From positions 930,001-994,000 of the forward strand of contig NZ_CP013200.1 in the NCBI RefSeq assembly GCF_001445575.1: a stretch of DNA of 64,000 bases, read 5' to 3'. The position numbers and the translations under genes were made by a program. The notes under the pieces are model-generated. The model was not told where the DNA came from. It did no database searches and worked only from the letters and a program-made list of their open reading frames with translations. Source of the stretch: Arthrobacter alpinus. Lineage in GTDB: Bacteria > Actinomycetota > Actinomycetes > Actinomycetales > Micrococcaceae. Of this stretch, positions 1-64,000 are shown one piece after another. How positions within the stretch are numbered: position 1 is the first letter of the stretch; every line of letters begins with the position of its first letter.

Positions 1-409
1 TTTTGTCGGTCAGCTCAAGGGCGGCCTCGGTGAACGCTTCGGGGGTGAATCCGCCGCTCAGATCCATGGCCCACGGGCGGGTTCCGGCGAACAGGCTGCG
101 CACCAGAACTTGCAGCCCGGCCACGTAATTCATGGGTAGCGCGAGTAGCCACTGACCCTCGCCGGACAGCGCCATGGCCGTGCCCACGGACGACGCCGCC
201 AGCGCCTCAACACTGAGCATGGTCCGCTTGGGTGTGCCCGTGCTCCCCGAGGTAAGTACGACGGCGGCAATCTCGGTTTCGCTTCCTTCGGCGAGTCCCA
301 GCTCGCTTTGGGGGATGAGCGTGAAGCTGCCGTCAGGGGCGATCTGGACTGCGGGGCCCTCGCCGTGCAGTGCGTCGGAGAGTGCCTTGAGCAGGGGTTC
401 GAGGTTCAT
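1..409 (-). CDS. menE: o-succinylbenzoate-CoA ligase MenE (partial, N-terminal part)
   Basis: Reverse-strand reading from the ATG at 407-409 runs off the left edge, so only about 136 N-terminal residues are present. The frame contains the AMP-binding P-loop TSGSTGTPKRT, typical of acyl-adenylate ligases. MenE activates o-succinylbenzoate with ATP and CoA in menaquinone synthesis, just before MenB. The start is 28 bp downstream of the menB stop on the same strand, which fits a menB-menE operon and supports MenE over other acyl-CoA ligases. The rest of the gene lies outside the window. Confidence 0.85.
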   Translation of the reverse strand, partial: MNLEPLLKALSDALHGEGPAVQIAPDGSFTLIPQSELGLAEGSETEIAAVVLTSGSTGTPKRTMLSVEALAASSVGTAMALSGEGQWLLALPMNYVAGLQVLVRSLFAGTRPWAMDLSGGFTPEAFTEAALELTDK

Positions 410-437
410 GTGCGCCTGTTTTTAGAGGGTGGAGGGA

Positions 438-1391
438 TTAGAAGTAGTAAGGGAAGGAAGACCAGTCGGGGTCGCGTTTTTCCAAGAACGCTTCCTTGCC
501 CTCCACGGCCTCGTCCGTCATATAGGCCATGCGGGTGGCCTCGCCGGCGAAGACCTGCTGGCCTGCCAGGCCGTCGTCAGCCATATTGAAGGCGAATTTG
601 AGCATGCGGATGGCCTGCGGGGATTGGCGGGCAATGTCTGCCGCGTATTCCAGGGCCACGTTTTCCAGATCCTGGTGGGCTACCGCCTCGTTGACGGCGC
701 CCATGGTGACCATGTCATCTGCGGAGTATTCGCGGGCCAGGAAGAAGATTGCGCGGGCGTTCTTCTGCCCGATCTGGCGGGCCAGCAGCGCCGAGCCGTA
801 TCCGGCGTCGAAGCTTCCCACAGTGGCGTCAGTCTGCTTGAACTTGCCGTGTTCGCGGGAGGCGATGGTGAGGTCCGAGACCACGTGGAGGGAGTGTCCG
901 CCGCCGGCTGCCCAGCCGTTGACCACGGCGATGACCACTTTGGGCATGGTGCGCATGAGGCGCTGGACCTCAAGAATGTGGAGGCGTCCGGCGCGGGCCG
1001 GGTCAATGGTTTCCTTGGTTTCGCCCTCTGCGTACCGGTAGCCGTCGCGGCCGCGGATGCGCTGATCGCCGCCGGAGCAGAAGGAGTGGCCGCCGTCTTT
1101 AGGGGAGGGGCCGTTGCCAGTCAAAAGAACGGTTGCGACGTCCGGGGTCATGCGGGCGTGGTCCATGGCGCGGTACAGCTCGTCGACCGTGCCGGGGCGG
1201 AACGCATTGCGTACCTCTGGGCGGTTGAAGGCGATGCGGACGGTGGGGAGGTCCTTGATGATCTCACCGTCTTCGCTGCGTTCCACCTGGCGGTGGTAGG
1301 TCATGTCAGTGAAGTCGAAGCCCTCAACCACGCGCCAGCGGGTGGGATCGAAGATGTCAGATACCTGGGGAGGAAGATTCGTTGCGTTCAC
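438..1391 (-). CDS. menB: 1,4-dihydroxy-2-naphthoyl-CoA synthase MenB
   Basis: Crotonase-fold enzyme that closes the second ring of o-succinylbenzoyl-CoA in menaquinone synthesis. Visible motifs include VSDIFDPTRW near the N-terminus, the oxyanion-loop region GGGHSLHVVSDLTIAS, and the MenB-type segments GSFDAGYGS and MGAVNEAV. I chose the GTG at 1389-1391 (317 aa, the usual actinobacterial MenB length). The longer reading from 1538 would overlap the upstream VOC gene and adds residues unlike the family. There is no strong Shine-Dalgarno before this GTG, so the exact start is moderately certain. It is followed by menE. Confidence 0.93.
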   Translation of the reverse strand: MNATNLPPQVSDIFDPTRWRVVEGFDFTDMTYHRQVERSEDGEIIKDLPTVRIAFNRPEVRNAFRPGTVDELYRAMDHARMTPDVATVLLTGNGPSPKDGGHSFCSGGDQRIRGRDGYRYAEGETKETIDPARAGRLHILEVQRLMRTMPKVVIAVVNGWAAGGGHSLHVVSDLTIASREHGKFKQTDATVGSFDAGYGSALLARQIGQKNARAIFFLAREYSADDMVTMGAVNEAVAHQDLENVALEYAADIARQSPQAIRMLKFAFNMADDGLAGQQVFAGEATRMAYMTDEAVEGKEAFLEKRDPDWSSFPYYF

Positions 1392-1449
1392 GCTAACGAT
1401 CTTAGCTGGCAGGGTGAGCTGGGGCGCAGTGGGCGTCCTGCTGCGCTCA

Positions 1450-1884
1450 CTAACTGATGCAGAATTCGTTGCCTTCGGGGTCTGCCATGGTGAACCACGA
1501 ATGCGGTCCTTGACTGGCTTCCCAGAGGAATGTGGCACCGCGGGCTTCCAAGTTCGTGCGAACCGTCATTTTGTCGTCATCTCTGAGCCGGACGTCCCAA
1601 TGAATGCGGTTCTTGCCTAGCTTTTCCTGATCGCTGCGCTGGAACAAGATGCGCGGTTGCCCGTTATTTGTGTCCGAGCCTGCAATGATTGCTTGCCCAT
1701 CAGACCAGACTAAAACCCCATTGTGGAGCGTGGTTTGCTCCTCGGTGGCGAAACCCTTGGCGATCATGGAGCGGATGAAAGCCTCATCGGAGGGTTCCAC
1801 CTGCCAGCCCATGGTTTCTGCCCACCAATCGGCAAGAACATGCGGATTGTGGCAATCAACCACTATTTGGAGTGAGTAGCTCAT
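1450..1884 (-). CDS. VOC-family (glyoxalase/bleomycin-resistance-like) protein
   Basis: 144 aa from the ATG at 1882-1884. It begins SYSLQIVVDCHNPHVLADWW and ends with WFTMADPEGNEFCIS, the C-terminal DPEGNEFC signature of vicinal-oxygen-chelate proteins of the glyoxalase-like subgroup. The fold normally binds a divalent metal and acts on small electrophiles or simply binds ligands; the substrate here cannot be inferred. In-frame ATGs upstream (1920 and 1938) exist but the added residues look non-conserved. It lies 58 bp upstream of menB on the same strand and could be co-transcribed, with no obvious functional link. Confidence 0.8.
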   Translation of the reverse strand: MSYSLQIVVDCHNPHVLADWWAETMGWQVEPSDEAFIRSMIAKGFATEEQTTLHNGVLVWSDGQAIIAGSDTNNGQPRILFQRSDQEKLGKNRIHWDVRLRDDDKMTVRTNLEARGATFLWEASQGPHSWFTMADPEGNEFCIS

Positions 1885-1929
1885 GGGGAAAGTCTGCCGG
1901 TTCAGGCGCTGGGCGTCCATTATTTGGTT

Positions 1930-2055
1930 TATACGCAATTCCGGGGGCTGGTCCTGCGTATAGCCAAAGTGGACTTAACTTATACGCACGCCACGCCCGG
2001 CCCACTTGCGGTGCAGTCACTCTGCCGCAACGCCAGTGGGTCCCGGCTGCGTATA
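1930..2055. repeat. Cluster of four TATACGCA/TGCGTATA octamers in alternating orientation
   Basis: The octamer TATACGCA occurs at 1930-1937 and 1981-1988, and its reverse complement at 1955-1962 and 2048-2055. This gives four copies in 126 bp, alternating in direction, in the gap between the VOC gene and the DoxX terminator. Each neighbouring pair can form a stem or act as a spaced dyad. The role is unknown; protein-binding sites or a REP-like element are possible. Confidence 0.5.
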
Positions 2056-2063
2056 AACAAAGA

Positions 2064-2095
2064 AGGCGCACGGCTCCTGATGGAGCCGTGCGCCT
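2064..2095 (-). terminator. Rho-independent terminator for the DoxX gene
   Basis: A perfect 14-bp stem (2064-2077 with 2082-2095) with a 4-nt loop. Read on the minus strand it is followed by TTCTTTGTTTAT, a U-rich tract. It begins 20 bp downstream of the DoxX stop codon at 2115. Confidence 0.85.
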
Positions 2096-2114
2096 CAATT
2101 ACTTCAGGGGGAGG

Positions 2115-2549
2115 TTATGCCAGTACGCGCAACTTGGACGTGGAGCGGCCAAACAGGGCATTGTCCACCGACAGCTTGCCGGGGCCAACCAAGGCAACTG
2201 CCAGGGCTGATGCGCCCAAGAGCAGTACCAGCTCGTAGCCGCCACCTTCAACGAATACGCCCGCGGAGGCGTGGACCAGAATGATGGCGCCGAGCATGTT
2301 TAGTGTCAGCAGTGCTGCGAACGGGCGCGTTGCCAGACCCAAGATCAGGGCGATGCCACCCACCAGTTCCAGTGTTGCAATAATCGGTGCGATCACGTCA
2401 GCGGCAGGGACGCCCATCTGGGCAAATGCGCCCTGGGTTCCGACGATGGTGAATTCGTTGTACTTCTGCCAGCCGTGGGCTGCGAAGAGGAAGCCAACCA
2501 CAATGCGAAGGATGGTTCGGGCGGCTGTATTCAAGGCAAGGTTGTTCAT
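2115..2549 (-). CDS. DoxX family integral membrane protein
   Basis: 144 aa, with four predicted transmembrane helices and the DoxX features RIVVGFLFAAHGWQKY near the N-terminus and LELVGGIALILGLATR in the middle. DoxX proteins are small membrane proteins; some act in thiol redox balance with superoxide dismutase in mycobacteria, others in quinone or thiosulfate metabolism. The exact role here is unknown. The gene stands alone: it has its own hairpin terminator downstream, and a 14-bp palindrome (2616-2629) in its promoter region that suggests control by a dimeric regulator. Confidence 0.85.
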   Translation of the reverse strand: MNNLALNTAARTILRIVVGFLFAAHGWQKYNEFTIVGTQGAFAQMGVPAADVIAPIIATLELVGGIALILGLATRPFAALLTLNMLGAIILVHASAGVFVEGGGYELVLLLGASALAVALVGPGKLSVDNALFGRSTSKLRVLA

Positions 2550-2615
2550 AGGATTCTCAACGTCTCTTTGGGGTCATGGGGCAGGCCTTCTGGATGAAGC
2601 GCCGAGCATCAAATA

Positions 2616-2629
2616 ATTGAAGCTTCAAT
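2616..2629. promoter_or_regulatory. Palindromic operator-like site upstream of the DoxX gene
   Basis: ATTGAAGCTTCAAT is a perfect 14-bp palindrome, 67 bp upstream of the DoxX start. Palindromes of the TTGAAGCTTCAA type are commonly bound by MarR-family regulators. No MarR gene is in the window, so the regulator would have to be encoded elsewhere. Confidence 0.5.
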
Positions 2630-2733
2630 AAAATCATGCCACGGAATAAGTTGATGTGTCAATCAAAGGGTGTTGGGTGGCCCCGTCGGTGGTTAGGCGA
2701 AGCCTTCGTGCTGGTATCCGATAGTGTTTTTTT

Positions 2734-3342
2734 ATGAGCCAGATCGCACCCGTCACCCTCCGCGGTAAATATGTCACCCTCGAGCCACTGAGCCTGGACC
2801 ATCACGATGACCTGGTTGCCGCGGCGTCCGACGGCGAACTGTGGAACCTTTGGTACACCACAGTGCCGCGTCCCGAGAACATGCGCGCAAACATTGAGAC
2901 ACGCTTGGCCGCGCATGAGGCTGGAACTGAGATGTCGTTCACTGCGCGGCACAATGATCCCGTATCGGGGGAGCCGGGCAAGGTGATGGGGTTGACCAGT
3001 TACTACGCCATCGACCTCAATGTTCCCCGGCTCGCAATTGGTGCAACGTGGAATGCACTCAGTGCGCAGGGCACGGGAACCAATCCGGACAGCAAAAAGC
3101 TCCTACTGCAGTACGCGTTTGAGACGCTTGGCTGCGAGGTCGTTGAATTTCACACGCATTGGATGAATACCCAATCGCGGGAGGCTATTGCCCGCCTCGG
3201 CGCCAAACAGGACGGCATCTTGCGAGCTCACAGACGTCTGGCGGACGGATCACTGCGAGACACTGTGGTCTTCTCCATCCTGGCCGCCGAATGGCCGCAA
3301 GTCCGGAACGGGCTCGACTTCCGCCTCGCCAAAAAGCGCTGA
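2734..3342 (+). CDS. GNAT family N-acetyltransferase (RimJ/RimL-like)
   Basis: 202 aa. It starts with the RimJ/RimL-type opening VTLRGKYVTLEPLSLDHHDD and contains IGATWNALSAQGTGTNPDSK, which corresponds to the acetyl-CoA-binding strand and loop, followed by LLLQYAFETLGCEVVEFHTH and SREAIARLGAKQDGILR, the usual C-terminal GNAT pattern. The likely reaction is transfer of an acetyl group from acetyl-CoA to a protein N-terminus or a small amine; the substrate is unknown. Its TGA stop is one base before the ATG of the next gene, which indicates translational coupling with the phosphatase. Confidence 0.88.
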   Translation: MSQIAPVTLRGKYVTLEPLSLDHHDDLVAAASDGELWNLWYTTVPRPENMRANIETRLAAHEAGTEMSFTARHNDPVSGEPGKVMGLTSYYAIDLNVPRLAIGATWNALSAQGTGTNPDSKKLLLQYAFETLGCEVVEFHTHWMNTQSREAIARLGAKQDGILRAHRRLADGSLRDTVVFSILAAEWPQVRNGLDFRLAKKR

Positions 3343-3343
3343 C

Positions 3344-4048
3344 ATGGAGTCCTTCGATCCAGCCGCCGCGCAGTGGGACGGCGCCGTCAACGCTCGCCAT
3401 CTCGCCGGCGACATCTACCGGATGGGTCGCAGCGAGTGGCTCACCGAACGTGGCTGGCAACAGCTCAGCGACGACGGCGTGCGCACCGTCATCGATCTGC
3501 GGAACCCTAGCGAGCGCAAGCGCAGGCCTACCGACCCGGTGGTGAGTGAGGCGGCGATGGTGGGGTTCGACGTCGTACATTCACCCACGGAAGACCCAGA
3601 CGATCCTATGTATCAGGAACTGTTCCACCCCTACATGAACCATCCGCGGCTCTATGCGGACATTGTGCGACTTTTCCCCCTGCAGGTGGCTAGAGTCTTC
3701 AAGGAATTGGCGGTGGCACAGGGGAAAGTGGTGATCCACTGTTCGGCCGGGCGGGATCGGACCGGGCTGATTGCCACGTTGCTGCTGACGTTGCTCGGGC
3801 AGGAGGAGCGGGCCGTGCCCCAGGATGAACTGGCGGCGCGCGGCATCAACGAATGGCACCGAGTCTCGCCCGTGAAGCACCCCTATGAGCGGCATCTTGA
3901 GGAGCTGGAGCTGGCGGACGTGGTGAGGGGGCGTGGCCAAGCGTTGCAAGCATTCGCCGAAACCATGGATGTGCGGAATTTCCTGCTGGACAATGGGGTC
4001 AGCGCAGCCGAGATCGACGCCGTGATCGCGCGGAGCCGCTCGTCATGA
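3344..4048 (+). CDS. Tyrosine/dual-specificity protein phosphatase
   Basis: 234 aa from the ATG at 3344. Residues 132-141 read HCSAGRDRTG, the CX5R phosphatase loop with nucleophile Cys133 and Arg139. The N-terminal part contains RMGRSEWLTERGW and VRTVIDLRNPSERKR, as in bacterial Tyr/Ser phosphatases of the MptpB-like group, which can act on phosphoproteins or phosphoinositides. There is no signal peptide, so it is probably cytoplasmic. An upstream in-frame start at 3188 exists but lies inside the preceding acetyltransferase gene; the ATG one base after that gene's stop is the natural coupled start. Confidence 0.87.
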   Translation: MESFDPAAAQWDGAVNARHLAGDIYRMGRSEWLTERGWQQLSDDGVRTVIDLRNPSERKRRPTDPVVSEAAMVGFDVVHSPTEDPDDPMYQELFHPYMNHPRLYADIVRLFPLQVARVFKELAVAQGKVVIHCSAGRDRTGLIATLLLTLLGQEERAVPQDELAARGINEWHRVSPVKHPYERHLEELELADVVRGRGQALQAFAETMDVRNFLLDNGVSAAEIDAVIARSRSS

Positions 4049-4087
4049 TGGCAGAGGAAGACCCGGATCTCTTCTAGACTGATCCGC

Positions 4088-4771
4088 ATGCATAAACCCC
4101 AAGCCACAAAATCTGCCGCCAGCAACTCCAAGAAGATGAGATTTCTTGTGATCGCATTGATCGTTGCGATGGTCGCGGTTATTGGCGGAGGCACAGTGAT
4201 GGGGCTGATGATGGGGGACAGCAGCGACGCGGAGACGTCGGCTGCCGCGGCTGCGCCGGCTCCTGCCGCGGCACAGAACCGTGAATGGACCGGCACGCTG
4301 GAGTTCAACGGGGCCGAGATGAACGTGAGACTCTTTGGCGATAAGGCCCCGCAGGCAGTGGCATCGTTCCTGCACCTGGCGGAGAAGGACTTCTTTGCCG
4401 GAACCAAGTGCCACCGACTCACCACGGGCGGCTTCGACATCCTCCAGTGCGGCGATCCCACGGGCACCGGCACGGGCGGTCCGGGCTACGAGTTTGGCCC
4501 CATTGAAAATGCGCCGACTGACAATGTCTACCCGCGCGGCACGCTCGCCATGGCGCGTACGAGTGACCCGAATAGCAACGGCAGCCAGTTCTTCATTGTT
4601 TACGGCGACACGAGCATTGGGCGGGACGCGGCTGGCGGCTACACCGTCTTCGGCGAGATTACCGGTGGCCTTGACGCAGTGGAAAAGGTTGCCGGGCAGG
4701 GAACTTCCGACGGCGGCCAGGACGGACCGCCTGCAGCTCCCGCCGTTCTGGGTGCTGCGCGCTTCCAGTAG
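4088..4771 (+). CDS. Membrane-anchored peptidyl-prolyl cis-trans isomerase (cyclophilin type)
   Basis: 227 aa. A short basic N-terminus is followed by one transmembrane helix (about residues 18-42) and an Ala/Pro linker, then a cyclophilin domain (about 60-227). Cyclophilin landmarks are KCHRLTTGGFDILQCGDPTG, GTLAMARTSDPNSNGSQFFI and YTVFGEITGGLDAVE. The usual FHR of the active site is CHR here. The domain is predicted to lie outside the membrane, where it would help fold exported proteins. It follows the phosphatase by 39 bp on the same strand. Confidence 0.9.
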   Translation: MHKPQATKSAASNSKKMRFLVIALIVAMVAVIGGGTVMGLMMGDSSDAETSAAAAAPAPAAAQNREWTGTLEFNGAEMNVRLFGDKAPQAVASFLHLAEKDFFAGTKCHRLTTGGFDILQCGDPTGTGTGGPGYEFGPIENAPTDNVYPRGTLAMARTSDPNSNGSQFFIVYGDTSIGRDAAGGYTVFGEITGGLDAVEKVAGQGTSDGGQDGPPAAPAVLGAARFQ

Positions 4772-4815
4772 CTTATTTCTTCGGTGCCGCTTTGTGAGCC
4801 TTCTTTAGTGCCGCT

Positions 4816-5331
4816 TTAGCTGGGTAGACCGGCCCCTACCAGCGAGGTGCGCTCTGGGGTTGATGCCGCCGAGACGGGCTGGAGCTTGCTGGAGAGTTCC
4901 TCATTGAACACGAAGTATCTGTAGGCGAGGAACCGGAAGATGGTGCCAAGGATCAGGCCGATCACGCCACCGGCAATGAAGTCCGCGGTGAAAGAGGTAA
5001 ATCCCAAAACATAGCGGGAGATGATCTGGCAGGCCAGCACAATGCCTAGACCCAACACGTTCATGCCCAGGAAGAGGGAGAACTCTTTCCAAACGCGCTC
5101 CGATCGGCGGTGGCGAAAGGTCCAGTAGCGGTTGGCGAACCAGGCGAAGATCGTGGCAATCACGGTGGAAACGACGCGGGCCTTGATGGTGCTCTCAGAC
5201 ATGGGGCCGTGCCACAGAAGAATGTAGAAACCGTTGTCGATAAACCAGCCTAGGCCGCCCACGGCGCCAAACTTCAGTACTTCGCGCCAGAGCGAAGCCA
5301 CCAGATTCATGATCTTCTCGGTGCTGTTCAT
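4816..5331 (-). CDS. GtrA family membrane protein
   Basis: 171 aa from the ATG at 5329-5331, which follows a good ribosome site (GGAAGG) on the minus strand. The protein has four predicted helices and the GtrA features LKFGAVGGLGWFIDNGFYILL, ANRYWTFRHRR and RFLAYRYFVF. GtrA-like proteins are small membrane proteins thought to help move lipid-linked sugars across the membrane or to modify cell-envelope polysaccharides. No glycosyltransferase partner is adjacent. It is convergent with the cyclophilin gene. Confidence 0.87.
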   Translation of the reverse strand: MNSTEKIMNLVASLWREVLKFGAVGGLGWFIDNGFYILLWHGPMSESTIKARVVSTVIATIFAWFANRYWTFRHRRSERVWKEFSLFLGMNVLGLGIVLACQIISRYVLGFTSFTADFIAGGVIGLILGTIFRFLAYRYFVFNEELSSKLQPVSAASTPERTSLVGAGLPS

Positions 5332-5567
5332 GAGACCTTCCAAAAAAACGAAGAAGTATGAGGCTGCCCCAGCCGCCAATGTTATGGATCACAATCTAAC
5401 AGCGGCAGCTGGAAAAACGCTCCAAATGAAGCGCCCGGTAAATATGTGACATGGGACACCCATAAGGGGCTGGCGCTTCTCTGCCCGTTCGTCCCGCCGG
5501 CAGCGATGTCAGAGCGTCCTCCTACACTCAGGATTAACAAAACGAACTCGAGTTGGGGGTGTGAAGC

Positions 5568-5999
5568 ATGGCAGTTCCGCAAGACGCTCGTGACATGGTC
5601 ATCTGCGTGCCTCCGCGACACTGGTTGATTCCGCCCGGGGATCCCGATGCTCAAGCAGGCCCCGGCGCGCCTGAGCGTGTGTGGAATGAGACCGAAACGC
5701 AGCAGCTTCTGGACCTGTTCCGAGAGGGACAGAAGCTGACCGAGATAGGGGAGGTCCTTAAAATTGACGAACGGGATGTAGTTGTTCGGTTGCTTCGGAT
5801 CCTTATGAATGCCCATGGCATCCTAGATGATGAAGTGTTGGCGTTCCGCTCCGGTGAGGCCTACTCCCGTGACGATCAGATCCGCCTGCGGGCTATGCAC
5901 GCTGACGGCTGCTCGTTGGCGGAAATTTCTCAGGCGTTGGGCCGTTCGCAACTAGGTGCTGGCTGGAAGCTGTTGTCCATGGGGCTGCCGGCCCGCTAA
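5568..5999 (+). CDS. Hypothetical protein with two helix-turn-helix-like segments
   Basis: 143 aa. I do not recognise a named family. Two related segments are visible: residues about 39-80 (WNETETQQLLDLFREGQKL then TEIGEVLKIDERDVVVRLL) and about 98-137 (YSRDDQIRLRAMHADGCSLAEIS then QALGRSQLGAGWKL). Both look like three-helix, Myb/SANT- or resolvase-like DNA-binding modules. GGGGGT about 8 nt upstream of the ATG may serve as ribosome site. It is probably a small cytoplasmic DNA-binding protein, but that is inference. Confidence 0.7.
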   Translation: MAVPQDARDMVICVPPRHWLIPPGDPDAQAGPGAPERVWNETETQQLLDLFREGQKLTEIGEVLKIDERDVVVRLLRILMNAHGILDDEVLAFRSGEAYSRDDQIRLRAMHADGCSLAEISQALGRSQLGAGWKLLSMGLPAR

Positions 6000-6130
6000 C
6001 CGGTGAGCCTTGGAGGAGGGCTGCTGGATATGGCCGGAGTTGCTCTCCTTGCCACGGCCCGAAGACTGGGGAAATCGAGTACCTTGTAGATACCGGCAGG
6101 CTGCCTGAAATTCCAACGACTCGAGGAACT

Positions 6131-8491
6131 TTGCGTCTCCCCCAGAAATTCAAGAACTGGCTCTTCAACGCCCCCGGGGTCGCGGATACGGCAACACACA
6201 GCGGGCTGGTTGCCCGCGCCGAAGCTCGGGCTGCCGCCTTGACTGAGGAGCAAGCCGGGGATCTCCTGCAACAGCTCCCCGACAGCGCCACATGGGGCGA
6301 TGCTGAGCTGGAAAACTACCTCGCCGTTGCCAAGGTTTTCGTCCAGAACAGCCTCGGCATGGCACTTTTTGACACGCAATTGCTTGCAGCCGCCACCATG
6401 GTGCGCGGCATCGTGGTGGAATTGGACACCGGTGAAGGCAAAACTATGGTGGGTGCCCTGGTTGCCGGCGCGCATGCGCTACGCGGGCGCCGCGTGCACG
6501 TCCTGACGGTCAATGACTACCTGGCTCAGCGCGATGCCGCCTGGATGAAGCCCTTCTTCGAGCAACTTGGCGTGGAAGTGGCCTCGGTGACCGAAGCCAT
6601 GGAACCGCAGAACCGCCGGCAGGCCTATGAAGCTGACATTGTGTACGTCTCTGTCAACGAGCTGGGCTTCGATGTACTGCGCGACCGCACGTGCACCGAA
6701 CCGGAGCAAACCACCTTGCAGCCTTTTGATGTGTGCATTGTGGATGAGATCGACTCCGTTCTGGTGGATGAGGCCACCCTTCCGCTGGTTTTGGCGGGCC
6801 GAGCGCGCAGCGAGCTGCAATCCGTGGATGTGGCGGACTTCGTCAAGGCGCTACGCCCCGGCGTCGACTTCACCGTTGAACTGGACAAGCGGAACGTTTC
6901 ACTCACCGATGCGGGGCTGGCCGAAGTGGAGGTGAGGTGGCCCGGCGTCGAACTTTATTCGACGGCGGGGACCCCGTTGTTCTCTTCCATCAACACGGCT
7001 CTGCACGCCCAGGTCTTGCTGCATCGCGACGTTGACTACATTGTGCGTGACGGAAAAGCTGAGATTGTCTCCGATTCCCGCGGCCGGGTGGCTGCGTTGC
7101 AGCGCTGGCCCGATGGCTTGCAGGCGGCCGTGGAAACCAAGGAAGGGTTACACACAACCGAGCAGGGAGAGGTTCTGGACCAGCTGTTGGTGCGGGATCT
7201 CATCAAAAGTTTTGCCACCGTCACGGGCATGAGCGGGACCGCCGTGGCCGTTGCGGAATACCTGCGCACGCATTACGAGCTCGACGCCGGCCGCGTGGAC
7301 TCCCATACGCCGTGCATCCGTGCGGACCGGGCGGAGAAGATTTACGCCACGGCTGCCCAACGTGATGCCGCCGTGGTTGAGGCAGTGAAAGTTGCTCACG
7401 CCACGGGCCAGCCGGTGCTGCTGGGCACCCATGACGTGGCGACATCCGAGCGTTTTGTGCAGCTTCTGGAGGTTGCGGGCATCGAATGCCAAGTCCTCAA
7501 CGCCCGCAATGACAGCCTCGAAGCGCAGGTCATTGCCCAGGCCGGGCGCCGGGGGAGCGTCACTGTCTCTACGCAGATGGCGGGCCGTGGCACCGACATT
7601 CTTTTGGGCGGGAGTCCTGCAGACCCTGCCGAGCACGCCGAGGTGGCCGCGCTGGGCGGGCTGCTGGTCATTATTGTGGCCCGCTTTTATTCGCCGCGTC
7701 TAGATGCACAGCTACGGGGCCGGGCCGGACGGCAGGGCGATCCGGGTGCCAGTATCATCTTCTCCAGCATGGAAGACCCGGCCGCTAACGGGCAAGAAGC
7801 GCACGGCCTGGAACTCACCAATACGGTGGCCCAGGAAGCGGACGGGGACGGGCTGGTCACCCGGCCAGGCGTGTCCGCGCTCCTGGACAAGGCGCAACGG
7901 CTCGCCGAGGCCGAACGCTTCACCACACAGCAAAACTCGTGGAAGTACAACGAGCTGATCGCCTATCAGCGCAGGGTGGTGATGGCGGACCGTGAGACGT
8001 TCCTCAACGACAGGGATGCGGCGCTTTACGCGTTGGCGGAACGTGCCTACGGTGACAGTGCCAGTGCTGACTCCACTGCTGACGGCGGCGGTGACCGTCT
8101 GGAACAACTGCGCAGCGCACTCGGTGAAACGGAGCTGGCTCGCCTGTGCAGGGCCGTCATGCTTTTTGAACTCGATGCGCAATGGAGTGACCACTTGGCG
8201 CAGCTCTCGGAGCAACGGGCCGCCATCCACTTGCGCGCGCTGGGCAGGCAGAACCCGTTGGATGAATTCCGCCGCGAGACCATCAGGACTTTTGAAGGCT
8301 TTCTCGAAGACGCCCGCGCACATGCTCTAGAAACTGTGGAATCCCTAGAGGTCATTGACGGCCATGTAGACCTCGATGCAGCAGGCATTCGCAGCGGATC
8401 CGCCACATGGACCTACGTTGTCGATGAGAATCCGTTTGGAAACCAAACGGACCAGATTGTGAAATGGCTCCTGAAAAAGATGGGGAAATAG
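6131..8491 (+). CDS. secA2: Accessory Sec translocase ATPase SecA2
   Basis: 786 aa from a TTG start with GAGGAA just upstream. SecA motor motifs are present: Walker A DTGEGKT near residue 98, VHVLTVNDYLAQRDAAWM, DEA-box-like DEIDSVLVDEATLPL near 205, GRGTDILLGG, and LRGRAGRQGDPG. It is shorter than housekeeping SecA (about 900 aa) and lacks the C-terminal zinc-binding tail, as in mycobacterial SecA2 (about 800 aa). SecA2 helps export a small set of proteins, usually through the normal SecYEG channel. No accessory SecY2 or Asp genes are nearby. Confidence 0.93.
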   Translation: MRLPQKFKNWLFNAPGVADTATHSGLVARAEARAAALTEEQAGDLLQQLPDSATWGDAELENYLAVAKVFVQNSLGMALFDTQLLAAATMVRGIVVELDTGEGKTMVGALVAGAHALRGRRVHVLTVNDYLAQRDAAWMKPFFEQLGVEVASVTEAMEPQNRRQAYEADIVYVSVNELGFDVLRDRTCTEPEQTTLQPFDVCIVDEIDSVLVDEATLPLVLAGRARSELQSVDVADFVKALRPGVDFTVELDKRNVSLTDAGLAEVEVRWPGVELYSTAGTPLFSSINTALHAQVLLHRDVDYIVRDGKAEIVSDSRGRVAALQRWPDGLQAAVETKEGLHTTEQGEVLDQLLVRDLIKSFATVTGMSGTAVAVAEYLRTHYELDAGRVDSHTPCIRADRAEKIYATAAQRDAAVVEAVKVAHATGQPVLLGTHDVATSERFVQLLEVAGIECQVLNARNDSLEAQVIAQAGRRGSVTVSTQMAGRGTDILLGGSPADPAEHAEVAALGGLLVIIVARFYSPRLDAQLRGRAGRQGDPGASIIFSSMEDPAANGQEAHGLELTNTVAQEADGDGLVTRPGVSALLDKAQRLAEAERFTTQQNSWKYNELIAYQRRVVMADRETFLNDRDAALYALAERAYGDSASADSTADGGGDRLEQLRSALGETELARLCRAVMLFELDAQWSDHLAQLSEQRAAIHLRALGRQNPLDEFRRETIRTFEGFLEDARAHALETVESLEVIDGHVDLDAAGIRSGSATWTYVVDENPFGNQTDQIVKWLLKKMGK

Positions 8492-8561
8492 CTTTCCAGT
8501 CCCGCCCAATGCGCGAATACTGGTGAGCAACCGGGCAATATTAGCCAGAGAGACGGGCACC

Positions 8562-9125
8562 ATGGGCAAGCTGATTTACGCGGCCATCACATCACTTGAT
8601 GGCTACATCGAGGACAGAGACGGCGGGTTCGCTTGGGCTATGCCGGACGATGAGGTCCACAGTTGCATCAACCATCTGCAAGAGGATATAGGCACGTTCT
8701 TGTTGGGGCGGCGCATGTTCCAAACCTTGCAAGTGTGGGAAGAGTTCTACGGGAAAACCGATCTCATCAAGGTCATGCGGGATTACGCCACGCTGTGGCA
8801 CGGCACGGACAAAGTGGTGTTCTCCAAAACCCTCGATGAGGTGTCCACCTCCCGGACCAGGATCGAGCGTGTTTTTGATCCTGAGGCCATCCGCCGCATG
8901 AAAGCGGACGCCGACCATGACCTCTCCGTGGGTGGTGCCGAACTGGGCGCCACAGCGTTGCGCGCCGGGCTGGTCGATGAAATCCATCTCTTCATCTCCC
9001 CGGTCATGGTGGGCGGAGGGAAAGCGGCTCTTCCCGAGATCAAGGAAACCCGGCTGGACCTGCTGGGACAACAACACTTTGGCAACGGCGTCGTCCATCT
9101 GCATTACGCCGTCAGGAACGGCTAG
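8562..9125 (+). CDS. Dihydrofolate reductase-like (RibD C-terminal domain) protein
   Basis: 187 aa from the ATG at 8562; a GTG at 8523 would add 13 residues. The sequence opens GKLIYAAITSLDGYIEDRDG and has FLLGRRMFQTLQVW, DHDLSVGGAELGATALRAGL and EIHLFISPVMVGGGKAAL. These are the hallmarks of the RibD C-terminal/DHFR-like family, which uses NADPH to reduce pteridine- or pyrimidine-like substrates. Many members have no assigned substrate, and this one sits alone without riboflavin or folate genes. Confidence 0.87.
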   Translation: MGKLIYAAITSLDGYIEDRDGGFAWAMPDDEVHSCINHLQEDIGTFLLGRRMFQTLQVWEEFYGKTDLIKVMRDYATLWHGTDKVVFSKTLDEVSTSRTRIERVFDPEAIRRMKADADHDLSVGGAELGATALRAGLVDEIHLFISPVMVGGGKAALPEIKETRLDLLGQQHFGNGVVHLHYAVRNG

Positions 9126-9136
9126 CAAAGGGCTGA

Positions 9137-9160
9137 GTGACGCCTCGATTCAGGCGTCAC
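9137..9160 (+). terminator. Hairpin after the reductase gene, possible weak terminator
   Basis: GTGACGCCT (9137-9145) pairs perfectly with AGGCGTCAC (9152-9160) around a 6-nt loop, 12 bp after the stop codon at 9125. No T-run follows, so it may be a weak or Rho-aided terminator or just a structured spacer. Confidence 0.4.
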
Positions 9161-9226
9161 AAAGACCCGAAAGGCGGCATTTTAGGGAAGCATAGAGAGG
9201 AATAATCCGTCCTTCAGAAAGCAGCC

Positions 9227-11722
9227 ATGAGCCACCGTCTTGACCGCAGTCCGCACCCGTTGACCACGGCGAAAGTAACAGCTCAGCAGCTCTTGACGGA
9301 GTTGCCGGCCGCCTCCCAAACAACTGACGCGCACACCCTGTGTTTCGATGCTCCAGCGCAGGAATTCACACAGGCTCTGCCACTGGGCAATGGCCGGCTC
9401 GGAGCCATGTGTTACGGAGGGGTGGGCGGCGGGCGGATCACGCTCAACGATTCCACTGCCTGGTCTGGTGGGCCCGGCAGTGAGGCGGCCAATACGCGCG
9501 GTCTCAAGGATGGTCCGGCCACCATTGCCCGGGCGCGGGAGGCAGTGTCCGCGGGGCTGTTCACTGCTGCCGAAACCGAATTGGCCAAGGTAGCCACGGC
9601 GCATACACAAAGTTATTTGCCGTTTGCGGAGCTATTGCTCGAGCTGGACTTTGGTTCCGCTGCGCAGACTGCTGATGGCGCTGAGCCTGGCGTTGCCGCA
9701 TCCGCACAGCATTACCGCCGCACCCTGGATTTGCACAGCGCCCTGCATGAACACAGCTACACGGTGGCTGGCCGGAGCATCACCGAGCAGGTCTACGTCT
9801 CGCCCGCGCATCAGGTAATGGTGGTGGAGCTTCGCGTGACGGGCGAACCATTGCCTAAGGTCACGGCCGCCTTGGCCAGTCAGTTGCGCATCAAGGCCGC
9901 CACCTCGCACCCCGGGGCTGCCACCCTGGAGCTGCAACTCCCCACCAATGCGGCACCCGATTACGCCAACCCGCCCACCGGCGTCGAATATGACCAGCCC
10001 GGCCGGGAATCGTTGCGCGGTGCTGTGGTGGCGCACTGGATCCATGACGGCACGGAACTGTCTGGCGCAGAAGACCAGTACGACGCCGGGACGTTGGCTG
10101 CCGCTGGCGTCTCCCGTTTGCGCCTTGTGCTGGCCACTGCCACCAACTTTGTTGGCTCACACCTTCCCCTGGATCCTCAAGTTGGTGCCCCGCTCAAACA
10201 CGCCACCGAGTTGGTCCAGGCTGCCTCGAAGCTGACATCCACGGAACTCTTTCAATCTCACACCGCCAATCATCAGGAGCTGTACGAGCGGGCCGAACTG
10301 GATTTGGGTAGCCCCGCCGGTGATCCGGAACAGCCTACCGATGTCCGAATCCGTGAAACCCCGGCCGATCCCGCGCTCGCCGCTCTCCTGTTTAACTACG
10401 GCCGGTACTTGCTCATCAGTAGCTCCCGCCCCGGCACCCTGGCCAGCACCTTACAAGGCATCTGGAACGAGTCCATGCAGCCGCCGTGGAGTTCCAACTT
10501 CACCATCAATATCAACACTCAGATGAACTATTGGGCCGCCGAGGCCAGCAATTTGGCCGAGTGCCATGAGCCGCTTTTTGACCTCCTCGAGTCCCTCTCG
10601 CAGACCGGCCGGCACACGGCACGCACCGTTTATGGACTCGAGGGCTGGGTTGCGCACCACAACACGGATGCCTGGGCCTTCACCTCACCGGTGGCCGGCG
10701 ATGCCTCGTGGGGGTTCTGGCCCATGGGAGGTGCCTGGCTGGCCACCCACCTCATCGAACATGTGCGCCACGGCGGCAGCGAGCAGTTCGCAGCAGAACG
10801 CGCCTGGCCCATCATCAAGGGAGCCAGCGAATTCGCGCTGGGCTGGCTCATTCCGCAAGCCGACGGCACCTTGGGCACCTCCCCGTCCACCTCCCCGGAA
10901 AACCACTTCCAAACCGAGGATGGAACAATTGCCGCTGCTGGCCAGAGTTCCACAGCGGATCTGACCATCATCGCCCGGCTCTTCCGTGCGGCACTTGAGT
11001 TGGCGCCGGCAGGAGACCCTCTGACGCATCAGCTGGAGACGGCACTGGGGCGTTTGCCTCAAATCCCCGTGGCGCCGGACGGCACCATTTCAGAATGGGC
11101 TCAGCCCTATGACCAACCGGAACCAACGCACCGGCACGTCTCCCACCTCTACTTTGCCTATCCCGGCGAGACCGAGCTGACCCCGGATTTGGCACAAGCA
11201 GTAGCCCGCACGCTCGACGCCCGCGGCGATGATTCCACCGGCTGGTCGCTGGCCTGGAAACTGGCACTAAGGGCCCGGCTGAAGGACACCGTGGCCGTGG
11301 AGCGGCTCCTGGCCCTCGTTTTCCGGACCGCGGGGGAGCAGCATAGCCCCCATGCTGGCGGGCTCTACCCCAACATGTTTGCCGCCCATCCGCCCTTCCA
11401 AATCGATGGCAATTTTGGTTTTGTGGCAGGTGTTGTGGAGTGTCTGGTGCAAAGCCATACCGGGCACATTGAGCTGCTGCCAGCGGTTCCCTCCCTGTGG
11501 CCACAAGGTTCGGTGCGCGGCCTGGTGGTGCGCCCGGGAATCGTCCTGGATTTGAGCTGGGGCTCGGAAACGGGCACCCCCACACTGCTCTCGGCACGGC
11601 TGCGGGCCAAATCCAAGACCACAGCCGGGCCAGCGAGCGTCACCTGGGGTGAGCTAAGCGCCGCAGTGCATGTCAGTGACGAGGCGTGGACCGAGCTGAC
11701 CCCGGCAGATTTTTCCTCCTGA
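9227..11722 (+). CDS. GH95 family alpha-L-fucosidase
   Basis: 831 aa. GH95 enzymes are inverting alpha-1,2-L-fucosidases (some act on L-galactose). The N-terminal domain reads ALPLGNGRLGAMCYGG and RITLNDSTAWSGGPGS. The catalytic features of the family are visible: NININTQMNYW near residue 425 (the activating Asn pair), the Glu of STSPENHF near 555 and the Asp of QIDGNFG near 725. No signal peptide is present, so it probably acts in the cytoplasm on imported oligosaccharides. It is convergent with the GH31-GH42 operon; together these enzymes would remove fucose, xylose and galactose from xyloglucan fragments. Confidence 0.93.
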   Translation: MSHRLDRSPHPLTTAKVTAQQLLTELPAASQTTDAHTLCFDAPAQEFTQALPLGNGRLGAMCYGGVGGGRITLNDSTAWSGGPGSEAANTRGLKDGPATIARAREAVSAGLFTAAETELAKVATAHTQSYLPFAELLLELDFGSAAQTADGAEPGVAASAQHYRRTLDLHSALHEHSYTVAGRSITEQVYVSPAHQVMVVELRVTGEPLPKVTAALASQLRIKAATSHPGAATLELQLPTNAAPDYANPPTGVEYDQPGRESLRGAVVAHWIHDGTELSGAEDQYDAGTLAAAGVSRLRLVLATATNFVGSHLPLDPQVGAPLKHATELVQAASKLTSTELFQSHTANHQELYERAELDLGSPAGDPEQPTDVRIRETPADPALAALLFNYGRYLLISSSRPGTLASTLQGIWNESMQPPWSSNFTININTQMNYWAAEASNLAECHEPLFDLLESLSQTGRHTARTVYGLEGWVAHHNTDAWAFTSPVAGDASWGFWPMGGAWLATHLIEHVRHGGSEQFAAERAWPIIKGASEFALGWLIPQADGTLGTSPSTSPENHFQTEDGTIAAAGQSSTADLTIIARLFRAALELAPAGDPLTHQLETALGRLPQIPVAPDGTISEWAQPYDQPEPTHRHVSHLYFAYPGETELTPDLAQAVARTLDARGDDSTGWSLAWKLALRARLKDTVAVERLLALVFRTAGEQHSPHAGGLYPNMFAAHPPFQIDGNFGFVAGVVECLVQSHTGHIELLPAVPSLWPQGSVRGLVVRPGIVLDLSWGSETGTPTLLSARLRAKSKTTAGPASVTWGELSAAVHVSDEAWTELTPADFSS

Positions 11723-11731
11723 GACACAAAT

Positions 11732-11776
11732 AAGCGGGGTGTGTCTGCCGTGAATTCCGGCAGGCACACCCCGCTT
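11732..11776. terminator. Bidirectional terminator between GH95 and GH31 genes
   Basis: A 19-bp stem with one G-T mismatch (11732-11750 with 11758-11776), 7-nt loop, flanked by A-rich sequence on the left and a T-run on the right. It lies between the convergent stops at 11722 and 11795 and should stop both transcripts. Confidence 0.88.
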
Positions 11777-11794
11777 TTGCTCTTCCCTACCCGA

Positions 11795-13987
11795 TTAGCG
11801 TTCGACGGCGGTGACCTGGCTTGCGCCGCCGTCGACCTTGGTCACGGTGACATCGAAGAGCGCCGTTCCGCCGCTCTGAGTGGGGATCGAGACCACTGAC
11901 TGCTGCCCCTCGGAGGGGGCAAACGCGACGAACTCAACCTCCTTGTTCCACGCGTATTCGGGCCGGTCATTGACGGTTCCCAAGGGAAGAACCGCGCCGG
12001 GGCGGACATAGGTGGCGGCACTCAACACGGAGAACGTTTTGGTGTGCCACGCAGGTCCTTGCAGCTGCTCGCCGGTTTCCAAATGCGTCCAGGTGCCCTC
12101 GGGCAAGTAGAACTGAACGCTGCCGCTGGCATCCATCACGGGAGCTACCAACACGTCCGAGCCCAACATGTACTGCCGGTCCAGAGCCGCGCAACCCGGA
12201 TCCTGCGGGAACTCCAAGAACATGGGGCGCATCATGGGCGTCCCTGCCGTGTAAGCCTCCTCGGCACTGGCCAAGAGGTAAGGCATGAGTCGCATTTTCA
12301 GGTTGGTGAAATGTCGGAGGACGTCGCTGGATTCATCGTCCACCAGCCACGGCACTCGGTACGAGTTGGAACCGTGCAACCTCGAATGGGAGGAAAGCAG
12401 GCCAAAAGCAATCCAGCGCTTGAAGATGTCCGGATCCGGGGTACCTTCAAAACCGCCAATATCGTGGCTCCAGAATCCGAAGCCCGAAGAGGCCAAAGAC
12501 AAGCCACCTCGCAACGACTCGGACATGGCAGCGAACGTGGATTCGCAATCCCCGCCCCAATGAACAGGCAGCTTCTGCCCCCCAGCGGTGGCGGAGCGAG
12601 CAAACAGGACCGCCTCGCCGTGGCCCAGTTCCTTGGTCAGCAAGTCAAAGACCGTCTGGTTGTACAGCTGTGCGTAGTAGTTATGCATCCGCTCCGGGCT
12701 GGAACCGTCGTGCCAGCGCACCGTGGTGGGAATCCGCTCGCCAAAGTCGGTCTTGAAGGAATCCACGCCCTGGCCCATCAGAGTGCGGAGCTTCTCCTGG
12801 TACCAGCGGGCGGCTTCAGGATTGGTGAAATCAACCAGCGCCATGCCTGCCTGCCACATATCCCACTGCCAGATAGAGCCGTCCGCATTCTTGACCAGAT
12901 ACCCCAGCTCCATGCCCTCCTTGAACAGGTAGGAACGCTGAGCAATGTAGGGGTTGATCCACACACAGACCTTCAAGCCACGCTCGTGCAGACGTGACAA
13001 CATCCCCTCGGGGTCCGGGAAGGTGGCAGGGTCCCAAATGAAATCTGACCAGTGGAAGGCACGCATCCAATGGCAATCAAAATGGAAAACTGACAGCGGC
13101 AGGCCACGCTCTTCCATACCGTCAATGAAGGACATGACGGTTTCTTCGTTGTAGTTGGTGGTGAAGGAGGTGGAGAGCCACAGCCCGTAGGACCATGCGG
13201 GGATGCGCGAAGGGCGGCCGGTCAGCTCGGTGTAACGAGCCAAAATGTCCTTGGGGGTGTCCCCATGAATCACAAAGTACTGCAACTTCTGGCCCTCAAC
13301 GCTGAACTGCGTGCGTGAGACCACCTCGGAACCCACCTCGAAGGAGACCCGCTCCGGATGGTTCACGAAAACGCCGTAGCCGTTGTTCGTCAGGTAAAAC
13401 GGCACATTCTTGTAGGCCAGATCGCTGGAGGTTCCACCGTCTTCATTCCAGACGTCCACCGATTGGCCGTTCTTCACGAACGCGCCAAACCGCTCGCCTA
13501 AACCATACACATTGGTCCCCACACCCAAGGTGAGCTGCTCATGCACGTAGTTCTTTCCGGCAGCATCGGAAATCACGCCAATGCTCCTGGGGACCGAACT
13601 GGTAAGCACATGACCGCCGGCCATGAAGTCAACGCCCCAGTCGCCGTCGGTCTTGATCCGTGCGCTCAAGGCACCAGAGGTGTACACCGTCTGATTTTCT
13701 TCGATGGAGATGGTGACCTCGGGGTTGCCCTCCGCCACGTCAAAGTGCGGACCCAGATCGAGTGCCCCTTGAAAATGCTCAATCGTCACAGAGATGACAT
13801 CTTCTAGCGGGGAATCAAAAGTGATGGTCAGCTGCGGGCAGTTCAGCGCATCGCCACGAGCGTTGATGCGCTGGGTGGGAGCGAACACCTCGAGCTTGCT
13901 GCCGTCGGCAACAACCTCGGACACATCGCGCGGGTTCAAGGCTGTGATCCCAGGGCGGTGCAGCCAGTATCCGTCGGTGAATTTCAT
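11795..13987 (-). CDS. yicI: GH31 family alpha-xylosidase (YicI-type)
   Basis: 730 aa. It closely follows the YicI pattern: FKTDFGERIPTTVRWHDGSS near residue 412 carries the catalytic nucleophile Asp, and LPVHWGGDCES near 479 carries the acid/base Asp. YicI-type enzymes release alpha-1,6-linked xylose from isoprimeverose or from the non-reducing end of xyloglucan oligosaccharides. There is no signal peptide. Its ATG overlaps the last 4 bases of the GH42 gene (13984-13987), so the two are co-translated. Other GH31 activities (alpha-glucosidase) are less likely because of the GERIPT context. Confidence 0.93.
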   Translation of the reverse strand: MKFTDGYWLHRPGITALNPRDVSEVVADGSKLEVFAPTQRINARGDALNCPQLTITFDSPLEDVISVTIEHFQGALDLGPHFDVAEGNPEVTISIEENQTVYTSGALSARIKTDGDWGVDFMAGGHVLTSSVPRSIGVISDAAGKNYVHEQLTLGVGTNVYGLGERFGAFVKNGQSVDVWNEDGGTSSDLAYKNVPFYLTNNGYGVFVNHPERVSFEVGSEVVSRTQFSVEGQKLQYFVIHGDTPKDILARYTELTGRPSRIPAWSYGLWLSTSFTTNYNEETVMSFIDGMEERGLPLSVFHFDCHWMRAFHWSDFIWDPATFPDPEGMLSRLHERGLKVCVWINPYIAQRSYLFKEGMELGYLVKNADGSIWQWDMWQAGMALVDFTNPEAARWYQEKLRTLMGQGVDSFKTDFGERIPTTVRWHDGSSPERMHNYYAQLYNQTVFDLLTKELGHGEAVLFARSATAGGQKLPVHWGGDCESTFAAMSESLRGGLSLASSGFGFWSHDIGGFEGTPDPDIFKRWIAFGLLSSHSRLHGSNSYRVPWLVDDESSDVLRHFTNLKMRLMPYLLASAEEAYTAGTPMMRPMFLEFPQDPGCAALDRQYMLGSDVLVAPVMDASGSVQFYLPEGTWTHLETGEQLQGPAWHTKTFSVLSAATYVRPGAVLPLGTVNDRPEYAWNKEVEFVAFAPSEGQQSVVSIPTQSGGTALFDVTVTKVDGGASQVTAVER

Positions 13988-16008
13988 GAATAGACTCGAT
14001 TCTGCTTTTGTGAAAGTACTTTTGTCCCATATGGGGGAAGTGTGATGGTGGTGCTTGTGCCGAAGTTTCCGGGCAGTTCAACGGTGGAGAGGGTGGGGCC
14101 GTGATTGAGCAGGAACAGCTGATCCCCACGTTCCACAGCCTCAATATCGTCAGGTAGCCCCAACGGCACCGGCACTTGAATCCCGGCCGCGGCGACGGCG
14201 GACATGACAAGTGCTTCCAAGGCCTCGGCCGGGAGATCAGCACCCACGTACCAAGCCTCACCGGCACCCCACGGGTTCGCGGTGATGGCTGGTTTACCCG
14301 CCAAGCGCCCCACTCCGAAGTAGGCCAGGGTGCGCGTGTTGGGGCCGTGAAGTTCCAAATCTTCGGACCAGATCGATGCATGGATGTCCAGTAGTTGGGT
14401 ACCCGTCGATGAGCTGGTGAAGACGAGTGGCACGGGTTTGTCCAGGGGTAACCATTCCTCACCGGAGACACCCAGAACATCAGAGAGAGCTCCGGGGAAA
14501 CGGCCCGTGGCGAGTTTGGCTTCCTCATCGGCTACTGCGCTGAAGGGGCCCACCACCATGTGCCCGCCGTTGGAAACGTAGTGCTTCAACGCGGCGGCCT
14601 GTTGGCGGCCAAGAAGGAACAAGTTCGGCAGCAGGACCAGGTCAAAGCGGCCCAAGTTGGTGTCCGGATGCACCACTTCAACCGACAGGCCATGCCGCAA
14701 TAACGGCCGGTAGTAGGCCAGCAACTGCTCCATGACCTGCAACTTTTCAGAGGGGCGTGCCGTAGATTCTGCAGCCCACCAACTGGACCAGTCGAACAGG
14801 ATCGCAATTCGGGTTTGGCTCGGCGTCCCGGCCAGGGCGCCGAGCTGGGCCATGTAAGCGCCAAGTGCTGCCGCTTCGCGGAAAACGCGAGTTTTGCTGC
14901 CGGCCAGAGGGACCACCGCTGAATGGAACCGTTCGGCACCAAAAGAGGATTGACGGAACTGGAAGAAGCACACGCCATCGGCCCCACGGGCCACGGCTGA
15001 GAGTGCATCCACTTGCAATGCCCCTGGCTCCTTGGCCACATTGTGCCCTCGCCAATTCACCGCTGAGGTGGCTGATTCCATCAACAACCACGGTTTGCCA
15101 CCGCTGAGTCCACGGCACAGGTCATGGGTCAACGCGCCCAATTGCCACGACTGCGGATCGCCGGGATCCGTGTACCAGTCATTGGCAACAAAGTCCGTCT
15201 CGCGGGCCAAGGAGTTGTAGTCCATGCCGTGGAAGAAGCCCATCATGTTGGTGGTGATGGGATGGGTGGTGTCGTACCGCGAGATGATGTCCCGCTCCGC
15301 CTGAAACAAGGAGACAAGCTGATCCGAAGTAAACCGCTTGAAGTCCAGTTCCTGCCCAGGGTTTCCAATGTAGGGGGCGCTGCGTGGAGGCAAGATCTCG
15401 TCCCACGTTGAATACTGCTGGGACCAAAACGTGGTTCCCCAAGCATCATTGAGCCGCTCCAAGGTCACGTACTTGCCCATCAACCATTCACGGAATGCGC
15501 AGGCGCTCTCGTCGTCAAAACTGATCTGACCCAGCTCATTACCCACATGCCACATGGCCAGAGCCGGATGCTGGGCATAGCGTTCGGCAAGTTTGGCCGT
15601 AATGCTTGCGGCCGCTGCGCGGTACTTGGGCGATGAAGGGTTGAACTGATTGCGGGAGCCGTACCAAAGGGTGTGGCCCGCGGCATCGGTGGGCAGTGTT
15701 TGTGGATACAGTTTCCCCAGCCAGGGTGGCGGGGATGCTGTGGGTGTTGCGAGACTGACCCGAATCCCGCCTGCATGAAGCAGACCCAACACCTCATCGA
15801 GCCACGTGAAGTTCCACTGGCCTTCTTCGGGCTCGAGCTGAGCCCAGCTGAACACACCCACTGTGACCAGGTTGATCCCGGCTTCCTTCATGAGCGCAAC
15901 ATCAGTTGGCCAGCTTGCCTTGGGCCACTGCTCCGGGTTGTAGTCGGCACCAAAGATGAGTCCTTCACCCGGCATGGACGAGGCCAGTCCAAGTTGCTGC
16001 CTGTTCAT
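13984..16008 (-). CDS. GH42 family beta-galactosidase
   Basis: 674 aa from the ATG at 16006-16008, with GGAAGGAA about 5 bases upstream. The start FGADYNPEQWP, the segment GVFSWAQLEPEEG and the PTASPPPWL loop are typical of GH42. The acid/base Glu lies in HVGNELGQ near residue 157 and the nucleophile Glu in LLMESATSAVNW near 310. The enzyme would release terminal beta-galactose from imported oligosaccharides in the cytoplasm. It is the first gene of the minus-strand pair GH42-GH31 and is divergent from lacI, with an operator-like palindrome in between. Confidence 0.94.
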   Translation of the reverse strand: MNRQQLGLASSMPGEGLIFGADYNPEQWPKASWPTDVALMKEAGINLVTVGVFSWAQLEPEEGQWNFTWLDEVLGLLHAGGIRVSLATPTASPPPWLGKLYPQTLPTDAAGHTLWYGSRNQFNPSSPKYRAAAASITAKLAERYAQHPALAMWHVGNELGQISFDDESACAFREWLMGKYVTLERLNDAWGTTFWSQQYSTWDEILPPRSAPYIGNPGQELDFKRFTSDQLVSLFQAERDIISRYDTTHPITTNMMGFFHGMDYNSLARETDFVANDWYTDPGDPQSWQLGALTHDLCRGLSGGKPWLLMESATSAVNWRGHNVAKEPGALQVDALSAVARGADGVCFFQFRQSSFGAERFHSAVVPLAGSKTRVFREAAALGAYMAQLGALAGTPSQTRIAILFDWSSWWAAESTARPSEKLQVMEQLLAYYRPLLRHGLSVEVVHPDTNLGRFDLVLLPNLFLLGRQQAAALKHYVSNGGHMVVGPFSAVADEEAKLATGRFPGALSDVLGVSGEEWLPLDKPVPLVFTSSSTGTQLLDIHASIWSEDLELHGPNTRTLAYFGVGRLAGKPAITANPWGAGEAWYVGADLPAEALEALVMSAVAAAGIQVPVPLGLPDDIEAVERGDQLFLLNHGPTLSTVELPGNFGTSTTITLPPYGTKVLSQKQNRVYS

Positions 16009-16127
16009 GAATTTCCTTCCAAATTGGATCGGTTCACTCGAATGTGATGATCATAATTTCGATAAATTGTGTGCATTAGGGTCGATTTGGTCTCAGTAGA
16101 TGCTTATAAACAGGTACCGTTTGGTAT

Positions 16128-16139
16128 CGAAGCGCTTCG
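16128..16139. promoter_or_regulatory. LacI-type operator in the GH42/lacI divergent promoter region
   Basis: CGAAGCGCTTCG is a perfect 12-bp palindrome with a central CG, the classic form of LacI/GalR operators. It lies between the divergent GH42 (start 16008) and lacI (start 16193) genes. A close variant lies upstream of the sugar-binding protein gene at 21077-21090. Confidence 0.75.
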
Positions 16140-16192
16140 CTTGAATTACCAGCTACTGTTATGAAGTTTGCGGTTGTGAAAAGGAGAGTTGC

Positions 16193-17206
16193 ATGGCCAC
16201 CATGAACGATGTCGCCCGGGCGGCCGGAGTATCTACCAGCACGGTGTCATACGTGCTCAGCGGCAAGCGGACCATCTCCCCGGATACTCGGGCGCAGGTG
16301 CTGGCCGCCATTGAAAAACTTGGTTACAGCCCCCACGCGGGCGCTCGTGCCCTGGCGTCCAACCGGTCCAACGTGCTGGGCCTCATGGTTCCTTTGCGGG
16401 AAGACGTAAATGTCAGCGTCGTCATGCAGTTTGTTTCCGCCGTGGTCACCACAGCCCGAACCTTCGAACAAGACGTGCTGTTGCTGACCCAGGATGACAT
16501 TGACGGGATTGCCCGGGTGATGTCCCAATCCATCGTGGACGGCATGATCATGATGGACATCGAAGCCAAAGATCCGAGGGTGCCGCTGCTTGCCAAAATG
16601 CGTAAGCCAGCCGTCCTGATTGGACTGCCCGACGACGCCCAAGGACTCAGCTGCGTAGATTTCGACTTCGCCGCAGCGTCCCGAGTAGCCGTCCGCCACT
16701 TGGTGGAACTGGGCCATCGGCGTTTGGCGCTGATTGGCTCCCCGCAGGCATCGCTGGAACGCCACGCGACCTACGCGGACAGGGTCCGTAACGGTTTCGA
16801 AGCGGCCGCGAGTGCAGCCAACGTGGACTTTGCCAGCCGCGCCTGTGAACCTACAGCTGCGGCTCTGTCCGAAGCCCTGAAGGATCTGGTCACGGGAGTC
16901 GATGCGGCCACCGGGCTGGTAGTGCATAACGAATTCCTGCTCCCGATGTTGCGCGACACCCTGACGGAGATGGGACTGAGCGTCCCTGCGGATGTCTCGG
17001 TGGTAGCCATCGCCCCCACCGACGTTGCCATGGCCAGCACGGCTCCGTGGACCGCCGTCAGCATCCCCGCCCATGACATTGGCCGGACCGCCGTCGAAAT
17101 GGTCATGGAACGGATGCTCACGGAAAAGCCAGCGGAGGTGCGGCTCATTGTTCCGAGTCTGGTCCAGCGCGTAACCACGGCTCCGGCTCAGGCCAGCGGC
17201 GCCTAG
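16193..17206 (+). CDS. LacI family transcriptional regulator of the sugar locus
   Basis: 337 aa. The N-terminal helix-turn-helix and hinge read MNDVARAAGVSTSTVSYVLS and ALASNRSNVLGLMVP, standard for LacI/GalR repressors. The remainder is a periplasmic-binding-like sensor domain (GHRRLALIGSP, VSVVAIAPTDVA). GAGAG precedes the ATG. It sits between the GH42-GH31 operon and the ABC importer operon, and palindromes of LacI type occur in the promoters on both sides. It is therefore the probable local repressor, released by an oligosaccharide or sugar from the pathway. Confidence 0.94.
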   Translation: MATMNDVARAAGVSTSTVSYVLSGKRTISPDTRAQVLAAIEKLGYSPHAGARALASNRSNVLGLMVPLREDVNVSVVMQFVSAVVTTARTFEQDVLLLTQDDIDGIARVMSQSIVDGMIMMDIEAKDPRVPLLAKMRKPAVLIGLPDDAQGLSCVDFDFAAASRVAVRHLVELGHRRLALIGSPQASLERHATYADRVRNGFEAAASAANVDFASRACEPTAAALSEALKDLVTGVDAATGLVVHNEFLLPMLRDTLTEMGLSVPADVSVVAIAPTDVAMASTAPWTAVSIPAHDIGRTAVEMVMERMLTEKPAEVRLIVPSLVQRVTTAPAQASGA

Positions 17207-17226
17207 CCCGGTGTGGCCCAGGTTAG

Positions 17227-17258
17227 CGGGGTCCAGTGCAATCAGGCTCCGGACCCCG
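17227..17258. terminator. Possible weak bidirectional terminator
   Basis: CGGGGTCC (17227-17234) pairs with GGACCCCG (17251-17258) across a 16-nt loop, in the 74-bp gap between the convergent lacI and permease genes. No T-run follows on either side. Confidence 0.4.
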
Positions 17259-17280
17259 GCAGGCTGGCTGGATGCGAACA

Positions 17281-18225
17281 TTAGCCCTTCACCGCACCAA
17301 TCATGACGCCCTTGGTGAAGTGCTTCTGCACAAACGGGTACACGAACAGGATCGGCACCATGGCCACCACAATCACGGCCATCTGCAAGGCCAGTGACGC
17401 CGCGACACCCTGTCCCACGGAGATCTGGCCAGGCACGGAAACACCCTGCAGCACGTAGGAACGCAGCACCACCTGGAGCGGATTCTTTGAGCTGTCATTG
17501 ATGTACAAGATGGCGTTGAAGAAAGCATTCCAGTAGCCCACACCGTAAAATAGTGCGATCACAGCGGTGACGGCCTTGGACATCGGCAACACGATCTGGC
17601 CCAAAATGCGCCACTCGCTAGCGCCATCAATGCGGGCGCTGTCAAGGATGCCCTGATCGATGCCCATGAAGAAGCCGCGCAGGATGATGATGTTGAAGAC
17701 GGAGATACAACTGGGCAGGATCAGTGCCGCGTAGCTGTCGATCATGCCCAAGCCGGAGACCAGCAAATAGGACGGGATCATGCCGGCGGCAAAGAACATG
17801 GTGATCAGCAGAACGAACAGCAACGGGGTGTGGGCGAGCGTACCGGGTCGGGAAAGGCCGTAGGCGCACAGCACCGAAACCACCAAACTCAAGATTGTGC
17901 CCACGGCGGTAATGCCAACGCTGACCATGATGGCTCGCGTGACAACCCCTCCCGTGAAGATTTGCCGGTACGCGTCCCAAGAGATTTCACCCGGGATAAT
18001 AACCAGTCCGCCAGCGTTGGTGATGGTTGCCTGGGTGGAGATGCTGGTCAAAACAATGGTGTAGAGCGGTAGCAGGACTGCCAAGACAACAATGATGAGC
18101 GTTGTTGTTTTAGCCACCTTCATCACCGGTGTGGGGGCTTCCTCCCATGCGGCACGTTCCGGGGCCTCCTTGCGCGGCCAACGAAGTCCAGTGGATTGCT
18201 TGTGTGGCTTTGAAATGGTGGTCAT
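17281..18225 (-). CDS. Carbohydrate ABC transporter permease (YtcP/LplC-like, CUT1)
   Basis: 314 aa with about six transmembrane helices. The MalG/YtcP-type EAA loop is visible as DSARIDGASEWRILGQIVLP. LPLYTIVLTSIS lies near the N-terminus and PILFVYPFVQKHFTKGVMIG at the C-terminus, both typical of the second permease of oligosaccharide importers. It overlaps the preceding permease gene by 4 bases (18222-18225). It forms the channel of an importer together with the next upstream gene; no ATPase gene is in the operon, as usual for importers that share a MsmK-like ATPase. Confidence 0.93.
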   Translation of the reverse strand: MTTISKPHKQSTGLRWPRKEAPERAAWEEAPTPVMKVAKTTTLIIVVLAVLLPLYTIVLTSISTQATITNAGGLVIIPGEISWDAYRQIFTGGVVTRAIMVSVGITAVGTILSLVVSVLCAYGLSRPGTLAHTPLLFVLLITMFFAAGMIPSYLLVSGLGMIDSYAALILPSCISVFNIIILRGFFMGIDQGILDSARIDGASEWRILGQIVLPMSKAVTAVIALFYGVGYWNAFFNAILYINDSSKNPLQVVLRSYVLQGVSVPGQISVGQGVAASLALQMAVIVVAMVPILFVYPFVQKHFTKGVMIGAVKG

Positions 18226-19286
18226 GACTTGGAATACACCCCTGCTTCTCCGAATAGATGAGCTACCTTGTTGGCCCCGAGGATAAGAGCCAGTGAGACC
18301 AGGCCCTTGAGTAGACCGGCCGCTGCTGCGTAGCTCCAGTCACCGTTTTGCACACCTGTGTAGTACACGAAGGTGTCCAGTACTTCCGAGGCTCCGGCAC
18401 CCACAGCATCGCGCTGCAGGATCAGCTGTTCGAAGCCGACCGAGAGTGAATCACCCAGACGGAGAATCAACAGCAAGATGATGACCGGGCGCAAGCCGGG
18501 CAAGGTGACATGCCACATGCGTTTCCAACGGCCGGCACCGTCCACGGCTGCCGCCTCGTACTGTGACGGGTCAATGGCGTTCAGCGCCGCGAGGAACACG
18601 ATCATGCCCCATCCGGCGTCCTTCCAAATGCTCTGCGAGGTGATCAGGAACAAGAAGGTGTCCGGGTTGGTCATGATGTCCATGCCCTGCCAGCCGTTGG
18701 CCAGCAGTTGCTGGTTCAACAACCCGGCGCCACCCAAGATCTGCTGGAACACAGCAACCACCAGGACCCACGAGAAGAAATGAGGCAGGTAGACAATGGC
18801 CTGAATGGTGGCACGCACTGCTGGGCTAACCAGCGAGTTGAGCAGGATTGCCAAGAAGATGGGAATGGGAAAGAAGAAGAACAACTGGAATGCCGTGATC
18901 ACCAGAGTGTTCTTGACGGCCAACCAGAAATTGGTATCGGTCAGTACCCGCACAAAGTTATCTAAACCTACCCATGGGCTGTCCGGGATTCCCACGAAGG
19001 GTGAGTAGTCCTGGAACGCCACTACGTTGCCCAAGATGGGGACGTAGGCGAAGACTGCCAGCAATAGCACTGCGGGCAGGGTCATGAAGATCAAGGACTT
19101 GTCCCGGCGGAACCGGGCCTTCAGGCCCAGCCCTGCCCTCACTTCCTGCTTCACCTTGGGACCCTTGGAAGAGGAGCGACGGCGCTTGGGGCCTCCGGTA
19201 GCCGCACCTTCGCCGGAGTCCACGGTCCCGGAGGAGGCAGCTGCCTCCTTTGTCAGTAGGGTTTCCATGGAACGCTGCCCGCTCAC
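18222..19286 (-). CDS. Carbohydrate ABC transporter permease (LplB-like, CUT1)
   Basis: 354 aa. A basic, Ser/Lys-rich cytoplasmic N-terminus of about 60 residues (with RRRSSSKGPKVK) is followed by about six helices. Typical LplB-type features are LPAVLLLAVFAYVPILGNVVAFQ (helix 1), QYEAAAVDGAGRWKRMWHVT (EAA loop) and LPGLRPVIILLLILRLG. It works with the YtcP-like permease as a heterodimeric channel. Both ends overlap neighbouring genes by 4 bases (19283-19286 and 18222-18225), showing tight translational coupling in the order binding protein, LplB-like, YtcP-like. Confidence 0.93.
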   Translation of the reverse strand: MSGQRSMETLLTKEAAASSGTVDSGEGAATGGPKRRRSSSKGPKVKQEVRAGLGLKARFRRDKSLIFMTLPAVLLLAVFAYVPILGNVVAFQDYSPFVGIPDSPWVGLDNFVRVLTDTNFWLAVKNTLVITAFQLFFFFPIPIFLAILLNSLVSPAVRATIQAIVYLPHFFSWVLVVAVFQQILGGAGLLNQQLLANGWQGMDIMTNPDTFLFLITSQSIWKDAGWGMIVFLAALNAIDPSQYEAAAVDGAGRWKRMWHVTLPGLRPVIILLLILRLGDSLSVGFEQLILQRDAVGAGASEVLDTFVYYTGVQNGDWSYAAAAGLLKGLVSLALILGANKVAHLFGEAGVYSKS

Positions 19287-20956
19287 GCGCTCAGGAATCC
19301 GGTGTAGAACTCACGGAGCTCATCGCCACCGTTCTTCTTCCACGTGGCAAGTGCGGCATCCAGATCGCTGATCTTTTTGCGGCCGCGGGCAATATCCATG
19401 GCCAGGTCGTCGAACGGCTTGCTGAGTGAGCCGAACTTGGCGGGCTCCTCGATTTGCAGACCGAAGAACTGCTCCTCGACGACAAACGGCGCCTGGCGTG
19501 CTTCCCACTCGCTGGCCGACTCCACATAGCCCGGGTACTGAACCTTGGAATTGACGATGGGGGAGTTGACCAGGAATGCATAGGTGCTGGTCACTTCGGC
19601 AAGGCCCTTGTCCGTTGACTGCGGGATGTTGTTCTCATCCTTCTTGAAGTGCACGCCTTCAACGCCGTAGTTGATGAGTTGGTATTCCTGGGTACCAAAC
19701 GGCGCGGCAATAAAGTTGGCCACCGCGAGCAATTCCTCGATCTTGGCCTTGTCGTCGTTTTTCTTGATGAAGCTGAAAATGCTGGCGGGAGCACCTGCGA
19801 ACAAGGTGGGCTTGCCGCCGTCGGGAGCGAAGAAGTCCATCGGCTGCATGTCGTACTTGGGGTTGGTGGGCAGCATGCGTGCCAGGGATTCGTGCCAGCT
19901 GCCGAGCCCGTCAGTGGCCATGAGTGAGGCTCCGGATTCAAAGCGGGCCTTGGACTGCTGCAAGTTCCCGGCAACTGCATCCGGGTGAACGGCTCCGGAG
20001 GCAAAGAGTTTCGCGGTCCATTCCAAGGCGGCGCGGTATTCGTCCGTTTCGACCTTGTTCACGAGGGCGCCGTCAACCAGTGCCCACTTCGGAGCGACAC
20101 CGAACATGAGCTGGGCGCCGTTCCAAGCATCTTCAGAACCCCAGCGCTTCTTGGCGGGATTGGTCAATTCCTTGGCGATCTCAATGTACTCGTCCGCGGT
20201 CTTGGGGGCTTCAAGGCCGAGCTCGGTGAAGATGTCCTTGCGGTAGAACATGGCGTTTGTGAGCAGCGTGGAGGGGTAGGGCAGGCCGTAGAGGCCACCG
20301 GCAAAGGAACTGAATTTCCAGGCCGCGGTGGGTAGATTGGCCAGATTCGGGTATTTCTTGATTTTGTCGCCGGACAGGTAGGGCGCGAGGTCCTCGAATA
20401 CGCTGGTCACGGCCTGGCTGAAGCGGGGAGGAAGGTTCCAGGAAGGGATGACTACCCAATCCGGGACGTCCTTGGGAGAAGCCAGAACCGTCTGGATCTT
20501 ATCGCCGTAAGTGTTGCCATCATTGACCTGGAAATCGATGGTGGCACCGAGCTCCTTGTTGACTGCCTGGTAGTAGCTGTTGCTGGCCAGCGCCGGGGGA
20601 ACGGTCCACCACGCGGGGGTCATGGCCTTGTAGCTGCCGCCCTTGCCCGGCACTTCCGTGACAGACTTGACTAGGGTCTTCGGGATGGTGGTGAACCCGG
20701 GGGTGGAGCCGTTGACGCCGGCAATATCTGGAGTGACCAGACTGATGGGAATGTAGCTGGGGACCACCTTAGCTACCGAATCAGCCAGGCCAAGAGAAGA
20801 AGTGACCTGAGCCTTTCCCGCACCATTTCCGCAGGCCGTCAGAACTGCGGCGGTGCTGAGTGCGACGGCAGAGATGCCGGCGAGACCCAGAAAAGACCGG
20901 CGATTCAGACCATTTGTATCTGGACTGGCCGTTGCTACCTGGCGATTTTTCCTCAT
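19283..20956 (-). CDS. Extracellular sugar-binding lipoprotein of the ABC importer (Tat signal)
   Basis: 557 aa. Residues 18-42 carry a twin-arginine motif (NRRSFLGLAG) and a lipobox ending LTAC with Cys42, so the protein is predicted to be exported by Tat and lipid-anchored outside the membrane. The rest is a large LplA-like (family 1) solute-binding protein; proteins of this size usually bind long oligosaccharides. GGAGTG lies 8-9 bases before the ATG on the minus strand. It is the first gene of the importer operon. The presumed ligand, inferred from neighbours, is a xyloglucan-type oligosaccharide. Confidence 0.93.
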   Translation of the reverse strand: MRKNRQVATASPDTNGLNRRSFLGLAGISAVALSTAAVLTACGNGAGKAQVTSSLGLADSVAKVVPSYIPISLVTPDIAGVNGSTPGFTTIPKTLVKSVTEVPGKGGSYKAMTPAWWTVPPALASNSYYQAVNKELGATIDFQVNDGNTYGDKIQTVLASPKDVPDWVVIPSWNLPPRFSQAVTSVFEDLAPYLSGDKIKKYPNLANLPTAAWKFSSFAGGLYGLPYPSTLLTNAMFYRKDIFTELGLEAPKTADEYIEIAKELTNPAKKRWGSEDAWNGAQLMFGVAPKWALVDGALVNKVETDEYRAALEWTAKLFASGAVHPDAVAGNLQQSKARFESGASLMATDGLGSWHESLARMLPTNPKYDMQPMDFFAPDGGKPTLFAGAPASIFSFIKKNDDKAKIEELLAVANFIAAPFGTQEYQLINYGVEGVHFKKDENNIPQSTDKGLAEVTSTYAFLVNSPIVNSKVQYPGYVESASEWEARQAPFVVEEQFFGLQIEEPAKFGSLSKPFDDLAMDIARGRKKISDLDAALATWKKNGGDELREFYTGFLSA

Positions 20957-21076
20957 AATGTGTCACTCCTTTGTGATGGCGTGTGCCATTGATTGATCCG
21001 TTGTGGCGCTGTTCCCGCATGGGATTCACGAGGTCTAGGCGCTCGAAGCAAGCGAGGGAAATCTGTTGAAATAGTG

Positions 21077-21090
21077 TCGATGCGCTTCGA
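21077..21090. promoter_or_regulatory. LacI-type operator upstream of the ABC importer operon
   Basis: TCGATGCGCTTCGA is a 14-bp palindrome with one mismatched pair and shares GCGCTTCG with the site at 16128. It lies about 120 bp upstream of the binding-protein start (20956), in the region divergent from the GH3 gene. Confidence 0.65.
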
Positions 21091-21185
21091 TTGATTTGAT
21101 TCTAGGTTACGTGACACCCGTCACGCAACATTGACTTTTCTTCTGTAAATATATGAAAAATTGGTGTAACAATAGAACTCAATCC

Positions 21186-21195
21186 CTTGCGCAAG
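21186..21195. promoter_or_regulatory. LacI-like palindrome upstream of the GH3 gene
   Basis: CTTGCGCAAG is a perfect 10-bp palindrome with central CG, followed by CGTTT, and lies 36 bp upstream of the GH3 ATG at 21232. It resembles a LacI-family site but differs from the other two in its outer bases, so it may bind the local regulator weakly or another LacI-type protein such as a CcpA-like one. Confidence 0.4.
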
Positions 21196-21231
21196 CGTTT
21201 AAACATAAAACACCTTTCCGGAGAAACCACC

Positions 21232-22512
21232 ATGACTCAACCTGTCGCCATGACCACTCCTGCTCCCGAGCCCGCCAGCCATGAGCCCGCCAACAATGAG
21301 CAGTCCGGCAGCAGCCCTGAACAGTTATTGACGCAGTTGAGTCCGGCGGAGAAGGTTGCCATGTTGCACCAGCATTCACCGGCCGTGGAACGGCTGGGGA
21401 TCGCCGCCTTCCAGACGGGCACCGAGGGTGCCCACGGGGTTGCCTGGTTGGGAAAGGCGACTGTTTTTCCGCAGCCGGTGGGGTTGGCTGCCACATGGGA
21501 TGAGGACCTGCTGCAGCGCGTTGGGCAGGCTGTAGGACGTGAGGTACGGGCCAAGCACCAAGAGAATCCCTCGATCAGCCTCAACGTGTGGGCTCCCGTG
21601 GTCAACCCGTTGCGGCACCCGCTGTGGGGCAGGAACGAGGAGGGATTCTCCGAAGATCCCGTGCTGACCGGCCAGCTTGCGGGCGCCTTCTGCCATGGCC
21701 TGCGCGGAAATGACCCGGACCGGTGGCAAACGGTGCCAACCCTGAAGCACTTCCTGGGCTACAACAACGAGGTTGATCGCAATGTCTCCTCCTCGCAGCT
21801 GCGGGCCAGGGTCCTGCACGAGTACGAGTTGCCCGCCTACAGCACGCCCATCGCCGGCGGTGCGGTGGGCGCCGTCATGCTTTCCTACAATCTGGTCAAC
21901 GGAATGCCGGCCCACGTCTCGGACCTGGTGGCGGAGCACTTGCGTCAGTGGCCCGGGGGAGCGGATCTGGCGATCGTGACTGACGCTGGAGCGCCCACCA
22001 GCCTGTACAAGGCCGAGAAATATTTCCCCGACGCCCCTGCAGCCTATGCCGCAGCGCTGCTAGCCGGTGTGGACAATTTCACCGACGATGGCGCCGATTC
22101 AGCGCCCTCTATTGCCCATGTGGAAGCTGCTCTGGAGCGTGGACTGATCACCATGGAGCATGTCGATGCGAGCGTTTTGCGCATGCTGCGCCTCCGTGCG
22201 GCAACGGGGGAGTTCAGCGAGGAGACGCCCGCAGCGCAGTCCGGTGCCGAAGTTGCGGAGCAGGCGGCTGCCCACCGGGCGCTGGCTCGCGAAGCAGCTG
22301 CAAAATCTGTGGTCCTGCTGGCCAATAATGCCGTTTCACCTGTGGGGGAAGGTTCGACGGCGGGCCCGCTCCTGCCGCTTTCGGCGGACCTTGCTCAGGT
22401 GGCAATCATTGGTGGATTGGGGACTCACGTGCTGACCGATTGGTACAGCGGGACGCCAGAATATGCGCTCAGTGTAGCCGTTGGTCTAGGCGAAATCTAC
22501 CCGCCGCGTTGA
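21232..22512 (+). pseudogene. GH3 beta-glucosidase, 5' fragment cut by an insertion sequence
   Basis: About 426 residues, ending at a TGA that spans the IS boundary (22510-22512). The start is the ATG at 21232 with GGAGA upstream; the frame is open from 21187. It contains the GH3 N-terminal TIM-barrel: FQTGTEGAHGVAWLG, NVWAPVVNPLRHPLWGRNEE, VPTLKHFLGYNNE, and LAIVTDAGAPTSL with the likely nucleophile Asp. The beginning of the C-terminal sandwich domain is also present (VAIIGGLGTHVLTDWYSG). The remainder continues at 23868 in frame after removal of the IS and one CCGCGT copy. No signal peptide is present. Confidence 0.88.
22504..22509. repeat. Left copy of the candidate 6-bp target duplication (CCGCGT)
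   Basis: CCGCGT at 22504-22509 recurs at 23862-23867 on the other side of the IS. Joining the two flanks at this hexamer gives a continuous reading ...EIYPPRVQTVGGHD... across the GH3 gene. Such a short match alone would be weak; the restored frame makes it credible. The true duplication could be shorter. Confidence 0.65.
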
Positions 22513-22519
22513 CTCATCA

Positions 22520-22565
22520 AAGATGCCCGCGTAGCTGCTATCGAAGAATCATTTGGTAATGCCCG
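22520..22565 (+). repeat. Left inverted repeat of the IS
   Basis: 46 bp that match the reverse complement of 23799-23844 at 38 positions, including an identical 17-bp outer block and the block GAATCATTTG. Confidence 0.85.
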
Positions 22566-22616
22566 TCTAGCGGCGCGTCTGTCGTGCTGGTTGTTGCTGG
22601 CGGGGCACTGTGAGCC

Positions 22617-23846
22617 ATGGAGCTTTTGATGAGTCAACGTCAGGCGATCACGAAGGCCAGCGCTCTTCGGTATTCCCGTTCGAGCAGGTCTGCCAAGAAG
22701 ACCATTTTGGATGAGTTGTGTGCGGTGACGGGCTGGCACCGGGACCATGCGCGCAAGGCGCTGCGGCAGGCCCTGGTACTCAAGGTGGTCAAGGTGAGGC
22801 CTCCCCGGCCACCACTGTACGGTGAGACCGTGATCGAAGCGTTGAGGTTCTGCTGGGCCGTTCAAGGCACACCCTGCGGCAGGTTGCTGGCGGCTGCCCT
22901 ACCGGACCTTGTGCCCCGGCTGCGCCGGTTCAAGGAACTGGCCATAGATGATGTGACGGCGGAATTGTTGTTGCGGATTGCCCCGGCCACGATCGATCGG
23001 CGACTCAAGGCCGATCGGGGCAAGCTTGACCCGCGAGGGCGTTCGCATACCAAGCCGGGGACGTTGTTGAAGGACTTCATTCCGGTGCGGACCTGGGCCG
23101 AGTGGGACGACGCTGTTCCGGGGTTTGTCGAGATTGATTTGGTTGGTCATGAGGGTGGCAATTCGAAGGGTGAGTTCTGTTTCACCCTGGATATCACTGA
23201 CATCGCCACGGGATGGACCGAGACCCGCTCGGTGAAGAACAAAGCCCAGAAATGGGTATTCGCGGCCATCAAGGACGCCACCGCTGCCTTCCCGTTTCCG
23301 ATCCTGGGGATCGATTCGGACAATGGGAGCGAGTTCATCAACTGGGAGCTGTTCCGTTGGTGTGAGCAGGAGAATTTGACGTTCACCAGGTCCCGGTCCG
23401 GGAACAAGAATGACGGTGCGCATGTAGAGCAGAAGAACTGGCATATCGTCCGTCAGACCGTCGGCTACCACCGCTACGACACGGCCGCGGAGTTGGAGTT
23501 GCTGAACCAGATTTGGGCGCTTCAACGCCTACTAACGAACCACTTCGGCCCGCAGCAGAAACTCGTCAAGAAGGTCCGCACGGGGGCGAAGATCAGCAAG
23601 AAGTATGACCTGCCAGCCACCCCGTATCAACGCGTCCTAGCTGACACAGGAACCGTGAAGAAGACGGTCAAGACGAAGTTGACCAAAGAGAACAAACCCT
23701 TAAATCCAGCGGCCATCCAACGCCAGCTCCAAAGCCTCGCCGGCGAACTGCTGACCCTGACAACGGCAAAGCAAGGCCCTAAGCCTCAACCATCCCTGCG
23801 GGCAATATCAAATGATTCCACGAAGAAAGCTACGCGGGCATCTTGA
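22617..23846 (+). CDS. IS transposase, DDE type with integrase (rve) core
   Basis: 409 aa (405 from the in-frame ATG at 22629). The N-terminal part is helical and DNA-binding-like (KTILDELCAVTGWHRDHARK). The catalytic core follows: FVEIDLVGHEGGNSKGEF with the first Asp, ILGIDSDNGSEFIN with the second, and GAHVEQKNWHIVRQ with the Glu. The C-terminus is basic. The stop codon lies in the right inverted repeat region (23844-23846). The start region overlaps one arm of a 15-bp inverted repeat (22625-22639) whose partner is at the left IS end. It looks intact and may be active. Confidence 0.9.
   Translation: MELLMSQRQAITKASALRYSRSSRSAKKTILDELCAVTGWHRDHARKALRQALVLKVVKVRPPRPPLYGETVIEALRFCWAVQGTPCGRLLAAALPDLVPRLRRFKELAIDDVTAELLLRIAPATIDRRLKADRGKLDPRGRSHTKPGTLLKDFIPVRTWAEWDDAVPGFVEIDLVGHEGGNSKGEFCFTLDITDIATGWTETRSVKNKAQKWVFAAIKDATAAFPFPILGIDSDNGSEFINWELFRWCEQENLTFTRSRSGNKNDGAHVEQKNWHIVRQTVGYHRYDTAAELELLNQIWALQRLLTNHFGPQQKLVKKVRTGAKISKKYDLPATPYQRVLADTGTVKKTVKTKLTKENKPLNPAAIQRQLQSLAGELLTLTTAKQGPKPQPSLRAISNDSTKKATRAS
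23799..23844 (-). repeat. Right inverted repeat of the IS
   Basis: Partner of the left repeat at 22520-22565. It contains the last codons and the first base of the stop codon of the transposase gene. Confidence 0.85.
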
Positions 23847-23861
23847 CATGATTCCCCGGGC

Positions 23862-25475
23862 CCGCGTGTTCAAACGGTGGGCGGACACGATGTGGTTGCC
23901 CTGCGCAGCATCCGGACGGGCCGCTACCTCGGAACTGCTGCCGAGAATGAATCCCTTGCGGCAACCTCGGCCACCGCCGGTGCCGATCAGCTCTTTGAAT
24001 TACAGGATTGGGGTGGCGGGGAAGTTACCTTGCGGGCACGCAGTAACTCGCTCCTGCTGGCCGCTGGGAATGACGGTTACCTTTACCCCAGTGCCACCCG
24101 GGTGGGCGGCTGGATTGTGCAGGAGACCTTCCGCCTCCATCGGGACAGCGACGGCAGTGTCCGGATCCAACACGTCGGCACAGGAAAATGGGTTCACATC
24201 GAGGCGCACACAGGCAGCGCCCTGCTGGTGGCTGGCGATATCGAGGTGGCTGACCGCTTCACGCTCCGCATCCAGGAGAACGGTTTAGAAGCAGTGGCGG
24301 CAGCGGCTGCCCAGGCGAGTGTGGCCGTCGTCGTGGTTGGCAATGATCCGCACTTGGGTGGACGGGAGACGTTGGATCGCAGCAGCCTGGAATTGTCGCA
24401 GCGCGATCAGGAAATGGTCAGGGTAGCGCGGGAGGCGAATCCCAACACCGTGCTGGTGATTGTTTCCTCCTACCCCTATGCCTTGGGTGACTTGGCGGAT
24501 ACGCCGGCCATTGTGTGGACCTCCCATGCCGGTCAGGAGCTGGGGCATGGCGTAGCGGATGTGCTTTCCGGAGCTGTGGAACCCTATGGCCGACTGCCGC
24601 AAACGTGGTTTGCTCACGATGGCGATCTGCCAGATATTTTGGACTACGACATCATTTCAGGTGGCGGAACCTACCAGTATTCGCGCGCCGAACCCTTGTA
24701 TCCCATGGGTCACGGACTCGGCTATTCAACGGTGGAGTACAGCGATCTCTTGGTGACAGACCACGGCGATGCCTGGCTGGAAGCATCGCTGACGGTCCGC
24801 AATACCGGTGCCCGTGAGCTGGCCGAGCTGGTGCAAATTTATGCGGCCGCGCCGGATCACCGCTTCGAATTCCCGCGCCGCCTGCTGCTTGGCCATACCA
24901 GAGTCTTGCTGGCCGCCGGCGAAGAGCGGGTAGTCAAGGTAGCCATTGCTCGCGAGCGGTTGGCCACGTTCAGCGTCACCTCCCTGGCGATGCTGACCGA
25001 GCCGGGGGAGTACATTTTCCTCGCTGGACGGTCGGCGCAGAACCTGCCGCTCTCGGCTAGTTTGGTGTTGACCGGGGCGGGCAGTTGCGACCGGGCGCCC
25101 GGGGACGCCATCCGTGCAGAGCACTTCGATGCTGCGCAAGGGGTGGAACTGGTGCCGGAAACACACCTCGCTGGCACGGCTATTAAGGTTGCGTCGGGGC
25201 ATCGTTCAGCGCTGGCGTACTACAAGAACTGGTCCGCGCTACCTGCTGGGCCGGGTGAGCTACGGGTGCTCGACGGCGGCAGCGGACGGGTCAGTTTTGA
25301 ACGCGCTGGAGCGGCTGGGACATGGCTGCCGTGGCTGACAGTGGATGTACCTCTAGGCTCTGGCGGGGTCATCGACTTTGATCTCCCAACGGTGGGCAAC
25401 GGCCTTCCTGCCGATCTTCGCGTAGGGATCTCCGGGGACGTGACGCTGGTGGCGTTGCGTCTGGGCAAGCACTAA
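23862..25475 (+). pseudogene. GH3 beta-glucosidase, 3' fragment with fascin-like and C-terminal carbohydrate-binding-like domains
   Basis: The frame enters from the IS side at CCGCGT and continues PRVQTVGGHDVVALRSIRTG. A beta-trefoil, fascin-like domain (about 24-26 strands; GRYLGTAAENESL, LLLAAGNDGYLY, GKWVHIEAHTGSALLVAGD) sits where many GH3 proteins carry a PA14 insert. The GH3 C-domain then resumes (VAVVVVGNDPHLGGRETLDR, ALGDLADTPAIVWTSHAGQE, GHGLGYSTVEYSDL), followed by a fibronectin-III-like domain and a CBM6-like C-terminus. A GTG at 23877 could start a 532-aa product, but without the barrel it would not be a working glucosidase. Confidence 0.85.
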
Positions 25476-25476
25476 A

Positions 25477-26235
25477 TCAGCGGGCCAGCATGCCCCATAC
25501 AAAGTAGGCCGAACATGCGGCGGAGCCACCAATGACGAGGGCAAAGCCGGTGAGCCAGAGGAAGGACGGCACACCGGTTGACTGCGCCAGCAGGTAGGCG
25601 TCGGAACTGGTGAGTTGGTTGCGGCGGCGAGTGTGGACCGCTGCGACCTTGAAGAAGTCGCGAACCGAGCCGACGGCCAAGGCGATCCCCAAGGTCAAAA
25701 TCGCCCAGCTGACAGTCTGAGCATCGGCGAGCATGACAAGGCTCTGCGCCACAGCGGCGCTCAGCAGGGCCACCACGATCCCGGTGAAGTTCCGCAGGAA
25801 TATCAGAGCCAACAGCAGGATCAAGGCGCCGATGGATGCTGCTGCACCTGCCCACCCTGCCGACACTGACCAAACAAGTGCCAGCCCCACGACGGCAGGT
25901 GCTGGGTAGCCCCAAAAGCCGGACCACGTGGCGCTGAAACCGCGCCGGCCGCTGCTGACCAGCTGGCCCGAATGATCCAGCCCGATCTTCAGGCCATGCA
26001 CCACACGTCCTGTCATGAGGGCAGCAAAGGCATGGCCGAGCTCGTGCACAAACGTCACATACAGCCCAAACCAGCGCCAGGTCACTCGCGGAATACTCAA
26101 CACCACGGCGGCCGCCACTATGCCCAAAAGGATGCCAGCGGGAACGCTCAGCGGATCGGTCCGAGTAAAGCCAGCAAGGACAGCACCCCACCACGTGGTG
26201 GCTGCATTTCCGAGCTGTTGCGCTGCATTATCCAT
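25477..26235 (-). CDS. M50-type membrane zinc metallopeptidase family protein
   Basis: 252 aa with about six transmembrane helices. Residues 64-68 form the zinc motif HELGH within the sequence FVHELGHAFAALMTGRVVHG, as in M50B (S2P-like) intramembrane proteases. A clear second metal ligand of NPDG type is not obvious, so activity is uncertain. The gene is convergent with the GH3 3' fragment, whose stop ends one base away (25475). Neighbours give no hint to a substrate such as an anti-sigma factor. Confidence 0.83.
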   Translation of the reverse strand: MDNAAQQLGNAATTWWGAVLAGFTRTDPLSVPAGILLGIVAAAVVLSIPRVTWRWFGLYVTFVHELGHAFAALMTGRVVHGLKIGLDHSGQLVSSGRRGFSATWSGFWGYPAPAVVGLALVWSVSAGWAGAAASIGALILLLALIFLRNFTGIVVALLSAAVAQSLVMLADAQTVSWAILTLGIALAVGSVRDFFKVAAVHTRRRNQLTSSDAYLLAQSTGVPSFLWLTGFALVIGGSAACSAYFVWGMLAR

Positions 26236-26439
26236 TCTTGAAGGCTAGAGCATCTTGCTGGGGGCTGTTGACAAATCCGCCCCTACCCGTGCAACACTGG
26301 AAAAGTTCGCATCCCCTTCGTGAGGAAAATTTCCGTTGAAGATTTGGTTCGCTTTCGCCTAACGGCGCTGAAGTGATGCACGCTGCGCCCACAACGGCCC
26401 GGCCTGCACTCCCGGCGCATTCATTTGTCGAGGAGAACC

Positions 26440-28188
26440 ATGCAGAACACCCACCCCATTTCGCTGTCCCGGCTCACCTTTGCCTGGGCTGACGGCACCC
26501 CCGTCTTCACTTCCCTCACGGCTGTTTTTGCCGCAGGCCGCACCGGCCTGGTTGGTCCCAACGGCACCGGAAAAACCGCGCTGCTGCGCTTGATCACCGG
26601 AGAACTGACACCCGGCAGCGGAACGGTGATGACGTCGTCGAACGTTAATTACCTGCCGCAGAAGCTGACCCTGCGCACGGAGCAGCGCGTCACTGACCTG
26701 CTCGGCATGGCCGAGAAGCGCCGTGCGCTGGCCGATGTTCTGGCCGGGAGGGAAGGGAATATGGCGGAAAACCTGGAGCTCATTGGCGACGATTGGGATC
26801 TGGAGGAACGCGCCGTGGCCCTGCTGGCCGGGTACGGGCTACCGGCAGATGGTCCGGACTTCCTGGACCGCACGGTGGGCACGCTCTCCGGCGGCGAGGC
26901 CATGATCACCGCGCTCGCCGGGCTGGAGCTCACGGCCCGGCCCATCACACTGCTCGATGAACCCACCAACAACCTGGACAGGACCGCCCGCGAACGCCTT
27001 TACCAGGCGGTGGAGCGGTGGCGCGGCACGCTGGTGATAGCCACGCATGACCGGGCACTGCTGGAACGTGTCGATGCCATCGCCGAGCTGCGTCCTGTCC
27101 GCAGTCGTGCCTGGTCCGGGGAACGCGTGGAGCTCATCCGGCACGGCGGCAACTGGTCTGTCTATGAGGAGGAAGTGGCGGCCGAACGTGAGGCAGCGGA
27201 GCGTGCCGTCCGCGACGCCGGTGCCCGGCTCGCCACCGAGAAGCGCCAGCGCATCGAAGCGGAGACAAAGATTGCCCGCCGCGCCAAGGCCGGGCGGAAG
27301 GCCGCGGATTCGATGCCCAAGATCCTTGCGAACGAGCTGCGCAAAAAGGCGGAGCAGTCGGCCGGCAAGATGCGCGGCACGATGGGCAGCCGCGAGTCTG
27401 ATGCGGCTGCGGCCCTGGCGGATGCCCGCGACGGCGTTCGGGCAGAGACTCGCATCCGCATTGACCTGTCCGGCACGGCCATTCCCGCGGGGCGGACGGT
27501 GCTGGATATCCCTGCTTCCGTGGTGGCCCTCGGCGAGATGCACGACGGCGGAGCGCACCTTGCGCCCGACGCGCGCCTGTCGCTGCGCGGACCCGAGCGG
27601 GTGGCATTGACCGGGCCCAACGGAGTGGGCAAGACGACTCTGCTGAATGCCATGCGTCCGCTGGCTGCCGTGCCGGTGGGGTACCTGCGGCAGCGAATCG
27701 GTTCGGGTCCCGGTGGGTTGGGTCCTGGTGGGTTGGGTCCTGGTGGTTCGGGTGCCGGTGGTTCCGGCGCAGCTCGCGCCGGTGAAGCGTGGGAAGGGCT
27801 GGATGATTCCTTGACGGTGCTGGAAAATGTCCGGGCGGCGGAACCATCGGCTGATCCGGCCGAGGTGCGCGAGCAGTTGGCGCGCTTCCACTTCCGCGGC
27901 GATCTAGCCCACCAGCCCGTGCGGGAACTGTCGGGCGGGGAACGGTTCCGGGTGGCGCTGGCCCGGATCCTGCTGGCCCAGCCAGCACCGCAGCTGCTGC
28001 TCCTGGACGAGCCAACGAACAACCTGGATCTGGTATCCACGGAGCAACTGGTCTCGGCGCTTGCCGATTACAAGGGGGCCATGGTGGTCTCCAGCCACGA
28101 CGACGCCTTCCTCGCAGCGCTGGCGCCAGAACGGCACTGGGAACTACGGCGGCCGGCCGCAGCAGGTGAAGCGGCGGCGCAACGTTAG
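26440..28188 (+). CDS. ABC-F family ATPase
   Basis: 582 aa from the ATG at 26440 with AGGAGA four bases upstream. Two ABC domains without membrane helices are visible: GPNGTGKT near residue 39, LSGGEAMITALAGL and LLDEPTNNLDR in the first, GPNGVGKT near 392, LSGGERFRVALARI and LLDEPTNNLDL in the second. A charged linker of about 90 residues separates them. ABC-F proteins act on the ribosome, as antibiotic-protection or translation factors. The second domain contains a four-fold five-residue Gly-rich insert (27706-27765). A 38-codon reading frame overlaps the start from upstream (26376). Confidence 0.92.
   Translation: MQNTHPISLSRLTFAWADGTPVFTSLTAVFAAGRTGLVGPNGTGKTALLRLITGELTPGSGTVMTSSNVNYLPQKLTLRTEQRVTDLLGMAEKRRALADVLAGREGNMAENLELIGDDWDLEERAVALLAGYGLPADGPDFLDRTVGTLSGGEAMITALAGLELTARPITLLDEPTNNLDRTARERLYQAVERWRGTLVIATHDRALLERVDAIAELRPVRSRAWSGERVELIRHGGNWSVYEEEVAAEREAAERAVRDAGARLATEKRQRIEAETKIARRAKAGRKAADSMPKILANELRKKAEQSAGKMRGTMGSRESDAAAALADARDGVRAETRIRIDLSGTAIPAGRTVLDIPASVVALGEMHDGGAHLAPDARLSLRGPERVALTGPNGVGKTTLLNAMRPLAAVPVGYLRQRIGSGPGGLGPGGLGPGGSGAGGSGAARAGEAWEGLDDSLTVLENVRAAEPSADPAEVREQLARFHFRGDLAHQPVRELSGGERFRVALARILLAQPAPQLLLLDEPTNNLDLVSTEQLVSALADYKGAMVVSSHDDAFLAALAPERHWELRRPAAAGEAAAQR
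27706..27765 (+). repeat. Four 15-bp tandem repeats inside the ABC-F gene
   Basis: Units such as GGTCCTGGTGGGTTG at 27706, 27721, 27736 and 27751 encode GPGGL/GPGGS/GAGGS in frame. They add a flexible Gly-rich loop in the second ABC domain; copy number can change without loss of frame. Confidence 0.85.
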
Positions 28189-28229
28189 TGCCGCCGTCGT
28201 GCTTCCAAACAGCGGATAGGCTAAAAGGC

Positions 28230-28520
28230 GTGACTGAACTCTCAAAGGCAACACACCGTTTTGAACTGACCCTGCGCAAACCGTGGCTGGGTTTCTTTCC
28301 CAAGCCCACAGTGGTGATTGACGGCGTGGCCCAACCAACGCAGTGGGGCACTCGAAACTGGAAAGTGGCCGGGGACGTGGAAGTCACGGTCTTCCTCTAT
28401 AACCGGATGTGGAAGTTTGGGGAGGCCAGTTTCACGGTTGAACAGGGCTCGACGAGGGCCTTGGTCTACTCCGCACCATGGCTCCCATTCCTGCCGGGCA
28501 CGGTTCAGGTCTCCGCATGA
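28230..28520 (+). CDS. Small hypothetical protein
   Basis: 96 aa from a GTG at 28230, with AAAGG close upstream. It starts TELSKATHRFELTLRKPWLG and has alternating beta-strand-like segments (PTVVIDGVAQPTQWGTRNWK, VAGDVEVTVFLYNRMWKFGE) and ends PWLPFLPGTVQVSA. It looks like a compact all-beta domain. I do not recognise the family. It lies between the ABC-F gene and the SGNH hydrolase gene on the same strand and may be co-transcribed. Confidence 0.65.
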   Translation: MTELSKATHRFELTLRKPWLGFFPKPTVVIDGVAQPTQWGTRNWKVAGDVEVTVFLYNRMWKFGEASFTVEQGSTRALVYSAPWLPFLPGTVQVSA

Positions 28521-28544
28521 TCCGGGCCGCATGAGCCAGTCGGC

Positions 28545-29168
28545 ATGAGCCCGTCCAGCCAGCAGATCTGCTTTGTGGGTGATTCCTTTGTGGCCGGTGT
28601 TGGAGATGAAACCGCCTTGGGCTGGACCGGCCGGCTGGTAGCTCGGCAGGCTGCAGCGGGGCGCCCCGCCACCGCCTACAACTTGGGCATTCGCGGCAAC
28701 ACCTCCGCTCAAATCCTCGGCAGGATCGGCGCGGAAATCGAGCAGAGACGGTCCCCGCTGCGCTCCACCCGCGTGGTTCTCTCCATGGGGGTCAACGACA
28801 CCACCTACGTGGACGACAAACCCCGGCTTAGCCCGGATGATTCCTGCGCCAATCTAGAGCGCATCCTGGAGATGATCTCCGGCGATCCCCTCCTTGTCGT
28901 GGGACCGCTGGCAGTTTCCGATGATGCACAAAACGCTAGAATCGCTCAGCTCTCCGCTGACTTCCACGCGTTGTGCAGTGCACGGGGCATTCCCTACGTG
29001 GAGGTCTTCTCCGATCTGGAACGTCACCCCGTGTGGCGGCAACAGGTGCTGGAGGACGACGGCGCTCATCCGCGGTCCCAGGGATACCAGGCTTTGTATG
29101 AACTGGTGGCACCCAGATGGGACCGCTGGATGCCACTCTCACCAGTCGGCGGCGAGCAGCTCGCCTAG
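28545..29168 (+). CDS. SGNH/GDSL-family hydrolase
   Basis: 207 aa. The four SGNH blocks are visible: GDSFVAGVGDE (Ser) at the N-terminus, GIRGNTSAQ (Gly), MGVNDTT (Asn), and EDDGAHPRSQGYQ (Asp and His) near the C-terminus. The family hydrolyses ester or thioester bonds in lipids or acetylated sugars. There is no signal peptide, so it should be cytoplasmic. Its 3' end overlaps the convergent RIO kinase gene by 30 bp (29139-29168). Confidence 0.9.
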   Translation: MSPSSQQICFVGDSFVAGVGDETALGWTGRLVARQAAAGRPATAYNLGIRGNTSAQILGRIGAEIEQRRSPLRSTRVVLSMGVNDTTYVDDKPRLSPDDSCANLERILEMISGDPLLVVGPLAVSDDAQNARIAQLSADFHALCSARGIPYVEVFSDLERHPVWRQQVLEDDGAHPRSQGYQALYELVAPRWDRWMPLSPVGGEQLA

Positions 29169-30041
29169 GAGGCGCCCGTGGTCCACTTCCAATCCGCGGG
29201 CGGTGAACCAGGCGCAGATGTTCTTGCAGTCCCGCGCCAGCAGCTCCGCCCCTTGTACGTTTCCGGCCAAGTCCACCAGCTGCGGCAGGTCAATGATCAC
29301 CAGGCGGTCGCCGGCGGCCAGCACGTTATAAGGTGAGAGGTCGCCATGGGCGAACCCCAGCCGGGCGAACGCCGTCATGGCATCCACAAGTTGGTGCCAA
29401 TAACTCTGCAACTGTTCAGCGCTCGGATGCGTGGCCTGCAGCCGTGGGGCCGCAATGCCCGGGTTCTCGGGGTCGGCAATGAATTCCATCAGGATTTCAC
29501 TGCCGCAGATTTGCACCGGGTAGGGCACGGGAATGCCGTTCTCCCACGCCATGCGAAGGTACGTCCATTCGGCATTGGCCCAGCGGGCGGCCTCCACCTC
29601 GCGGCCGTAGCTGCTGCTGTTCTTGATGGCCCGCGCATCGCGTGAACGCCGCACCGAGCGACCCTCCGTGTAGGTCGATGACCGGTGGAAAAGGCGTTGA
29701 TCGGCAGACCTGTACCGTTTGGCTGCCAAGAGCGCCTGCCGTGATTCTGTGGCCCGCTCAACAAGGAAGACGTCCGCTTCCTTGCCGGTTTTTAGGACTC
29801 CGAGCTCGGTGTCAATGGCGGCGGCGTCCTCAATCACGAATTCGGGATAGGGCGTGGGGCCGCGCATGAGTTTCTCAAGATCGGGCCAGGTTGACCAGCG
29901 CTGGTTGTCGCCGAGGGAATCGTCAAGGACGCTCCAGTCGGCTGAATGGGGCTTGCGCTCAAGGGGCCCGTTTGTGAAGCGGGGCCGGGAGGACTTGCGG
30001 TTGATTTTTTCGAAGTGCTGGGGATCAGCGGAAAACTTCAT
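29139..30041 (-). CDS. RIO-type serine/threonine protein kinase
   Basis: 300 aa from the ATG at 30039-30041, with AGGAG about 11 bases upstream; an alternative ATG at 30071 adds ten residues. Kinase features: GVLKTGKEADVFLVER (nucleotide loop), LLAAKRYR (Lys), FAHGDLSPYNVL (catalytic Asp and Asn) and LVIIDLPQLV (metal Asp), which match the RIO1-like pattern. RIO kinases in archaea and eukaryotes act in ribosome maturation; the bacterial roles are poorly known. The N-terminal 80 residues are basic and probably partly disordered. Confidence 0.88.
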   Translation of the reverse strand: MKFSADPQHFEKINRKSSRPRFTNGPLERKPHSADWSVLDDSLGDNQRWSTWPDLEKLMRGPTPYPEFVIEDAAAIDTELGVLKTGKEADVFLVERATESRQALLAAKRYRSADQRLFHRSSTYTEGRSVRRSRDARAIKNSSSYGREVEAARWANAEWTYLRMAWENGIPVPYPVQICGSEILMEFIADPENPGIAAPRLQATHPSAEQLQSYWHQLVDAMTAFARLGFAHGDLSPYNVLAAGDRLVIIDLPQLVDLAGNVQGAELLARDCKNICAWFTARGLEVDHGRLLGELLAADW

Positions 30042-30271
30042 GGGTGGATCGACTCCTGGGAAGGAAAGCATGGATGTTTTGGGCGCGAAGGGCTGCGCGA
30101 ACAATCATGGGGTCCTCCTTAAAGTCGATTCGACCGGTGCATCAGACCAAACAAGCTGATCATGCCCGGCTGTGTGGTGTCAATGATGATTCCGCCCAAC
30201 CACTACTCCGCGGACAGTGACGGACGTAGCCTTGAAGGGTCAGGAAACAGCAACGTGAAGCCGCGTGAACC

Positions 30272-32251
30272 ATGCGAACATTTTCCAGAAACCTGCTGCT
30301 GGCCGGGACGATGCTGTCCATGGCCGCCACCATGGGGGTGCCTGCGGCCTCAGCCGCCCCTCCTGCAGAGCTAACCGCAGCAGTGCTCGCGGCTGCCGCA
30401 CCGCAGACGCCGATCCCGGCGCTGACGCAGACACTGACCCCGGCGCAGCAGCTGGCACGGATGAGCATGGCCCAGCGGGTGGGCCAGCTGTTCATGGTGG
30501 ATGCCAGCGCCACCGGGGCGAGTGCCGCCACCCTGTCAACGTTGTCCAACAACCACGTGGGCAATGTGTACCTGTCCGGCCGCAGTTCCGCTGGCACCGC
30601 CGCCACAGCGGCCGTTGTGAGGCGGATGAGCGCCACGGTCAGTGGAACCACCACAGGCAACGTCAAGCTGCTGGTGGCCACCGATCAGGAAGGCGGTTAC
30701 GTGCAGGTCCTTTCCGGGCCAGGTTTTTCCACCATCCCCACCGGGCTGTCCCAAGGCGCCCTGTCGCCGGCAACCCTACAGTCCTACGCCAAGACGTGGG
30801 GAAGTCAGCTGGCGGTGGCCGGTCTCAACATGAACCTGGCTCCCGTGCTGGACACCGTGCCCAGTGCCGCGTTTGCGCCCTACAACCTCCCAATCGGTTA
30901 CTACGAACGGGAGTATGGCTACACCCCGCAAACCGTTTCCAGTCATGGCAACGCTTTCGCCGCAGGCATGCGGCAGGCCGCCATTGTTCCCACCGTCAAG
31001 CATTTTCCAGGTCTGGGCAGGGTGACGCTAAATACGGACACCAGCGCCAACGTTCACGACACGACCACCACGCGTACCGATCCCTACCTGCAACCGTTTC
31101 GGGATGCCATCAACCAAGGTGTCCGGGTAGTTATGGTCTCCAGCGCATACTACGACCGGATTGACTCTTCCACCATTGCCCCGTTCTCCCGGACCATCAT
31201 GGGGGGCATGCTGCGTGGCGATCTGGGCTTCACTGGCGTCATCCTCTCCGACGACCTCTGCGCGGCAAAGCAGCTGAGCCCCTGGAGCCTGGCGAACCGT
31301 GCCCTGAACTTCTTCAACGCTGGCGGCACCATGCTCCTATGTGCTTCCCCTCAGGACACCTCATTGATGTATCAAACCGTGCTCAACGCAGCGCACACTA
31401 ACGCATCCTTTGCTGCCGCCGTCAACGCCGCCGCGGCCAAGGTACTCACGCTTAAGGCTGCCACCTTGGCCGCACCCTTTGGCTCGGGTGCGCCGCCGTT
31501 GTTGACGGACTTCAACGGTGACGGCAATGCTGACGTGCTGGCCCGAGACGGGGCGGGCAAGCTGTGGTTGTATCCGGGGAGCGGGCGCGGTGGCTGGCTG
31601 GCGACGGTCCAGGTTGGCTCCGGGTGGCAGTCCTTCAACAGGGTATTCAACGTGGGCGACTTCAACGGTGACGGCACCGCAGATGTGATGGCTCGGGATG
31701 GGGCTGGCGCGCTGTGGTTGTATCCGGGTAATGGGCGCGGCGGATGGTTGCCGCGCAGCCAGGTGGGGCATGGCTGGGGTGTCTTCAATACTGTTGTGGG
31801 TGCTGGTGACTTCAATGGGGACGGCACAGCTGATGTGTTGGCTCGGGATGCGGCTGGTGCCCTGTGGTTGTATCCGGGTAATGGGCGCGGTGGCTGGTTG
31901 CCGCGCAGCCAGGTCGGGAAAGGCTGGGGTGGCTTCAACACTATTTTGGGTGTTGGCGACTTCAACGGCGATGGAACCGCTGATGTGTTGGCTCGGGATG
32001 GGGCCGGCATTCTGTGGTTGTATCCGGGTGATGGGCACGGTGCCTGGTTGCCACGCAGCCAGGCCGGGAAAGGCTGGGGTGGCTTCAACACTATTTTGGG
32101 TGTTGGCGACTTCAACGGTGACGGAACCGCTGATGTGGTGGCTCGGGATGGGGCCGGCAATTTGTGGTTGTATCCGGGCAATGGGCACGGTGCCTGGTTC
32201 CCACGCAGCCAAGTGGGCTATGGCTGGGGCTTCTTCAACGCCATCTTCTAG
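30272..32251 (+). CDS. Secreted NagZ-like GH3 beta-N-acetylglucosaminidase with five FG-GAP/VCBS repeats
   Basis: 659 aa. A signal peptide (about residues 1-28, ending PAASA) is followed by a GH3 N-terminal domain (about 55-390) with VGQLFMVDAS, LLVATDQEGGYVQ, VPTVKHFPGLGR near 243 and the nucleophile region VILSDDL near 323. The C-terminal part has five repeats of about 50 residues, each beginning DFNGDGxADVxARD, an Asp-rich calcium-binding FG-GAP/VCBS blade. NagZ-like enzymes cleave GlcNAc from peptidoglycan fragments. The protein is predicted to be extracellular, with the repeats forming a propeller-like module for wall or substrate binding. Confidence 0.92.
   Translation: MRTFSRNLLLAGTMLSMAATMGVPAASAAPPAELTAAVLAAAAPQTPIPALTQTLTPAQQLARMSMAQRVGQLFMVDASATGASAATLSTLSNNHVGNVYLSGRSSAGTAATAAVVRRMSATVSGTTTGNVKLLVATDQEGGYVQVLSGPGFSTIPTGLSQGALSPATLQSYAKTWGSQLAVAGLNMNLAPVLDTVPSAAFAPYNLPIGYYEREYGYTPQTVSSHGNAFAAGMRQAAIVPTVKHFPGLGRVTLNTDTSANVHDTTTTRTDPYLQPFRDAINQGVRVVMVSSAYYDRIDSSTIAPFSRTIMGGMLRGDLGFTGVILSDDLCAAKQLSPWSLANRALNFFNAGGTMLLCASPQDTSLMYQTVLNAAHTNASFAAAVNAAAAKVLTLKAATLAAPFGSGAPPLLTDFNGDGNADVLARDGAGKLWLYPGSGRGGWLATVQVGSGWQSFNRVFNVGDFNGDGTADVMARDGAGALWLYPGNGRGGWLPRSQVGHGWGVFNTVVGAGDFNGDGTADVLARDAAGALWLYPGNGRGGWLPRSQVGKGWGGFNTILGVGDFNGDGTADVLARDGAGILWLYPGDGHGAWLPRSQAGKGWGGFNTILGVGDFNGDGTADVVARDGAGNLWLYPGNGHGAWFPRSQVGYGWGFFNAIF
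31508..32248 (+). repeat. Five tandem 150-bp repeats encoding FG-GAP/VCBS units
   Basis: Units start at 31508, 31658, 31808, 31958 and 32108 with GACTTCAA, spaced exactly 150 bp; the last is 141 bp. Units 3 to 5 are very alike at DNA level, which points to recent duplication or gene conversion. Confidence 0.92.
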
Positions 32252-32272
32252 CGTGCTCCCACCCGGGCACGG

Positions 32273-32292
32273 TGCAGATGGCCATATCTGCA
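32273..32292. terminator. Weak hairpin between convergent genes
   Basis: TGCAGAT (32273-32279) pairs with ATCTGCA (32286-32292) around GGCCAT, between the stops at 32251 and 32315. A second small stem (CGTGC...GCACG) lies just upstream. No T-run follows, so terminator function is tentative. Confidence 0.35.
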
Positions 32293-32314
32293 GTCAGCTA
32301 GGCCAAAGGGTGGA

Positions 32315-33052
32315 CTAAAAGGTGGGCTTGACCGGCGTCGGGCTTGAAGAAACTGCCGCCGCCGGGATGGATCCCCAGCGCTGCCAGCCGGCAATCGCCA
32401 GCCCGGCCTGCACCACGTACAGGAAGATCAGCACCGAGCCCTGCGCCGACATGACCGTGCCGTAAATAGCCGCAATCGCGGCGACGAAGAACAGGAACCA
32501 TGCCCAGCGGGAACGGTTCGCCAGGCCCACGAGCGCTGCCGGCACCATCCCTGCCAGGACTCCAGTGACGAAGAAGGTGAGCCACGGGGCCTTGCTGAGA
32601 GGGGCGTGCAGACCCGTGAAAATTGCGGCGACCGTCAGTAGCGAGGCCAATGAATACACCACTGCAACGGCCACCGGCGCCACCACATCTGGCGCTCTGA
32701 ATGCTCGCAGAACCACGGCGCGTGTCATGGGGGCGGACAACGGTAGCTTCCGGAACAACAGCAGAGCGTACACGGCGGCACCAACGCCAACTGCCGTTGC
32801 AATGGCCGCTCCGGCACCGAACAGCATTATTGCCGCAGGGGAGCTCAGCAGCATGGGCGGGAACGGGAGCACTGACGCGATTCCGGCCAAAAGCAGGGCA
32901 GCAACGGCCAGTCCCCAGCCAACATCATTGCGCCAGCCAATCAGAAACAACGCCGCACACATCAGCAGCACACCCAAAATAGTGGTGGCCGTCGCGGCTA
33001 TATCGAGGGGACCGGTCATTCGTCCGAAGAGCAGCTCGCCAATTTCATACAT
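32315..33052 (-). CDS. Multi-pass integral membrane protein of unknown function
   Basis: 245 aa from the ATG at 33050-33052 (YEIGELLFGRMTG follows); longer readings up to 33181 are less likely because the added part is not membrane-like. About seven hydrophobic helices are predicted. The last segment, SVLIFLYVVQAGLAIAGWQR W, resembles the C-terminal Trp-rich helix of PnuC-type nicotinamide riboside transporters, but the rest is not convincingly PnuC, so I leave the function open. It is divergent from pta and convergent with the GH3/FG-GAP gene. Confidence 0.65.
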   Translation of the reverse strand: MYEIGELLFGRMTGPLDIAATATTILGVLLMCAALFLIGWRNDVGWGLAVAALLLAGIASVLPFPPMLLSSPAAIMLFGAGAAIATAVGVGAAVYALLLFRKLPLSAPMTRAVVLRAFRAPDVVAPVAVAVVYSLASLLTVAAIFTGLHAPLSKAPWLTFFVTGVLAGMVPAALVGLANRSRWAWFLFFVAAIAAIYGTVMSAQGSVLIFLYVVQAGLAIAGWQRWGSIPAAAVSSSPTPVKPTF

Positions 33053-33173
33053 GCCGCCAACTCTAACGCGCGGCTTACAGGCGGTCGGAACTACCACGTG
33101 ATCCACGCCGCCATTCAGGCCTAAACAAGACGCGGCATGCTTGGATGGAAGGACACGTGCGAAAGGTAAACAA

Positions 33174-35252
33174 ATGACCATGTCCAGTGGAATTTATGTC
33201 AGTGCAACTACCCCCGGTTCTGGTAAGACGTTGGTGTCACTCGGATTGGCGGACGCCCTGCACCGACGCGCGGATAGGATCGGCTTCTTCCGCCCCATCA
33301 CCTCCGCGCTCGACCCGGAGTCGGACCCCACCGTGGCCATGTTGCGCCGCATGTATCAGCTGGATCCGCAAGTCTGCCGTGCTGGCATGAGTAGTTCCGA
33401 GGCCCGTGCGCTCATGGCCGCTGGCCGGCGTGAGGACATTGACTCCCGGGCCGTGGAAATCTTCAGCGACATCTCCAAACATGCCGACGTCATCATTGTT
33501 GAAGGCACCGACCTGAAGGGCCAAGACGCGGCAGTAGAGTTCGATCTCAACGCCCGACTGGCCAATAATCTGGGCCTGCCCATGCTGGCCGTTGTTGGCG
33601 CTCGCGGACTGAGTGCGGAGGAGATCGCTGACGCCGTGGACGTGGCCCGCAAGGAACTGGCCGCCGAGAGATGTTCGCTGCTGGCCATGATGGTCAACCG
33701 CGCCGATCCGAATAATATGACTGCCATTGCTGCCGCCATCCGCCCGGGAAGCAGTCACCGCCCGGTCTATGTGATCCCTGAAATTCCAGAGATTTCCCGG
33801 CCCACGGTGGGGGAGGTGGCCGCGGCCCTGACCATGCGACAGATAGCCGGCAGTTCCGAGCTGGAGCGTGACGTCCACGCCATCAAGGTCGCGGCCATGA
33901 CCGTGGGTAACTTCCTGAGCCAGCTGGAATCCAATGATCTGGTGATTGTGCCCGGTGATCGCGCTGATGTCATGGTTGCCACGCTGGCGTCCGCATTTTC
34001 CCCGGAATTCCCGGTCCCCAGTGGCATGGTCCTGACCGGTGGCTTGGCCCCGGATCCGCACGTGCTGCCCTTCCTGGCGCACGCACCTTTCCCTATTTTT
34101 GCGCACGACGCCGACACCTTCAGTACCGCTACAGCCGTCAGTGAGGTGCGTAGCGAGATCCATACGGGACAACGTCGGAAAATCGCTGCCGCAATGGGCG
34201 CTTGGGCACGCAACGTAGATGAGCATGAGCTGCTGGAACGGCTCACACTGCCCCGCCCGGCCACCATGACCCCGCTTCGGTTCCTGCATGAGTTGATCGA
34301 ACGGGCCCGCAGCGAACGGAAACACATTGTGCTCCCCGAAGGCAATGATTCCCGTGTGCTGGGGGCCGCCGAAATTCTGCATCGCCGCGATGTGTGCGAT
34401 CTGACCATTCTGGGCTCGGGCGCAGCTGTTGCGGAACTGGCCGCCTCCCACGGCATCGACCTCAGTGGCATCAACATTGTTGACCCGGCCACCTCCGAAC
34501 TGCGGGAGTCCTTCGCTATTGAGTACCAGCGGCTGCGCGCTCACAAGGGAATGGATCTGGCCCGGGCCCGCGAGGCCATGTTGGACGGTTCCTACTTCGG
34601 CACCATGATGGTTCAGCTGGGCCATGTGGACGGGATGGTCTCCGGCGCCGCCCACACCACAGCGAACACTATCCGCCCGGCACTGGAGTTTGTGAAGACT
34701 CGCCCCGGGGTGAACATCGTCTCCTCGGTGTTCTTAATGCTGCTGGAAGACAGGGTGTTGGTGTACGGAGATTGCGCCGTCAACCCCGAACCCAACGAGG
34801 AACAACTGGCCGACATCGCCATTGCCTCCGCAGCAACGGCAGCCCAATTTGGGGTGGAACCGCGTATTGCCATGCTCTCCTACTCCACCGGCGGCTCAGG
34901 CTCCGGTGAAGCTGTGGATGAAGTTCGCCGGGCCACCGAATTGGTCCGTGCCGCCCGCCCGGATCTGGCCATTGAAGGCCCCATCCAGTACGACGCCGCC
35001 GTGGATGCCTCCATCGCGGCCTCCAAATTGCCGGCCTCTGCCGTGGCAGGGCAAGCCACGGTGTTCATTTTCCCCGATCTCAATACTGGCAACAACACGT
35101 ATAAAGCAGTGCAACAATCCTCGGGGGCGGTCGCCGTGGGGCCTGTCTTGCAGGGACTCAAGAAACCCATCAACGATCTTTCCCGCGGCTGCACCGTGGA
35201 AGACATTGTGAACACCGTGGCGATCACGGCTATTCAGGCCCAAAGCGCTTAA
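33174..35252 (+). CDS. pta: Phosphate acetyltransferase Pta (long form)
   Basis: 692 aa from the ATG at 33174 with AAAGG 7-8 bases upstream. The N-terminal third is the BioD-like P-loop domain (ATTPGSGKTLVSLG) followed by a DRTGG domain. The C-terminal PTA domain starts near residue 384 (IVLPEGNDSRVLGAAE) and contains MVSGAAHTTANTIRPAL and MLSYSTGGSGSGE. The enzyme interconverts acetyl-CoA and acetyl phosphate. It is followed after 41 bp by ackA, forming the usual acetate overflow and assimilation pair. Confidence 0.96.
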   Translation: MTMSSGIYVSATTPGSGKTLVSLGLADALHRRADRIGFFRPITSALDPESDPTVAMLRRMYQLDPQVCRAGMSSSEARALMAAGRREDIDSRAVEIFSDISKHADVIIVEGTDLKGQDAAVEFDLNARLANNLGLPMLAVVGARGLSAEEIADAVDVARKELAAERCSLLAMMVNRADPNNMTAIAAAIRPGSSHRPVYVIPEIPEISRPTVGEVAAALTMRQIAGSSELERDVHAIKVAAMTVGNFLSQLESNDLVIVPGDRADVMVATLASAFSPEFPVPSGMVLTGGLAPDPHVLPFLAHAPFPIFAHDADTFSTATAVSEVRSEIHTGQRRKIAAAMGAWARNVDEHELLERLTLPRPATMTPLRFLHELIERARSERKHIVLPEGNDSRVLGAAEILHRRDVCDLTILGSGAAVAELAASHGIDLSGINIVDPATSELRESFAIEYQRLRAHKGMDLARAREAMLDGSYFGTMMVQLGHVDGMVSGAAHTTANTIRPALEFVKTRPGVNIVSSVFLMLLEDRVLVYGDCAVNPEPNEEQLADIAIASAATAAQFGVEPRIAMLSYSTGGSGSGEAVDEVRRATELVRAARPDLAIEGPIQYDAAVDASIAASKLPASAVAGQATVFIFPDLNTGNNTYKAVQQSSGAVAVGPVLQGLKKPINDLSRGCTVEDIVNTVAITAIQAQSA

Positions 35253-35293
35253 ACCAGCCAAACCACTGAAGCTACCGAAGTGAAGGATTCCTA

Positions 35294-36427
35294 ATGCGCG
35301 TGCTTGTCATCAACTCCGGCTCATCCTCCTTGAAGTATCAAGTCCGGGACACCGACACTAATGAGGTTGCCGCCAGCGGCCTCATTGAGCGGATCGGCGA
35401 GGAAGGTGGCGCCATCGCTGATCACGGTGAAGCCATGTCTCAGGTGGCGGCGGCACTGACGGACGAGCTGGCGCACAAGCCTCTGGACGCCGTGGGACAC
35501 CGAGTGGTGCACGGCGGGGAGCGCTTCAGCGAACCGGTGTTGATCACCAATGAAATTACGCGCGCCATCGAGCGGCTGAATCCCCTCGCCCCGCTGCACA
35601 ACCCCGCGAATGTGCTGGGCATCCGCGCCATCACGGCGAAGTGGCCGGACATGCCGCAGGTGGCGGTTTTCGATACCGCGTTCCACCGCACGCTGCCCGA
35701 ATACGCGTGGCGCTACGCGGTGCCGGATTCGCTCTACCGCAAGTACGGGATCCGCCGCTATGGCTTCCACGGCACCTCGCACGAGTTTGTGACCGGCCGC
35801 GCCGCAGCTCTCTTAGGCATCCCGGTTCAGGAGTTCAACGCCGTGGTGGCGCACCTCGGTAACGGTGTTTCCCTCACCGCGATTCAGGGCGGTGCGAGCA
35901 TTGACACCTCCATGGGTTTCACACCGTTGGAGGGCCTGGTCATGGGCACACGCAGCGGAGATGTTGATCCGTCCATCCTGGTATTCCTGCAGCGCCAAGG
36001 ACTCTCCGCTGACGAAATTGACACCATGCTGAACAAGGAATCGGGCCTGAAGGCGCTCGCTGGCAACAATGACATGCGTGCCATTGTGGACGCCGCCGAA
36101 TCCGGTGACAGGCATGCCCAGCTCGCCCTGGATGTCACCTCTTACCGGTTGGCAAAGTACATTGGCGGCTACCATGTGGCGGTGGGCGGGGCACAGGCGT
36201 TGGTGTTTACGGCAGGGATCGGCGAGAACTCAGCCCAGTTCCGTGCCCTGGTGGCCTCCCGCCTGGGTGCCCTGGGCGTGAAGCTCGACGACGCAGCGAA
36301 CCTGGTGCGCTCCGGCGAACCCCGGGTGATCAGCGCCCCGGATTCGCAGATTCCCGTGCTGGTGGTTCCCACCAACGAAGAGCAGGCGATCGCAGAGGCC
36401 ACGGCCGCCGTCGTACTCGGTTCCTAG
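35294..36427 (+). CDS. ackA: Acetate kinase AckA
   Basis: 377 aa. It opens VLVINSGSSSLKYQ, the phosphate-binding start of acetokinases, and has VGHRVVHGGERF, FDTAFHRTLPE, GFHGTSHEFV, AHLGNGVS and FTAGIGENS, all canonical. It transfers phosphate between acetyl phosphate and ADP in the cytoplasm, following Pta. Slightly shorter than the usual 395-400 aa but with all motifs. AAGGA lies 6 bases upstream of the ATG. Confidence 0.97.
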   Translation: MRVLVINSGSSSLKYQVRDTDTNEVAASGLIERIGEEGGAIADHGEAMSQVAAALTDELAHKPLDAVGHRVVHGGERFSEPVLITNEITRAIERLNPLAPLHNPANVLGIRAITAKWPDMPQVAVFDTAFHRTLPEYAWRYAVPDSLYRKYGIRRYGFHGTSHEFVTGRAAALLGIPVQEFNAVVAHLGNGVSLTAIQGGASIDTSMGFTPLEGLVMGTRSGDVDPSILVFLQRQGLSADEIDTMLNKESGLKALAGNNDMRAIVDAAESGDRHAQLALDVTSYRLAKYIGGYHVAVGGAQALVFTAGIGENSAQFRALVASRLGALGVKLDDAANLVRSGEPRVISAPDSQIPVLVVPTNEEQAIAEATAAVVLGS

Positions 36428-36500
36428 ACGCTCCCGCAGCAAATGGGGTGTTTTGGCAAACGCTCCCTCACCGTTTGGGGCGCCGGGGTAGGCTCGGGTC

Positions 36501-37060
36501 ATGGTTGAAATTCCCTATCCACTTTCCACCGAGAGGCTCGTGTTGCGACGTTTCAGCACGGACGATCTCGACGCCTATTACGACTACCAACGGCTGCCGG
36601 AAACGGCGCGGTACCTGTACGGCGAGGCCCGCAGCTACGCCCAGTGTATGGCGAGAATTGCCCGTTATGTTGAGGAACCCTTTGACGAGCCGGGCCATTG
36701 GGCTACCTTCGCCGTGGAGCTTCAGGGGCAGCCGGGTCTCATTGGTGAGATGGCGTTGAAGTGGAATGAGGGCGGCAAACCCGAGGGATCTCAGCCGCAG
36801 CGTTTCGGCGAAATTGGTTGGACCCTGGCCCCGCGGCCCAAGGCAAAGGTTATGCCACCGAGGCTGCGCGGGCCGTACTGGAGCTGGCTCTGGATCAACT
36901 GGATTTCTATCGTGTTGAAGCCCGGCTCGATGCCCGGAACGCGGGGTCGGCCGGCATTTGCGAACGGTTGGGGATGCAGCGCGAGGGCGTGCTGCGCAAC
37001 AACATGTATTTGACGGGCGAATGGACCTCTGAGGCCGTCTACGCCGTGGTGCGCAGCTAA
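36501..37060 (+). pseudogene. GNAT acetyltransferase with a frameshift
   Basis: The first part, from the ATG at 36501, reads as RimJ/RimL-type GNAT (LSTERLVLRRFSTDDLDAYY to FGEIGWTLAP). The acetyl-CoA loop QGKGYATEAARAV and the C-terminal part (YRVEARLDARNAGSAGICER) are in another frame that stays open to 37060. Inserting one base near 36830-36836 (GCCCCGCGGCC) joins them into about 187 aa. Without it the first frame ends at 37013 with an unrelated tail. It could be a real one-base deletion or a sequencing error. Confidence 0.8.
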
Positions 37061-37066
37061 CCGAAC

Positions 37067-37136
37067 AAAAATGCCGCCGTTCCTGTTATTTGCCACCGCT
37101 AGAACGGTGGCAAATAACAGGAACGGCGGCATTTTT
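37067..37136. terminator. Very long perfect hairpin between convergent genes
   Basis: 32 bases (37067-37098) pair perfectly with 37105-37136, with a 6-nt loop CTAGAA. The outer pairs are an A-run and a T-run on either side, so it works in both directions. It sits between the GNAT gene end (37060) and the oligopeptidase stop (37168). The length is well above that of ordinary terminators. Confidence 0.85.
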
Positions 37137-37167
37137 CACAAGTGGGTGGCGCGTACGCCAGTGCCCA

Positions 37168-39426
37168 CTAGCGCAGCTTGGTTGCCCCGATCGCATCAGC
37201 CAGGAAGGCGTAGTCCCAGGCGCGGGTCTTCCAGCCTTCGTAGCGGCCGGACGCACCGCCGTGGCCGCCATCCATCTCAATCTTCATGACAATCGGCTCG
37301 GTTCCGGTGGATACTGCGCGCAGTTCCTGCACCCACTTGGCCGGTTCCACGTACAGCACGCGGGTGTCGTTGAAGCTGGTGACGGCTGCGATCTTCGGGT
37401 AAGCCACGGCCCGGACGTTCTCGTACGGCGTGTATTTCTTCATGTATTTGTATACGTCCGGATCGGTGATGGGATTGCCCCACTCTTCCCATTCCAAGGC
37501 TGAGAGCGGCAGTTCCGGATCCAAAATGGTGGTAAGGGCGTCCACGAACGGCACCTGCGCCACAATGGCCGCGTACTTTTCCGGGGCCAGGTTTGCCACG
37601 GCACCCATCAGAAGCCCGCCGGCCGAACCGCCCATGGCCGCAATCCGGGAAGGATCAACCCAACCAGACTGCGCCAGCCAGTCCGTGGCCGCCACAAAAT
37701 CGGTGAACGTGTTCTTCTTATTGAGCTTCTTGCCGTCGTCGTACCAGGGGCGGCCCATCTCGCCGCCGCCGCGCACATGCGCAATCACAAAGACCACGCC
37801 GCGATCCAGCAGCGACAACCGCGGCACGCCAAATCCCGGGTCCATGCTGACCTCGTACGAGCCGTAACCGTAGATCACGCCGGCGTTGTTGCCGTCGCGG
37901 GGCAGGTCCGCCCGGCGAAGCACCGAGAGCGGAACTTTTGTTCCGTCGTCGGCCGTGGCCCACTCGCGCGTGGCGACATAATCTTCAGAGCGGTAGCCGC
38001 CCAGAACAGGGGTTTCCTTGCGCAACAGCAACTCGCCGCCATCATCGCCCACCGGCAATACGTAGTCGTAGACGCGCGGCGGGGTGAAATCTGAGGTGTA
38101 CACGAGGCGGATGACGGGAGATTCATATTCACTGCCGCCCATGGAGGCCGTGTACAGCTCCTCATCAAAGACAGGTTCGACGGCGGCCGCCTGCGCCGCG
38201 GTTCCCAAGCCTTCCAGCTCGGTGACCTGAACGCTCTCGATGGTGTTCTTGCGCAGCGAAACCACCATGTGGGTGGCCGTGACGGAGGCGCCGTTGATAC
38301 GCACAGCAGGATCGTGCGGCACAACAGTCTCCCAGACTTGCTGGTCCACAGGCTTACTGAACTCCGCAGCGTCAACCAGGGAAATCATGGAGTTGACGGC
38401 GTCACGGTCATGGGTGAGCAGGACCTTTTCGCACCCGTTCACAAGGAAGGGTTCGGCGTCGTACAAGATCTCGGCGCTGCGCGGGATGAGTACCTGCAGG
38501 CCCTTTTCGGGGGCGGCGAAGTCCAGGAGCCTGGTCTCACTGAATTCGGAGCAGCCAATGCTGATCATGAGGTGGCGGCGGTCGGCTGAGAGATCGAAGC
38601 CTGTCCACATGGCGACGTCATCCTCCTGGTAGAGGACCTGATCGCTCTCTACGGGTGTGCCGAGTACGTGGGTTTTGACTTGATGGGGGCGCCAGGAGTC
38701 ATCGGCCAGCATGTAGAACAGCGTGGTGCCATCGGGGGAGAAGGCCAGACCGTAGAAAGCGTTCTCGATGGTGTCCTCAAGGAGCTCGCCGGTGCGCAGA
38801 TCCTTGATGCGGACTGTGAAGAGCTCATCTCCTGCGTTATCCACGGCGTAGGCATAGAGGTTACCGTCGCGGGTAACAGCGGCGCCGCCGATCGAGAAGA
38901 ACGGCTGGCCTTCGGCTTCGACGTTGCCATCCAAGATAATTTGCTCGCCGGGGACGTCAACGCCGGGCTCAACGAGCGGGGGAGTCCAGTCATCGAGTGT
39001 GCCGTTGCTTTCGGCGCGGACGCGGCACTGGATGCCGTAGGCCTGGCCCTCCACCATGCGCCCGTAGTACCACCAGTCGTCCTTGCGGCTGGGCACCGAG
39101 AGATCGGTTTCCTGCGTGCGGTTTTTGATCTCGTTGAAGATGTCCGTGCGCAGCTGTTCCTGACCCGCTGTGAGCGCATCCGTGTAGGCCTGCTCGGCGT
39201 TCAGATGCGCCACAACATCCGGGTTTCCCTTTTCGCGCAGCCACTCGTAGTTATCCACAAAGGTGTCGCCGTGGTGGGTGCGTTCCGTGGGAACCTTCTT
39301 GGCCACGGGCGGCTGGACGGGGGCGCTGGAATCCGCCTGGCTGGCCGGCAGTGACACTGCGGGGAGCGAGTTTGCGGGGTGGGACTCGGAAATGTGCGTG
39401 GGTGCTGCGGCATCGGAAGTCGTCAT
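37168..39426 (-). CDS. ptrB: Oligopeptidase B (S9 prolyl oligopeptidase family)
   Basis: 752 aa. The N-terminal part is the seven-bladed propeller (DNYEWLREKGNPDVVAHLNA, FYGLAFSPDGTTLFYML). The C-terminal hydrolase domain has the nucleophile Ser in MGGSAGGLLMGAV near residue 599, the Asp in FNDTRVLYVEP near 685 and the His in MDGGHGG near 722. Oligopeptidase B cuts short peptides after Arg or Lys in the cytoplasm. The first 45 residues are Ala/Ser/Pro-rich and look like a disordered extension; no signal peptide. Confidence 0.94.
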   Translation of the reverse strand: MTTSDAAAPTHISESHPANSLPAVSLPASQADSSAPVQPPVAKKVPTERTHHGDTFVDNYEWLREKGNPDVVAHLNAEQAYTDALTAGQEQLRTDIFNEIKNRTQETDLSVPSRKDDWWYYGRMVEGQAYGIQCRVRAESNGTLDDWTPPLVEPGVDVPGEQIILDGNVEAEGQPFFSIGGAAVTRDGNLYAYAVDNAGDELFTVRIKDLRTGELLEDTIENAFYGLAFSPDGTTLFYMLADDSWRPHQVKTHVLGTPVESDQVLYQEDDVAMWTGFDLSADRRHLMISIGCSEFSETRLLDFAAPEKGLQVLIPRSAEILYDAEPFLVNGCEKVLLTHDRDAVNSMISLVDAAEFSKPVDQQVWETVVPHDPAVRINGASVTATHMVVSLRKNTIESVQVTELEGLGTAAQAAAVEPVFDEELYTASMGGSEYESPVIRLVYTSDFTPPRVYDYVLPVGDDGGELLLRKETPVLGGYRSEDYVATREWATADDGTKVPLSVLRRADLPRDGNNAGVIYGYGSYEVSMDPGFGVPRLSLLDRGVVFVIAHVRGGGEMGRPWYDDGKKLNKKNTFTDFVAATDWLAQSGWVDPSRIAAMGGSAGGLLMGAVANLAPEKYAAIVAQVPFVDALTTILDPELPLSALEWEEWGNPITDPDVYKYMKKYTPYENVRAVAYPKIAAVTSFNDTRVLYVEPAKWVQELRAVSTGTEPIVMKIEMDGGHGGASGRYEGWKTRAWDYAFLADAIGATKLR

Positions 39427-39550
39427 GATTCCACTGTAGCGAGGCCCACCCTTGGGTTTGCAGTCAGCAGCCGGACACTATGCCAAGAGCGGAGCGCCGC
39501 TTGATCACCCCGCGGGGCCGGATGGCTGCTTGACGGCCCGTCCGCGGGCT

Positions 39551-39617
39551 CGAGTGTCCAGTTAATGTACGTTTAGGCCTGATTTCGGCGGCCAACCGTA
39601 CGTTATGTGGACACTCG
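39551..39617. repeat. Long imperfect inverted repeat
   Basis: Arm 39551-39579 pairs with arm 39590-39617. The outer ten bases CGAGTGTCCA/TGGACACTCG are perfect, as are GTAC and GGCC blocks further in. It is too far from a gene end to be a simple terminator; an element remnant or regulatory structure is possible. Confidence 0.6.
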
Positions 39618-39668
39618 GCGGGGGTTGCCGGGTAATTCGCCGTAGCCGCCCTTGCTCCAGGGCAGTCA

Positions 39669-39699
39669 TTGACCGCTTGTCCGTTCCATGGAATATTTA
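39669..39699 (+). promoter_or_regulatory. Predicted promoter of paaJ-paaF-paaH-paaZ
   Basis: TTGACC (39669-39674) and TATTTA (39694-39699) with a 19-bp spacer, directly followed by the operator at 39702. The layout matches that of the paaA promoter. Confidence 0.55.
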
Positions 39700-39701
39700 T
39701 A

Positions 39702-39720
39702 GAACGAACGGTCGGTAATT
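39702..39720. promoter_or_regulatory. PaaR/TetR operator upstream of paaJ
   Basis: GAACGAACGGTCGGTAATT, identical over 19 bp to 48327-48345 in front of paaA. ACCGACCGTTCGTT-type sequences are typical TetR-family operators in actinobacteria. It starts right after the -10 element, where a bound repressor would block transcription. Confidence 0.8.
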
Positions 39721-39781
39721 TGGCGGCCGGTCCCGGTGGAGGCATGGGTCGCACCGACGAGCGCGTTCGAAGGGTGTTTTC

Positions 39782-41008
39782 ATGGCCGCAGCAACACCGC
39801 AGGCATTCCTGGTAGGAGGCGTCCGCACGCCCGTTGGCCGCTACGGCGGGGCTCTCGCCACCGTCCGGGCCGACGACCTTGCCGCCCTGACCATCAAGGA
39901 ACTCATCGCGCGCACAGGGATAGATCCGGCCGACGTGGACGAGGTGATCCTCGGCAACGCGAACGGTGCCGGTGAGGAAAACCGCAATGTGGCCCGCATG
40001 GCGTGGCTTCTGGCCGGCTTCCCGGACACCGTTCCCGGCATCACGGTCAACCGCCTGTGCGCCTCGGGAATGAGCGCTATCACCATGGCCAGCCACATGG
40101 TCAAGGCCGGAGCCGCAGACATCGTGGTGGCCGGCGGTGTGGAGTCCATGACCCGCGCGCCCTGGGTCATGGCGAAGCCGGAGAAGGCGTTCGCCAAGCC
40201 CGGCGACACCTTTGACACCTCCATCGGCTGGCGCTTCACCAACCCGAACTTCCTCTCGGGCGAATTGTCCCGGGACGGCAAGATGGCCTATTCCATGCCG
40301 GAAACCGCGGAGGAGGTGGCCCGCGTGTACGGCACCTCCCGGGAGGACTGCGACGCCTTCGCGGTCCGCTCGCACGAGCGCGCCCTGGCCGCCATTGCCG
40401 CCGGGCGTTTCGCCCCGGAAATCGTCCCGGTCACCGTCAAGGGCCGCCGCGGCGACACTGTGGTGGACACCGATGAAGGCCCGCGCGCCGGCACAACACT
40501 GGAGGTCCTGGCCGGGCTGCGTCCCGTGGTGGCCGGGGGGAAAGTAGTCACGGCCGGCAACGCCTCCAGCTTGAACGACGGCGCCTCCGCCATCATCGTG
40601 GCCTCCGAACGTGCCCTGCAAAAGTACGGGCTCATCCCGCGCGGCCGCATCCTCGACGGTGCCGCAGCCGGCCTCGCGCCGGAAATCATGGGCATGGGCC
40701 CGGTCGCCGCCAGCCGGAAGATCCTGGAACGCCAGGGCATCGACGTGGGCCGCCTGTCCGCCGTCGAACTCAACGAGGCGTTCGCGTCCCAGTCGCTGGC
40801 CAGCATGCGCGAACTCGGGCTGGACCCGGACACCGTCAACAACGACGGCGGCGCCATCGCCCTCGGCCACCCCCTGGGCTCCTCCGGCTCCCGGATCGTG
40901 GTCACGCTGTTGGGCAGGCTGGAACGCGAAGCCCCCGGCGGAATCGGTCTCGCCACCATGTGCGTCGGCGTCGGCCAAGGTGCCGCGCTGCTGGTGGAGG
41001 GATTGTGA
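39782..41008 (+). CDS. paaJ: Beta-ketoadipyl-CoA thiolase PaaJ
   Basis: 408 aa. Thiolase motifs: VNRLCASGMSAITMASHM with the acyl-accepting Cys, VAGGVESMTRAPWVM, GGAIALGHPLGSSGSRI with His and TMCVGVGQGAAL with the second Cys. In the phenylacetate pathway PaaJ cleaves 3-oxo-5,6-dehydrosuberyl-CoA and beta-ketoadipyl-CoA to acetyl-CoA and succinyl-CoA or a shorter product. It is the first gene of an operon with paaF, paaH and paaZ. PcaF of the protocatechuate route is a close relative; the context favours PaaJ. Confidence 0.92.
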   Translation: MAAATPQAFLVGGVRTPVGRYGGALATVRADDLAALTIKELIARTGIDPADVDEVILGNANGAGEENRNVARMAWLLAGFPDTVPGITVNRLCASGMSAITMASHMVKAGAADIVVAGGVESMTRAPWVMAKPEKAFAKPGDTFDTSIGWRFTNPNFLSGELSRDGKMAYSMPETAEEVARVYGTSREDCDAFAVRSHERALAAIAAGRFAPEIVPVTVKGRRGDTVVDTDEGPRAGTTLEVLAGLRPVVAGGKVVTAGNASSLNDGASAIIVASERALQKYGLIPRGRILDGAAAGLAPEIMGMGPVAASRKILERQGIDVGRLSAVELNEAFASQSLASMRELGLDPDTVNNDGGAIALGHPLGSSGSRIVVTLLGRLEREAPGGIGLATMCVGVGQGAALLVEGL

Positions 41009-41796
41009 AGCACGACGCCGGCACCCGCCTCGATCCCGCAGCGTTCACTACCCTGCTGGTCACCGAGGTTGACGACCGCCTGGCGGTGCAGTTGAACCGG
41101 CCGGCGGTCCGCAACGCAATCGACGCGCAGATGGTGGCTGAGCTGCACGCCGTATGTGAGCACCTGGAGTCAACACCCAAGGTGCTGATCCTCTCCGGCA
41201 CTCCCGGCAGCCGCGACAGCAAGGGGATCTTTGCCTCAGGCGCGGACATCGCCGAACTGATCGAACGCCGCCGTGACGACGCCCTGCAGGGCATCAACTC
41301 GGGGCTGTTCGAGAGGATCGCCCAGTTGCCGATGCCAGTCATCGCGGCCCTGGAAGGCTACGCACTGGGCGGCGGTGCCGAGCTGGCCTATGCCGCCGAC
41401 TTCCGGATCGGCACCCGCGCCCTGCGTCTGGGCCAACCCGAGGCCGGACTGGGCATCATGGCCGCCGCCGGCGCCACGTGGCGGCTGAAGGAATTAGTAG
41501 GCGAGCCCATGGCCAAGGAGATCCTGCTGGCCGGGCGCATCCTCACGGGTGAAGGTTGCCTGCGGGTGGGACTCATCACCGAACTAGTGGAGTCCGCCGA
41601 GCTCATGGCCGCCGCGCACTCGCTCGCCGGCAAGATCGCCGCACAGGACCCTCTGGCCCTACAAGCCACCAAACGAGTCTTCCATCAACCGCGAGAGGCC
41701 CACCCGGCGGCGGACAATCTGGAACAGGCAGAGCTGTTTGAATCGCCCGCCAAATTTGAACGCATGCAGGCCTTTTTGGACAAGAGGGAAAAATGA
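41005..41796 (+). CDS. paaF: Enoyl-CoA hydratase PaaF (2,3-dehydroadipyl-CoA hydratase)
   Basis: 263 aa from a GTG that overlaps the paaJ stop (GTGA, 41005-41008). Crotonase features: LNRPAVRNAIDAQM, GIFASGADIAEL (oxyanion loop) and ALGGGAELAYAADFRIG, then LGQPEAGLGIMAAAGATWRL with the catalytic Glu region. PaaF hydrates 2,3-dehydroadipyl-CoA to 3-hydroxyadipyl-CoA, which PaaH, the next gene, oxidises. The GTG overlap with both neighbours shows tight coupling. Confidence 0.85.
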   Translation: MKHDAGTRLDPAAFTTLLVTEVDDRLAVQLNRPAVRNAIDAQMVAELHAVCEHLESTPKVLILSGTPGSRDSKGIFASGADIAELIERRRDDALQGINSGLFERIAQLPMPVIAALEGYALGGGAELAYAADFRIGTRALRLGQPEAGLGIMAAAGATWRLKELVGEPMAKEILLAGRILTGEGCLRVGLITELVESAELMAAAHSLAGKIAAQDPLALQATKRVFHQPREAHPAADNLEQAELFESPAKFERMQAFLDKREK

Positions 41797-42650
41797 GCAG
41801 TGCGACGAACTTGCCGGCACGTGTCGGTGTCCTGGGCGGCGGCCGCATGGGCGCCGGCATCGCCCACGCATTCCTCATTCATGGTTGCGAGGTGCTGGTG
41901 GTGGAGCGCGACGACGACGCTGCCGCCGCGGCGCGCGATCGGGTGGAATCCGCTGTGGCCAAGTCCGTGGAACGCGGGCTGCCCGGCTCCCCGGCGGATC
42001 ACACAGCACGGCTGGTGATATCCACCAACTACGCCGACTTTGCCGACCGTGAACTGGTGGTGGAGGCCGTCCCGGAAATCTGGGACCTGAAGGTCTCCTC
42101 GCTGCAGGGAGTGGAAAAGCACCTGGCGGCCGGAGCCGTGCTGGCGTCCAACACCTCGTCGCTGTCCATGTCGGGGCTGGCCGCTGAGCTGGTGCGGCCG
42201 CACAAATTCATCGGCCTGCACTTCTTCAACCCGGTTCCGGCGTCCACCCTGATCGAGGTGGTCATCGCCGAGCAGACGCGCCCGGAGCTGGTGACCACGG
42301 CGAAAGGCTGGGTGGAAGCGTTGGGCAAGACCGCCGTCGTGGTCAAGGACGCACCCGGATTTGCGTCCTCGAGGCTGGGCGTGGCGATCGCGCTGGAGGC
42401 CATGCGCATGGTGCAGGAGGGCGTGGCGAGCGCCGAGGACATCGATGCCGCCATGGTGCTCGGCTACAAACACCCCACCGGCCCGCTGCGAACCACCGAC
42501 ATTGTGGGCCTGGACGTGCGGCTGGGCATTGCCGAATACCTCGAATCAACCCTGGGGGAGCGGTTTGCGCCGCCGCAGATTTTGCGTGACAAGGTGGCCC
42601 GCGGCGAACTGGGACGCAAGTCCGGCAAGGGATTCTTTGACTGGACCTAG
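41793..42650 (+). CDS. paaH: 3-hydroxyadipyl-CoA dehydrogenase PaaH
   Basis: 285 aa. The NAD-binding start reads VGVLGGGRMGAGIAHAF, followed by LVVEAVPEIWDLK, LASNTSSLSMSGLA, FIGLHFFNPVP with the catalytic His, and the C-terminal dimer domain GYKHPTGPLRTTDIVGLD. It oxidises 3-hydroxyadipyl-CoA to 3-oxoadipyl-CoA with NAD, between PaaF and PaaJ. Start and previous stop overlap (ATGA, 41793-41796). Confidence 0.93.
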   Translation: MSSATNLPARVGVLGGGRMGAGIAHAFLIHGCEVLVVERDDDAAAAARDRVESAVAKSVERGLPGSPADHTARLVISTNYADFADRELVVEAVPEIWDLKVSSLQGVEKHLAAGAVLASNTSSLSMSGLAAELVRPHKFIGLHFFNPVPASTLIEVVIAEQTRPELVTTAKGWVEALGKTAVVVKDAPGFASSRLGVAIALEAMRMVQEGVASAEDIDAAMVLGYKHPTGPLRTTDIVGLDVRLGIAEYLESTLGERFAPPQILRDKVARGELGRKSGKGFFDWT

Positions 42651-42708
42651 CGTGCCCACCGGCACCATCACCCCACCCCAAGACCAACCCCGAAAGGACG
42701 TCTCGACG

Positions 42709-44856
42709 ATGACCACTGCAACGCTGATTGAAACTGTTCCGAGCTACATCCAGGATGCCTGGTGGACCCCGGCCAACGGCGAATCGGGTGTGGAAGCGCG
42801 TGACGCAAGCACCGGCGAGGTGCTGGCCCGCGTGTCCACCGAGGGGCTCGATCTCGGGGCCGCCGTCGAGTATGGCCGCACGGTGGGCCAGACGGAACTC
42901 GGCAAGCTGACCATCCACCAGCGGGCCCTGAAGCTGCGCGAATTGGCCGCCTACCTCAATGACCGCCGCCCGGAGCTGTACGCGGTTTCGGCCCGGACGG
43001 GCGCCACGAAGATCGATTCCATGGTGGACGTCGACGGCGGCATTGGCGTGCTGTTTACGTTCTCCTCCAAGGGCCGGCGCGAACTGCCCAACTCGAATGT
43101 CATTGTGGATGGCCCCGTGGAGGTGCTGAGCAAGGACGGCTCGTTCATCGCCGAGCACATCTACACCCGCATCCCCGGCGTCGCCGCCCAGATCAACGCC
43201 TTTAACTTTCCGGTGTGGGGCATGTTGGAGAAATTCGCCCCGGCGTTCCTGGCCGGCGTCCCCACGATCGTCAAGCCGGCCACGCCCAGCGGCTACCTGG
43301 CCGAGGCGGCCGTGCGTGCCATCGTCGAGTCCGGGGTACTGCCGGCAGGTTCCCTGCAGTTGATCTCCGGCTCCGCCCGGACCCTGCTGGACGTCCTGGA
43401 CTACCGGGACATGGTCTCCTTCACGGGCTCGGCGTCCACCGCGAATGTCTTGAAGAACCATCCCAACGTGGCTCATGGCGGTGTCCGCTTCACGGCGGAG
43501 ACCGACTCCCTCAACGCCGCCATCCTTGGCCCCGACGCCGTTCCGGGAACTCCGGAGTTTGACGCTTTCATCAAGTCCGTGGTCACCGAGATGACGGTCA
43601 AGGCCGGCCAGAAGTGCACGTCCATCCGACGCACCATCGTGCCGAACGAGCTCAAGCAGGCCGTCATCGACGCGATCGGCGCACGCATCAGCGAACGGGT
43701 GGTGGTGGGGGACCCTCGTGCCGACGGCGTCACGATGGGTGCGCTGGCCTCGCTGGAACAGTTGGCGGATGTCCGCGCCGCCGTCGAGACGATGATCGCC
43801 GCCGGCGGAGAGCTGGCCTACGGCACCCTGGACGCACCCGCCGTGACGCGTGCGGACGGCACGGTTGCCGCCGTCGTCGACGGTGCGTTCATGTCACCGG
43901 TGCTGCTGAACTGGGCCGACGCCGAGGCGCCGGAGGTTCACTCGCTGGAGGCGTTTGGTCCCGTGTCGAGCGTAATTGGCTATGACACCCGCCCCGGCCG
44001 TGACGGAAAGGGTGTCGACGTCTCCGAGGCGGTGCGGCTCGCGGCGCTTGGGGCAGGATCCCTCGTGGCCACGGTTTGCACGAACGACCCCGCCACGGCG
44101 CAGGCCCTGGTGACGGGCATTGCCGCCCATCACGGCCGGGTTCTGGTGCTCAACCGCGAGGACGCGCGCACGTCAACGGGCCATGGTTCGCCGGTGCCAC
44201 ACCTGGTGCACGGCGGGCCCGGCCGGGCCGGCGGCGGCGAGGAACTGGGCGGCATTCGCTCCGTCAAGCATCACATGCAGCGCACCGCCATCCAGGGCTC
44301 GCCCAACATGCTCACGGCAGTGACCGGGGTGTGGCACACGGGAGCCGCCCAGGTGTTGGCCGGTGATCCCGGGTTTGGTGCAGTTGCCGGGGCCGTCCAT
44401 CCGTTCCGGAAGTCGCTGGCGGAACTGCACATCGGCGACGGCTTTGCCTCCGGACTGCGGCAAGTCACGCTGGAGGACATCACCGCCTTTGCGGACTCGT
44501 CGGGGGACACCTTTTACGCCCACACCGACGCCGTGGCTGCGGAGAAGAACCCGTTCTTTCCCGGGATCGTGGCGCACGGCTACCTGCTGGTGTCCTGGGC
44601 CGCCGGGCTGTTCGTGGAGCCCGCGCCGGGCCCCGTGCTGGCCAACTACGGGCTCGAGGGGCTGCGCTTCATCACCCCGGTTGCGGCCGGTGATTCGATC
44701 CGCGTGACGTTGACGGCCAAGAAGATCACCCCGCGCGTCACCGATGAATACGGCGAGGTCTGCTGGGATGCCATCCTGCACAACCAGGACGGCGAGATCG
44801 TGGCCACGTACGACGTGCTGACGCTCGTGGAAAAGGAAGACACCCTGTACAAGTAG
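42709..44856 (+). CDS. paaZ: Bifunctional oxepin-CoA hydrolase / semialdehyde dehydrogenase PaaZ
   Basis: 715 aa from the ATG at 42709, with GAAAGGACG upstream. The N-terminal ALDH domain (about 1-530) has the Glu of FTAETDSLN near residue 263 and the Cys of [11 protein letters not shown] near 303. The C-terminal MaoC-like hotdog domain (about 545-715) has [20 protein letters not shown] and [13 protein letters not shown]. PaaZ opens the oxepin ring and oxidises the resulting aldehyde to 3-oxo-5,6-dehydrosuberyl-CoA. Its stop is only 3 bp from the stop of the convergent DUF427 gene. Confidence 0.95.
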
Positions 44857-44859
44857 CCG

Positions 44860-45624
44860 TTACAGCTCTTCGACGTCCACCAGGTTGTCGTAGAAGCAGA
44901 CGTAGCCGGCGAGCTCCGCGGCTTCGGGCAGCGGATTTTGGTAGCTCCACGCCACGTCGCCATCGGGCCCGTCCGCCAACTTCCAGTAGCTCGCGGTGCC
45001 TTTGTAGGGGCACAATGTGACCGAGTCAGTGGCCACGAGCAGCTCCCAGTTTACGGCGCTTGGGGGGAGGTAGATCCGCTCCGCCAAGCCCGTTTCAAAC
45101 ACCATGACGGGGGCCGAGGATTCCGCGAGCACTGAGCTGCCGGTGCTGACCCTCACGTGCCGCGAGCTGTGCCGGATATCCACGCGGTGGAACGGGTCGC
45201 GAGGGTGGGACTGGACGGGGTCGTCCTCCTCCAGCCAGTCGAAGGCGTCCGAATCAAACGCCACATATCCTGCCAGATCCGGGTCCTCGAAACCGAACGC
45301 TGCGGCTTCGGCGGTGCGCCCGCCGGCAGTGACATCAAAGGCGGTCCCCGGGGTGCTGTGCCGGCTGAACGGGATGCCGGGGTGCAGCACCGGGGGAGCG
45401 TCGGCGCCGGTTGGTGCGGGTGCGGCGGGACTTAGGACACCGGCGACGCCGTCGGCCGGCACCGCATAACAGGGCACCACCCGCCGGGGTTCCCAGACGA
45501 TGACGGCACGGCGGGAGTCCAGGACCACATCCGTCCCGAGCAGGGCCCGAATGTGCTTGGTGGTGGGTTCGTAGCGAAGTTCGCGCGAGAGCGCCTGGAG
45601 GGATGCGGAGATTTTGGTGGCCAT
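44860..45624 (-). CDS. DUF427 domain-containing protein (two copies of the domain)
   Basis: 254 aa. Two DUF427-like segments are visible: about residues 25-115 (VVLDSRRAVIVWEPRRVVPC YAVP) and about 155-250 (STGSSVLAESSAPVMVFETG, LVATDSVTLCPYKGTASYWK L). DUF427 proteins are small cytoplasmic proteins without an assigned function. The gene is 145 bp downstream of the TetR gene and on the same strand, so it might be part of that transcript. No role in phenylacetate breakdown is known to me. Confidence 0.85.
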   Translation of the reverse strand: MATKISASLQALSRELRYEPTTKHIRALLGTDVVLDSRRAVIVWEPRRVVPCYAVPADGVAGVLSPAAPAPTGADAPPVLHPGIPFSRHSTPGTAFDVTAGGRTAEAAAFGFEDPDLAGYVAFDSDAFDWLEEDDPVQSHPRDPFHRVDIRHSSRHVRVSTGSSVLAESSAPVMVFETGLAERIYLPPSAVNWELLVATDSVTLCPYKGTASYWKLADGPDGDVAWSYQNPLPEAAELAGYVCFYDNLVDVEEL

Positions 45625-45769
45625 GGTTACAGCGTGCGCCAGCCGGAGGGACTGGTCAATCCCATGGTGCCCACGAGAGCTGGTCCAAGCTGCGAGATCG
45701 CTGGTTGCTCGGTGATTTTCGCCGCCAACACCCTATCTCGCGGCAGCCTGCCCCACGCGGCCAGTTGAA

Positions 45770-46390
45770 CTACTTGTGCAGGCCTTGGAACGCCATGGAA
45801 ATCACGTCGTCGGCCAGTCTCGAGGCGGAGAGCGGGCCTCCGGGCTTGTACCATTCGACGATTGAGTTGATGGTGCCAAACAGCAGTCTGGTGATGGTGC
45901 CGGGATCAATGTCCGTGCGCAGCGTCCCATCCTGCTGGGCGGCGGAAACCAAGCTGGTAATGGTGCGGTCAAAGGTGCGGCGCCGGGCCAGCGCATCGCG
46001 TTCCATCTCCGTGTTCCCGCGCAGGCGCAGCAGCAGCGTGACGAAGGGCAGCCGCTCCACGAGTACCCCTATCGTGCCCCTGAGCACAAACTCAAGACGG
46101 GCGTCGGCAGCTCCGGAGGTGGCGCCGTCGAGCCTCAACACCGCCTCCAGCCCGCCAAGAGCCTGCTCCAGTGCCAGCCGCAGCAGGTCCTCCTTGGACG
46201 GCACATGGTGGTAGATGGCAGATTTTGAGATGCCAAGGTTCTCCGCCAGGATGCCCATGGACGTGGCCTCGTAGCCGTGCTTGTTGAAGACCTCGACGGC
46301 GATGCGGAGCACCGATTGCTGGTCATAGCCGGGCCGGCCGCGCTTGCTGGTGGCGGCGGTCGGCGTGGCGGTGGGGAGGGTGGCAGGCAT
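45770..46390 (-). CDS. paaR: TetR family transcriptional regulator, probable phenylacetate repressor (PaaR-like)
   Basis: 206 aa. After a Thr/Ala-rich start, KRGRPGYDQQSVLRIAVEVF begins the DNA-binding domain; MGILAENLGISKSAIYHHVP is the helix-turn-helix. The rest is a helical ligand-binding domain. It is the third gene of paaI-paaK-paaR, 21 bp after the paaK stop. In related actinobacteria a TetR regulator controls the pathway with phenylacetyl-CoA as effector. Two identical 19-bp sites in front of paaJ and paaA are the likely operators. The name is by context, not by direct proof. Confidence 0.85.
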   Translation of the reverse strand: MPATLPTATPTAATSKRGRPGYDQQSVLRIAVEVFNKHGYEATSMGILAENLGISKSAIYHHVPSKEDLLRLALEQALGGLEAVLRLDGATSGAADARLEFVLRGTIGVLVERLPFVTLLLRLRGNTEMERDALARRRTFDRTITSLVSAAQQDGTLRTDIDPGTITRLLFGTINSIVEWYKPGGPLSASRLADDVISMAFQGLHK

Positions 46391-46411
46391 GCTTCCTAGT
46401 TTCTCACGCTG

Positions 46412-47740
46412 TCAGACTTTCGGGCGGTTGTCGTAGATCCGGCGAAGCTTGCCACTGGAGCGGGCCAGGGACCCGGGTTCGACGACGTCGATGGTGCAGG
46501 AAGTACCCACATGGATCTTGATCTGCTCCTTCAGGGCCAAGCCGGCAGCGGTGCGCTCGGCCGGTGTCGTGTTTTCGCGCGGCTCGATGTGGACAGTCAT
46601 CTCGTCCATGCGCCCCGTGCGGTTCAGCTCCAGCTGGAAATGCGGGCTCAGGGCCGGGATGCGCAGGGCGATTTCCTCGATCTGGGAGGGGAAAAGGTTG
46701 ACCCCGCGAAGGATGATCATGTCGTCGCTACGCCCGGTGATGCGGGCCATCCGGCGCATGGACGGACGAGCCGTGCCCGGCAGCAGGCGGGACAGGTCCT
46801 TGGTGCGGTAGCGGATGATCGGCAGCGCCTCCTTGGTCAGCGCCGTAAACACCAGTTCGCCTTCCTGGCCGTCCGGCAGCACTGCATCGGCCCCGATGGC
46901 CGGGTTGAAGGGGTCAATGATCTCCGGGCGGAAGTGGTCCTCCCAGATTTGGTTTCCGTCCTTGGTCTCCACGGATTCCCCGGCAACCCCCGGCCCCATG
47001 ACTTCTGAGAGCCCGTAGATGTCGCACGCGTCGATGCCCAGCCCTTGTTCAAGCTCGTGGCGCATTTCCTCGGTCCACGGCTCGGCGCCGCACACGGCAA
47101 ACTTCAGTGACGTGGCGCGTGGGTCGATGCCGCGGTGGATCATGGCGTCCATGATCGTCAAAAGATAGGTGGGTGTGCACATGATGGCGTCCGGCTCAAA
47201 GTCGGTGATGAGCTGGATCTGCTTTTCCGTCTGTCCGCCGGACATGGGGATGACGGTGGTGCCCAGCGCCTCGGCTCCATAGTGGGCCCCGAGTCCGCCG
47301 GTGAACAGGCCATAGCCGTAGGCGTTGTGGACCAACATGCCCGGGCGGACGCCGGAGGCTCGCATGGACCTGGCCACCAGGGAGGCCCAGACGTTGATGT
47401 CGTTGCGCGTGTAGCCCACAACTGTGGGGCGGCCCGTGGTGCCCGAGCTGGCGTGGATGCGCACCACCTCGCTTTGCGGCACCGCAAACATGCCAAACGG
47501 GTACTCCTGGCGCAGGTCTTCCTTGGTGGTGTAGGGGAACTTCGCAAGATCGGAGAGCTCGCGCAGGTCCGAGGGATGGACTCCCGTCTCATCAAATTTG
47601 CGCTTGTACAGCGGCACTTTGTCGTAGGCGTAGGCCACCGTGTGTTGCAGCCGGGTGAGTTGCAGCGCCTCGAGTTGGTCGCGGCTCATGAGCTCTGCGG
47701 CGTCCAGGGCGGAGGGGGCGTTAGGGGTGGAAGCGGTCAT
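46412..47740 (-). CDS. paaK: Phenylacetate-CoA ligase PaaK
   Basis: 442 aa. Adenylate-forming ligase of the PaaK type: LQLTRLQHTVAYAYDKVPLY near the start, HASSGTTGRPTVVGYTRNDI (P-loop), CDIYGLSEVMGPGVAGE and the C-terminal GRSDDMIILRGVNLFPSQIE. It converts phenylacetate, ATP and CoA to phenylacetyl-CoA, the first step and the probable signal for the repressor. It is 15 bp after paaI and 21 bp before the TetR gene. Confidence 0.96.
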   Translation of the reverse strand: MTASTPNAPSALDAAELMSRDQLEALQLTRLQHTVAYAYDKVPLYKRKFDETGVHPSDLRELSDLAKFPYTTKEDLRQEYPFGMFAVPQSEVVRIHASSGTTGRPTVVGYTRNDINVWASLVARSMRASGVRPGMLVHNAYGYGLFTGGLGAHYGAEALGTTVIPMSGGQTEKQIQLITDFEPDAIMCTPTYLLTIMDAMIHRGIDPRATSLKFAVCGAEPWTEEMRHELEQGLGIDACDIYGLSEVMGPGVAGESVETKDGNQIWEDHFRPEIIDPFNPAIGADAVLPDGQEGELVFTALTKEALPIIRYRTKDLSRLLPGTARPSMRRMARITGRSDDMIILRGVNLFPSQIEEIALRIPALSPHFQLELNRTGRMDEMTVHIEPRENTTPAERTAAGLALKEQIKIHVGTSCTIDVVEPGSLARSSGKLRRIYDNRPKV

Positions 47741-47755
47741 GGAGGCCGGGCCCTT

Positions 47756-48205
47756 CTAGTTGGTGTGGCGGTTGGGGATGGTCCGGCTGCGGCCACGGAA
47801 TTCGGCAACCACCGTGCTGCCGGCGTCGTCGGAAAGGCTGTCTCCGCTGAAAACCTGGACGTCGTACAGGCCGCTGCGGCCGTTTTGCTGGCGGCGGTTG
47901 GCAACGGCGGTGATGCGCTGGCCCGCGCGGGTCGGGGCCAGGAAGTTGACGTCGACGCCGGCGGCAACGGTGACCGTGCTGCCGTCGGCGGTGGCGGAAT
48001 TGCAGGCCAGGGCAAAGGCTGAATCGGCGAAGGCAAAGATCATGCCGCCGTGGGTGATGCCGAAGCCGTTCATCATTTCGGGGCGCAGCGTCATGGCAAT
48101 TCTGGCGTGGCCGTCGCCCAGGGCCAGCAGTTCGATGCCCAGCCACTCGGTGGCGGGGTCGTTGGCCAGCATTGGGTGGTCAACTCCCGGGTCGATGGAC
48201 GCCAT
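47756..48205 (-). CDS. paaI: Acyl-CoA thioesterase PaaI
   Basis: 149 aa from the ATG at 48203-48205 with TGAGGAG close upstream; longer frames to 48292 run into the promoter region. The hotdog-fold motif NGFGITHGGMIFAFADSAFA and VDVNFLAPTRAGQRITA are typical. PaaI removes CoA from dead-end ring intermediates to free trapped CoA. It is the first gene of the minus-strand operon paaI-paaK-paaR. Confidence 0.93.
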   Translation of the reverse strand: MASIDPGVDHPMLANDPATEWLGIELLALGDGHARIAMTLRPEMMNGFGITHGGMIFAFADSAFALACNSATADGSTVTVAAGVDVNFLAPTRAGQRITAVANRRQQNGRSGLYDVQVFSGDSLSDDAGSTVVAEFRGRSRTIPNRHTN

Positions 48206-48227
48206 TGGCCACTCCTCACATTTTCTA

Positions 48228-48241
48228 ACCGAATGTTCATT
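48228..48241. promoter_or_regulatory. Degenerate PaaR-type site upstream of paaI
   Basis: ACCGAATGTTCATT resembles the reverse complement of the strong site (ACCGACCGTTCGTT) at 11 of 14 positions. It is 23 bp upstream of the paaI start and could give weaker autoregulation of paaI-paaK-paaR. Confidence 0.4.
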
Positions 48242-48297
48242 AGGTAATACCCTCCCGGGCGGTTCTGTCAATGCTCGGCCATCTGTCGGCATACTGA

Positions 48298-48326
48298 TTG
48301 ACGGGGCACGAAGTCCACTATATTCT
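48298..48326 (+). promoter_or_regulatory. Predicted promoter of paaABCDE
   Basis: TTGACG (48298-48303) and TATTCT (48321-48326) with a 17-bp spacer, followed at once by the operator at 48327. Confidence 0.7.
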
Positions 48327-48345
48327 GAACGAACGGTCGGTAATT
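48327..48345. promoter_or_regulatory. PaaR/TetR operator upstream of paaA
   Basis: The same 19 bases (GAACGAACGGTCGGTAATT) as at 39702-39720. It overlaps the expected transcription start of paaABCDE and ends 29 bp before the paaA ATG. Confidence 0.82.
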
Positions 48346-48374
48346 AATTCCGGCAGCAACCTGAAGGAGATGCC

Positions 48375-49346
48375 ATGGCACACGAAGCGCAGTCCGAGGT
48401 GGACGCAGCCGGAGCCGAGAACTTTGAGCGCATCCTGGGCAAGGATTCCCGCGTGGAGCCCAAGGACTGGATGCCCGACGCGTACCGCCGTTCGCTGGTG
48501 CGCCAGATTTCCCAGCATGCGCACTCGGAGATCATTGGCATGCAGCCGGAAGCTAACTGGATCACCCGCGCGCCGAGCCTGAAGCGCAAATCCATCCTGA
48601 TGGCGAAGGTCCAAGACGAGGCCGGTCACGGGCTATACCTGTACTCCGCCGCCGAGACCCTGGGCACCAGCCGCGACGAGATGATGGATGCGCTGGTGAA
48701 AGGTGCGGCCCGCTATTCCTCCATCTTCAACTACCCCGCCGTCACGTGGGCGGACATGGGCGCCATCGGTTGGATGGTGGACGGCGCTGCCATCTGCAAC
48801 CAGGTTCCCCTGTGCCGGGCGTCCTACGGACCCTATGGCCGGGCCATGGTGCGGGTGTGCAAGGAGGAATCCTTCCACCAGCGCCAGGGATTCGAGATCC
48901 TGCTCGAGCTGGCCAATGGCACCCCCGAGCAAAGGGCTATGGCCCAGGACGCCGTGAACCGCTGGTATGCCCCGTCGCTGATGATGTTTGGCCCGCCGGA
49001 TGACGATTCGCCCAACTCCATGCAGTCCATGGCATGGAACATCAAGCGCTTCAGCAACGACGAGCTGCGGAACCGTTTTGTGGGCATGCTGGTCGAGCAG
49101 GTCAGGGTGCTCGGCCTGACACTCCCGGACGACGAGGTCCGGTTCAACGAGGACACCAAAAAGTGGGAGCACGGACCCCTCGACTGGGAAGAATTCAAGG
49201 AGGTTTTGGCTGGCCGCGGACCCTGCAATGCGCAGCGCCTGGAGCGCCGCCGTTCCGCCCATGAAGACGGAGCCTGGGTCCGGGAGGCCGCTACGGCCTA
49301 CGCGGAGAAGCAGGCCGCGCAGCACGCACAGAAAGTAGCAGCTTAA
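48375..49346 (+). CDS. paaA: Phenylacetyl-CoA 1,2-epoxidase subunit PaaA (catalytic)
   Basis: 323 aa. This is the diiron oxygenase subunit: the iron-binding pattern appears as [19 protein letters not shown] (residues about 80-98) and [18 protein letters not shown], each with ExxH. AAGGAG precedes the ATG. With PaaB, PaaC and the reductase PaaE it converts phenylacetyl-CoA to the ring-1,2-epoxide. It leads the operon paaABCDE and is preceded by the PaaR-type operator. Confidence 0.97.
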
Positions 49347-49348
49347 AC

Positions 49349-49681
49349 ATGAGCCCCCAAGAATCCACCGAAAGCACGACGCCGGCACCTGGGGAAGGTG
49401 CCCATCGCTGGTCCCTGTGGGAGGTCTTTGTCCGCTCCAGCCGCGGACTGAGCCACGTCCACGCAGGATCCCTGCACGCTCCCGATGCCTCCATGGCACT
49501 GCGCAATGCCCGCGATCTGTACACGCGCCGAAACGAAGGGGTGTCCATATGGGTGGTCCCCTCCGACGCCATTGCCGCCTCAGATCCCGACGCCAAGGGC
49601 TCCTTCTTTGAGTCCCCGCAGGGCAAGGACTACCGGCACGCCACGTATTACACCAAAAGCGAAGGGGTGAAGCACCTGTGA
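49349..49681 (+). CDS. paaB: Phenylacetyl-CoA epoxidase subunit PaaB
   Basis: 110 aa. WSLWEVFVRSSRGLSHVHAG, HAPDASMALRNARDLYTRR and the C-terminal YRHATYYTKSEGVKHL match PaaB, a small structural subunit needed for stable assembly. It starts 2 bases after the paaA stop, and its TGA overlaps the GTG of paaC (49678-49681). Confidence 0.96.
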   Translation: MSPQESTESTTPAPGEGAHRWSLWEVFVRSSRGLSHVHAGSLHAPDASMALRNARDLYTRRNEGVSIWVVPSDAIAASDPDAKGSFFESPQGKDYRHATYYTKSEGVKHL

Positions 49682-50859
49682 TCCCCACCGGCTCCCAGTC
49701 CTCGCAAGTCCCCAGCGGCTCCCCTCGCTCGCAAGCTCACGAGGGGCCCCTCGCCGCTGTGGGCCCTCGGCCAGGGGCCCTCGCCGGCGTGGGCCCATCC
49801 ACCGGCTCCCAGTCCTCGCACGTCCCCAGCGGCTCCCCTCGCTCGCAAGCTCACGAGGGGCCCCTCGCCGCTGTGGGCCCTCGGCCAGGGGCCCTCGCCG
49901 GCGTGGGCCCATCCACCGGCTCCCAGTCCTCGCACGTCCCCAGCGGCTCCCCTCGCTCGCAAGCTCACGAGGGGCCCCTCGCCGCTGTGGGCCCATCCAC
50001 CGGCTCCCACGACATCAGCGCCGGCATGGGCGGCGACGCCACCGCCACCCGTATTACACCCGGAAACGCACTCCGGCCCGAAGACATCGCCCTGGCCGCA
50101 CAACAGGGCGCCGCGAAACCCAGTGAGGACGTGGCCAACTATGCGTTGCGCCTCGGTGATGACGCGCTGATCCTGGCCCAGCGCCTGGCACACTGGATTT
50201 CCCGTGCCCCGGAGTTGGAGGAGGACGTGGCGCTGGGCAACATCTCCCTCGACCAGTTGGGCCATGCCCGCTCCTTCCTCACGTACGCGGGCAGCGCGTG
50301 GGGCAAGACCGAGGACGAGCTCGCCTACTTCCGTCGTGAACCGGAATTCTGTTCCGCCCACCTTTTTGAGCAGCCCAACGGCGATTTTGCGGCCACTATT
50401 GCCCGCCAGTTCATCGTGGCCAACTACCAGTTCCCGCTCTACCGGGCCCTAGTCAACTCCAGCGACCCCATGCTGGCCGCCATCGCCGCGAAGGCAGTCA
50501 AGGAGGTCGACTACCACCGCGACCACAGCACCCAGTGGGTGTTGCGCCTGGCCGGTGGTACCGAAGAATCGCGGCGCCGCATGATCGCCGGGCTGAAGCT
50601 GATGTGGCCTTTTGCCGGCGAGCTGTTCGAGGACGATGCCTTGACGGCCAGGCTCGGCGATGCCGGCGTTGTGCCCTCCAGCCTGAAAGCGGAGTTTGAC
50701 CGGGCCACGGCGGAGGTCCTGGACGAGGCTGAACTGGACGTCTCCGGATATCCCATGGCTACGGGTGGGGGACGGCAAGGCCGCCATTCCGAGCACCTGG
50801 GATTTGTGCTGGCCGAGATGCAGGTGCTGGCGCGCGAATTCCCCGGGGCAAGCTGGTGA
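49678..50859 (+). CDS. paaC: Phenylacetyl-CoA epoxidase subunit PaaC with repeat-built N-terminal extension
   Basis: 393 aa from the GTG overlapping paaB. The usual PaaC is about 250 aa, beginning near residue 135 here (NYALRLGDDALILAQRLAHW) and continuing EDVALGNISLDQLGHARSFL, with EVDYHRDHSTQWVLRLAGGT. The first 110 or so residues come from in-frame 114-bp tandem repeats and are Pro/Gly/Ser-rich and low in complexity. An internal ATG at 50026 would give a repeat-free 277-aa protein. PaaC forms the heterodimer with PaaA and supports its fold. Which start is used is unclear. Confidence 0.93.
   Translation: MIPTGSQSSQVPSGSPRSQAHEGPLAAVGPRPGALAGVGPSTGSQSSHVPSGSPRSQAHEGPLAAVGPRPGALAGVGPSTGSQSSHVPSGSPRSQAHEGPLAAVGPSTGSHDISAGMGGDATATRITPGNALRPEDIALAAQQGAAKPSEDVANYALRLGDDALILAQRLAHWISRAPELEEDVALGNISLDQLGHARSFLTYAGSAWGKTEDELAYFRREPEFCSAHLFEQPNGDFAATIARQFIVANYQFPLYRALVNSSDPMLAAIAAKAVKEVDYHRDHSTQWVLRLAGGTEESRRRMIAGLKLMWPFAGELFEDDALTARLGDAGVVPSSLKAEFDRATAEVLDEAELDVSGYPMATGGGRQGRHSEHLGFVLAEMQVLAREFPGASW
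49687..49998 (+). repeat. 114-bp tandem repeats in the 5' part of paaC
   Basis: Units begin at ACCGGCTCCCAGTCCTCGCA: 49687-49800, 49801-49914 and 49915-49998 (84 bp, lacking 30 bp of the unit). A further partial copy follows at 49999. Units differ by only a base or two. All lengths are multiples of three, so the frame is kept. Each unit contains small stems such as CCCCTCG...CGAGGGG. Confidence 0.95.
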
Positions 50860-51416
50860 TCGCCGTGGACGCCCTCTCGCCAACCTCCCGCCCAACAACT
50901 GCGCAGCAGGCAGTTTGGGACATTGCCGCCCGCGTCTGCGACCCCGAAATCCCCGTGCTGACCATCGCCGACCTTGGCATCCTACGCGCTGTTGAAGTGT
51001 ACGACGCCGGGGGGCCGGGTGCCATTGCCGGAAAGCCTTCTGTCCGGATCACCATCACGCCCACCTACTCGGGTTGCCCGGCCATGGACGCCATCCGTGA
51101 CGACCTCGCCACGGTCTTCGCCGCCGAAGGGTACCCCCAAGTAGAGGTGCTCACCGTGCTGGCCCCGGCTTGGACCACTGACTGGATGAGTGCCGAGGGC
51201 CGGACCAAGCTGGAACAGTATGGCATCGCGGCACCCAGCGGGCATTCCACCGCGGGCGGCCACAGCGGCCCGGTCCGGTTGGCCCTGCAGGTCAAATGCC
51301 CACAGTGCAGTTCCCTGAACACCAAGGAACTGACCCGCTTCGGCTCCACGTCCTGCAAGGCGCTGTACGTCTGCCAGGACTGCAAGGAACCCTTCGACTA
51401 CTTCAAGGTGCTGTGA
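50856..51416 (+). CDS. paaD: Phenylacetate pathway Fe-S/maturation protein PaaD
   Basis: 186 aa from a GTG overlapping the paaC stop (50856-50859). It has a MIP18/DUF59-type domain (VCDPEIPVLTIADLGILRAV, TPTYSGCPAMDAI) and a C-terminal Cys cluster, CPQCSSLNTKELTRFGSTSC followed by YVCQDC. PaaD is thought to help insert the Fe-S cluster needed by the epoxidase reductase. Its stop shares one base with the paaE ATG. Confidence 0.95.
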   Translation: MIAVDALSPTSRPTTAQQAVWDIAARVCDPEIPVLTIADLGILRAVEVYDAGGPGAIAGKPSVRITITPTYSGCPAMDAIRDDLATVFAAEGYPQVEVLTVLAPAWTTDWMSAEGRTKLEQYGIAAPSGHSTAGGHSGPVRLALQVKCPQCSSLNTKELTRFGSTSCKALYVCQDCKEPFDYFKVL

Positions 51417-52624
51417 TGACCGTCCCCGTTGATGCTGCAGCCCGGCGCAAAACCTCCTTCCACGAGCTGACCGTGGCCCAGGTCCGCCGGCTCACCGACG
51501 ACGCCATCGAGGTGACCTTCGCCGTGCCGGCCGAACTAGCCGGCTACTACGACTACCTGCCTGGCCAGTATGTGGCCCTGCGCGTCCACATGCCGGATGC
51601 CACGGGCGTGGATCGGGAGCTTCGACGCAGCTACTCCATCTGCGCAGTCCCCACCCAGTTCGACGACGGGAGCTCCGAAATTAAGGTGGCCATCAAGCGC
51701 GACCTTGGCGGGGAATTCTCCACCTGGGCCAACACGGAACTTGCCGCGGGGGCGCTCATGGAGGTCATGAGCCCCATGGGCGCTTTCATCTCCAAGCACG
51801 GCGGCGCCAACCGTGACGGTGCCGTCTCCAACGTGCTCAACAGCATGAACCACCCGGAAGTCATGGTCCGCTCAGCCGGAACGTACGTGGCCATAGCGGC
51901 AGGCTCCGGCATCACGCCCGTCATGGCCCTGGCACGGTCGCTGCTGTCCGGAGACTCGGAGACCCGCTTTGACCTGGTGTACGCCAACAAGGCCACCATG
52001 GACATCATGTTCCTGGAGGAGCTGGCGGACCTGAAGGACAGGTACCCGCAGCGGTTCGCCCTCCACCACGTGCTGTCCCGCGAACAACGCATCGCCCCCG
52101 TCATGAGCGGACGCCTCGACGCCGCCAAACTGGAGGCGCTGCTGGGCACGGCCATCCATACCGACGACGTCGACGAATGGTTCCTGTGCGGCCCGTTCGA
52201 GCTGGTCCAACTGTGCCGCGATGTCCTCGCCGCCCGCGGGGTGGAGAAGGCGCAGGTCCGCTTTGAACTGTTCACCACGGGCCGTCCCGACCGCCCCGAA
52301 GGCCAGGCCGGCCGGCCCGTTCTGGTGGACGAATCCGAGGAAACGTACAAGATTACCTTCACCCTGGACGGACTCAAGGCCGACATCCTCAGCCCCACCC
52401 ACGCCCGGGAATCCATTCTCAACGCCGCACTGCGCGTGCGCCCCGACGTCCCGTTCGCGTGCGCCGGCGGCGTCTGCGGCACCTGCCGGGCCAAATTAGT
52501 CTCGGGCACCGTGGATATGGAGGAAAACTACGCCCTCGAGCCCGAGGAGGTCGACGCCGGCTATGTCCTCACCTGCCAGTCCCGCCCCACCACGGCCGAG
52601 GTCACGGTTGACTACGACGGCTGA
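51416..52624 (+). CDS. paaE: Phenylacetyl-CoA epoxidase reductase PaaE
   Basis: 402 aa from the ATG at 51416. A flavin/NAD(P)H reductase module (RRSYSICAVPTQ, GSGITPVMALARSLL) is followed by a C-terminal plant-type ferredoxin domain with CAGGVCGTCRAKLV near residue 348 and a fourth Cys in YVLTCQSRP. It passes electrons from NADPH to the diiron site of PaaA. The N-terminal reading begins after a TGATG overlap with paaD, which fixes the start. Confidence 0.96.
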   Translation: MTVPVDAAARRKTSFHELTVAQVRRLTDDAIEVTFAVPAELAGYYDYLPGQYVALRVHMPDATGVDRELRRSYSICAVPTQFDDGSSEIKVAIKRDLGGEFSTWANTELAAGALMEVMSPMGAFISKHGGANRDGAVSNVLNSMNHPEVMVRSAGTYVAIAAGSGITPVMALARSLLSGDSETRFDLVYANKATMDIMFLEELADLKDRYPQRFALHHVLSREQRIAPVMSGRLDAAKLEALLGTAIHTDDVDEWFLCGPFELVQLCRDVLAARGVEKAQVRFELFTTGRPDRPEGQAGRPVLVDESEETYKITFTLDGLKADILSPTHARESILNAALRVRPDVPFACAGGVCGTCRAKLVSGTVDMEENYALEPEEVDAGYVLTCQSRPTTAEVTVDYDG

Positions 52625-52778
52625 CGCCAGTGGCGGCGGTGGCCTCGGTGGTCGATCCCCACCCGCTCCCCAACCTCGTACCTCGGCCGGGGCCCCACGC
52701 GGGCGTGGCGCCATGTCGAGACTGGGTGCGCCGGCTCCCGACGGGCGTACGCTGTTCCCATCCAATTAAGGAGCCCAC
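52625..52778. other. paaE-paaG intergenic region with stem-loop-rich, repeat-like sequence
   Basis: 154 bp, GC-rich, with GATCCCCACCCGCTCCCC at 52655 and several small stems such as CGGCCGGGGCCCC and CGCGGGCGTGGCGCC. The first part is similar in style and wording to the paaC repeat unit (GATCCCCACCGGCTCCCAG). A good ribosome site AAGGAG lies before paaG. Confidence 0.55.
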
Positions 52779-53561
52779 ATGATTGAGCTTTCCATTGCCG
52801 ACGGCGTTGCCGAGATCGTCCTGAACGCCCCCTACAAACTAAACGCGCTGGACGAGGCCGGGCTCCGGGAGCTCGATGGCGCGTACGACGCCGCTGCTGC
52901 CGCCGCCTCCGCGGGCAACGTCCGGGCGCTGCTCATCCGAGGAGAGGGACGGGCGTTCTGCGCCGGCCGCGACATTGCGTGGGTGGACGGCGCCAACGAC
53001 GACGCCCGCCGCTATTTGGAGGGTTTGTTGACGCCGTTGCTGCGTAAGATGGCAGCCTTTCCGGCCCCCACTTTTGCGGCAGCACAAGGTGCCTGCCTCG
53101 GTGTGGGGCTAGGGTTGTTGATCGCAACGGACGTGGTTTATGTGGCGGAAAATGCCAAGTTTGGCTCACCCTTTGGCAATCTCGGGGCCACACTGGATTC
53201 CGGCGGGCACTGGTTGTTCACCGAAACGCTGGGAGCACACCGTACCCTGGACCTGATCTACACCTCGGAGCTCATCAGCGGTGCGGACGCTGTGGCAGCT
53301 GGTTTGTTCAGCCGTGCCAAACCGGCAGGGGAGTTGCTGGACTTCACGCGGGCCGCGGCAGCGAAGGCTGCTGCCGGACCCACTCAAGCCTTCAACGCCA
53401 GTAAAACCCTTGTGGCTGCCATACGTCAGAAGCGGCTGGGACTATGGGACGCCGTCGGCCATGAAAATGAAGCGCAGGTGGCCCTGTCCGCAACGGCCGA
53501 CTACGCGGAGGGTTTTGCAGCGTTCACGGCCAAGCGGAAACCCGAATTTAGGGGGCAATGA
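52779..53561 (+). CDS. paaG: Enoyl-CoA hydratase/isomerase PaaG-type (1,2-epoxyphenylacetyl-CoA isomerase)
   Basis: 260 aa. Crotonase family with LNAPYKLNALDEAGLRELDG, AFCAGRDIAWVDGANDDARR (oxyanion loop) and GNLGATLDSGGHWLF, whose Asp near residue 138 fits the catalytic Asp of PaaG (Asp136 in E. coli). PaaG turns the ring-epoxide into oxepin-CoA, between PaaABCE and PaaZ. It is last in the paaA-side gene set and has its own Shine-Dalgarno AAGGAG. Another crotonase-family activity cannot be excluded. Confidence 0.83.
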   Translation: MIELSIADGVAEIVLNAPYKLNALDEAGLRELDGAYDAAAAAASAGNVRALLIRGEGRAFCAGRDIAWVDGANDDARRYLEGLLTPLLRKMAAFPAPTFAAAQGACLGVGLGLLIATDVVYVAENAKFGSPFGNLGATLDSGGHWLFTETLGAHRTLDLIYTSELISGADAVAAGLFSRAKPAGELLDFTRAAAAKAAAGPTQAFNASKTLVAAIRQKRLGLWDAVGHENEAQVALSATADYAEGFAAFTAKRKPEFRGQ

Positions 53562-54123
53562 CGTTCTCGGGTGAGTGAGAGCGGCGGCGGGCGGCTAAAG
53601 GCCATGCCGCTGTCAGCACGCCGAGCGCTACAAGAATGAACGCTTCCCCGGGGAAGTCGGCCACGCGTAGGGCAATGGCGGCGGCCAAATAGGGCAGGGC
53701 CGCCCACTTCAACGGCGTGTGCTTCAAGCGGCTGCCCCAGGCAAAGAGCAGGAGTGCAAAGAACAGGCTCAGTTCAAAACGGGCCGACCATTCGACGAAG
53801 AAGAAGATGGCACCCACGATCACCAAGACTCCGGCTGCCGAGATGGTCTGGCGGCGGGCCTCCGCTCCCTCCGTGCCTGCCCCTTTGGTGAAGGAGAGTG
53901 GCAGCCAGATCAGGGCTGCACAGATGGCCGGAACCAGCGGTGTCAGAAAGAACACGGGAGCGCTGATGGTGGCCGGGTCGCCCGCGCCCAGAAGCAGCAT
54001 CAGCGCCGAAAGCAGGGCGCCGAGACCGGCAGCGATGAAGACCAGCCTGCTAACGGCCGGAGCTTCCTGAACGGCAATGGCGGTTTCGGCAGCTTCGGCC
54101 CGGAGTGTGTGGTGATTCTTCAT
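53548..54123 (-). CDS. Hypothetical membrane protein
   Basis: 191 aa from the ATG at 54121-54123. About five hydrophobic helices: LVFIAAGLGALLSALMLLLG, VFFLTPLVPAICAALIWLPL, ISAAGVLVIVGAIFFFVEW, and two near the C-terminus. The family is not recognised. GGAGG lies unusually close to the ATG, so the start may differ. Its 3' end overlaps the paaG 3' end by 14 bp. Confidence 0.65.
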   Translation of the reverse strand: MKNHHTLRAEAAETAIAVQEAPAVSRLVFIAAGLGALLSALMLLLGAGDPATISAPVFFLTPLVPAICAALIWLPLSFTKGAGTEGAEARRQTISAAGVLVIVGAIFFFVEWSARFELSLFFALLLFAWGSRLKHTPLKWAALPYLAAAIALRVADFPGEAFILVALGVLTAAWPLAARRRSHSPENVIAP

Positions 54124-54169
54124 GCCTCCATCGTCCCAGCTTTCTTGACTGCCACGATGCCACCACAAG

Positions 54170-54958
54170 TCAGTTCAGGGGACGGGTTCCTTCCGGCAGG
54201 GCGCCGTTGTTGAGGAGTGCCGTGGCGGCGTCAGCCAATGCCGTCAGGGCCACGCGCTGCGTCCAGGGGCCGTAGGAGATTCGCGCCACACCCAATTCCT
54301 GAAGGGTGGCCGGAGACAGCGATCCCGGGACGTTGATGACACTGACTTTTCCGTGCCCAATACCAGCCACGAGAGCCTTGACAGTGGGCTCATCCAGTTT
54401 GCCGGGGACGAAGATGCAGGCGGCTCCGACCTCAAGATAGGCACGGCCACGTTCAATAGCTGCCTCAAGGACCTCGCGGGGGTCGTGGTCGGCACCGCGC
54501 AGGAACGCGTCTGTCCGCGCATTGAGAACAAAGTCAATGCCCTCGGCAATTCCGGCGTCGGCGGCTTGCTTCATTTGCGCCACGGCCTGCGCGAGCGGGC
54601 GCATTTGATCCTCGATGTTGGCACCTGTAATCCCCACGCCGATGGCCCGACGCACGGTCTCGCCCGGATTTCCGTAGCCGGCCTCAAGGTCAGCCGAAAC
54701 CGGCAGCTCGGTGGCCGCGGCAATGCGGCCCACGGCTTCGATCATGGTGGCTACCGGGATGTGTTCGCCGTCTTCGTAGCCGTAGGATGCGGCAATGGAG
54801 TGACTGGCAGTGGCCAGTGCCTGGGTTCCGGGGAGATCTGCCACGACCTTTGCCGTGATGGCATCCCAGACATTAATCAACTGCAGGATTTTTGGATCCT
54901 GATGAAGTCGGAGCAATTCGGTGGCTTTCGCTGCGGTATTTGCCGGTGTGGGAGTCAT
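54170..54958 (-). CDS. Isocitrate lyase/PEP mutase family protein
   Basis: 262 aa from the ATG at 54956-54958. TIM-barrel features of the PEP mutase/ICL group: QLINVWDAITAKVVADLPGT, PVSADLEAGYGN (metal site), GANIEDQ and FVLNARTDAFL. The ICL signature KKCGH is missing, so it is not a true isocitrate lyase; 2-methylisocitrate lyase, oxaloacetate hydrolase or PEP-mutase-like activities are possible. It lies 58 bp downstream of the Lrp gene on the same strand. Confidence 0.88.
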   Translation of the reverse strand: MTPTPANTAAKATELLRLHQDPKILQLINVWDAITAKVVADLPGTQALATASHSIAASYGYEDGEHIPVATMIEAVGRIAAATELPVSADLEAGYGNPGETVRRAIGVGITGANIEDQMRPLAQAVAQMKQAADAGIAEGIDFVLNARTDAFLRGADHDPREVLEAAIERGRAYLEVGAACIFVPGKLDEPTVKALVAGIGHGKVSVINVPGSLSPATLQELGVARISYGPWTQRVALTALADAATALLNNGALPEGTRPLN

Positions 54959-55016
54959 GGGTTCAGCGTAGCCGCGGCGGGCAAAAGAAAACAGGCACGT
55001 TGGTTCATGGGGTGGC

Positions 55017-55484
55017 TCACCGGGTGTCGAGGTCCTCGAAAATGAGGTGTGTCTGGGTATCGAGTACGCCGGGCATGGATTGCAGCTGGTCAAAGACCAC
55101 GCGGCGCAAGCCTTCATTGTCCTGCGCTCGCACCAGCAAAATGACGTCAAAATCACCGCCGACCAAGGCAATGTGCTCCACCTGGGGGATGGCCCGCAGC
55201 TGCTCGCGCAATTCCCGCCACCCATGCTGGCTGACCTTCAAGGTCACGTAAGCGCTCGACTTCAGCCCGGCCTTCACCGGATCAATGAGCGCGGTGAACT
55301 TGCTCAGTACTCCGGAGGACGTCAGCCGCCCAATGCGGGCATAGGCGTGGGCGCGTGAAATGTGCACGTTCTGAGCCACTGCGCTGACGGAGCTGCGCCC
55401 GTCCCTTGTGAGTTCGGCGAGGATGAGGCGGTCGATCTCATCCAGCTGGACAGATTCCGGGGGCACGGGTGTATTCGATTCCAT
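55017..55484 (-). CDS. Lrp/AsnC family transcriptional regulator
   Basis: 155 aa from the ATG at 55482-55484. It has the AsnC helix-turn-helix (LDEIDRLILAELTRDGRSSV, VHISRAHAYARIGRL) and the RAM-type sensor domain (YVTLKVSQHGWRELREQL, HIALVGGDFDVILLVRAQDN). Such regulators sense amino acids. It is divergent from the 2-oxoacid dehydrogenase operon (start 55640), the classic arrangement of a Bkd regulator. Confidence 0.93.
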   Translation of the reverse strand: MESNTPVPPESVQLDEIDRLILAELTRDGRSSVSAVAQNVHISRAHAYARIGRLTSSGVLSKFTALIDPVKAGLKSSAYVTLKVSQHGWRELREQLRAIPQVEHIALVGGDFDVILLVRAQDNEGLRRVVFDQLQSMPGVLDTQTHLIFEDLDTR

Positions 55485-55639
55485 GGCACTCCTAGTGATT
55501 ATGTCTTTCAGGCTAGGGGTAATGAGACAAAAGTTCCAGGGTTTTTGGCATCTAAGGCGACAGTCCTTTGGTAATTGCATACTGAAGTTAGCGAAACATC
55601 TTTGGCTGTTTCTATTGCTGCGGAAGGAATGAGTGTTCA

Positions 55640-56872
55640 ATGACGAACCACCCAGAATTTATGGACCACCCGGGAAATGCCGCGTTGCTGACCGGCCAGC
55701 ACGGTGAATACCTGCTGCCCTCACATGATCCGGTCCAGCTGATCACCCCCGAGGGCACCTTGCGCAGTCGCGAAGTGGGGCGCAACGCCGGGAACTTCAA
55801 GGACAGCTATCCCATGCCCTCGACGGAAACCTTGCGCCGAGGCTATGCGGGATTAGTCCTCGGGCGGCGGATTAATGAGCAGGCCGGTGCGTTGGTGCGG
55901 CAGGGACGCATGGCCGTGTATCCATCATCGCTGGGGCAGGAAGCCTGCCAGGTGGCGGCGTGGATGGTTCTGGACCGCAGCGACTGGCTGTTCGCAAGCT
56001 ACCGGGACACCGTGGCCATCATGGGGCGCGGCGTGAGCGCCAACGAAGCCTTCGAATCGCTTCGCGGCGACTGGCACAGCGGCTTTGACCCGTACGACTA
56101 CAACACCGCACTGCCCACCACGCCCCTGGCCACGCAATTGCTGCACGCCGTTGGCGTGGCGCATGCGGCCAAATTGCGCGGCGAGGACACCGTGGTGCTG
56201 GCCATGTGCGGCGACGGGGCCACCAGTGAGGGTGACTTTCACGAGGCCCTGAACTTTGCCGCCGTCTTCCACGTCCCTGCCGTGTTCCTCATCCAAAACA
56301 ACCAGTACGCAATTTCAGTCCCGCTCATCCACCAAAACGTTGCCCCGTCGCTGGCCCACAAGGCCATCGGTTACGGGATGCCCGGTGAGCGCGTTGACGG
56401 CAATGACCTGGCTGCGCTGCTGACGGTGCTGGGTACGGCAGTTGACCGTGCGCGAAAAGGCGGCGGGCCGGCCCTCATCGAGGCGCACACGTACAGGATG
56501 GAAGCCCACACCAATGCCGATGATTCCACCCGCTACCGCTCCGCCGAGGAGGTGGCGCAGTGGGTACCCAAGGATCCCCTGAAGCGCCTGCACAAGTACC
56601 TGTCCGACGCCGGAGAGTTGAGTTCTGAGCAAGCGGAGGCTTTCACTGTGGCTGCGGATAGTGTGGCGAAAGCGCTGCGGGACGGGCTCAATGCGCCCAG
56701 CTCGCCTGATCCACTGGACATGTTCCGCTTTGTCTACAGCGAACCCACGCCGCAACTGCGCAAGCAGAGCCGTCAACTCGCCGCTGAACTGGCAGCCGTG
56801 GCTGGTGGTACAGATGGTTCTGGTTCTGCGGCTGGCGCAGCTGGCGGCAGCGGATCGGCGGCGGGGTCATGA
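55640..56872 (+). CDS. bkdA: 2-oxoacid dehydrogenase E1 alpha subunit (branched-chain type)
   Basis: 410 aa. The thiamine diphosphate site appears as AMCGDGATSEGDFHEALNFA with IQNNQYAIS further on, the GDG...NN motif of E1. GRMAVYPSSLGQEACQVAAW is typical of branched-chain and acetoin-type E1 alpha. A Gly/Ser/Ala tail of about 25 residues ends the protein. With the E1 beta gene (4-base overlap) it would oxidise a branched-chain or aromatic 2-oxo acid to the acyl-CoA. The exact substrate is inferred from the Lrp neighbour only. Confidence 0.9.
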   Translation: MTNHPEFMDHPGNAALLTGQHGEYLLPSHDPVQLITPEGTLRSREVGRNAGNFKDSYPMPSTETLRRGYAGLVLGRRINEQAGALVRQGRMAVYPSSLGQEACQVAAWMVLDRSDWLFASYRDTVAIMGRGVSANEAFESLRGDWHSGFDPYDYNTALPTTPLATQLLHAVGVAHAAKLRGEDTVVLAMCGDGATSEGDFHEALNFAAVFHVPAVFLIQNNQYAISVPLIHQNVAPSLAHKAIGYGMPGERVDGNDLAALLTVLGTAVDRARKGGGPALIEAHTYRMEAHTNADDSTRYRSAEEVAQWVPKDPLKRLHKYLSDAGELSSEQAEAFTVAADSVAKALRDGLNAPSSPDPLDMFRFVYSEPTPQLRKQSRQLAAELAAVAGGTDGSGSAAGAAGGSGSAAGS

Positions 56873-57939
56873 CGGCCGCCCCAGCGCTCGCACCCCTGGA
56901 AATCTCAGGACGGCAGGAGCTAACTTTTGCCAAGGCACTGAACCTGGCCATGGCTGACGCCATGGCAGAAGATCCCACCGTGCTGGTTTTCGGTGAAGAT
57001 GTGGGCACTCTGGGCGGGGTATTCCGTATCACTGACGGGCTGAAGCAACGTTTCGGCGAGGAACGCTGCTTTGACACTCCGTTGGCCGAATCCGGGATTG
57101 TCGGGATGGCGACGGGCATGGCCATCAACGGTATGAGACCGGTGGTGGAGATGCAGTTTGACGCCTTCGCGTACCCAGCCTTCGAGCAGATCGCCAGCCA
57201 TGTGGCCAAGATGGGCAACCGCACCAGAGGCCGGGTCCGCCTGCCACTGGTCATCCGTATCCCTTACGCCGGCGGGATCGGGGGAGTGGAGCACCACTGC
57301 GATTCTTCGGAAGGCTACTATGTCCAGACTCCGGGATTGACTGTATTGACGCCGTCGACCATTTCAGATGCTTACATTCTGCTGCGCGACGCCATTGCCT
57401 CCCCGGACCCTGTGGTGTTCATGGAACCGAAGAAGCTGTACTTTTCCAAGGGCAGCGTGGACGTGGATGAATTGCGGGCACGGTATGCCTCTGCCGCCAG
57501 GACGGGCGGTGCGGCCGCTGGCCCGTCAACCATTGGGCAGGCGGCCGTGATCCGTGCCGGCACTGATGCCACGCTCATCGCCTACGGACCGTCGGTGGCG
57601 CCCGCGCTCGCCGCCGCGGAAACTGCCGCCACCGAGGGCCGGTCACTGCAGGTTATTGATGTCCGGTCCTTGGTCCCGTATGACGAGGCGACCATCGATG
57701 CCGCTGTGCGCGCCACTGGCCGGGCCGTGGTCATTGCGGAAGCTCCGGGCTTCGCATCGATGGCAGCAGAGATTGCGGCTGGAATTCAGGAGCGCTGTTT
57801 TCATTCGCTGGCGGCACCGGTGCTGCGGGTGACAGGCTTCGATGTCCCCTACCCGGCACCAAAACTGGAACACTATTACCTTCCCGGCGTTGACAGGATT
57901 CTGGACGCCGTGGACCGGCTGCAATGGGAGCAATCATGA
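56869..57939 (+). CDS. bkdB: 2-oxoacid dehydrogenase E1 beta subunit
   Basis: 356 aa. It starts with an ATGA overlap (56869-56872). Transketolase-like features: FAKALNLAMADAMAEDPTVL, VLVFGEDVGTLGGVF, FDTPLAESGIVGMATGMAIN, IPYAGGIGGVEHHCDSSE and VFMEPKKLYF. It pairs with E1 alpha. The gene product has about the length expected for the family (330-350 aa). It overlaps the E2 start by ATGA (57936-57939). Confidence 0.93.
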   Translation: MTAAPALAPLEISGRQELTFAKALNLAMADAMAEDPTVLVFGEDVGTLGGVFRITDGLKQRFGEERCFDTPLAESGIVGMATGMAINGMRPVVEMQFDAFAYPAFEQIASHVAKMGNRTRGRVRLPLVIRIPYAGGIGGVEHHCDSSEGYYVQTPGLTVLTPSTISDAYILLRDAIASPDPVVFMEPKKLYFSKGSVDVDELRARYASAARTGGAAAGPSTIGQAAVIRAGTDATLIAYGPSVAPALAAAETAATEGRSLQVIDVRSLVPYDEATIDAAVRATGRAVVIAEAPGFASMAAEIAAGIQERCFHSLAAPVLRVTGFDVPYPAPKLEHYYLPGVDRILDAVDRLQWEQS

Positions 57940-59339
57940 GCGTGCAGACAACTGAGCAAGTATTCCTCCTTCCGGACCTCGGCGAGGGACTCGTGGAGGT
58001 CGAGCTACTGACCTGGCTGGTGGCTGTCGGCGAGAGGGTGGAGGTTGACCAGCCCATCGCCGAAGTTGAAACCGCCAAGTCAGTAGTGGAGGTGCCCTCA
58101 CCCTTTGAAGGAACTGTCACAACCCTGCACGGTGCCCAAGGGGACGTCATGGAGGTTGGCAAGCCGTTGATCACGATTGCCGCGCCGGGATCAGAGGGAG
58201 AATTCGAGGTAGAAGCCGAGCACGGAGCACCAGCGACATCCGCACCTGAGCACCTCAGTGAGTCCACCTCCGCTGAAACTCAGCAGGCAAAGCCGGAAGG
58301 CTCGGGCAACGTGCTGATTGGCTACGGCACCTCCGAGACGTTGGGAACCGGACGCCGTCGGCCATCGTTGGCCACCGCCGCCCATACTGCGCCGTTGGTC
58401 ATTTCCCCGGTGGTACGGAAACTTGCCAACGATCACGGAATCGCGCTCGCGGACATCCACGGTTCGGGCGAGGACGGTCTCATCCTTCGCACGGATGTGG
58501 TTGCTGCCATTGGCTCGCCACCACCGCGGGACGTGCCGGAGGCACGTGAGGCACCTGAGCCACGGGAGGCACCGGAAGTGCGGGAAGTGCGGGAAGTGCG
58601 GGAAGGCGCGGCGGAGGTGTCCGGCGTCGTTCATCAACGTACGGGGCTGAGCGTGACAGCACGGGTTCCGCTGAGCGGCATGAAAAAGGCAGCCGCCGCG
58701 TCGCTGCTGCGCAGCCGGCGGGAGATTCCGGAGGCCACGGTCTGGGTGGATGTGGACGCGACGGCCCTGCTGGAAATGCGCGCCGGACTGGGCGAACGCG
58801 CGCCCGGTGTATTGGCCTTTGTGTCCCGTTTTGTTGCGGCGGGGCTGGCCAATTTTCCGGAATTGAACATGTCGCTGGAGAATCACGACGGCACAGACGA
58901 GCTCGTCGCTTTTGACGGCATCAACTTAGGTTTTGCGGTGCAGACGCAGCGGGGCCTGATGGTGCCGGTGTTGCGGAATGCGCAGGGTCGCACGGCGCGG
59001 GAGCTTCACGGTGCCATCGCTGAGCTGGCGGCTGCGGCCCGGGCCGGCCGGGCGAGCCCCGCGGAGCTGTCCGGTGGCACGTTCACAATCAACAATTACG
59101 GGGTGCTGGGCGTGGATGGCTCGGCAGTCATCATCAACTATCCCGAGGCCGCGATGCTGGGACTGGGGCGCATCATTGACAAGCCGTGGGTGGTTGACGG
59201 AGAACTGCGAGTGCGCAAGATGACAGAGTTGACGCTGGCCTTTGACCACCGCGTCTGTGACGGCGCCGTCGCCGCCGGTTTCCTGCGATTCGTGGCCGAC
59301 GCCATGGAAAACCCTGCCGGTGTGCTGGCCGATCTGTAA
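57936..59339 (+). CDS. bkdC: 2-oxoacid dehydrogenase E2 (dihydrolipoyl acyltransferase)
   Basis: 467 aa from the ATG at 57936. A single lipoyl domain (about 8-85) has Lys near 47 in VETAKSVVEVPSP. The E3-binding domain (about 150-190) is VISPVVRKLANDHGIALADI. A Glu/Pro/Arg-rich linker with repeated REAPE/REVRE units follows, and the catalytic domain ends with the active-site FDHRVCDGAVAAGF near 437. It transfers the acyl group to CoA. No E3 gene is in the operon. Confidence 0.93.
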   Translation: MSVQTTEQVFLLPDLGEGLVEVELLTWLVAVGERVEVDQPIAEVETAKSVVEVPSPFEGTVTTLHGAQGDVMEVGKPLITIAAPGSEGEFEVEAEHGAPATSAPEHLSESTSAETQQAKPEGSGNVLIGYGTSETLGTGRRRPSLATAAHTAPLVISPVVRKLANDHGIALADIHGSGEDGLILRTDVVAAIGSPPPRDVPEAREAPEPREAPEVREVREVREGAAEVSGVVHQRTGLSVTARVPLSGMKKAAAASLLRSRREIPEATVWVDVDATALLEMRAGLGERAPGVLAFVSRFVAAGLANFPELNMSLENHDGTDELVAFDGINLGFAVQTQRGLMVPVLRNAQGRTARELHGAIAELAAAARAGRASPAELSGGTFTINNYGVLGVDGSAVIINYPEAAMLGLGRIIDKPWVVDGELRVRKMTELTLAFDHRVCDGAVAAGFLRFVADAMENPAGVLADL

Positions 59340-59402
59340 CCTGGCTGGCTGGCTGTAGCCGGCCACCTGTCACCTGTCACCGGGTAGGGCTAGGGTCGGA
59401 AC

Positions 59403-60134
59403 ATGACAAACGAGCTGGCTAATCCATGGCGGAACCTAGGCGGCGGAAGTTTCGTGCTTGCCAGCAATGCCGCCCGGGCGCTGGTGAACATCGGTCTGGT
59501 GGTGGGCTCCGAGCGGGCTTTGGTGGTTGACACTGGCGCCGGGCCGCGCCATGCCACCGAGATCCTCGCCGCGGTGCGCACACTGACTGCGCTACCCCTC
59601 GTCATCGCCAACACCCACGCTCATTGGGACCATTTCTTCGGCAACGCCGTCTTCCGTGCTGAAGGTGCCCTGAACGAGGCCGGGACTCAGTTTTGGGCGC
59701 ACGCCGCCACCGCTCGCGGCATGGCCGAAACGGGGGAGTCCCAGCGGGCAGAGGTTGCAGGCCTGGAACCGGAGATGGCTGCCGGCCTGGGGCCACAGAC
59801 GGAGATTGTGCTGCCCACGCATTTGATCCGGCGGGCACCGGTGGTGCTGGACCTTGGCGAAGTCAGCGTGGAGTTATTCTGTCTGGGTCGCGGTCACACC
59901 AATGGTGATCTGATGGTGGGCGCCCCCGGTGTGCTATTTGCCGGCGACGTGCTGGAAGAGGGCGCAGAACCGCAATTTGAGGGATCGTTCCCGAAGGAAT
60001 GGGCGGCCGTCTTGCGCAAACTCGGCGCCATGGATGCCATGTATCCGCTCATGGTGCCAGGCCATGGCCAGCCCGTGAATGCTGCGTTTGCCGCAGAACT
60101 CGCCAATACCGTGAAAGCGGGTCCCGGCGCCTAG
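59403..60134 (+). CDS. Metallo-beta-lactamase-fold hydrolase
   Basis: 243 aa. The metal motif HAHWDH lies near residues 71-76 (ANTHAHWDHFFGN), followed by LGRGHTNGDLMV (third His), FAGDVLEEGAEP (Asp) and MVPGHGQPV (last His). All ligands for a two-zinc site are present. Members include glyoxalase II-like thioesterases and lactamases; the substrate is unknown. It has no signal peptide. It is 63 bp downstream of the E2 gene and may be an end gene of that operon. Confidence 0.87.
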   Translation: MTNELANPWRNLGGGSFVLASNAARALVNIGLVVGSERALVVDTGAGPRHATEILAAVRTLTALPLVIANTHAHWDHFFGNAVFRAEGALNEAGTQFWAHAATARGMAETGESQRAEVAGLEPEMAAGLGPQTEIVLPTHLIRRAPVVLDLGEVSVELFCLGRGHTNGDLMVGAPGVLFAGDVLEEGAEPQFEGSFPKEWAAVLRKLGAMDAMYPLMVPGHGQPVNAAFAAELANTVKAGPGA

Positions 60135-60215
60135 GCCGTCTCCGCTGGGCGGCGAGTCACCCTGAGCAGCGCCTCCCGCAGAGCGCGGCCTCACCCTGAG
60201 CGGCACAAGGCTACA

Positions 60216-61421
60216 GTGGGGGAAGTGAAAAAATCAGCGCAGCCTACCGAATTCAGCCTCTGGTCCATTGCCGTTCCTGCCTATGGACCGTCGCTGCTGT
60301 TTGGCATAGGTGAAGGTGCCATTTTGCCCATCATTCCGCTGAGCGCCCGTGACATGGGATCGTCCTTGGCTGGTGCAGCCTTGGTGGTGGCACTGATCGG
60401 GATTGGCTCACTCATCAGCAATATTCCGGCCTCCTTGCTCACCGCCAAGTTCGGTGAGCGGCTGGGCATGGTCGGGGCAGCGGTGCTCAGCTTGATAGCC
60501 CTGCTGCTGTGTGTTTTCGCCACCGATCTGTGGCTCTTTGCCATCGGCGTGCTGCTGATTGGCGCAGCCGCGGCCGTTTTTAACTTAGCCCGCCAGAGCT
60601 ATCTCACGGAGGCCGTACCGCCGCTCATGCGCGCCCGCGCCATGTCAACGTTGGGCGGCGTGGGGCGGATTGGCCTCTTTGTTGGACCGTTCATTGGCGC
60701 GTTGGTGATCCACCTGGTGGGACTCTCCGGAGCGTATTGGGTGGCCGCAGTTTCCATAGCGGCGGCTGGAGCTCTGGCCTTATGGCTGCCGGATCTGGTC
60801 AGTGACCGGGAGGAAAAGATCAAAGGACCGGCCCCAACAGTGGGCTCCTTGGTTGCGGCCAATCGTTCGCTCTTGCTCAGCGTGGGGATCGGAATTCTGC
60901 TGGTGAGTGCCGTGCGTTCAGCCCGGCAAGTGGTGGTGCCTTTGTGGGCGGATAACTTAGGCCTGAGTCCGGCCGCCACCTCCCTGATCTACGGCTTGTC
61001 CGGCGCCATCGACATGCTGGTGTTTTATCCGGCCGGAAAGGTCATGGATAAGAAGGGACGCAACGCGGTGGCCATCCCGTCCATGGTGCTCATGGGTACT
61101 GCTTTGATCTTGATGCCGCTGACATCTGGGGCGGCTTCGCTACTGATGGTGGCCTTGTTGATTGGCTTTGGTAACGGCATCGGATCGGGGCTGATCATGA
61201 CGCTGGGGGCCGACTACGCACCGCGGCACGGACGGGCTCAATTCCTCGGCATCTGGCGGTTCATGGCTGATGCTGGTGGCTCCAGCGGACCAGCCATTCT
61301 TGCGGGGCTGACGGCCCTGATCACGCTGTCCTTCGGCATTGCCGCAACGGGAGTGCTGGGACTGGCAGCGGCGGCAGTCTTGGCGTATTCCATTCCTCGC
61401 AACAAGGTCATTCAGCGCTAA
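60216..61421 (+). CDS. MFS family transporter
   Basis: 401 aa with about 12 predicted helices. The MFS loop between helices 2 and 3 is visible as LLTAKFGERLGMVGAA, and MDKKGRNAVAIPS is its counterpart in the second half. Residues QSYLTEAVPPLMRARAMS follow helix 4. It is likely a drug or metabolite exporter; the substrate is unknown. GTG codons at 60216 and 60225 are both possible starts. Confidence 0.87.
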   Translation: MGEVKKSAQPTEFSLWSIAVPAYGPSLLFGIGEGAILPIIPLSARDMGSSLAGAALVVALIGIGSLISNIPASLLTAKFGERLGMVGAAVLSLIALLLCVFATDLWLFAIGVLLIGAAAAVFNLARQSYLTEAVPPLMRARAMSTLGGVGRIGLFVGPFIGALVIHLVGLSGAYWVAAVSIAAAGALALWLPDLVSDREEKIKGPAPTVGSLVAANRSLLLSVGIGILLVSAVRSARQVVVPLWADNLGLSPAATSLIYGLSGAIDMLVFYPAGKVMDKKGRNAVAIPSMVLMGTALILMPLTSGAASLLMVALLIGFGNGIGSGLIMTLGADYAPRHGRAQFLGIWRFMADAGGSSGPAILAGLTALITLSFGIAATGVLGLAAAAVLAYSIPRNKVIQR

Positions 61422-61445
61422 GAACCCCAGCGCAAGGTCAGGGCG

Positions 61446-62351
61446 CTAAGAACGTTTGGACCGGCGTCGTACTGGCAAGGTCAGCAGCAGCGTGCCAGCA
61501 ACTGTCAAACCATAGCCGCCCACCACAATTTGCCCCACACCGGCAAGGAAGTATTTGGTGGTGCTGGTGGCCGCGGGGGCCGATAACTGCCACACGAGCA
61601 GGGCCACTGCCAGCCCGGAAAGCAGTGTCAAAATGGCCGTGGTCAGAACCCACCCGCGGGCCGAGGCCCAGTGCATGTGCGAACCCAACCACACGTTCCA
61701 GCTTGGCCCCGTTCGCATGACGGCCAGCGCCCCCAATGACGTCCAGAACGCCACGACGAAGAATGCGGCAAGGACGTCGGCCGGACGGTGCCATTGGTTG
61801 ATGAGGGTGGAGATGCCAGCGAGAACGGCGTAGCTGCCACCCACAAATGCCGCCGCGGGACGCCATCGGGGGGAGACCACCAGGAACACGGCGGCTGCGG
61901 CACTGGCAGCCAGCGTGCTGTGCCCGGACGGCAGCGAATTCAACGCCAGCGTGGGCACACCCAGATCCGGCCGATCGGGCAGGCCCGCCTTGATCAGCTG
62001 AGTGGACAAATTGGCGGCGACCATCGCAGCCAGTGCGATCCCGGCAGCCTTCCAGCGCCGCCTGGCCAGCGTGACAAAGAGCACCATCACAAGGGCGATC
62101 ACCAAGGAGGTAACCGGCAAAAGGTCTAGTACCTTGGCCGTTTGGACCCCAATTTTGGACTGCGCCACGGCGGCCTCAACCAGTGCGGACTCGTCAAAGA
62201 ACTGGCCCGTGGTGGTGTTGACGAAGAAGCGGTAGCTCAGGATGATCCCGGCCAAGCTGATGATCGCCGCAAACACAAAAGGCCATGTGGCGATGCGCGC
62301 GGGGGTTGGACCGCCGGATCCGGTGCGGTGCAGGGCAGCGTGGGTATTCAT
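61446..62351 (-). CDS. PAP2-family membrane phosphatase
   Basis: 301 aa with about six transmembrane helices. The phosphatase motifs are present: KAGLPDRPDLG (motif 1-like), SLPSGHSTLAASA near residue 140 (motif 2) and NQWHRPADVLAAF (motif 3 with the His). PAP2 enzymes dephosphorylate lipid phosphates such as phosphatidic acid or undecaprenyl diphosphate. It is convergent with the MFS gene and divergent from menC. Confidence 0.91.
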   Translation of the reverse strand: MNTHAALHRTGSGGPTPARIATWPFVFAAIISLAGIILSYRFFVNTTTGQFFDESALVEAAVAQSKIGVQTAKVLDLLPVTSLVIALVMVLFVTLARRRWKAAGIALAAMVAANLSTQLIKAGLPDRPDLGVPTLALNSLPSGHSTLAASAAAAVFLVVSPRWRPAAAFVGGSYAVLAGISTLINQWHRPADVLAAFFVVAFWTSLGALAVMRTGPSWNVWLGSHMHWASARGWVLTTAILTLLSGLAVALLVWQLSAPAATSTTKYFLAGVGQIVVGGYGLTVAGTLLLTLPVRRRSKRS

Positions 62352-62410
62352 TGACTTAAGGTTCCCACATGTTCATGGGAGCACGCTGACCATCGCGGTA
62401 CAGTGAAATC

Positions 62411-63385
62411 ATGCTCACCTTCCCCCCGCTGGATGAAATTCTTGCCAACGCCCATGTTGTCGCCTTGCCCATGAAGGTGAAATTTCGGGGCGTGTTAGTG
62501 CGTGAGGTCATGGTCTTCTCCGGTCCTGCCGGATGGGCCGAATTCTCGCCGTTTGTAGAGTACGACGACGCCGAGTCTGCCAGGTGGCTGGCCTCGGCTT
62601 TGGAAGCCGGCTGGCTTGGGCACCCCGCCCCCGTGCGTGACTGGGTGCCGGTTAATGCCACGGTTCCGGCCGTCTCCTCCGAACAAGTGCCGTCCGTGCT
62701 GGAGAATTTTGACGGGGCTCAAACGGTGAAGGTCAAGGTGGCCGAGGCAGGCCAGTCGCTGGGAGATGACGCCGCGCGGGTTGGCGCCGTCAGGCATTTG
62801 CTGCCGGACGCCAAGATTCGCATTGACGCCAATGGCGGCTGGGACGTGGATCAGGCTGTGCGAGCGCTGCGACTGCTCTCCGTGTTCGGGCTCGAATACG
62901 CTGAACAGCCGGTGGCCAGTATTGCCGAGATGGCCGCTGTGCGCCGCGCGTTGAACGGCTCGGTACTCATTGCCGCCGATGAAAGCGTCCGCAAGGCCAC
63001 CGACCCCCTCGCCGTGGCCCGCGCCGGAGCGGCGGACCTCTTGGTGATCAAGGCCGCGCCGCTGGGTGGCGTGCGTCGCGCTTTGGAAATTGTGGCTGAA
63101 GCGGGGCTGCCTGCTGTGGTGAGTTCGGCCCTGGACTCCTCAGTGGGTATTAGCACCGGCCTGGCGCTTGCCGCCGCGCTGCCTGAACTTCCCTACGCTT
63201 GCGGGCTTGGCACGGTATCCCTCATGGCCGGCGATATTGCCGAGCCAAGCCTGGTGGCGGAGGACGGCGGCATGCACCCACGCGAGGTGGTGGCCAACCC
63301 CGAGCTGCTGGAGCTATTTGCCGCACCCGCCGAACGCCGCGACTGGTGGATGGAGCGCCTACGCCGCTGCCACGCTCTGCTGTAG
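62411..63385 (+). CDS. menC: o-succinylbenzoate synthase MenC
   Basis: 324 aa. Enolase-superfamily enzyme of menaquinone synthesis: TVKVKVAEAGQSLGDD with the catalytic Lys, then IRIDANGGWDV (metal Asp), LEYAEQPVAS (Glu), IAADESVRK (Asp) and LLVIKAAPLGGVRRAL (second Lys). It dehydrates SHCHC to o-succinylbenzoate, the substrate of MenE. It starts 59 bp from the divergent PAP2 gene and overlaps the end of ald by 27 bp. Confidence 0.95.
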   Translation: MLTFPPLDEILANAHVVALPMKVKFRGVLVREVMVFSGPAGWAEFSPFVEYDDAESARWLASALEAGWLGHPAPVRDWVPVNATVPAVSSEQVPSVLENFDGAQTVKVKVAEAGQSLGDDAARVGAVRHLLPDAKIRIDANGGWDVDQAVRALRLLSVFGLEYAEQPVASIAEMAAVRRALNGSVLIAADESVRKATDPLAVARAGAADLLVIKAAPLGGVRRALEIVAEAGLPAVVSSALDSSVGISTGLALAAALPELPYACGLGTVSLMAGDIAEPSLVAEDGGMHPREVVANPELLELFAAPAERRDWWMERLRRCHALL

Positions 63386-64000
63386 GAGGTCCTGCCACGC
63401 CCATAGCTCAAGCCCGTGCGCGCTGCTCACGGAAGGGTGCGTCACTTTTCCGCCAATTACATTCAGTCCTAGAGCCAAGGCCGGATCATTGTGGAGTGCC
63501 GCTTTCACACCATCATTGGCCAAGGCAAGGGCGTACCTCAGGGTGACATTGGTCAGCGCGTAGGTGGACGTGTTGGGGACAGCGCCAGGCATGTTGGCCA
63601 CGCAGTAGAACAAGGCATTGTGCACCGTAAAGGTCGGGTTCTGGTGCGTGGTGGGCCTGCTGTCCTCAAAGCAGCCGCCTTGATCCACCGCAATATCAAC
63701 CAACACGGAGCCGGGCTTCATCCGGGAGACCAGATCATTACTCACGAGCTTGGGGGCTTTCGCTCCGGGGATGAGAACCGAGCCAATGACAAGATCGGCG
63801 TCAATGACTGACTTCTCCACCTCATATTTGTTGGACGCGACGGTCTTGAGACGGCCCTGGTATTGCGCATCAAGTTCACGCAGCCGGTTGGTGTTGATGT
63901 CCAAAATGGTGACATCGGCGCCCAATCCCATGGCCATCGCTGCCGCGTTGGACCCGGCTACCCCGGCGCCGAGCACAACAACTTTTGCCGGACGGACGCC
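63359..64000 (-). CDS. ald: Alanine dehydrogenase (partial, C-terminal part)
   Basis: About 213 C-terminal residues; the gene begins beyond the right edge. The NAD-binding motif VVVLGAGVAGSNAAAMAMGL is followed by VTILDINTNRL, DLVIGSVLIPGAKAPKLV and SVLVDIAVDQGGCFEDSRPT THQ, which define L-alanine dehydrogenase. It interconverts alanine and pyruvate plus ammonia with NAD. Its stop overlaps menC by 27 bp on the opposite strand. Confidence 0.95.
   Translation of the reverse strand, partial: GVRPAKVVVLGAGVAGSNAAAMAMGLGADVTILDINTNRLRELDAQYQGRLKTVASNKYEVEKSVIDADLVIGSVLIPGAKAPKLVSNDLVSRMKPGSVLVDIAVDQGGCFEDSRPTTHQNPTFTVHNALFYCVANMPGAVPNTSTYALTNVTLRYALALANDGVKAALHNDPALALGLNVIGGKVTHPSVSSAHGLELWAWQDLLQQSVAAA

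Follow-up and report, generated by a model that had tools for sequence, protein, structure and literature searches.

Gene content of the locus

The window, a 64,000-nt stretch of the Arthrobacter alpinus genome, was found to carry a locus that consists of a GH95 gene, a YicI-type GH31 gene, a GH42 gene, a LacI regulator gene, genes for two CUT1 permeases and a Tat-like lipoprotein, and a GH3 gene, as assigned with Pfam and NCBIfam (Table 1). The same searches bore out the GH95, GH42 and GH31 genes of the first-pass annotation at their coordinates, together with its LacI regulator and its CUT1 importer with a Tat-like lipoprotein.

Table 1 Features of the locus, numbered from the first letter of the window.
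Feature	Position	Strand	Basis
GH95 glycosidase (alpha-L-fucosidase family)	9227..11722	+	Pfam PF22124, 1.2e-146
Putative GH95 catalytic N428, N430, E558; T426 at Thr/His position of -1 site			
Inverted repeat between convergent GH95 and GH31	11732..11776	.	Read by eye in sequence
GH31 YicI-type alpha-xylosidase	11795..13987	-	NCBIfam NF007940, 1213 bits against cut-off 606
GH42 beta-galactosidase	13984..16008	-	Pfam PF02449/PF08532; matches to solved GH42 beta-galactosidases
Operator-like site TCGAAGCGCTTCGC, LacI-type, between GH42 and lacI	16127..16140	.	
LacI-family regulator	16193..17206	+	Pfam PF00356, PF13377
CUT1 permease (MalG/UgpE side)	17281..18225	-	Pfam, NCBIfam
CUT1 permease (MalF/UgpA side)	18222..19286	-	Pfam, NCBIfam
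Solute-binding lipoprotein (SBP), 557 aa	19283..20956	-	Pfam; Tat-like N-terminus, lipobox
Operator-like site TCGATGCGCTTCGA, LacI-type, between SBP and GH3	21077..21090	.	
GH3 5' part (N-terminal domain)	21232..22503	+	Pfam, empty-site reconstruction
Putative target-site duplication CCCG, left	22500..22503	.	Empty-site comparison
IS481-like insertion sequence, 1357 bp	22504..23860	+	Ends from copies elsewhere; inverted repeats
Transposase, 409 aa, open frame	22617..23846	+	rve integrase core; weak IS481-family match
Putative target-site duplication CCCG, right	23861..23864	.	Empty-site comparison
GH3 3' part	23865..25475	+	GH3 C-terminal and Fn3-like domains; weak beta-trefoil match at start

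The GH95 protein has the Pfam catalytic domain, and alignment on T370, N372, N374 and E501 of 4ufc, with residue roles taken from the available part of PMC4491172, indicated that the Asn pair and the acid Glu are retained. Its specificity for Fuc or L-Gal cannot be told from the sequence, and the Thr/His polymorphic site does not decide it, going by the accessible portion of PMC8245568. The inverted repeat that follows the gene is possibly a terminator common to GH95 and GH31.

The GH31 protein matched the solved YicI structures with about 960 bits (phmmer), and its D414 and D480 line up with D416 and D482 of YicI, which we take to be the nucleophile and the acid/base. With an equivalog score above the cut-off and the aligned catalytic acids kept, it was assigned as a YicI alpha-xylosidase.

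The SBP translation contains RRSFLG and an LTAC lipobox, both read by eye, and its predicted fold resembles oligosaccharide-binding proteins, a fold class that reveals no ligand. The xyloglucan SBP 9PMY was absent among the fold matches listed, which is uninformative either way. None of the glycosidase N-termini looks like a signal peptide when judged by eye, as had been claimed. Neither an ATPase gene nor a gene for a TonB-dependent transporter occurs among the locus genes scanned, the CUT1 importer standing in place of the latter; the lack of an ATPase gene is usual for CUT1 importers that share an ATPase. The combination of an ABC importer with cytosolic GH31 and GH42 enzymes (signal peptides judged by eye), as in systems of the Ruminiclostridium cellulolyticum type, is present.

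Interruption of the GH3 gene

The locus had been described as complete, with exactly the four exo-activities. This does not hold for the genome, because the GH3 gene is interrupted by an insertion sequence, which the first-pass annotation had missed. Pfam placed the GH3 N-terminal domain on the ORF 21187-22512 and the C-terminal domain on the ORF 23877-25475, with an rve ORF between them. The start of the gene is better placed at ATG 21232 than at the listed TTG 21187, and the frame of the 5' part ends at a stop within the insertion.

The 1357-bp element (22504-23860) was delimited by the limits of similarity to copies in two other genomes, and inverted repeats, 83% complementary, lie near both ends (22520-22565 and 23799-23844). 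A plasmid search with the element retrieved nine records of 60-80% identity; three begin at 22503-22505, in agreement with the left end, and one match extends to 23868, 8 bases beyond 23860, and the right end may be off by a few bases. An alternative 6-bp target duplication, CCGCGT, was discarded, as the element ends in the other genomes give CCCG. The transposase scored 33.9 bits with the IS481 model, against a cut-off of 224, and the family label is loose.

Removal of the element and one repeat gives an empty site with a single colinear gene of 960 codons, which has no further stop and shares 75% identity with a relative's gene, itself a single ORF; this ruled out two separate GH3 genes. The dN/dS of the rejoined frame against the genome of relative G001 is 0.10, and the SBP and LacI genes likewise gave 0.10. 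Of 20 related loci, 19 have GH3 as a single ORF, and in the remaining one it is cut by a contig end. The interruption is recent. That it arose in assembly is highly improbable: the observation comes from one assembled genome, but this is the sole full copy of the element found in the genome, so that confusion of repeats is unlikely, and the 4-bp flanking repeat and colinear empty site are the traces left by transposition.

Conservation in relatives

The importer SBP was found in 21 of 395 genomes of the family. In all 20 relatives fetched it occurs together with both permeases, LacI, GH3 and GH31, the last at the LacI end of the locus, and GH42 lies between LacI and GH31 in 15. Five genera of the family, the own genus included, retain the core, and other actinobacteria do so in part. 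The first-pass statement that such loci are known mainly from Bacteroidetes, clostridia and xanthomonads thus needs widening. Frameshifts in GH31 and GH95 of the relatives G001 and G327 are possible sequencing errors and were excluded as evidence. In another relative, L122, a gene near GH31 encodes a protein whose C-terminal domain is of the alpha-L-arabinofuranosidase type.

GH95 is the loosest member of the locus. It is nearby in 5 of 20 relatives; across the family it occurs in 18 of the 21 locus genomes vs 27 of the 374 others (Fisher 3e-16, kinship not corrected for), and within the own genus the link is not significant (2/2 vs 10/21, p 0.48). Its treatment as an integral part is only partly supported, because it forms a convergent unit without an operator-like site and its sequence does not tell Fuc from L-Gal specificity.

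Three lineages have genes for GH74 xyloglucanases with signal-like N-termini at homologous loci: the gene adjoins the locus in Rhizocola and in one genome of the family (G042), and lies inside it in Actinacidiphila. The GH74 query gave no match in 20 of the 21 locus genomes, the own genome included, and the latter also had no GH12, GH5 or GH9 match, in an endo-xyloglucanase search that comprised these four families. GH31 is missing from the fetched stretch of the Lentzea homologue, which adjoins an RG-I lyase (RGL11-type) and two GH43 genes, and the Actinacidiphila homologue gave no GH31 or LacI match; distant members may therefore differ in substrate.

The native substrate could be a different plant oligosaccharide that carries galactose and xylose (from RG-I side chains, arabinogalactan or an L-galactose-containing complex xylan), with the GH74 neighbours of relatives as a later repurposing; the Lentzea surroundings, the arabinofuranosidase-domain protein of L122 and the absence of GH74 from most locus genomes point that way, as does a GH95 enzyme that can be an L-galactosidase on corn xylan, according to the accessible text of PMC4491172. 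This reading is nevertheless quite improbable, given a GH31 that all 20 family relatives retain and that was identified here as the YicI alpha-xylosidase equivalog, GH74 neighbours in three separate lineages, and a GH31, GH3 and GH42 set that is the one tested in R. cellulolyticum. Xyloglucan oligosaccharides are the more probable substrate.

Operator-like sites

All 20 relatives have a LacI-type operator-like site, TCGAAnCGnTTCGA, in the interval between SBP and GH3, with at most one mismatch, and 18 of the 20 have the LacI-side site at up to two mismatches. In the window three operator-like sites were found vs 0.24 expected, and the fitted pattern occurs three times in the own genome, always within the window. 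The looser TCGAANCGNTTCGA with two mismatches occurs four times in the window vs 2.14 expected, which is not above chance. The third site, at 56052-56065, was rejected as a regulon member since it is inside a dehydrogenase E1 alpha gene. None occurs upstream of GH95 here within two mismatches, and in relative L128 one close to the start of GH95 was discarded as it falls inside coding sequence. Through the predicted TCGAAnCGnTTCGA sites, LacI would act as a repressor of its own gene, the importer genes, GH3 and GH42/GH31.

Proposed pathway

Taken together, the data suggest a conserved actinobacterial locus for the import of xyloglucan oligosaccharides and their dismantling in the cytoplasm, with a GH3 gene recently interrupted in this genome so that breakdown would be blocked; we put the probability of this reading at roughly three in four. 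Import followed by cytoplasmic exo-hydrolysis, as first proposed, gains support from GH74 at three homologous loci, the conserved operator-like site and the tested R. cellulolyticum GH31/GH3/GH42 system. Overall, the initial observation is partly confirmed and its interpretation partly supported.

The lipoprotein and the CUT1 permeases would import oligosaccharides that other organisms have probably set free. Terminal L-fucose (or L-galactose) would be cleaved off by GH95, the galactose thus exposed by GH42 and the alpha-xylose at the non-reducing end by GH31; GH3 would then remove the newly exposed backbone glucose, GH31 and GH3 alternating. In R. cellulolyticum, Xyl31A converts XXXG to GXXG and Glu3A is required to continue, according to the available text of PMC4780118. 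With GH3 interrupted, breakdown here should halt once the side chains and the first xylose have been removed (XXXG to GXXG), unless another beta-glucosidase substitutes.

Such a substitute would make the insertion neutral and the pathway complete though the locus is not. Candidates were sought among GH3 genes, of which the genome has five others. The multidomain GH3 L134 scored 1069 with the NCBIfam beta-xylosidase/alpha-L-arabinosidase model (cut-off 1050) and 369 bits against an isoprimeverose-producing enzyme, and Xanthomonas likewise draws its GH3 from outside the locus in the account available from PMC8245568. Against this, L134 is only 28-30% identical to the locus GH3 and has a beta-xylosidase as its best match, and the other four scored best with a beta-N-acetylhexosaminidase model, all under its cut-off, one of them (L136) nearly as well with a glucosidase model. 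The GH3 at 30272-32251 was set aside as it resembles beta-N-acetylhexosaminidases. Replacement is rather unlikely.

A further, speculative proposal, which we consider unlikely, is that of an undescribed actinobacterial xyloglucan-oligosaccharide regulon, governed by a LacI operator of its own, in a strain that was once a full consumer and now acts as a side-chain trimmer: it would import the oligosaccharides whole and take Fuc, Gal and one Xyl from each, while GXXG-type backbone accumulates or is excreted.

For Arthrobacter-like actinobacteria, the locus provides a xyloglucan-oligosaccharide system that can be put to the test, together with a predicted regulator site. It further illustrates that naming the families present does not establish a complete pathway, as the enzyme for the backbone is broken here. 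This strain and relatives with an intact gene allow a natural comparison with and without GH3.

Comparison with known systems

Among the open-licence literature matches listed, no title or beginning of an abstract describes such a locus in Arthrobacter or actinobacteria. The GH31 matches E. coli YicI over its full length (about 960 bits) with the aligned catalytic acids kept, but has H where YicI has F at position 308, and the gene context of yicI differs from that of the locus.

In the Xanthomonas XyGUL, as described in the accessible part of PMC8245568, GH31, GH95 and a beta-galactosidase step likewise serve fucogalactoxyloglucan, Thr again occupies the polymorphic position of GH95, and the beta-glucosidase is supplied from outside the locus, as may be needed here. 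It differs by TonB-dependent uptake, GH35 for GH42, GH74 in the locus and a GH31 with PA14. Anaerocellum bescii Athe_2052-2057 (PMC12710961, a preprint, available part) shares a CUT1 importer and GH31 for xyloglucan oligosaccharides and an ATPase encoded elsewhere, whereas its GH42 is remote from the genes of the importer and only the neighbourhood includes a putative fucosidase.

The locus also resembles the R. cellulolyticum system (Xyl31A, Glu3A, Gal42A), in which, in the available text of PMC4780118 and PMC8576529, intact oligosaccharides enter by ABC import and are then acted on by cytosolic GH42, GH31 and GH3 enzymes without signal peptides. In those accounts regulation is by the two-component XygS/XygR, whereas here LacI and an operator-like site are found; secreted endo-xyloglucanases are encoded, whereas no GH74, GH12, GH5 or GH9 was found here; GH3 works, whereas here it is interrupted; and GH95 belongs to the locus here, unlike there. 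The design of the locus is already known, of the R. cellulolyticum kind, and is represented here by an actinobacterial member with a young lesion.

Gene content and conservation of the locus

The first-pass annotation described a complete intracellular xyloglucan-oligosaccharide locus. ORF translation with Pfam and NCBIfam scans recovered every family that it named (GH95, GH42, GH31, GH3, LacI and a CUT1 importer), the GH31 enzyme matching the YicI alpha-xylosidase equivalog at 1213 bits against a cut-off of 606. As read by eye, the solute-binding lipoprotein (SBP) contains RRSFLG and an LTAC lipobox, and none of the glycosidases has an obvious signal peptide at its N-terminus, as had been proposed.

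SBP orthologues (E at most 1e-80) were detected in 21 of 395 family genomes and 5 of 32 genera, own included; at E at most 1e-100, the window's type of GH31 is found in 2 of the 23 own-genus genomes. In the loci of all 20 other SBP-positive family genomes, SBP, both permeases, LacI, GH3 and GH31 are co-located, and GH42 lies between LacI and GH31 in 15; the five without it there all belong to one genus. These stretches (L110, L111, L112, L113 and L116) include three with a different GH42-like gene (39–43%). The search of wider genome contigs kept 80 loci, of which the first 12 (L029–L040) were mapped and the other 68, short partial SBP matches, were left out. Four Arthrobacter loci (L029, L030, L033, L036) have the core, two of these being truncated at contig ends, and parts of it occur in Actinacidiphila, Lentzea, Allorhizocola and Rhizocola (L034, L035, L037, L038). 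SBPs of Arthrobacter loci are 69–71% identical to that of the window. L031, L032 and L039 hold only the SBP; in L040 the SBP match is weak and the permeases are different ones. The SBPs of L031 (Arthrobacter sp. ISL-48) and L032 (A. rhizosphaerae), 69–70% identical to the window's, are second copies in stretches without the locus permeases or glycosidases, both genomes also carrying the locus (L033, L036). The locus is real and conserved in actinobacteria. Its low G+C (58.6–60.1% versus 60.8–68.5% from 24 kb onward) and patchy occurrence in the genus would fit past transfer.

Features of the window and of compared sequences
Feature	Sequence	Position	Remark
Accessory SecA-like protein	window	6131-8491	upstream of locus; 786 aa; SecA DEAD, P-loop and scaffold domains
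Low G+C segment	window	12001-24000	across locus
SBP	window	19283-20956 (-)	CUT1 importer
IS481-like element	window	22504-23860	1357 bp, within GH3
Ricin-type beta-trefoil match	window	23877-24080	weak, below cut-off; start of GH3 C-terminal part; may be an inserted trefoil-like domain
Second GH3-family gene	window	30272-32251	near locus; beta-N-acetylhexosaminidase-like, long C-terminal extension
Operator-like site	window		GH42/lacI gap
Operator-like site	window		SBP/GH3 gap
Operator-like site, TCGAATCGCTTCGC	window	56052-56065	inside dehydrogenase E1 alpha gene; sole further genome match of fitted pattern, likely chance
Element-end match	own genome (G000:C1)	2959223-2959260	38 bp, 89% identical to one element end, rest absent; possibly a remnant or solo end
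Apparent frameshifts, GH31 and GH95	L109 (G001)	955-5600	may reflect sequencing error or decay
Apparent frameshifts, GH31 and GH95	L120 (G327)	1730-16434	as for L109

Insertion in the GH3 gene

Comparison with relatives shows that "complete" was wrong for the window copy. Its GH3 consists of two ORFs with an overlooked transposase ORF in between (Pfam scan). In 19 of 20 relatives GH3 is a single ORF, 934–1105 codons long when measured from the earliest possible start; the remaining one is cut by a contig end. The element is flanked on both sides by CCCG and has 46-nt inverted repeats (83% complementary) close to both ends; its bounds are those of similarity to copies in two other genomes (G007, 88% identity; G015, 89–90%, in two pieces). 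Three plasmid matches begin at 22503–22505 and one extends to 23868, so that the right end is possibly off by a few bases. Only one full copy was found in the 4.33-Mb genome. An empty site keeping one CCCG restores a 960-codon GH3 with no internal stop; its alignment with the single-ORF counterpart in G001, of the same genus, has 722 identical columns out of 963. Against G001, dN/dS is 0.102 and 0.103 for the two GH3 parts, 0.098 for SBP, 0.101 for LacI, 0.078 for GH42, 0.043 for one permease and 0.158 for GH95 (part), values resting on a near-saturated dS of 1.0–1.9. Since GH3 bears no other lesion, the insertion appears recent relative to the divergence from G001.

Operator-like sites

The sequence TCGAAGCGCTTCGA occurs three times in the window with up to two mismatches (0.24 expected; 0 of 100 shuffles reach three). 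Loosening the motif by freeing two bases gave no enrichment (4 found against 2.14 expected; 17 of 100 shuffles reach four). When the ninth base was left free and both strands were read, all 20 relatives proved to have a site with no more than one mismatch in the SBP–GH3 gap. Allowing two mismatches, 18 of the 20 also have one between LacI and the gene divergent from it, the exceptions being L123 and L125. Fitting a pattern to the three sites of the window gave no further matches genome-wide, and the reversed control gave none at all. GH95 has no such site. The candidate motif is a strong lead for LacI binding, short of proof because it was found after looking.

Substrate and proposed breakdown

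The xyloglucan assignment was strengthened by comparison, with some evidence against it. In a scan of chosen ORFs, a subset, at distant loci, the protein adjoining GH42 in Rhizocola hellebori matched a solved GH74 structure at 1008 bits, and Actinacidiphila oryziradicis has GH74 between permease and GH42; in the family genome G042, GH74 follows a GH1 gene about 0.1 kb past the fetched locus. By eye, the N-termini of all three look signal-like or Tat-like. Against the assignment, the GH74 query had no match in 20 of 21 locus genomes, the Lentzea and Actinacidiphila stretches gave no GH31 match, and the former holds RG-I and arabinan enzymes. GH95 is present in 18 of 21 locus genomes versus 27 of 374 others, kinship ignored; within the own genus the figures are 2 of 2 versus 10 of 21 (p 0.48), and 5 of the 20 relatives have GH95 inside the stretch that was fetched.

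Searches of the own genome for GH74, GH12, GH5 and GH9 found none, so the strain probably relies on other organisms to release the oligosaccharides. In Ruminiclostridium cellulolyticum (PMC4780118), Gal42A removes galactose, Xyl31A converts XXXG to GXXG, and Glu3A, inactive on XXXG itself, takes off the exposed glucose before the cycle repeats. By this scheme the window strain would stall at GXXG. A stand-in for the broken GH3 is possible among five further GH3 genes: four have beta-N-acetylhexosaminidase as best model, below cut-off (L136 scores almost as high with a glucosidase model), while L134, the possible substitute, exceeds the threshold of a beta-xylosidase/arabinosidase equivalog and shows likeness to isoprimeverose-producing enzymes as well. 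The locus most likely serves xyloglucan oligosaccharides, as a system of known kind.
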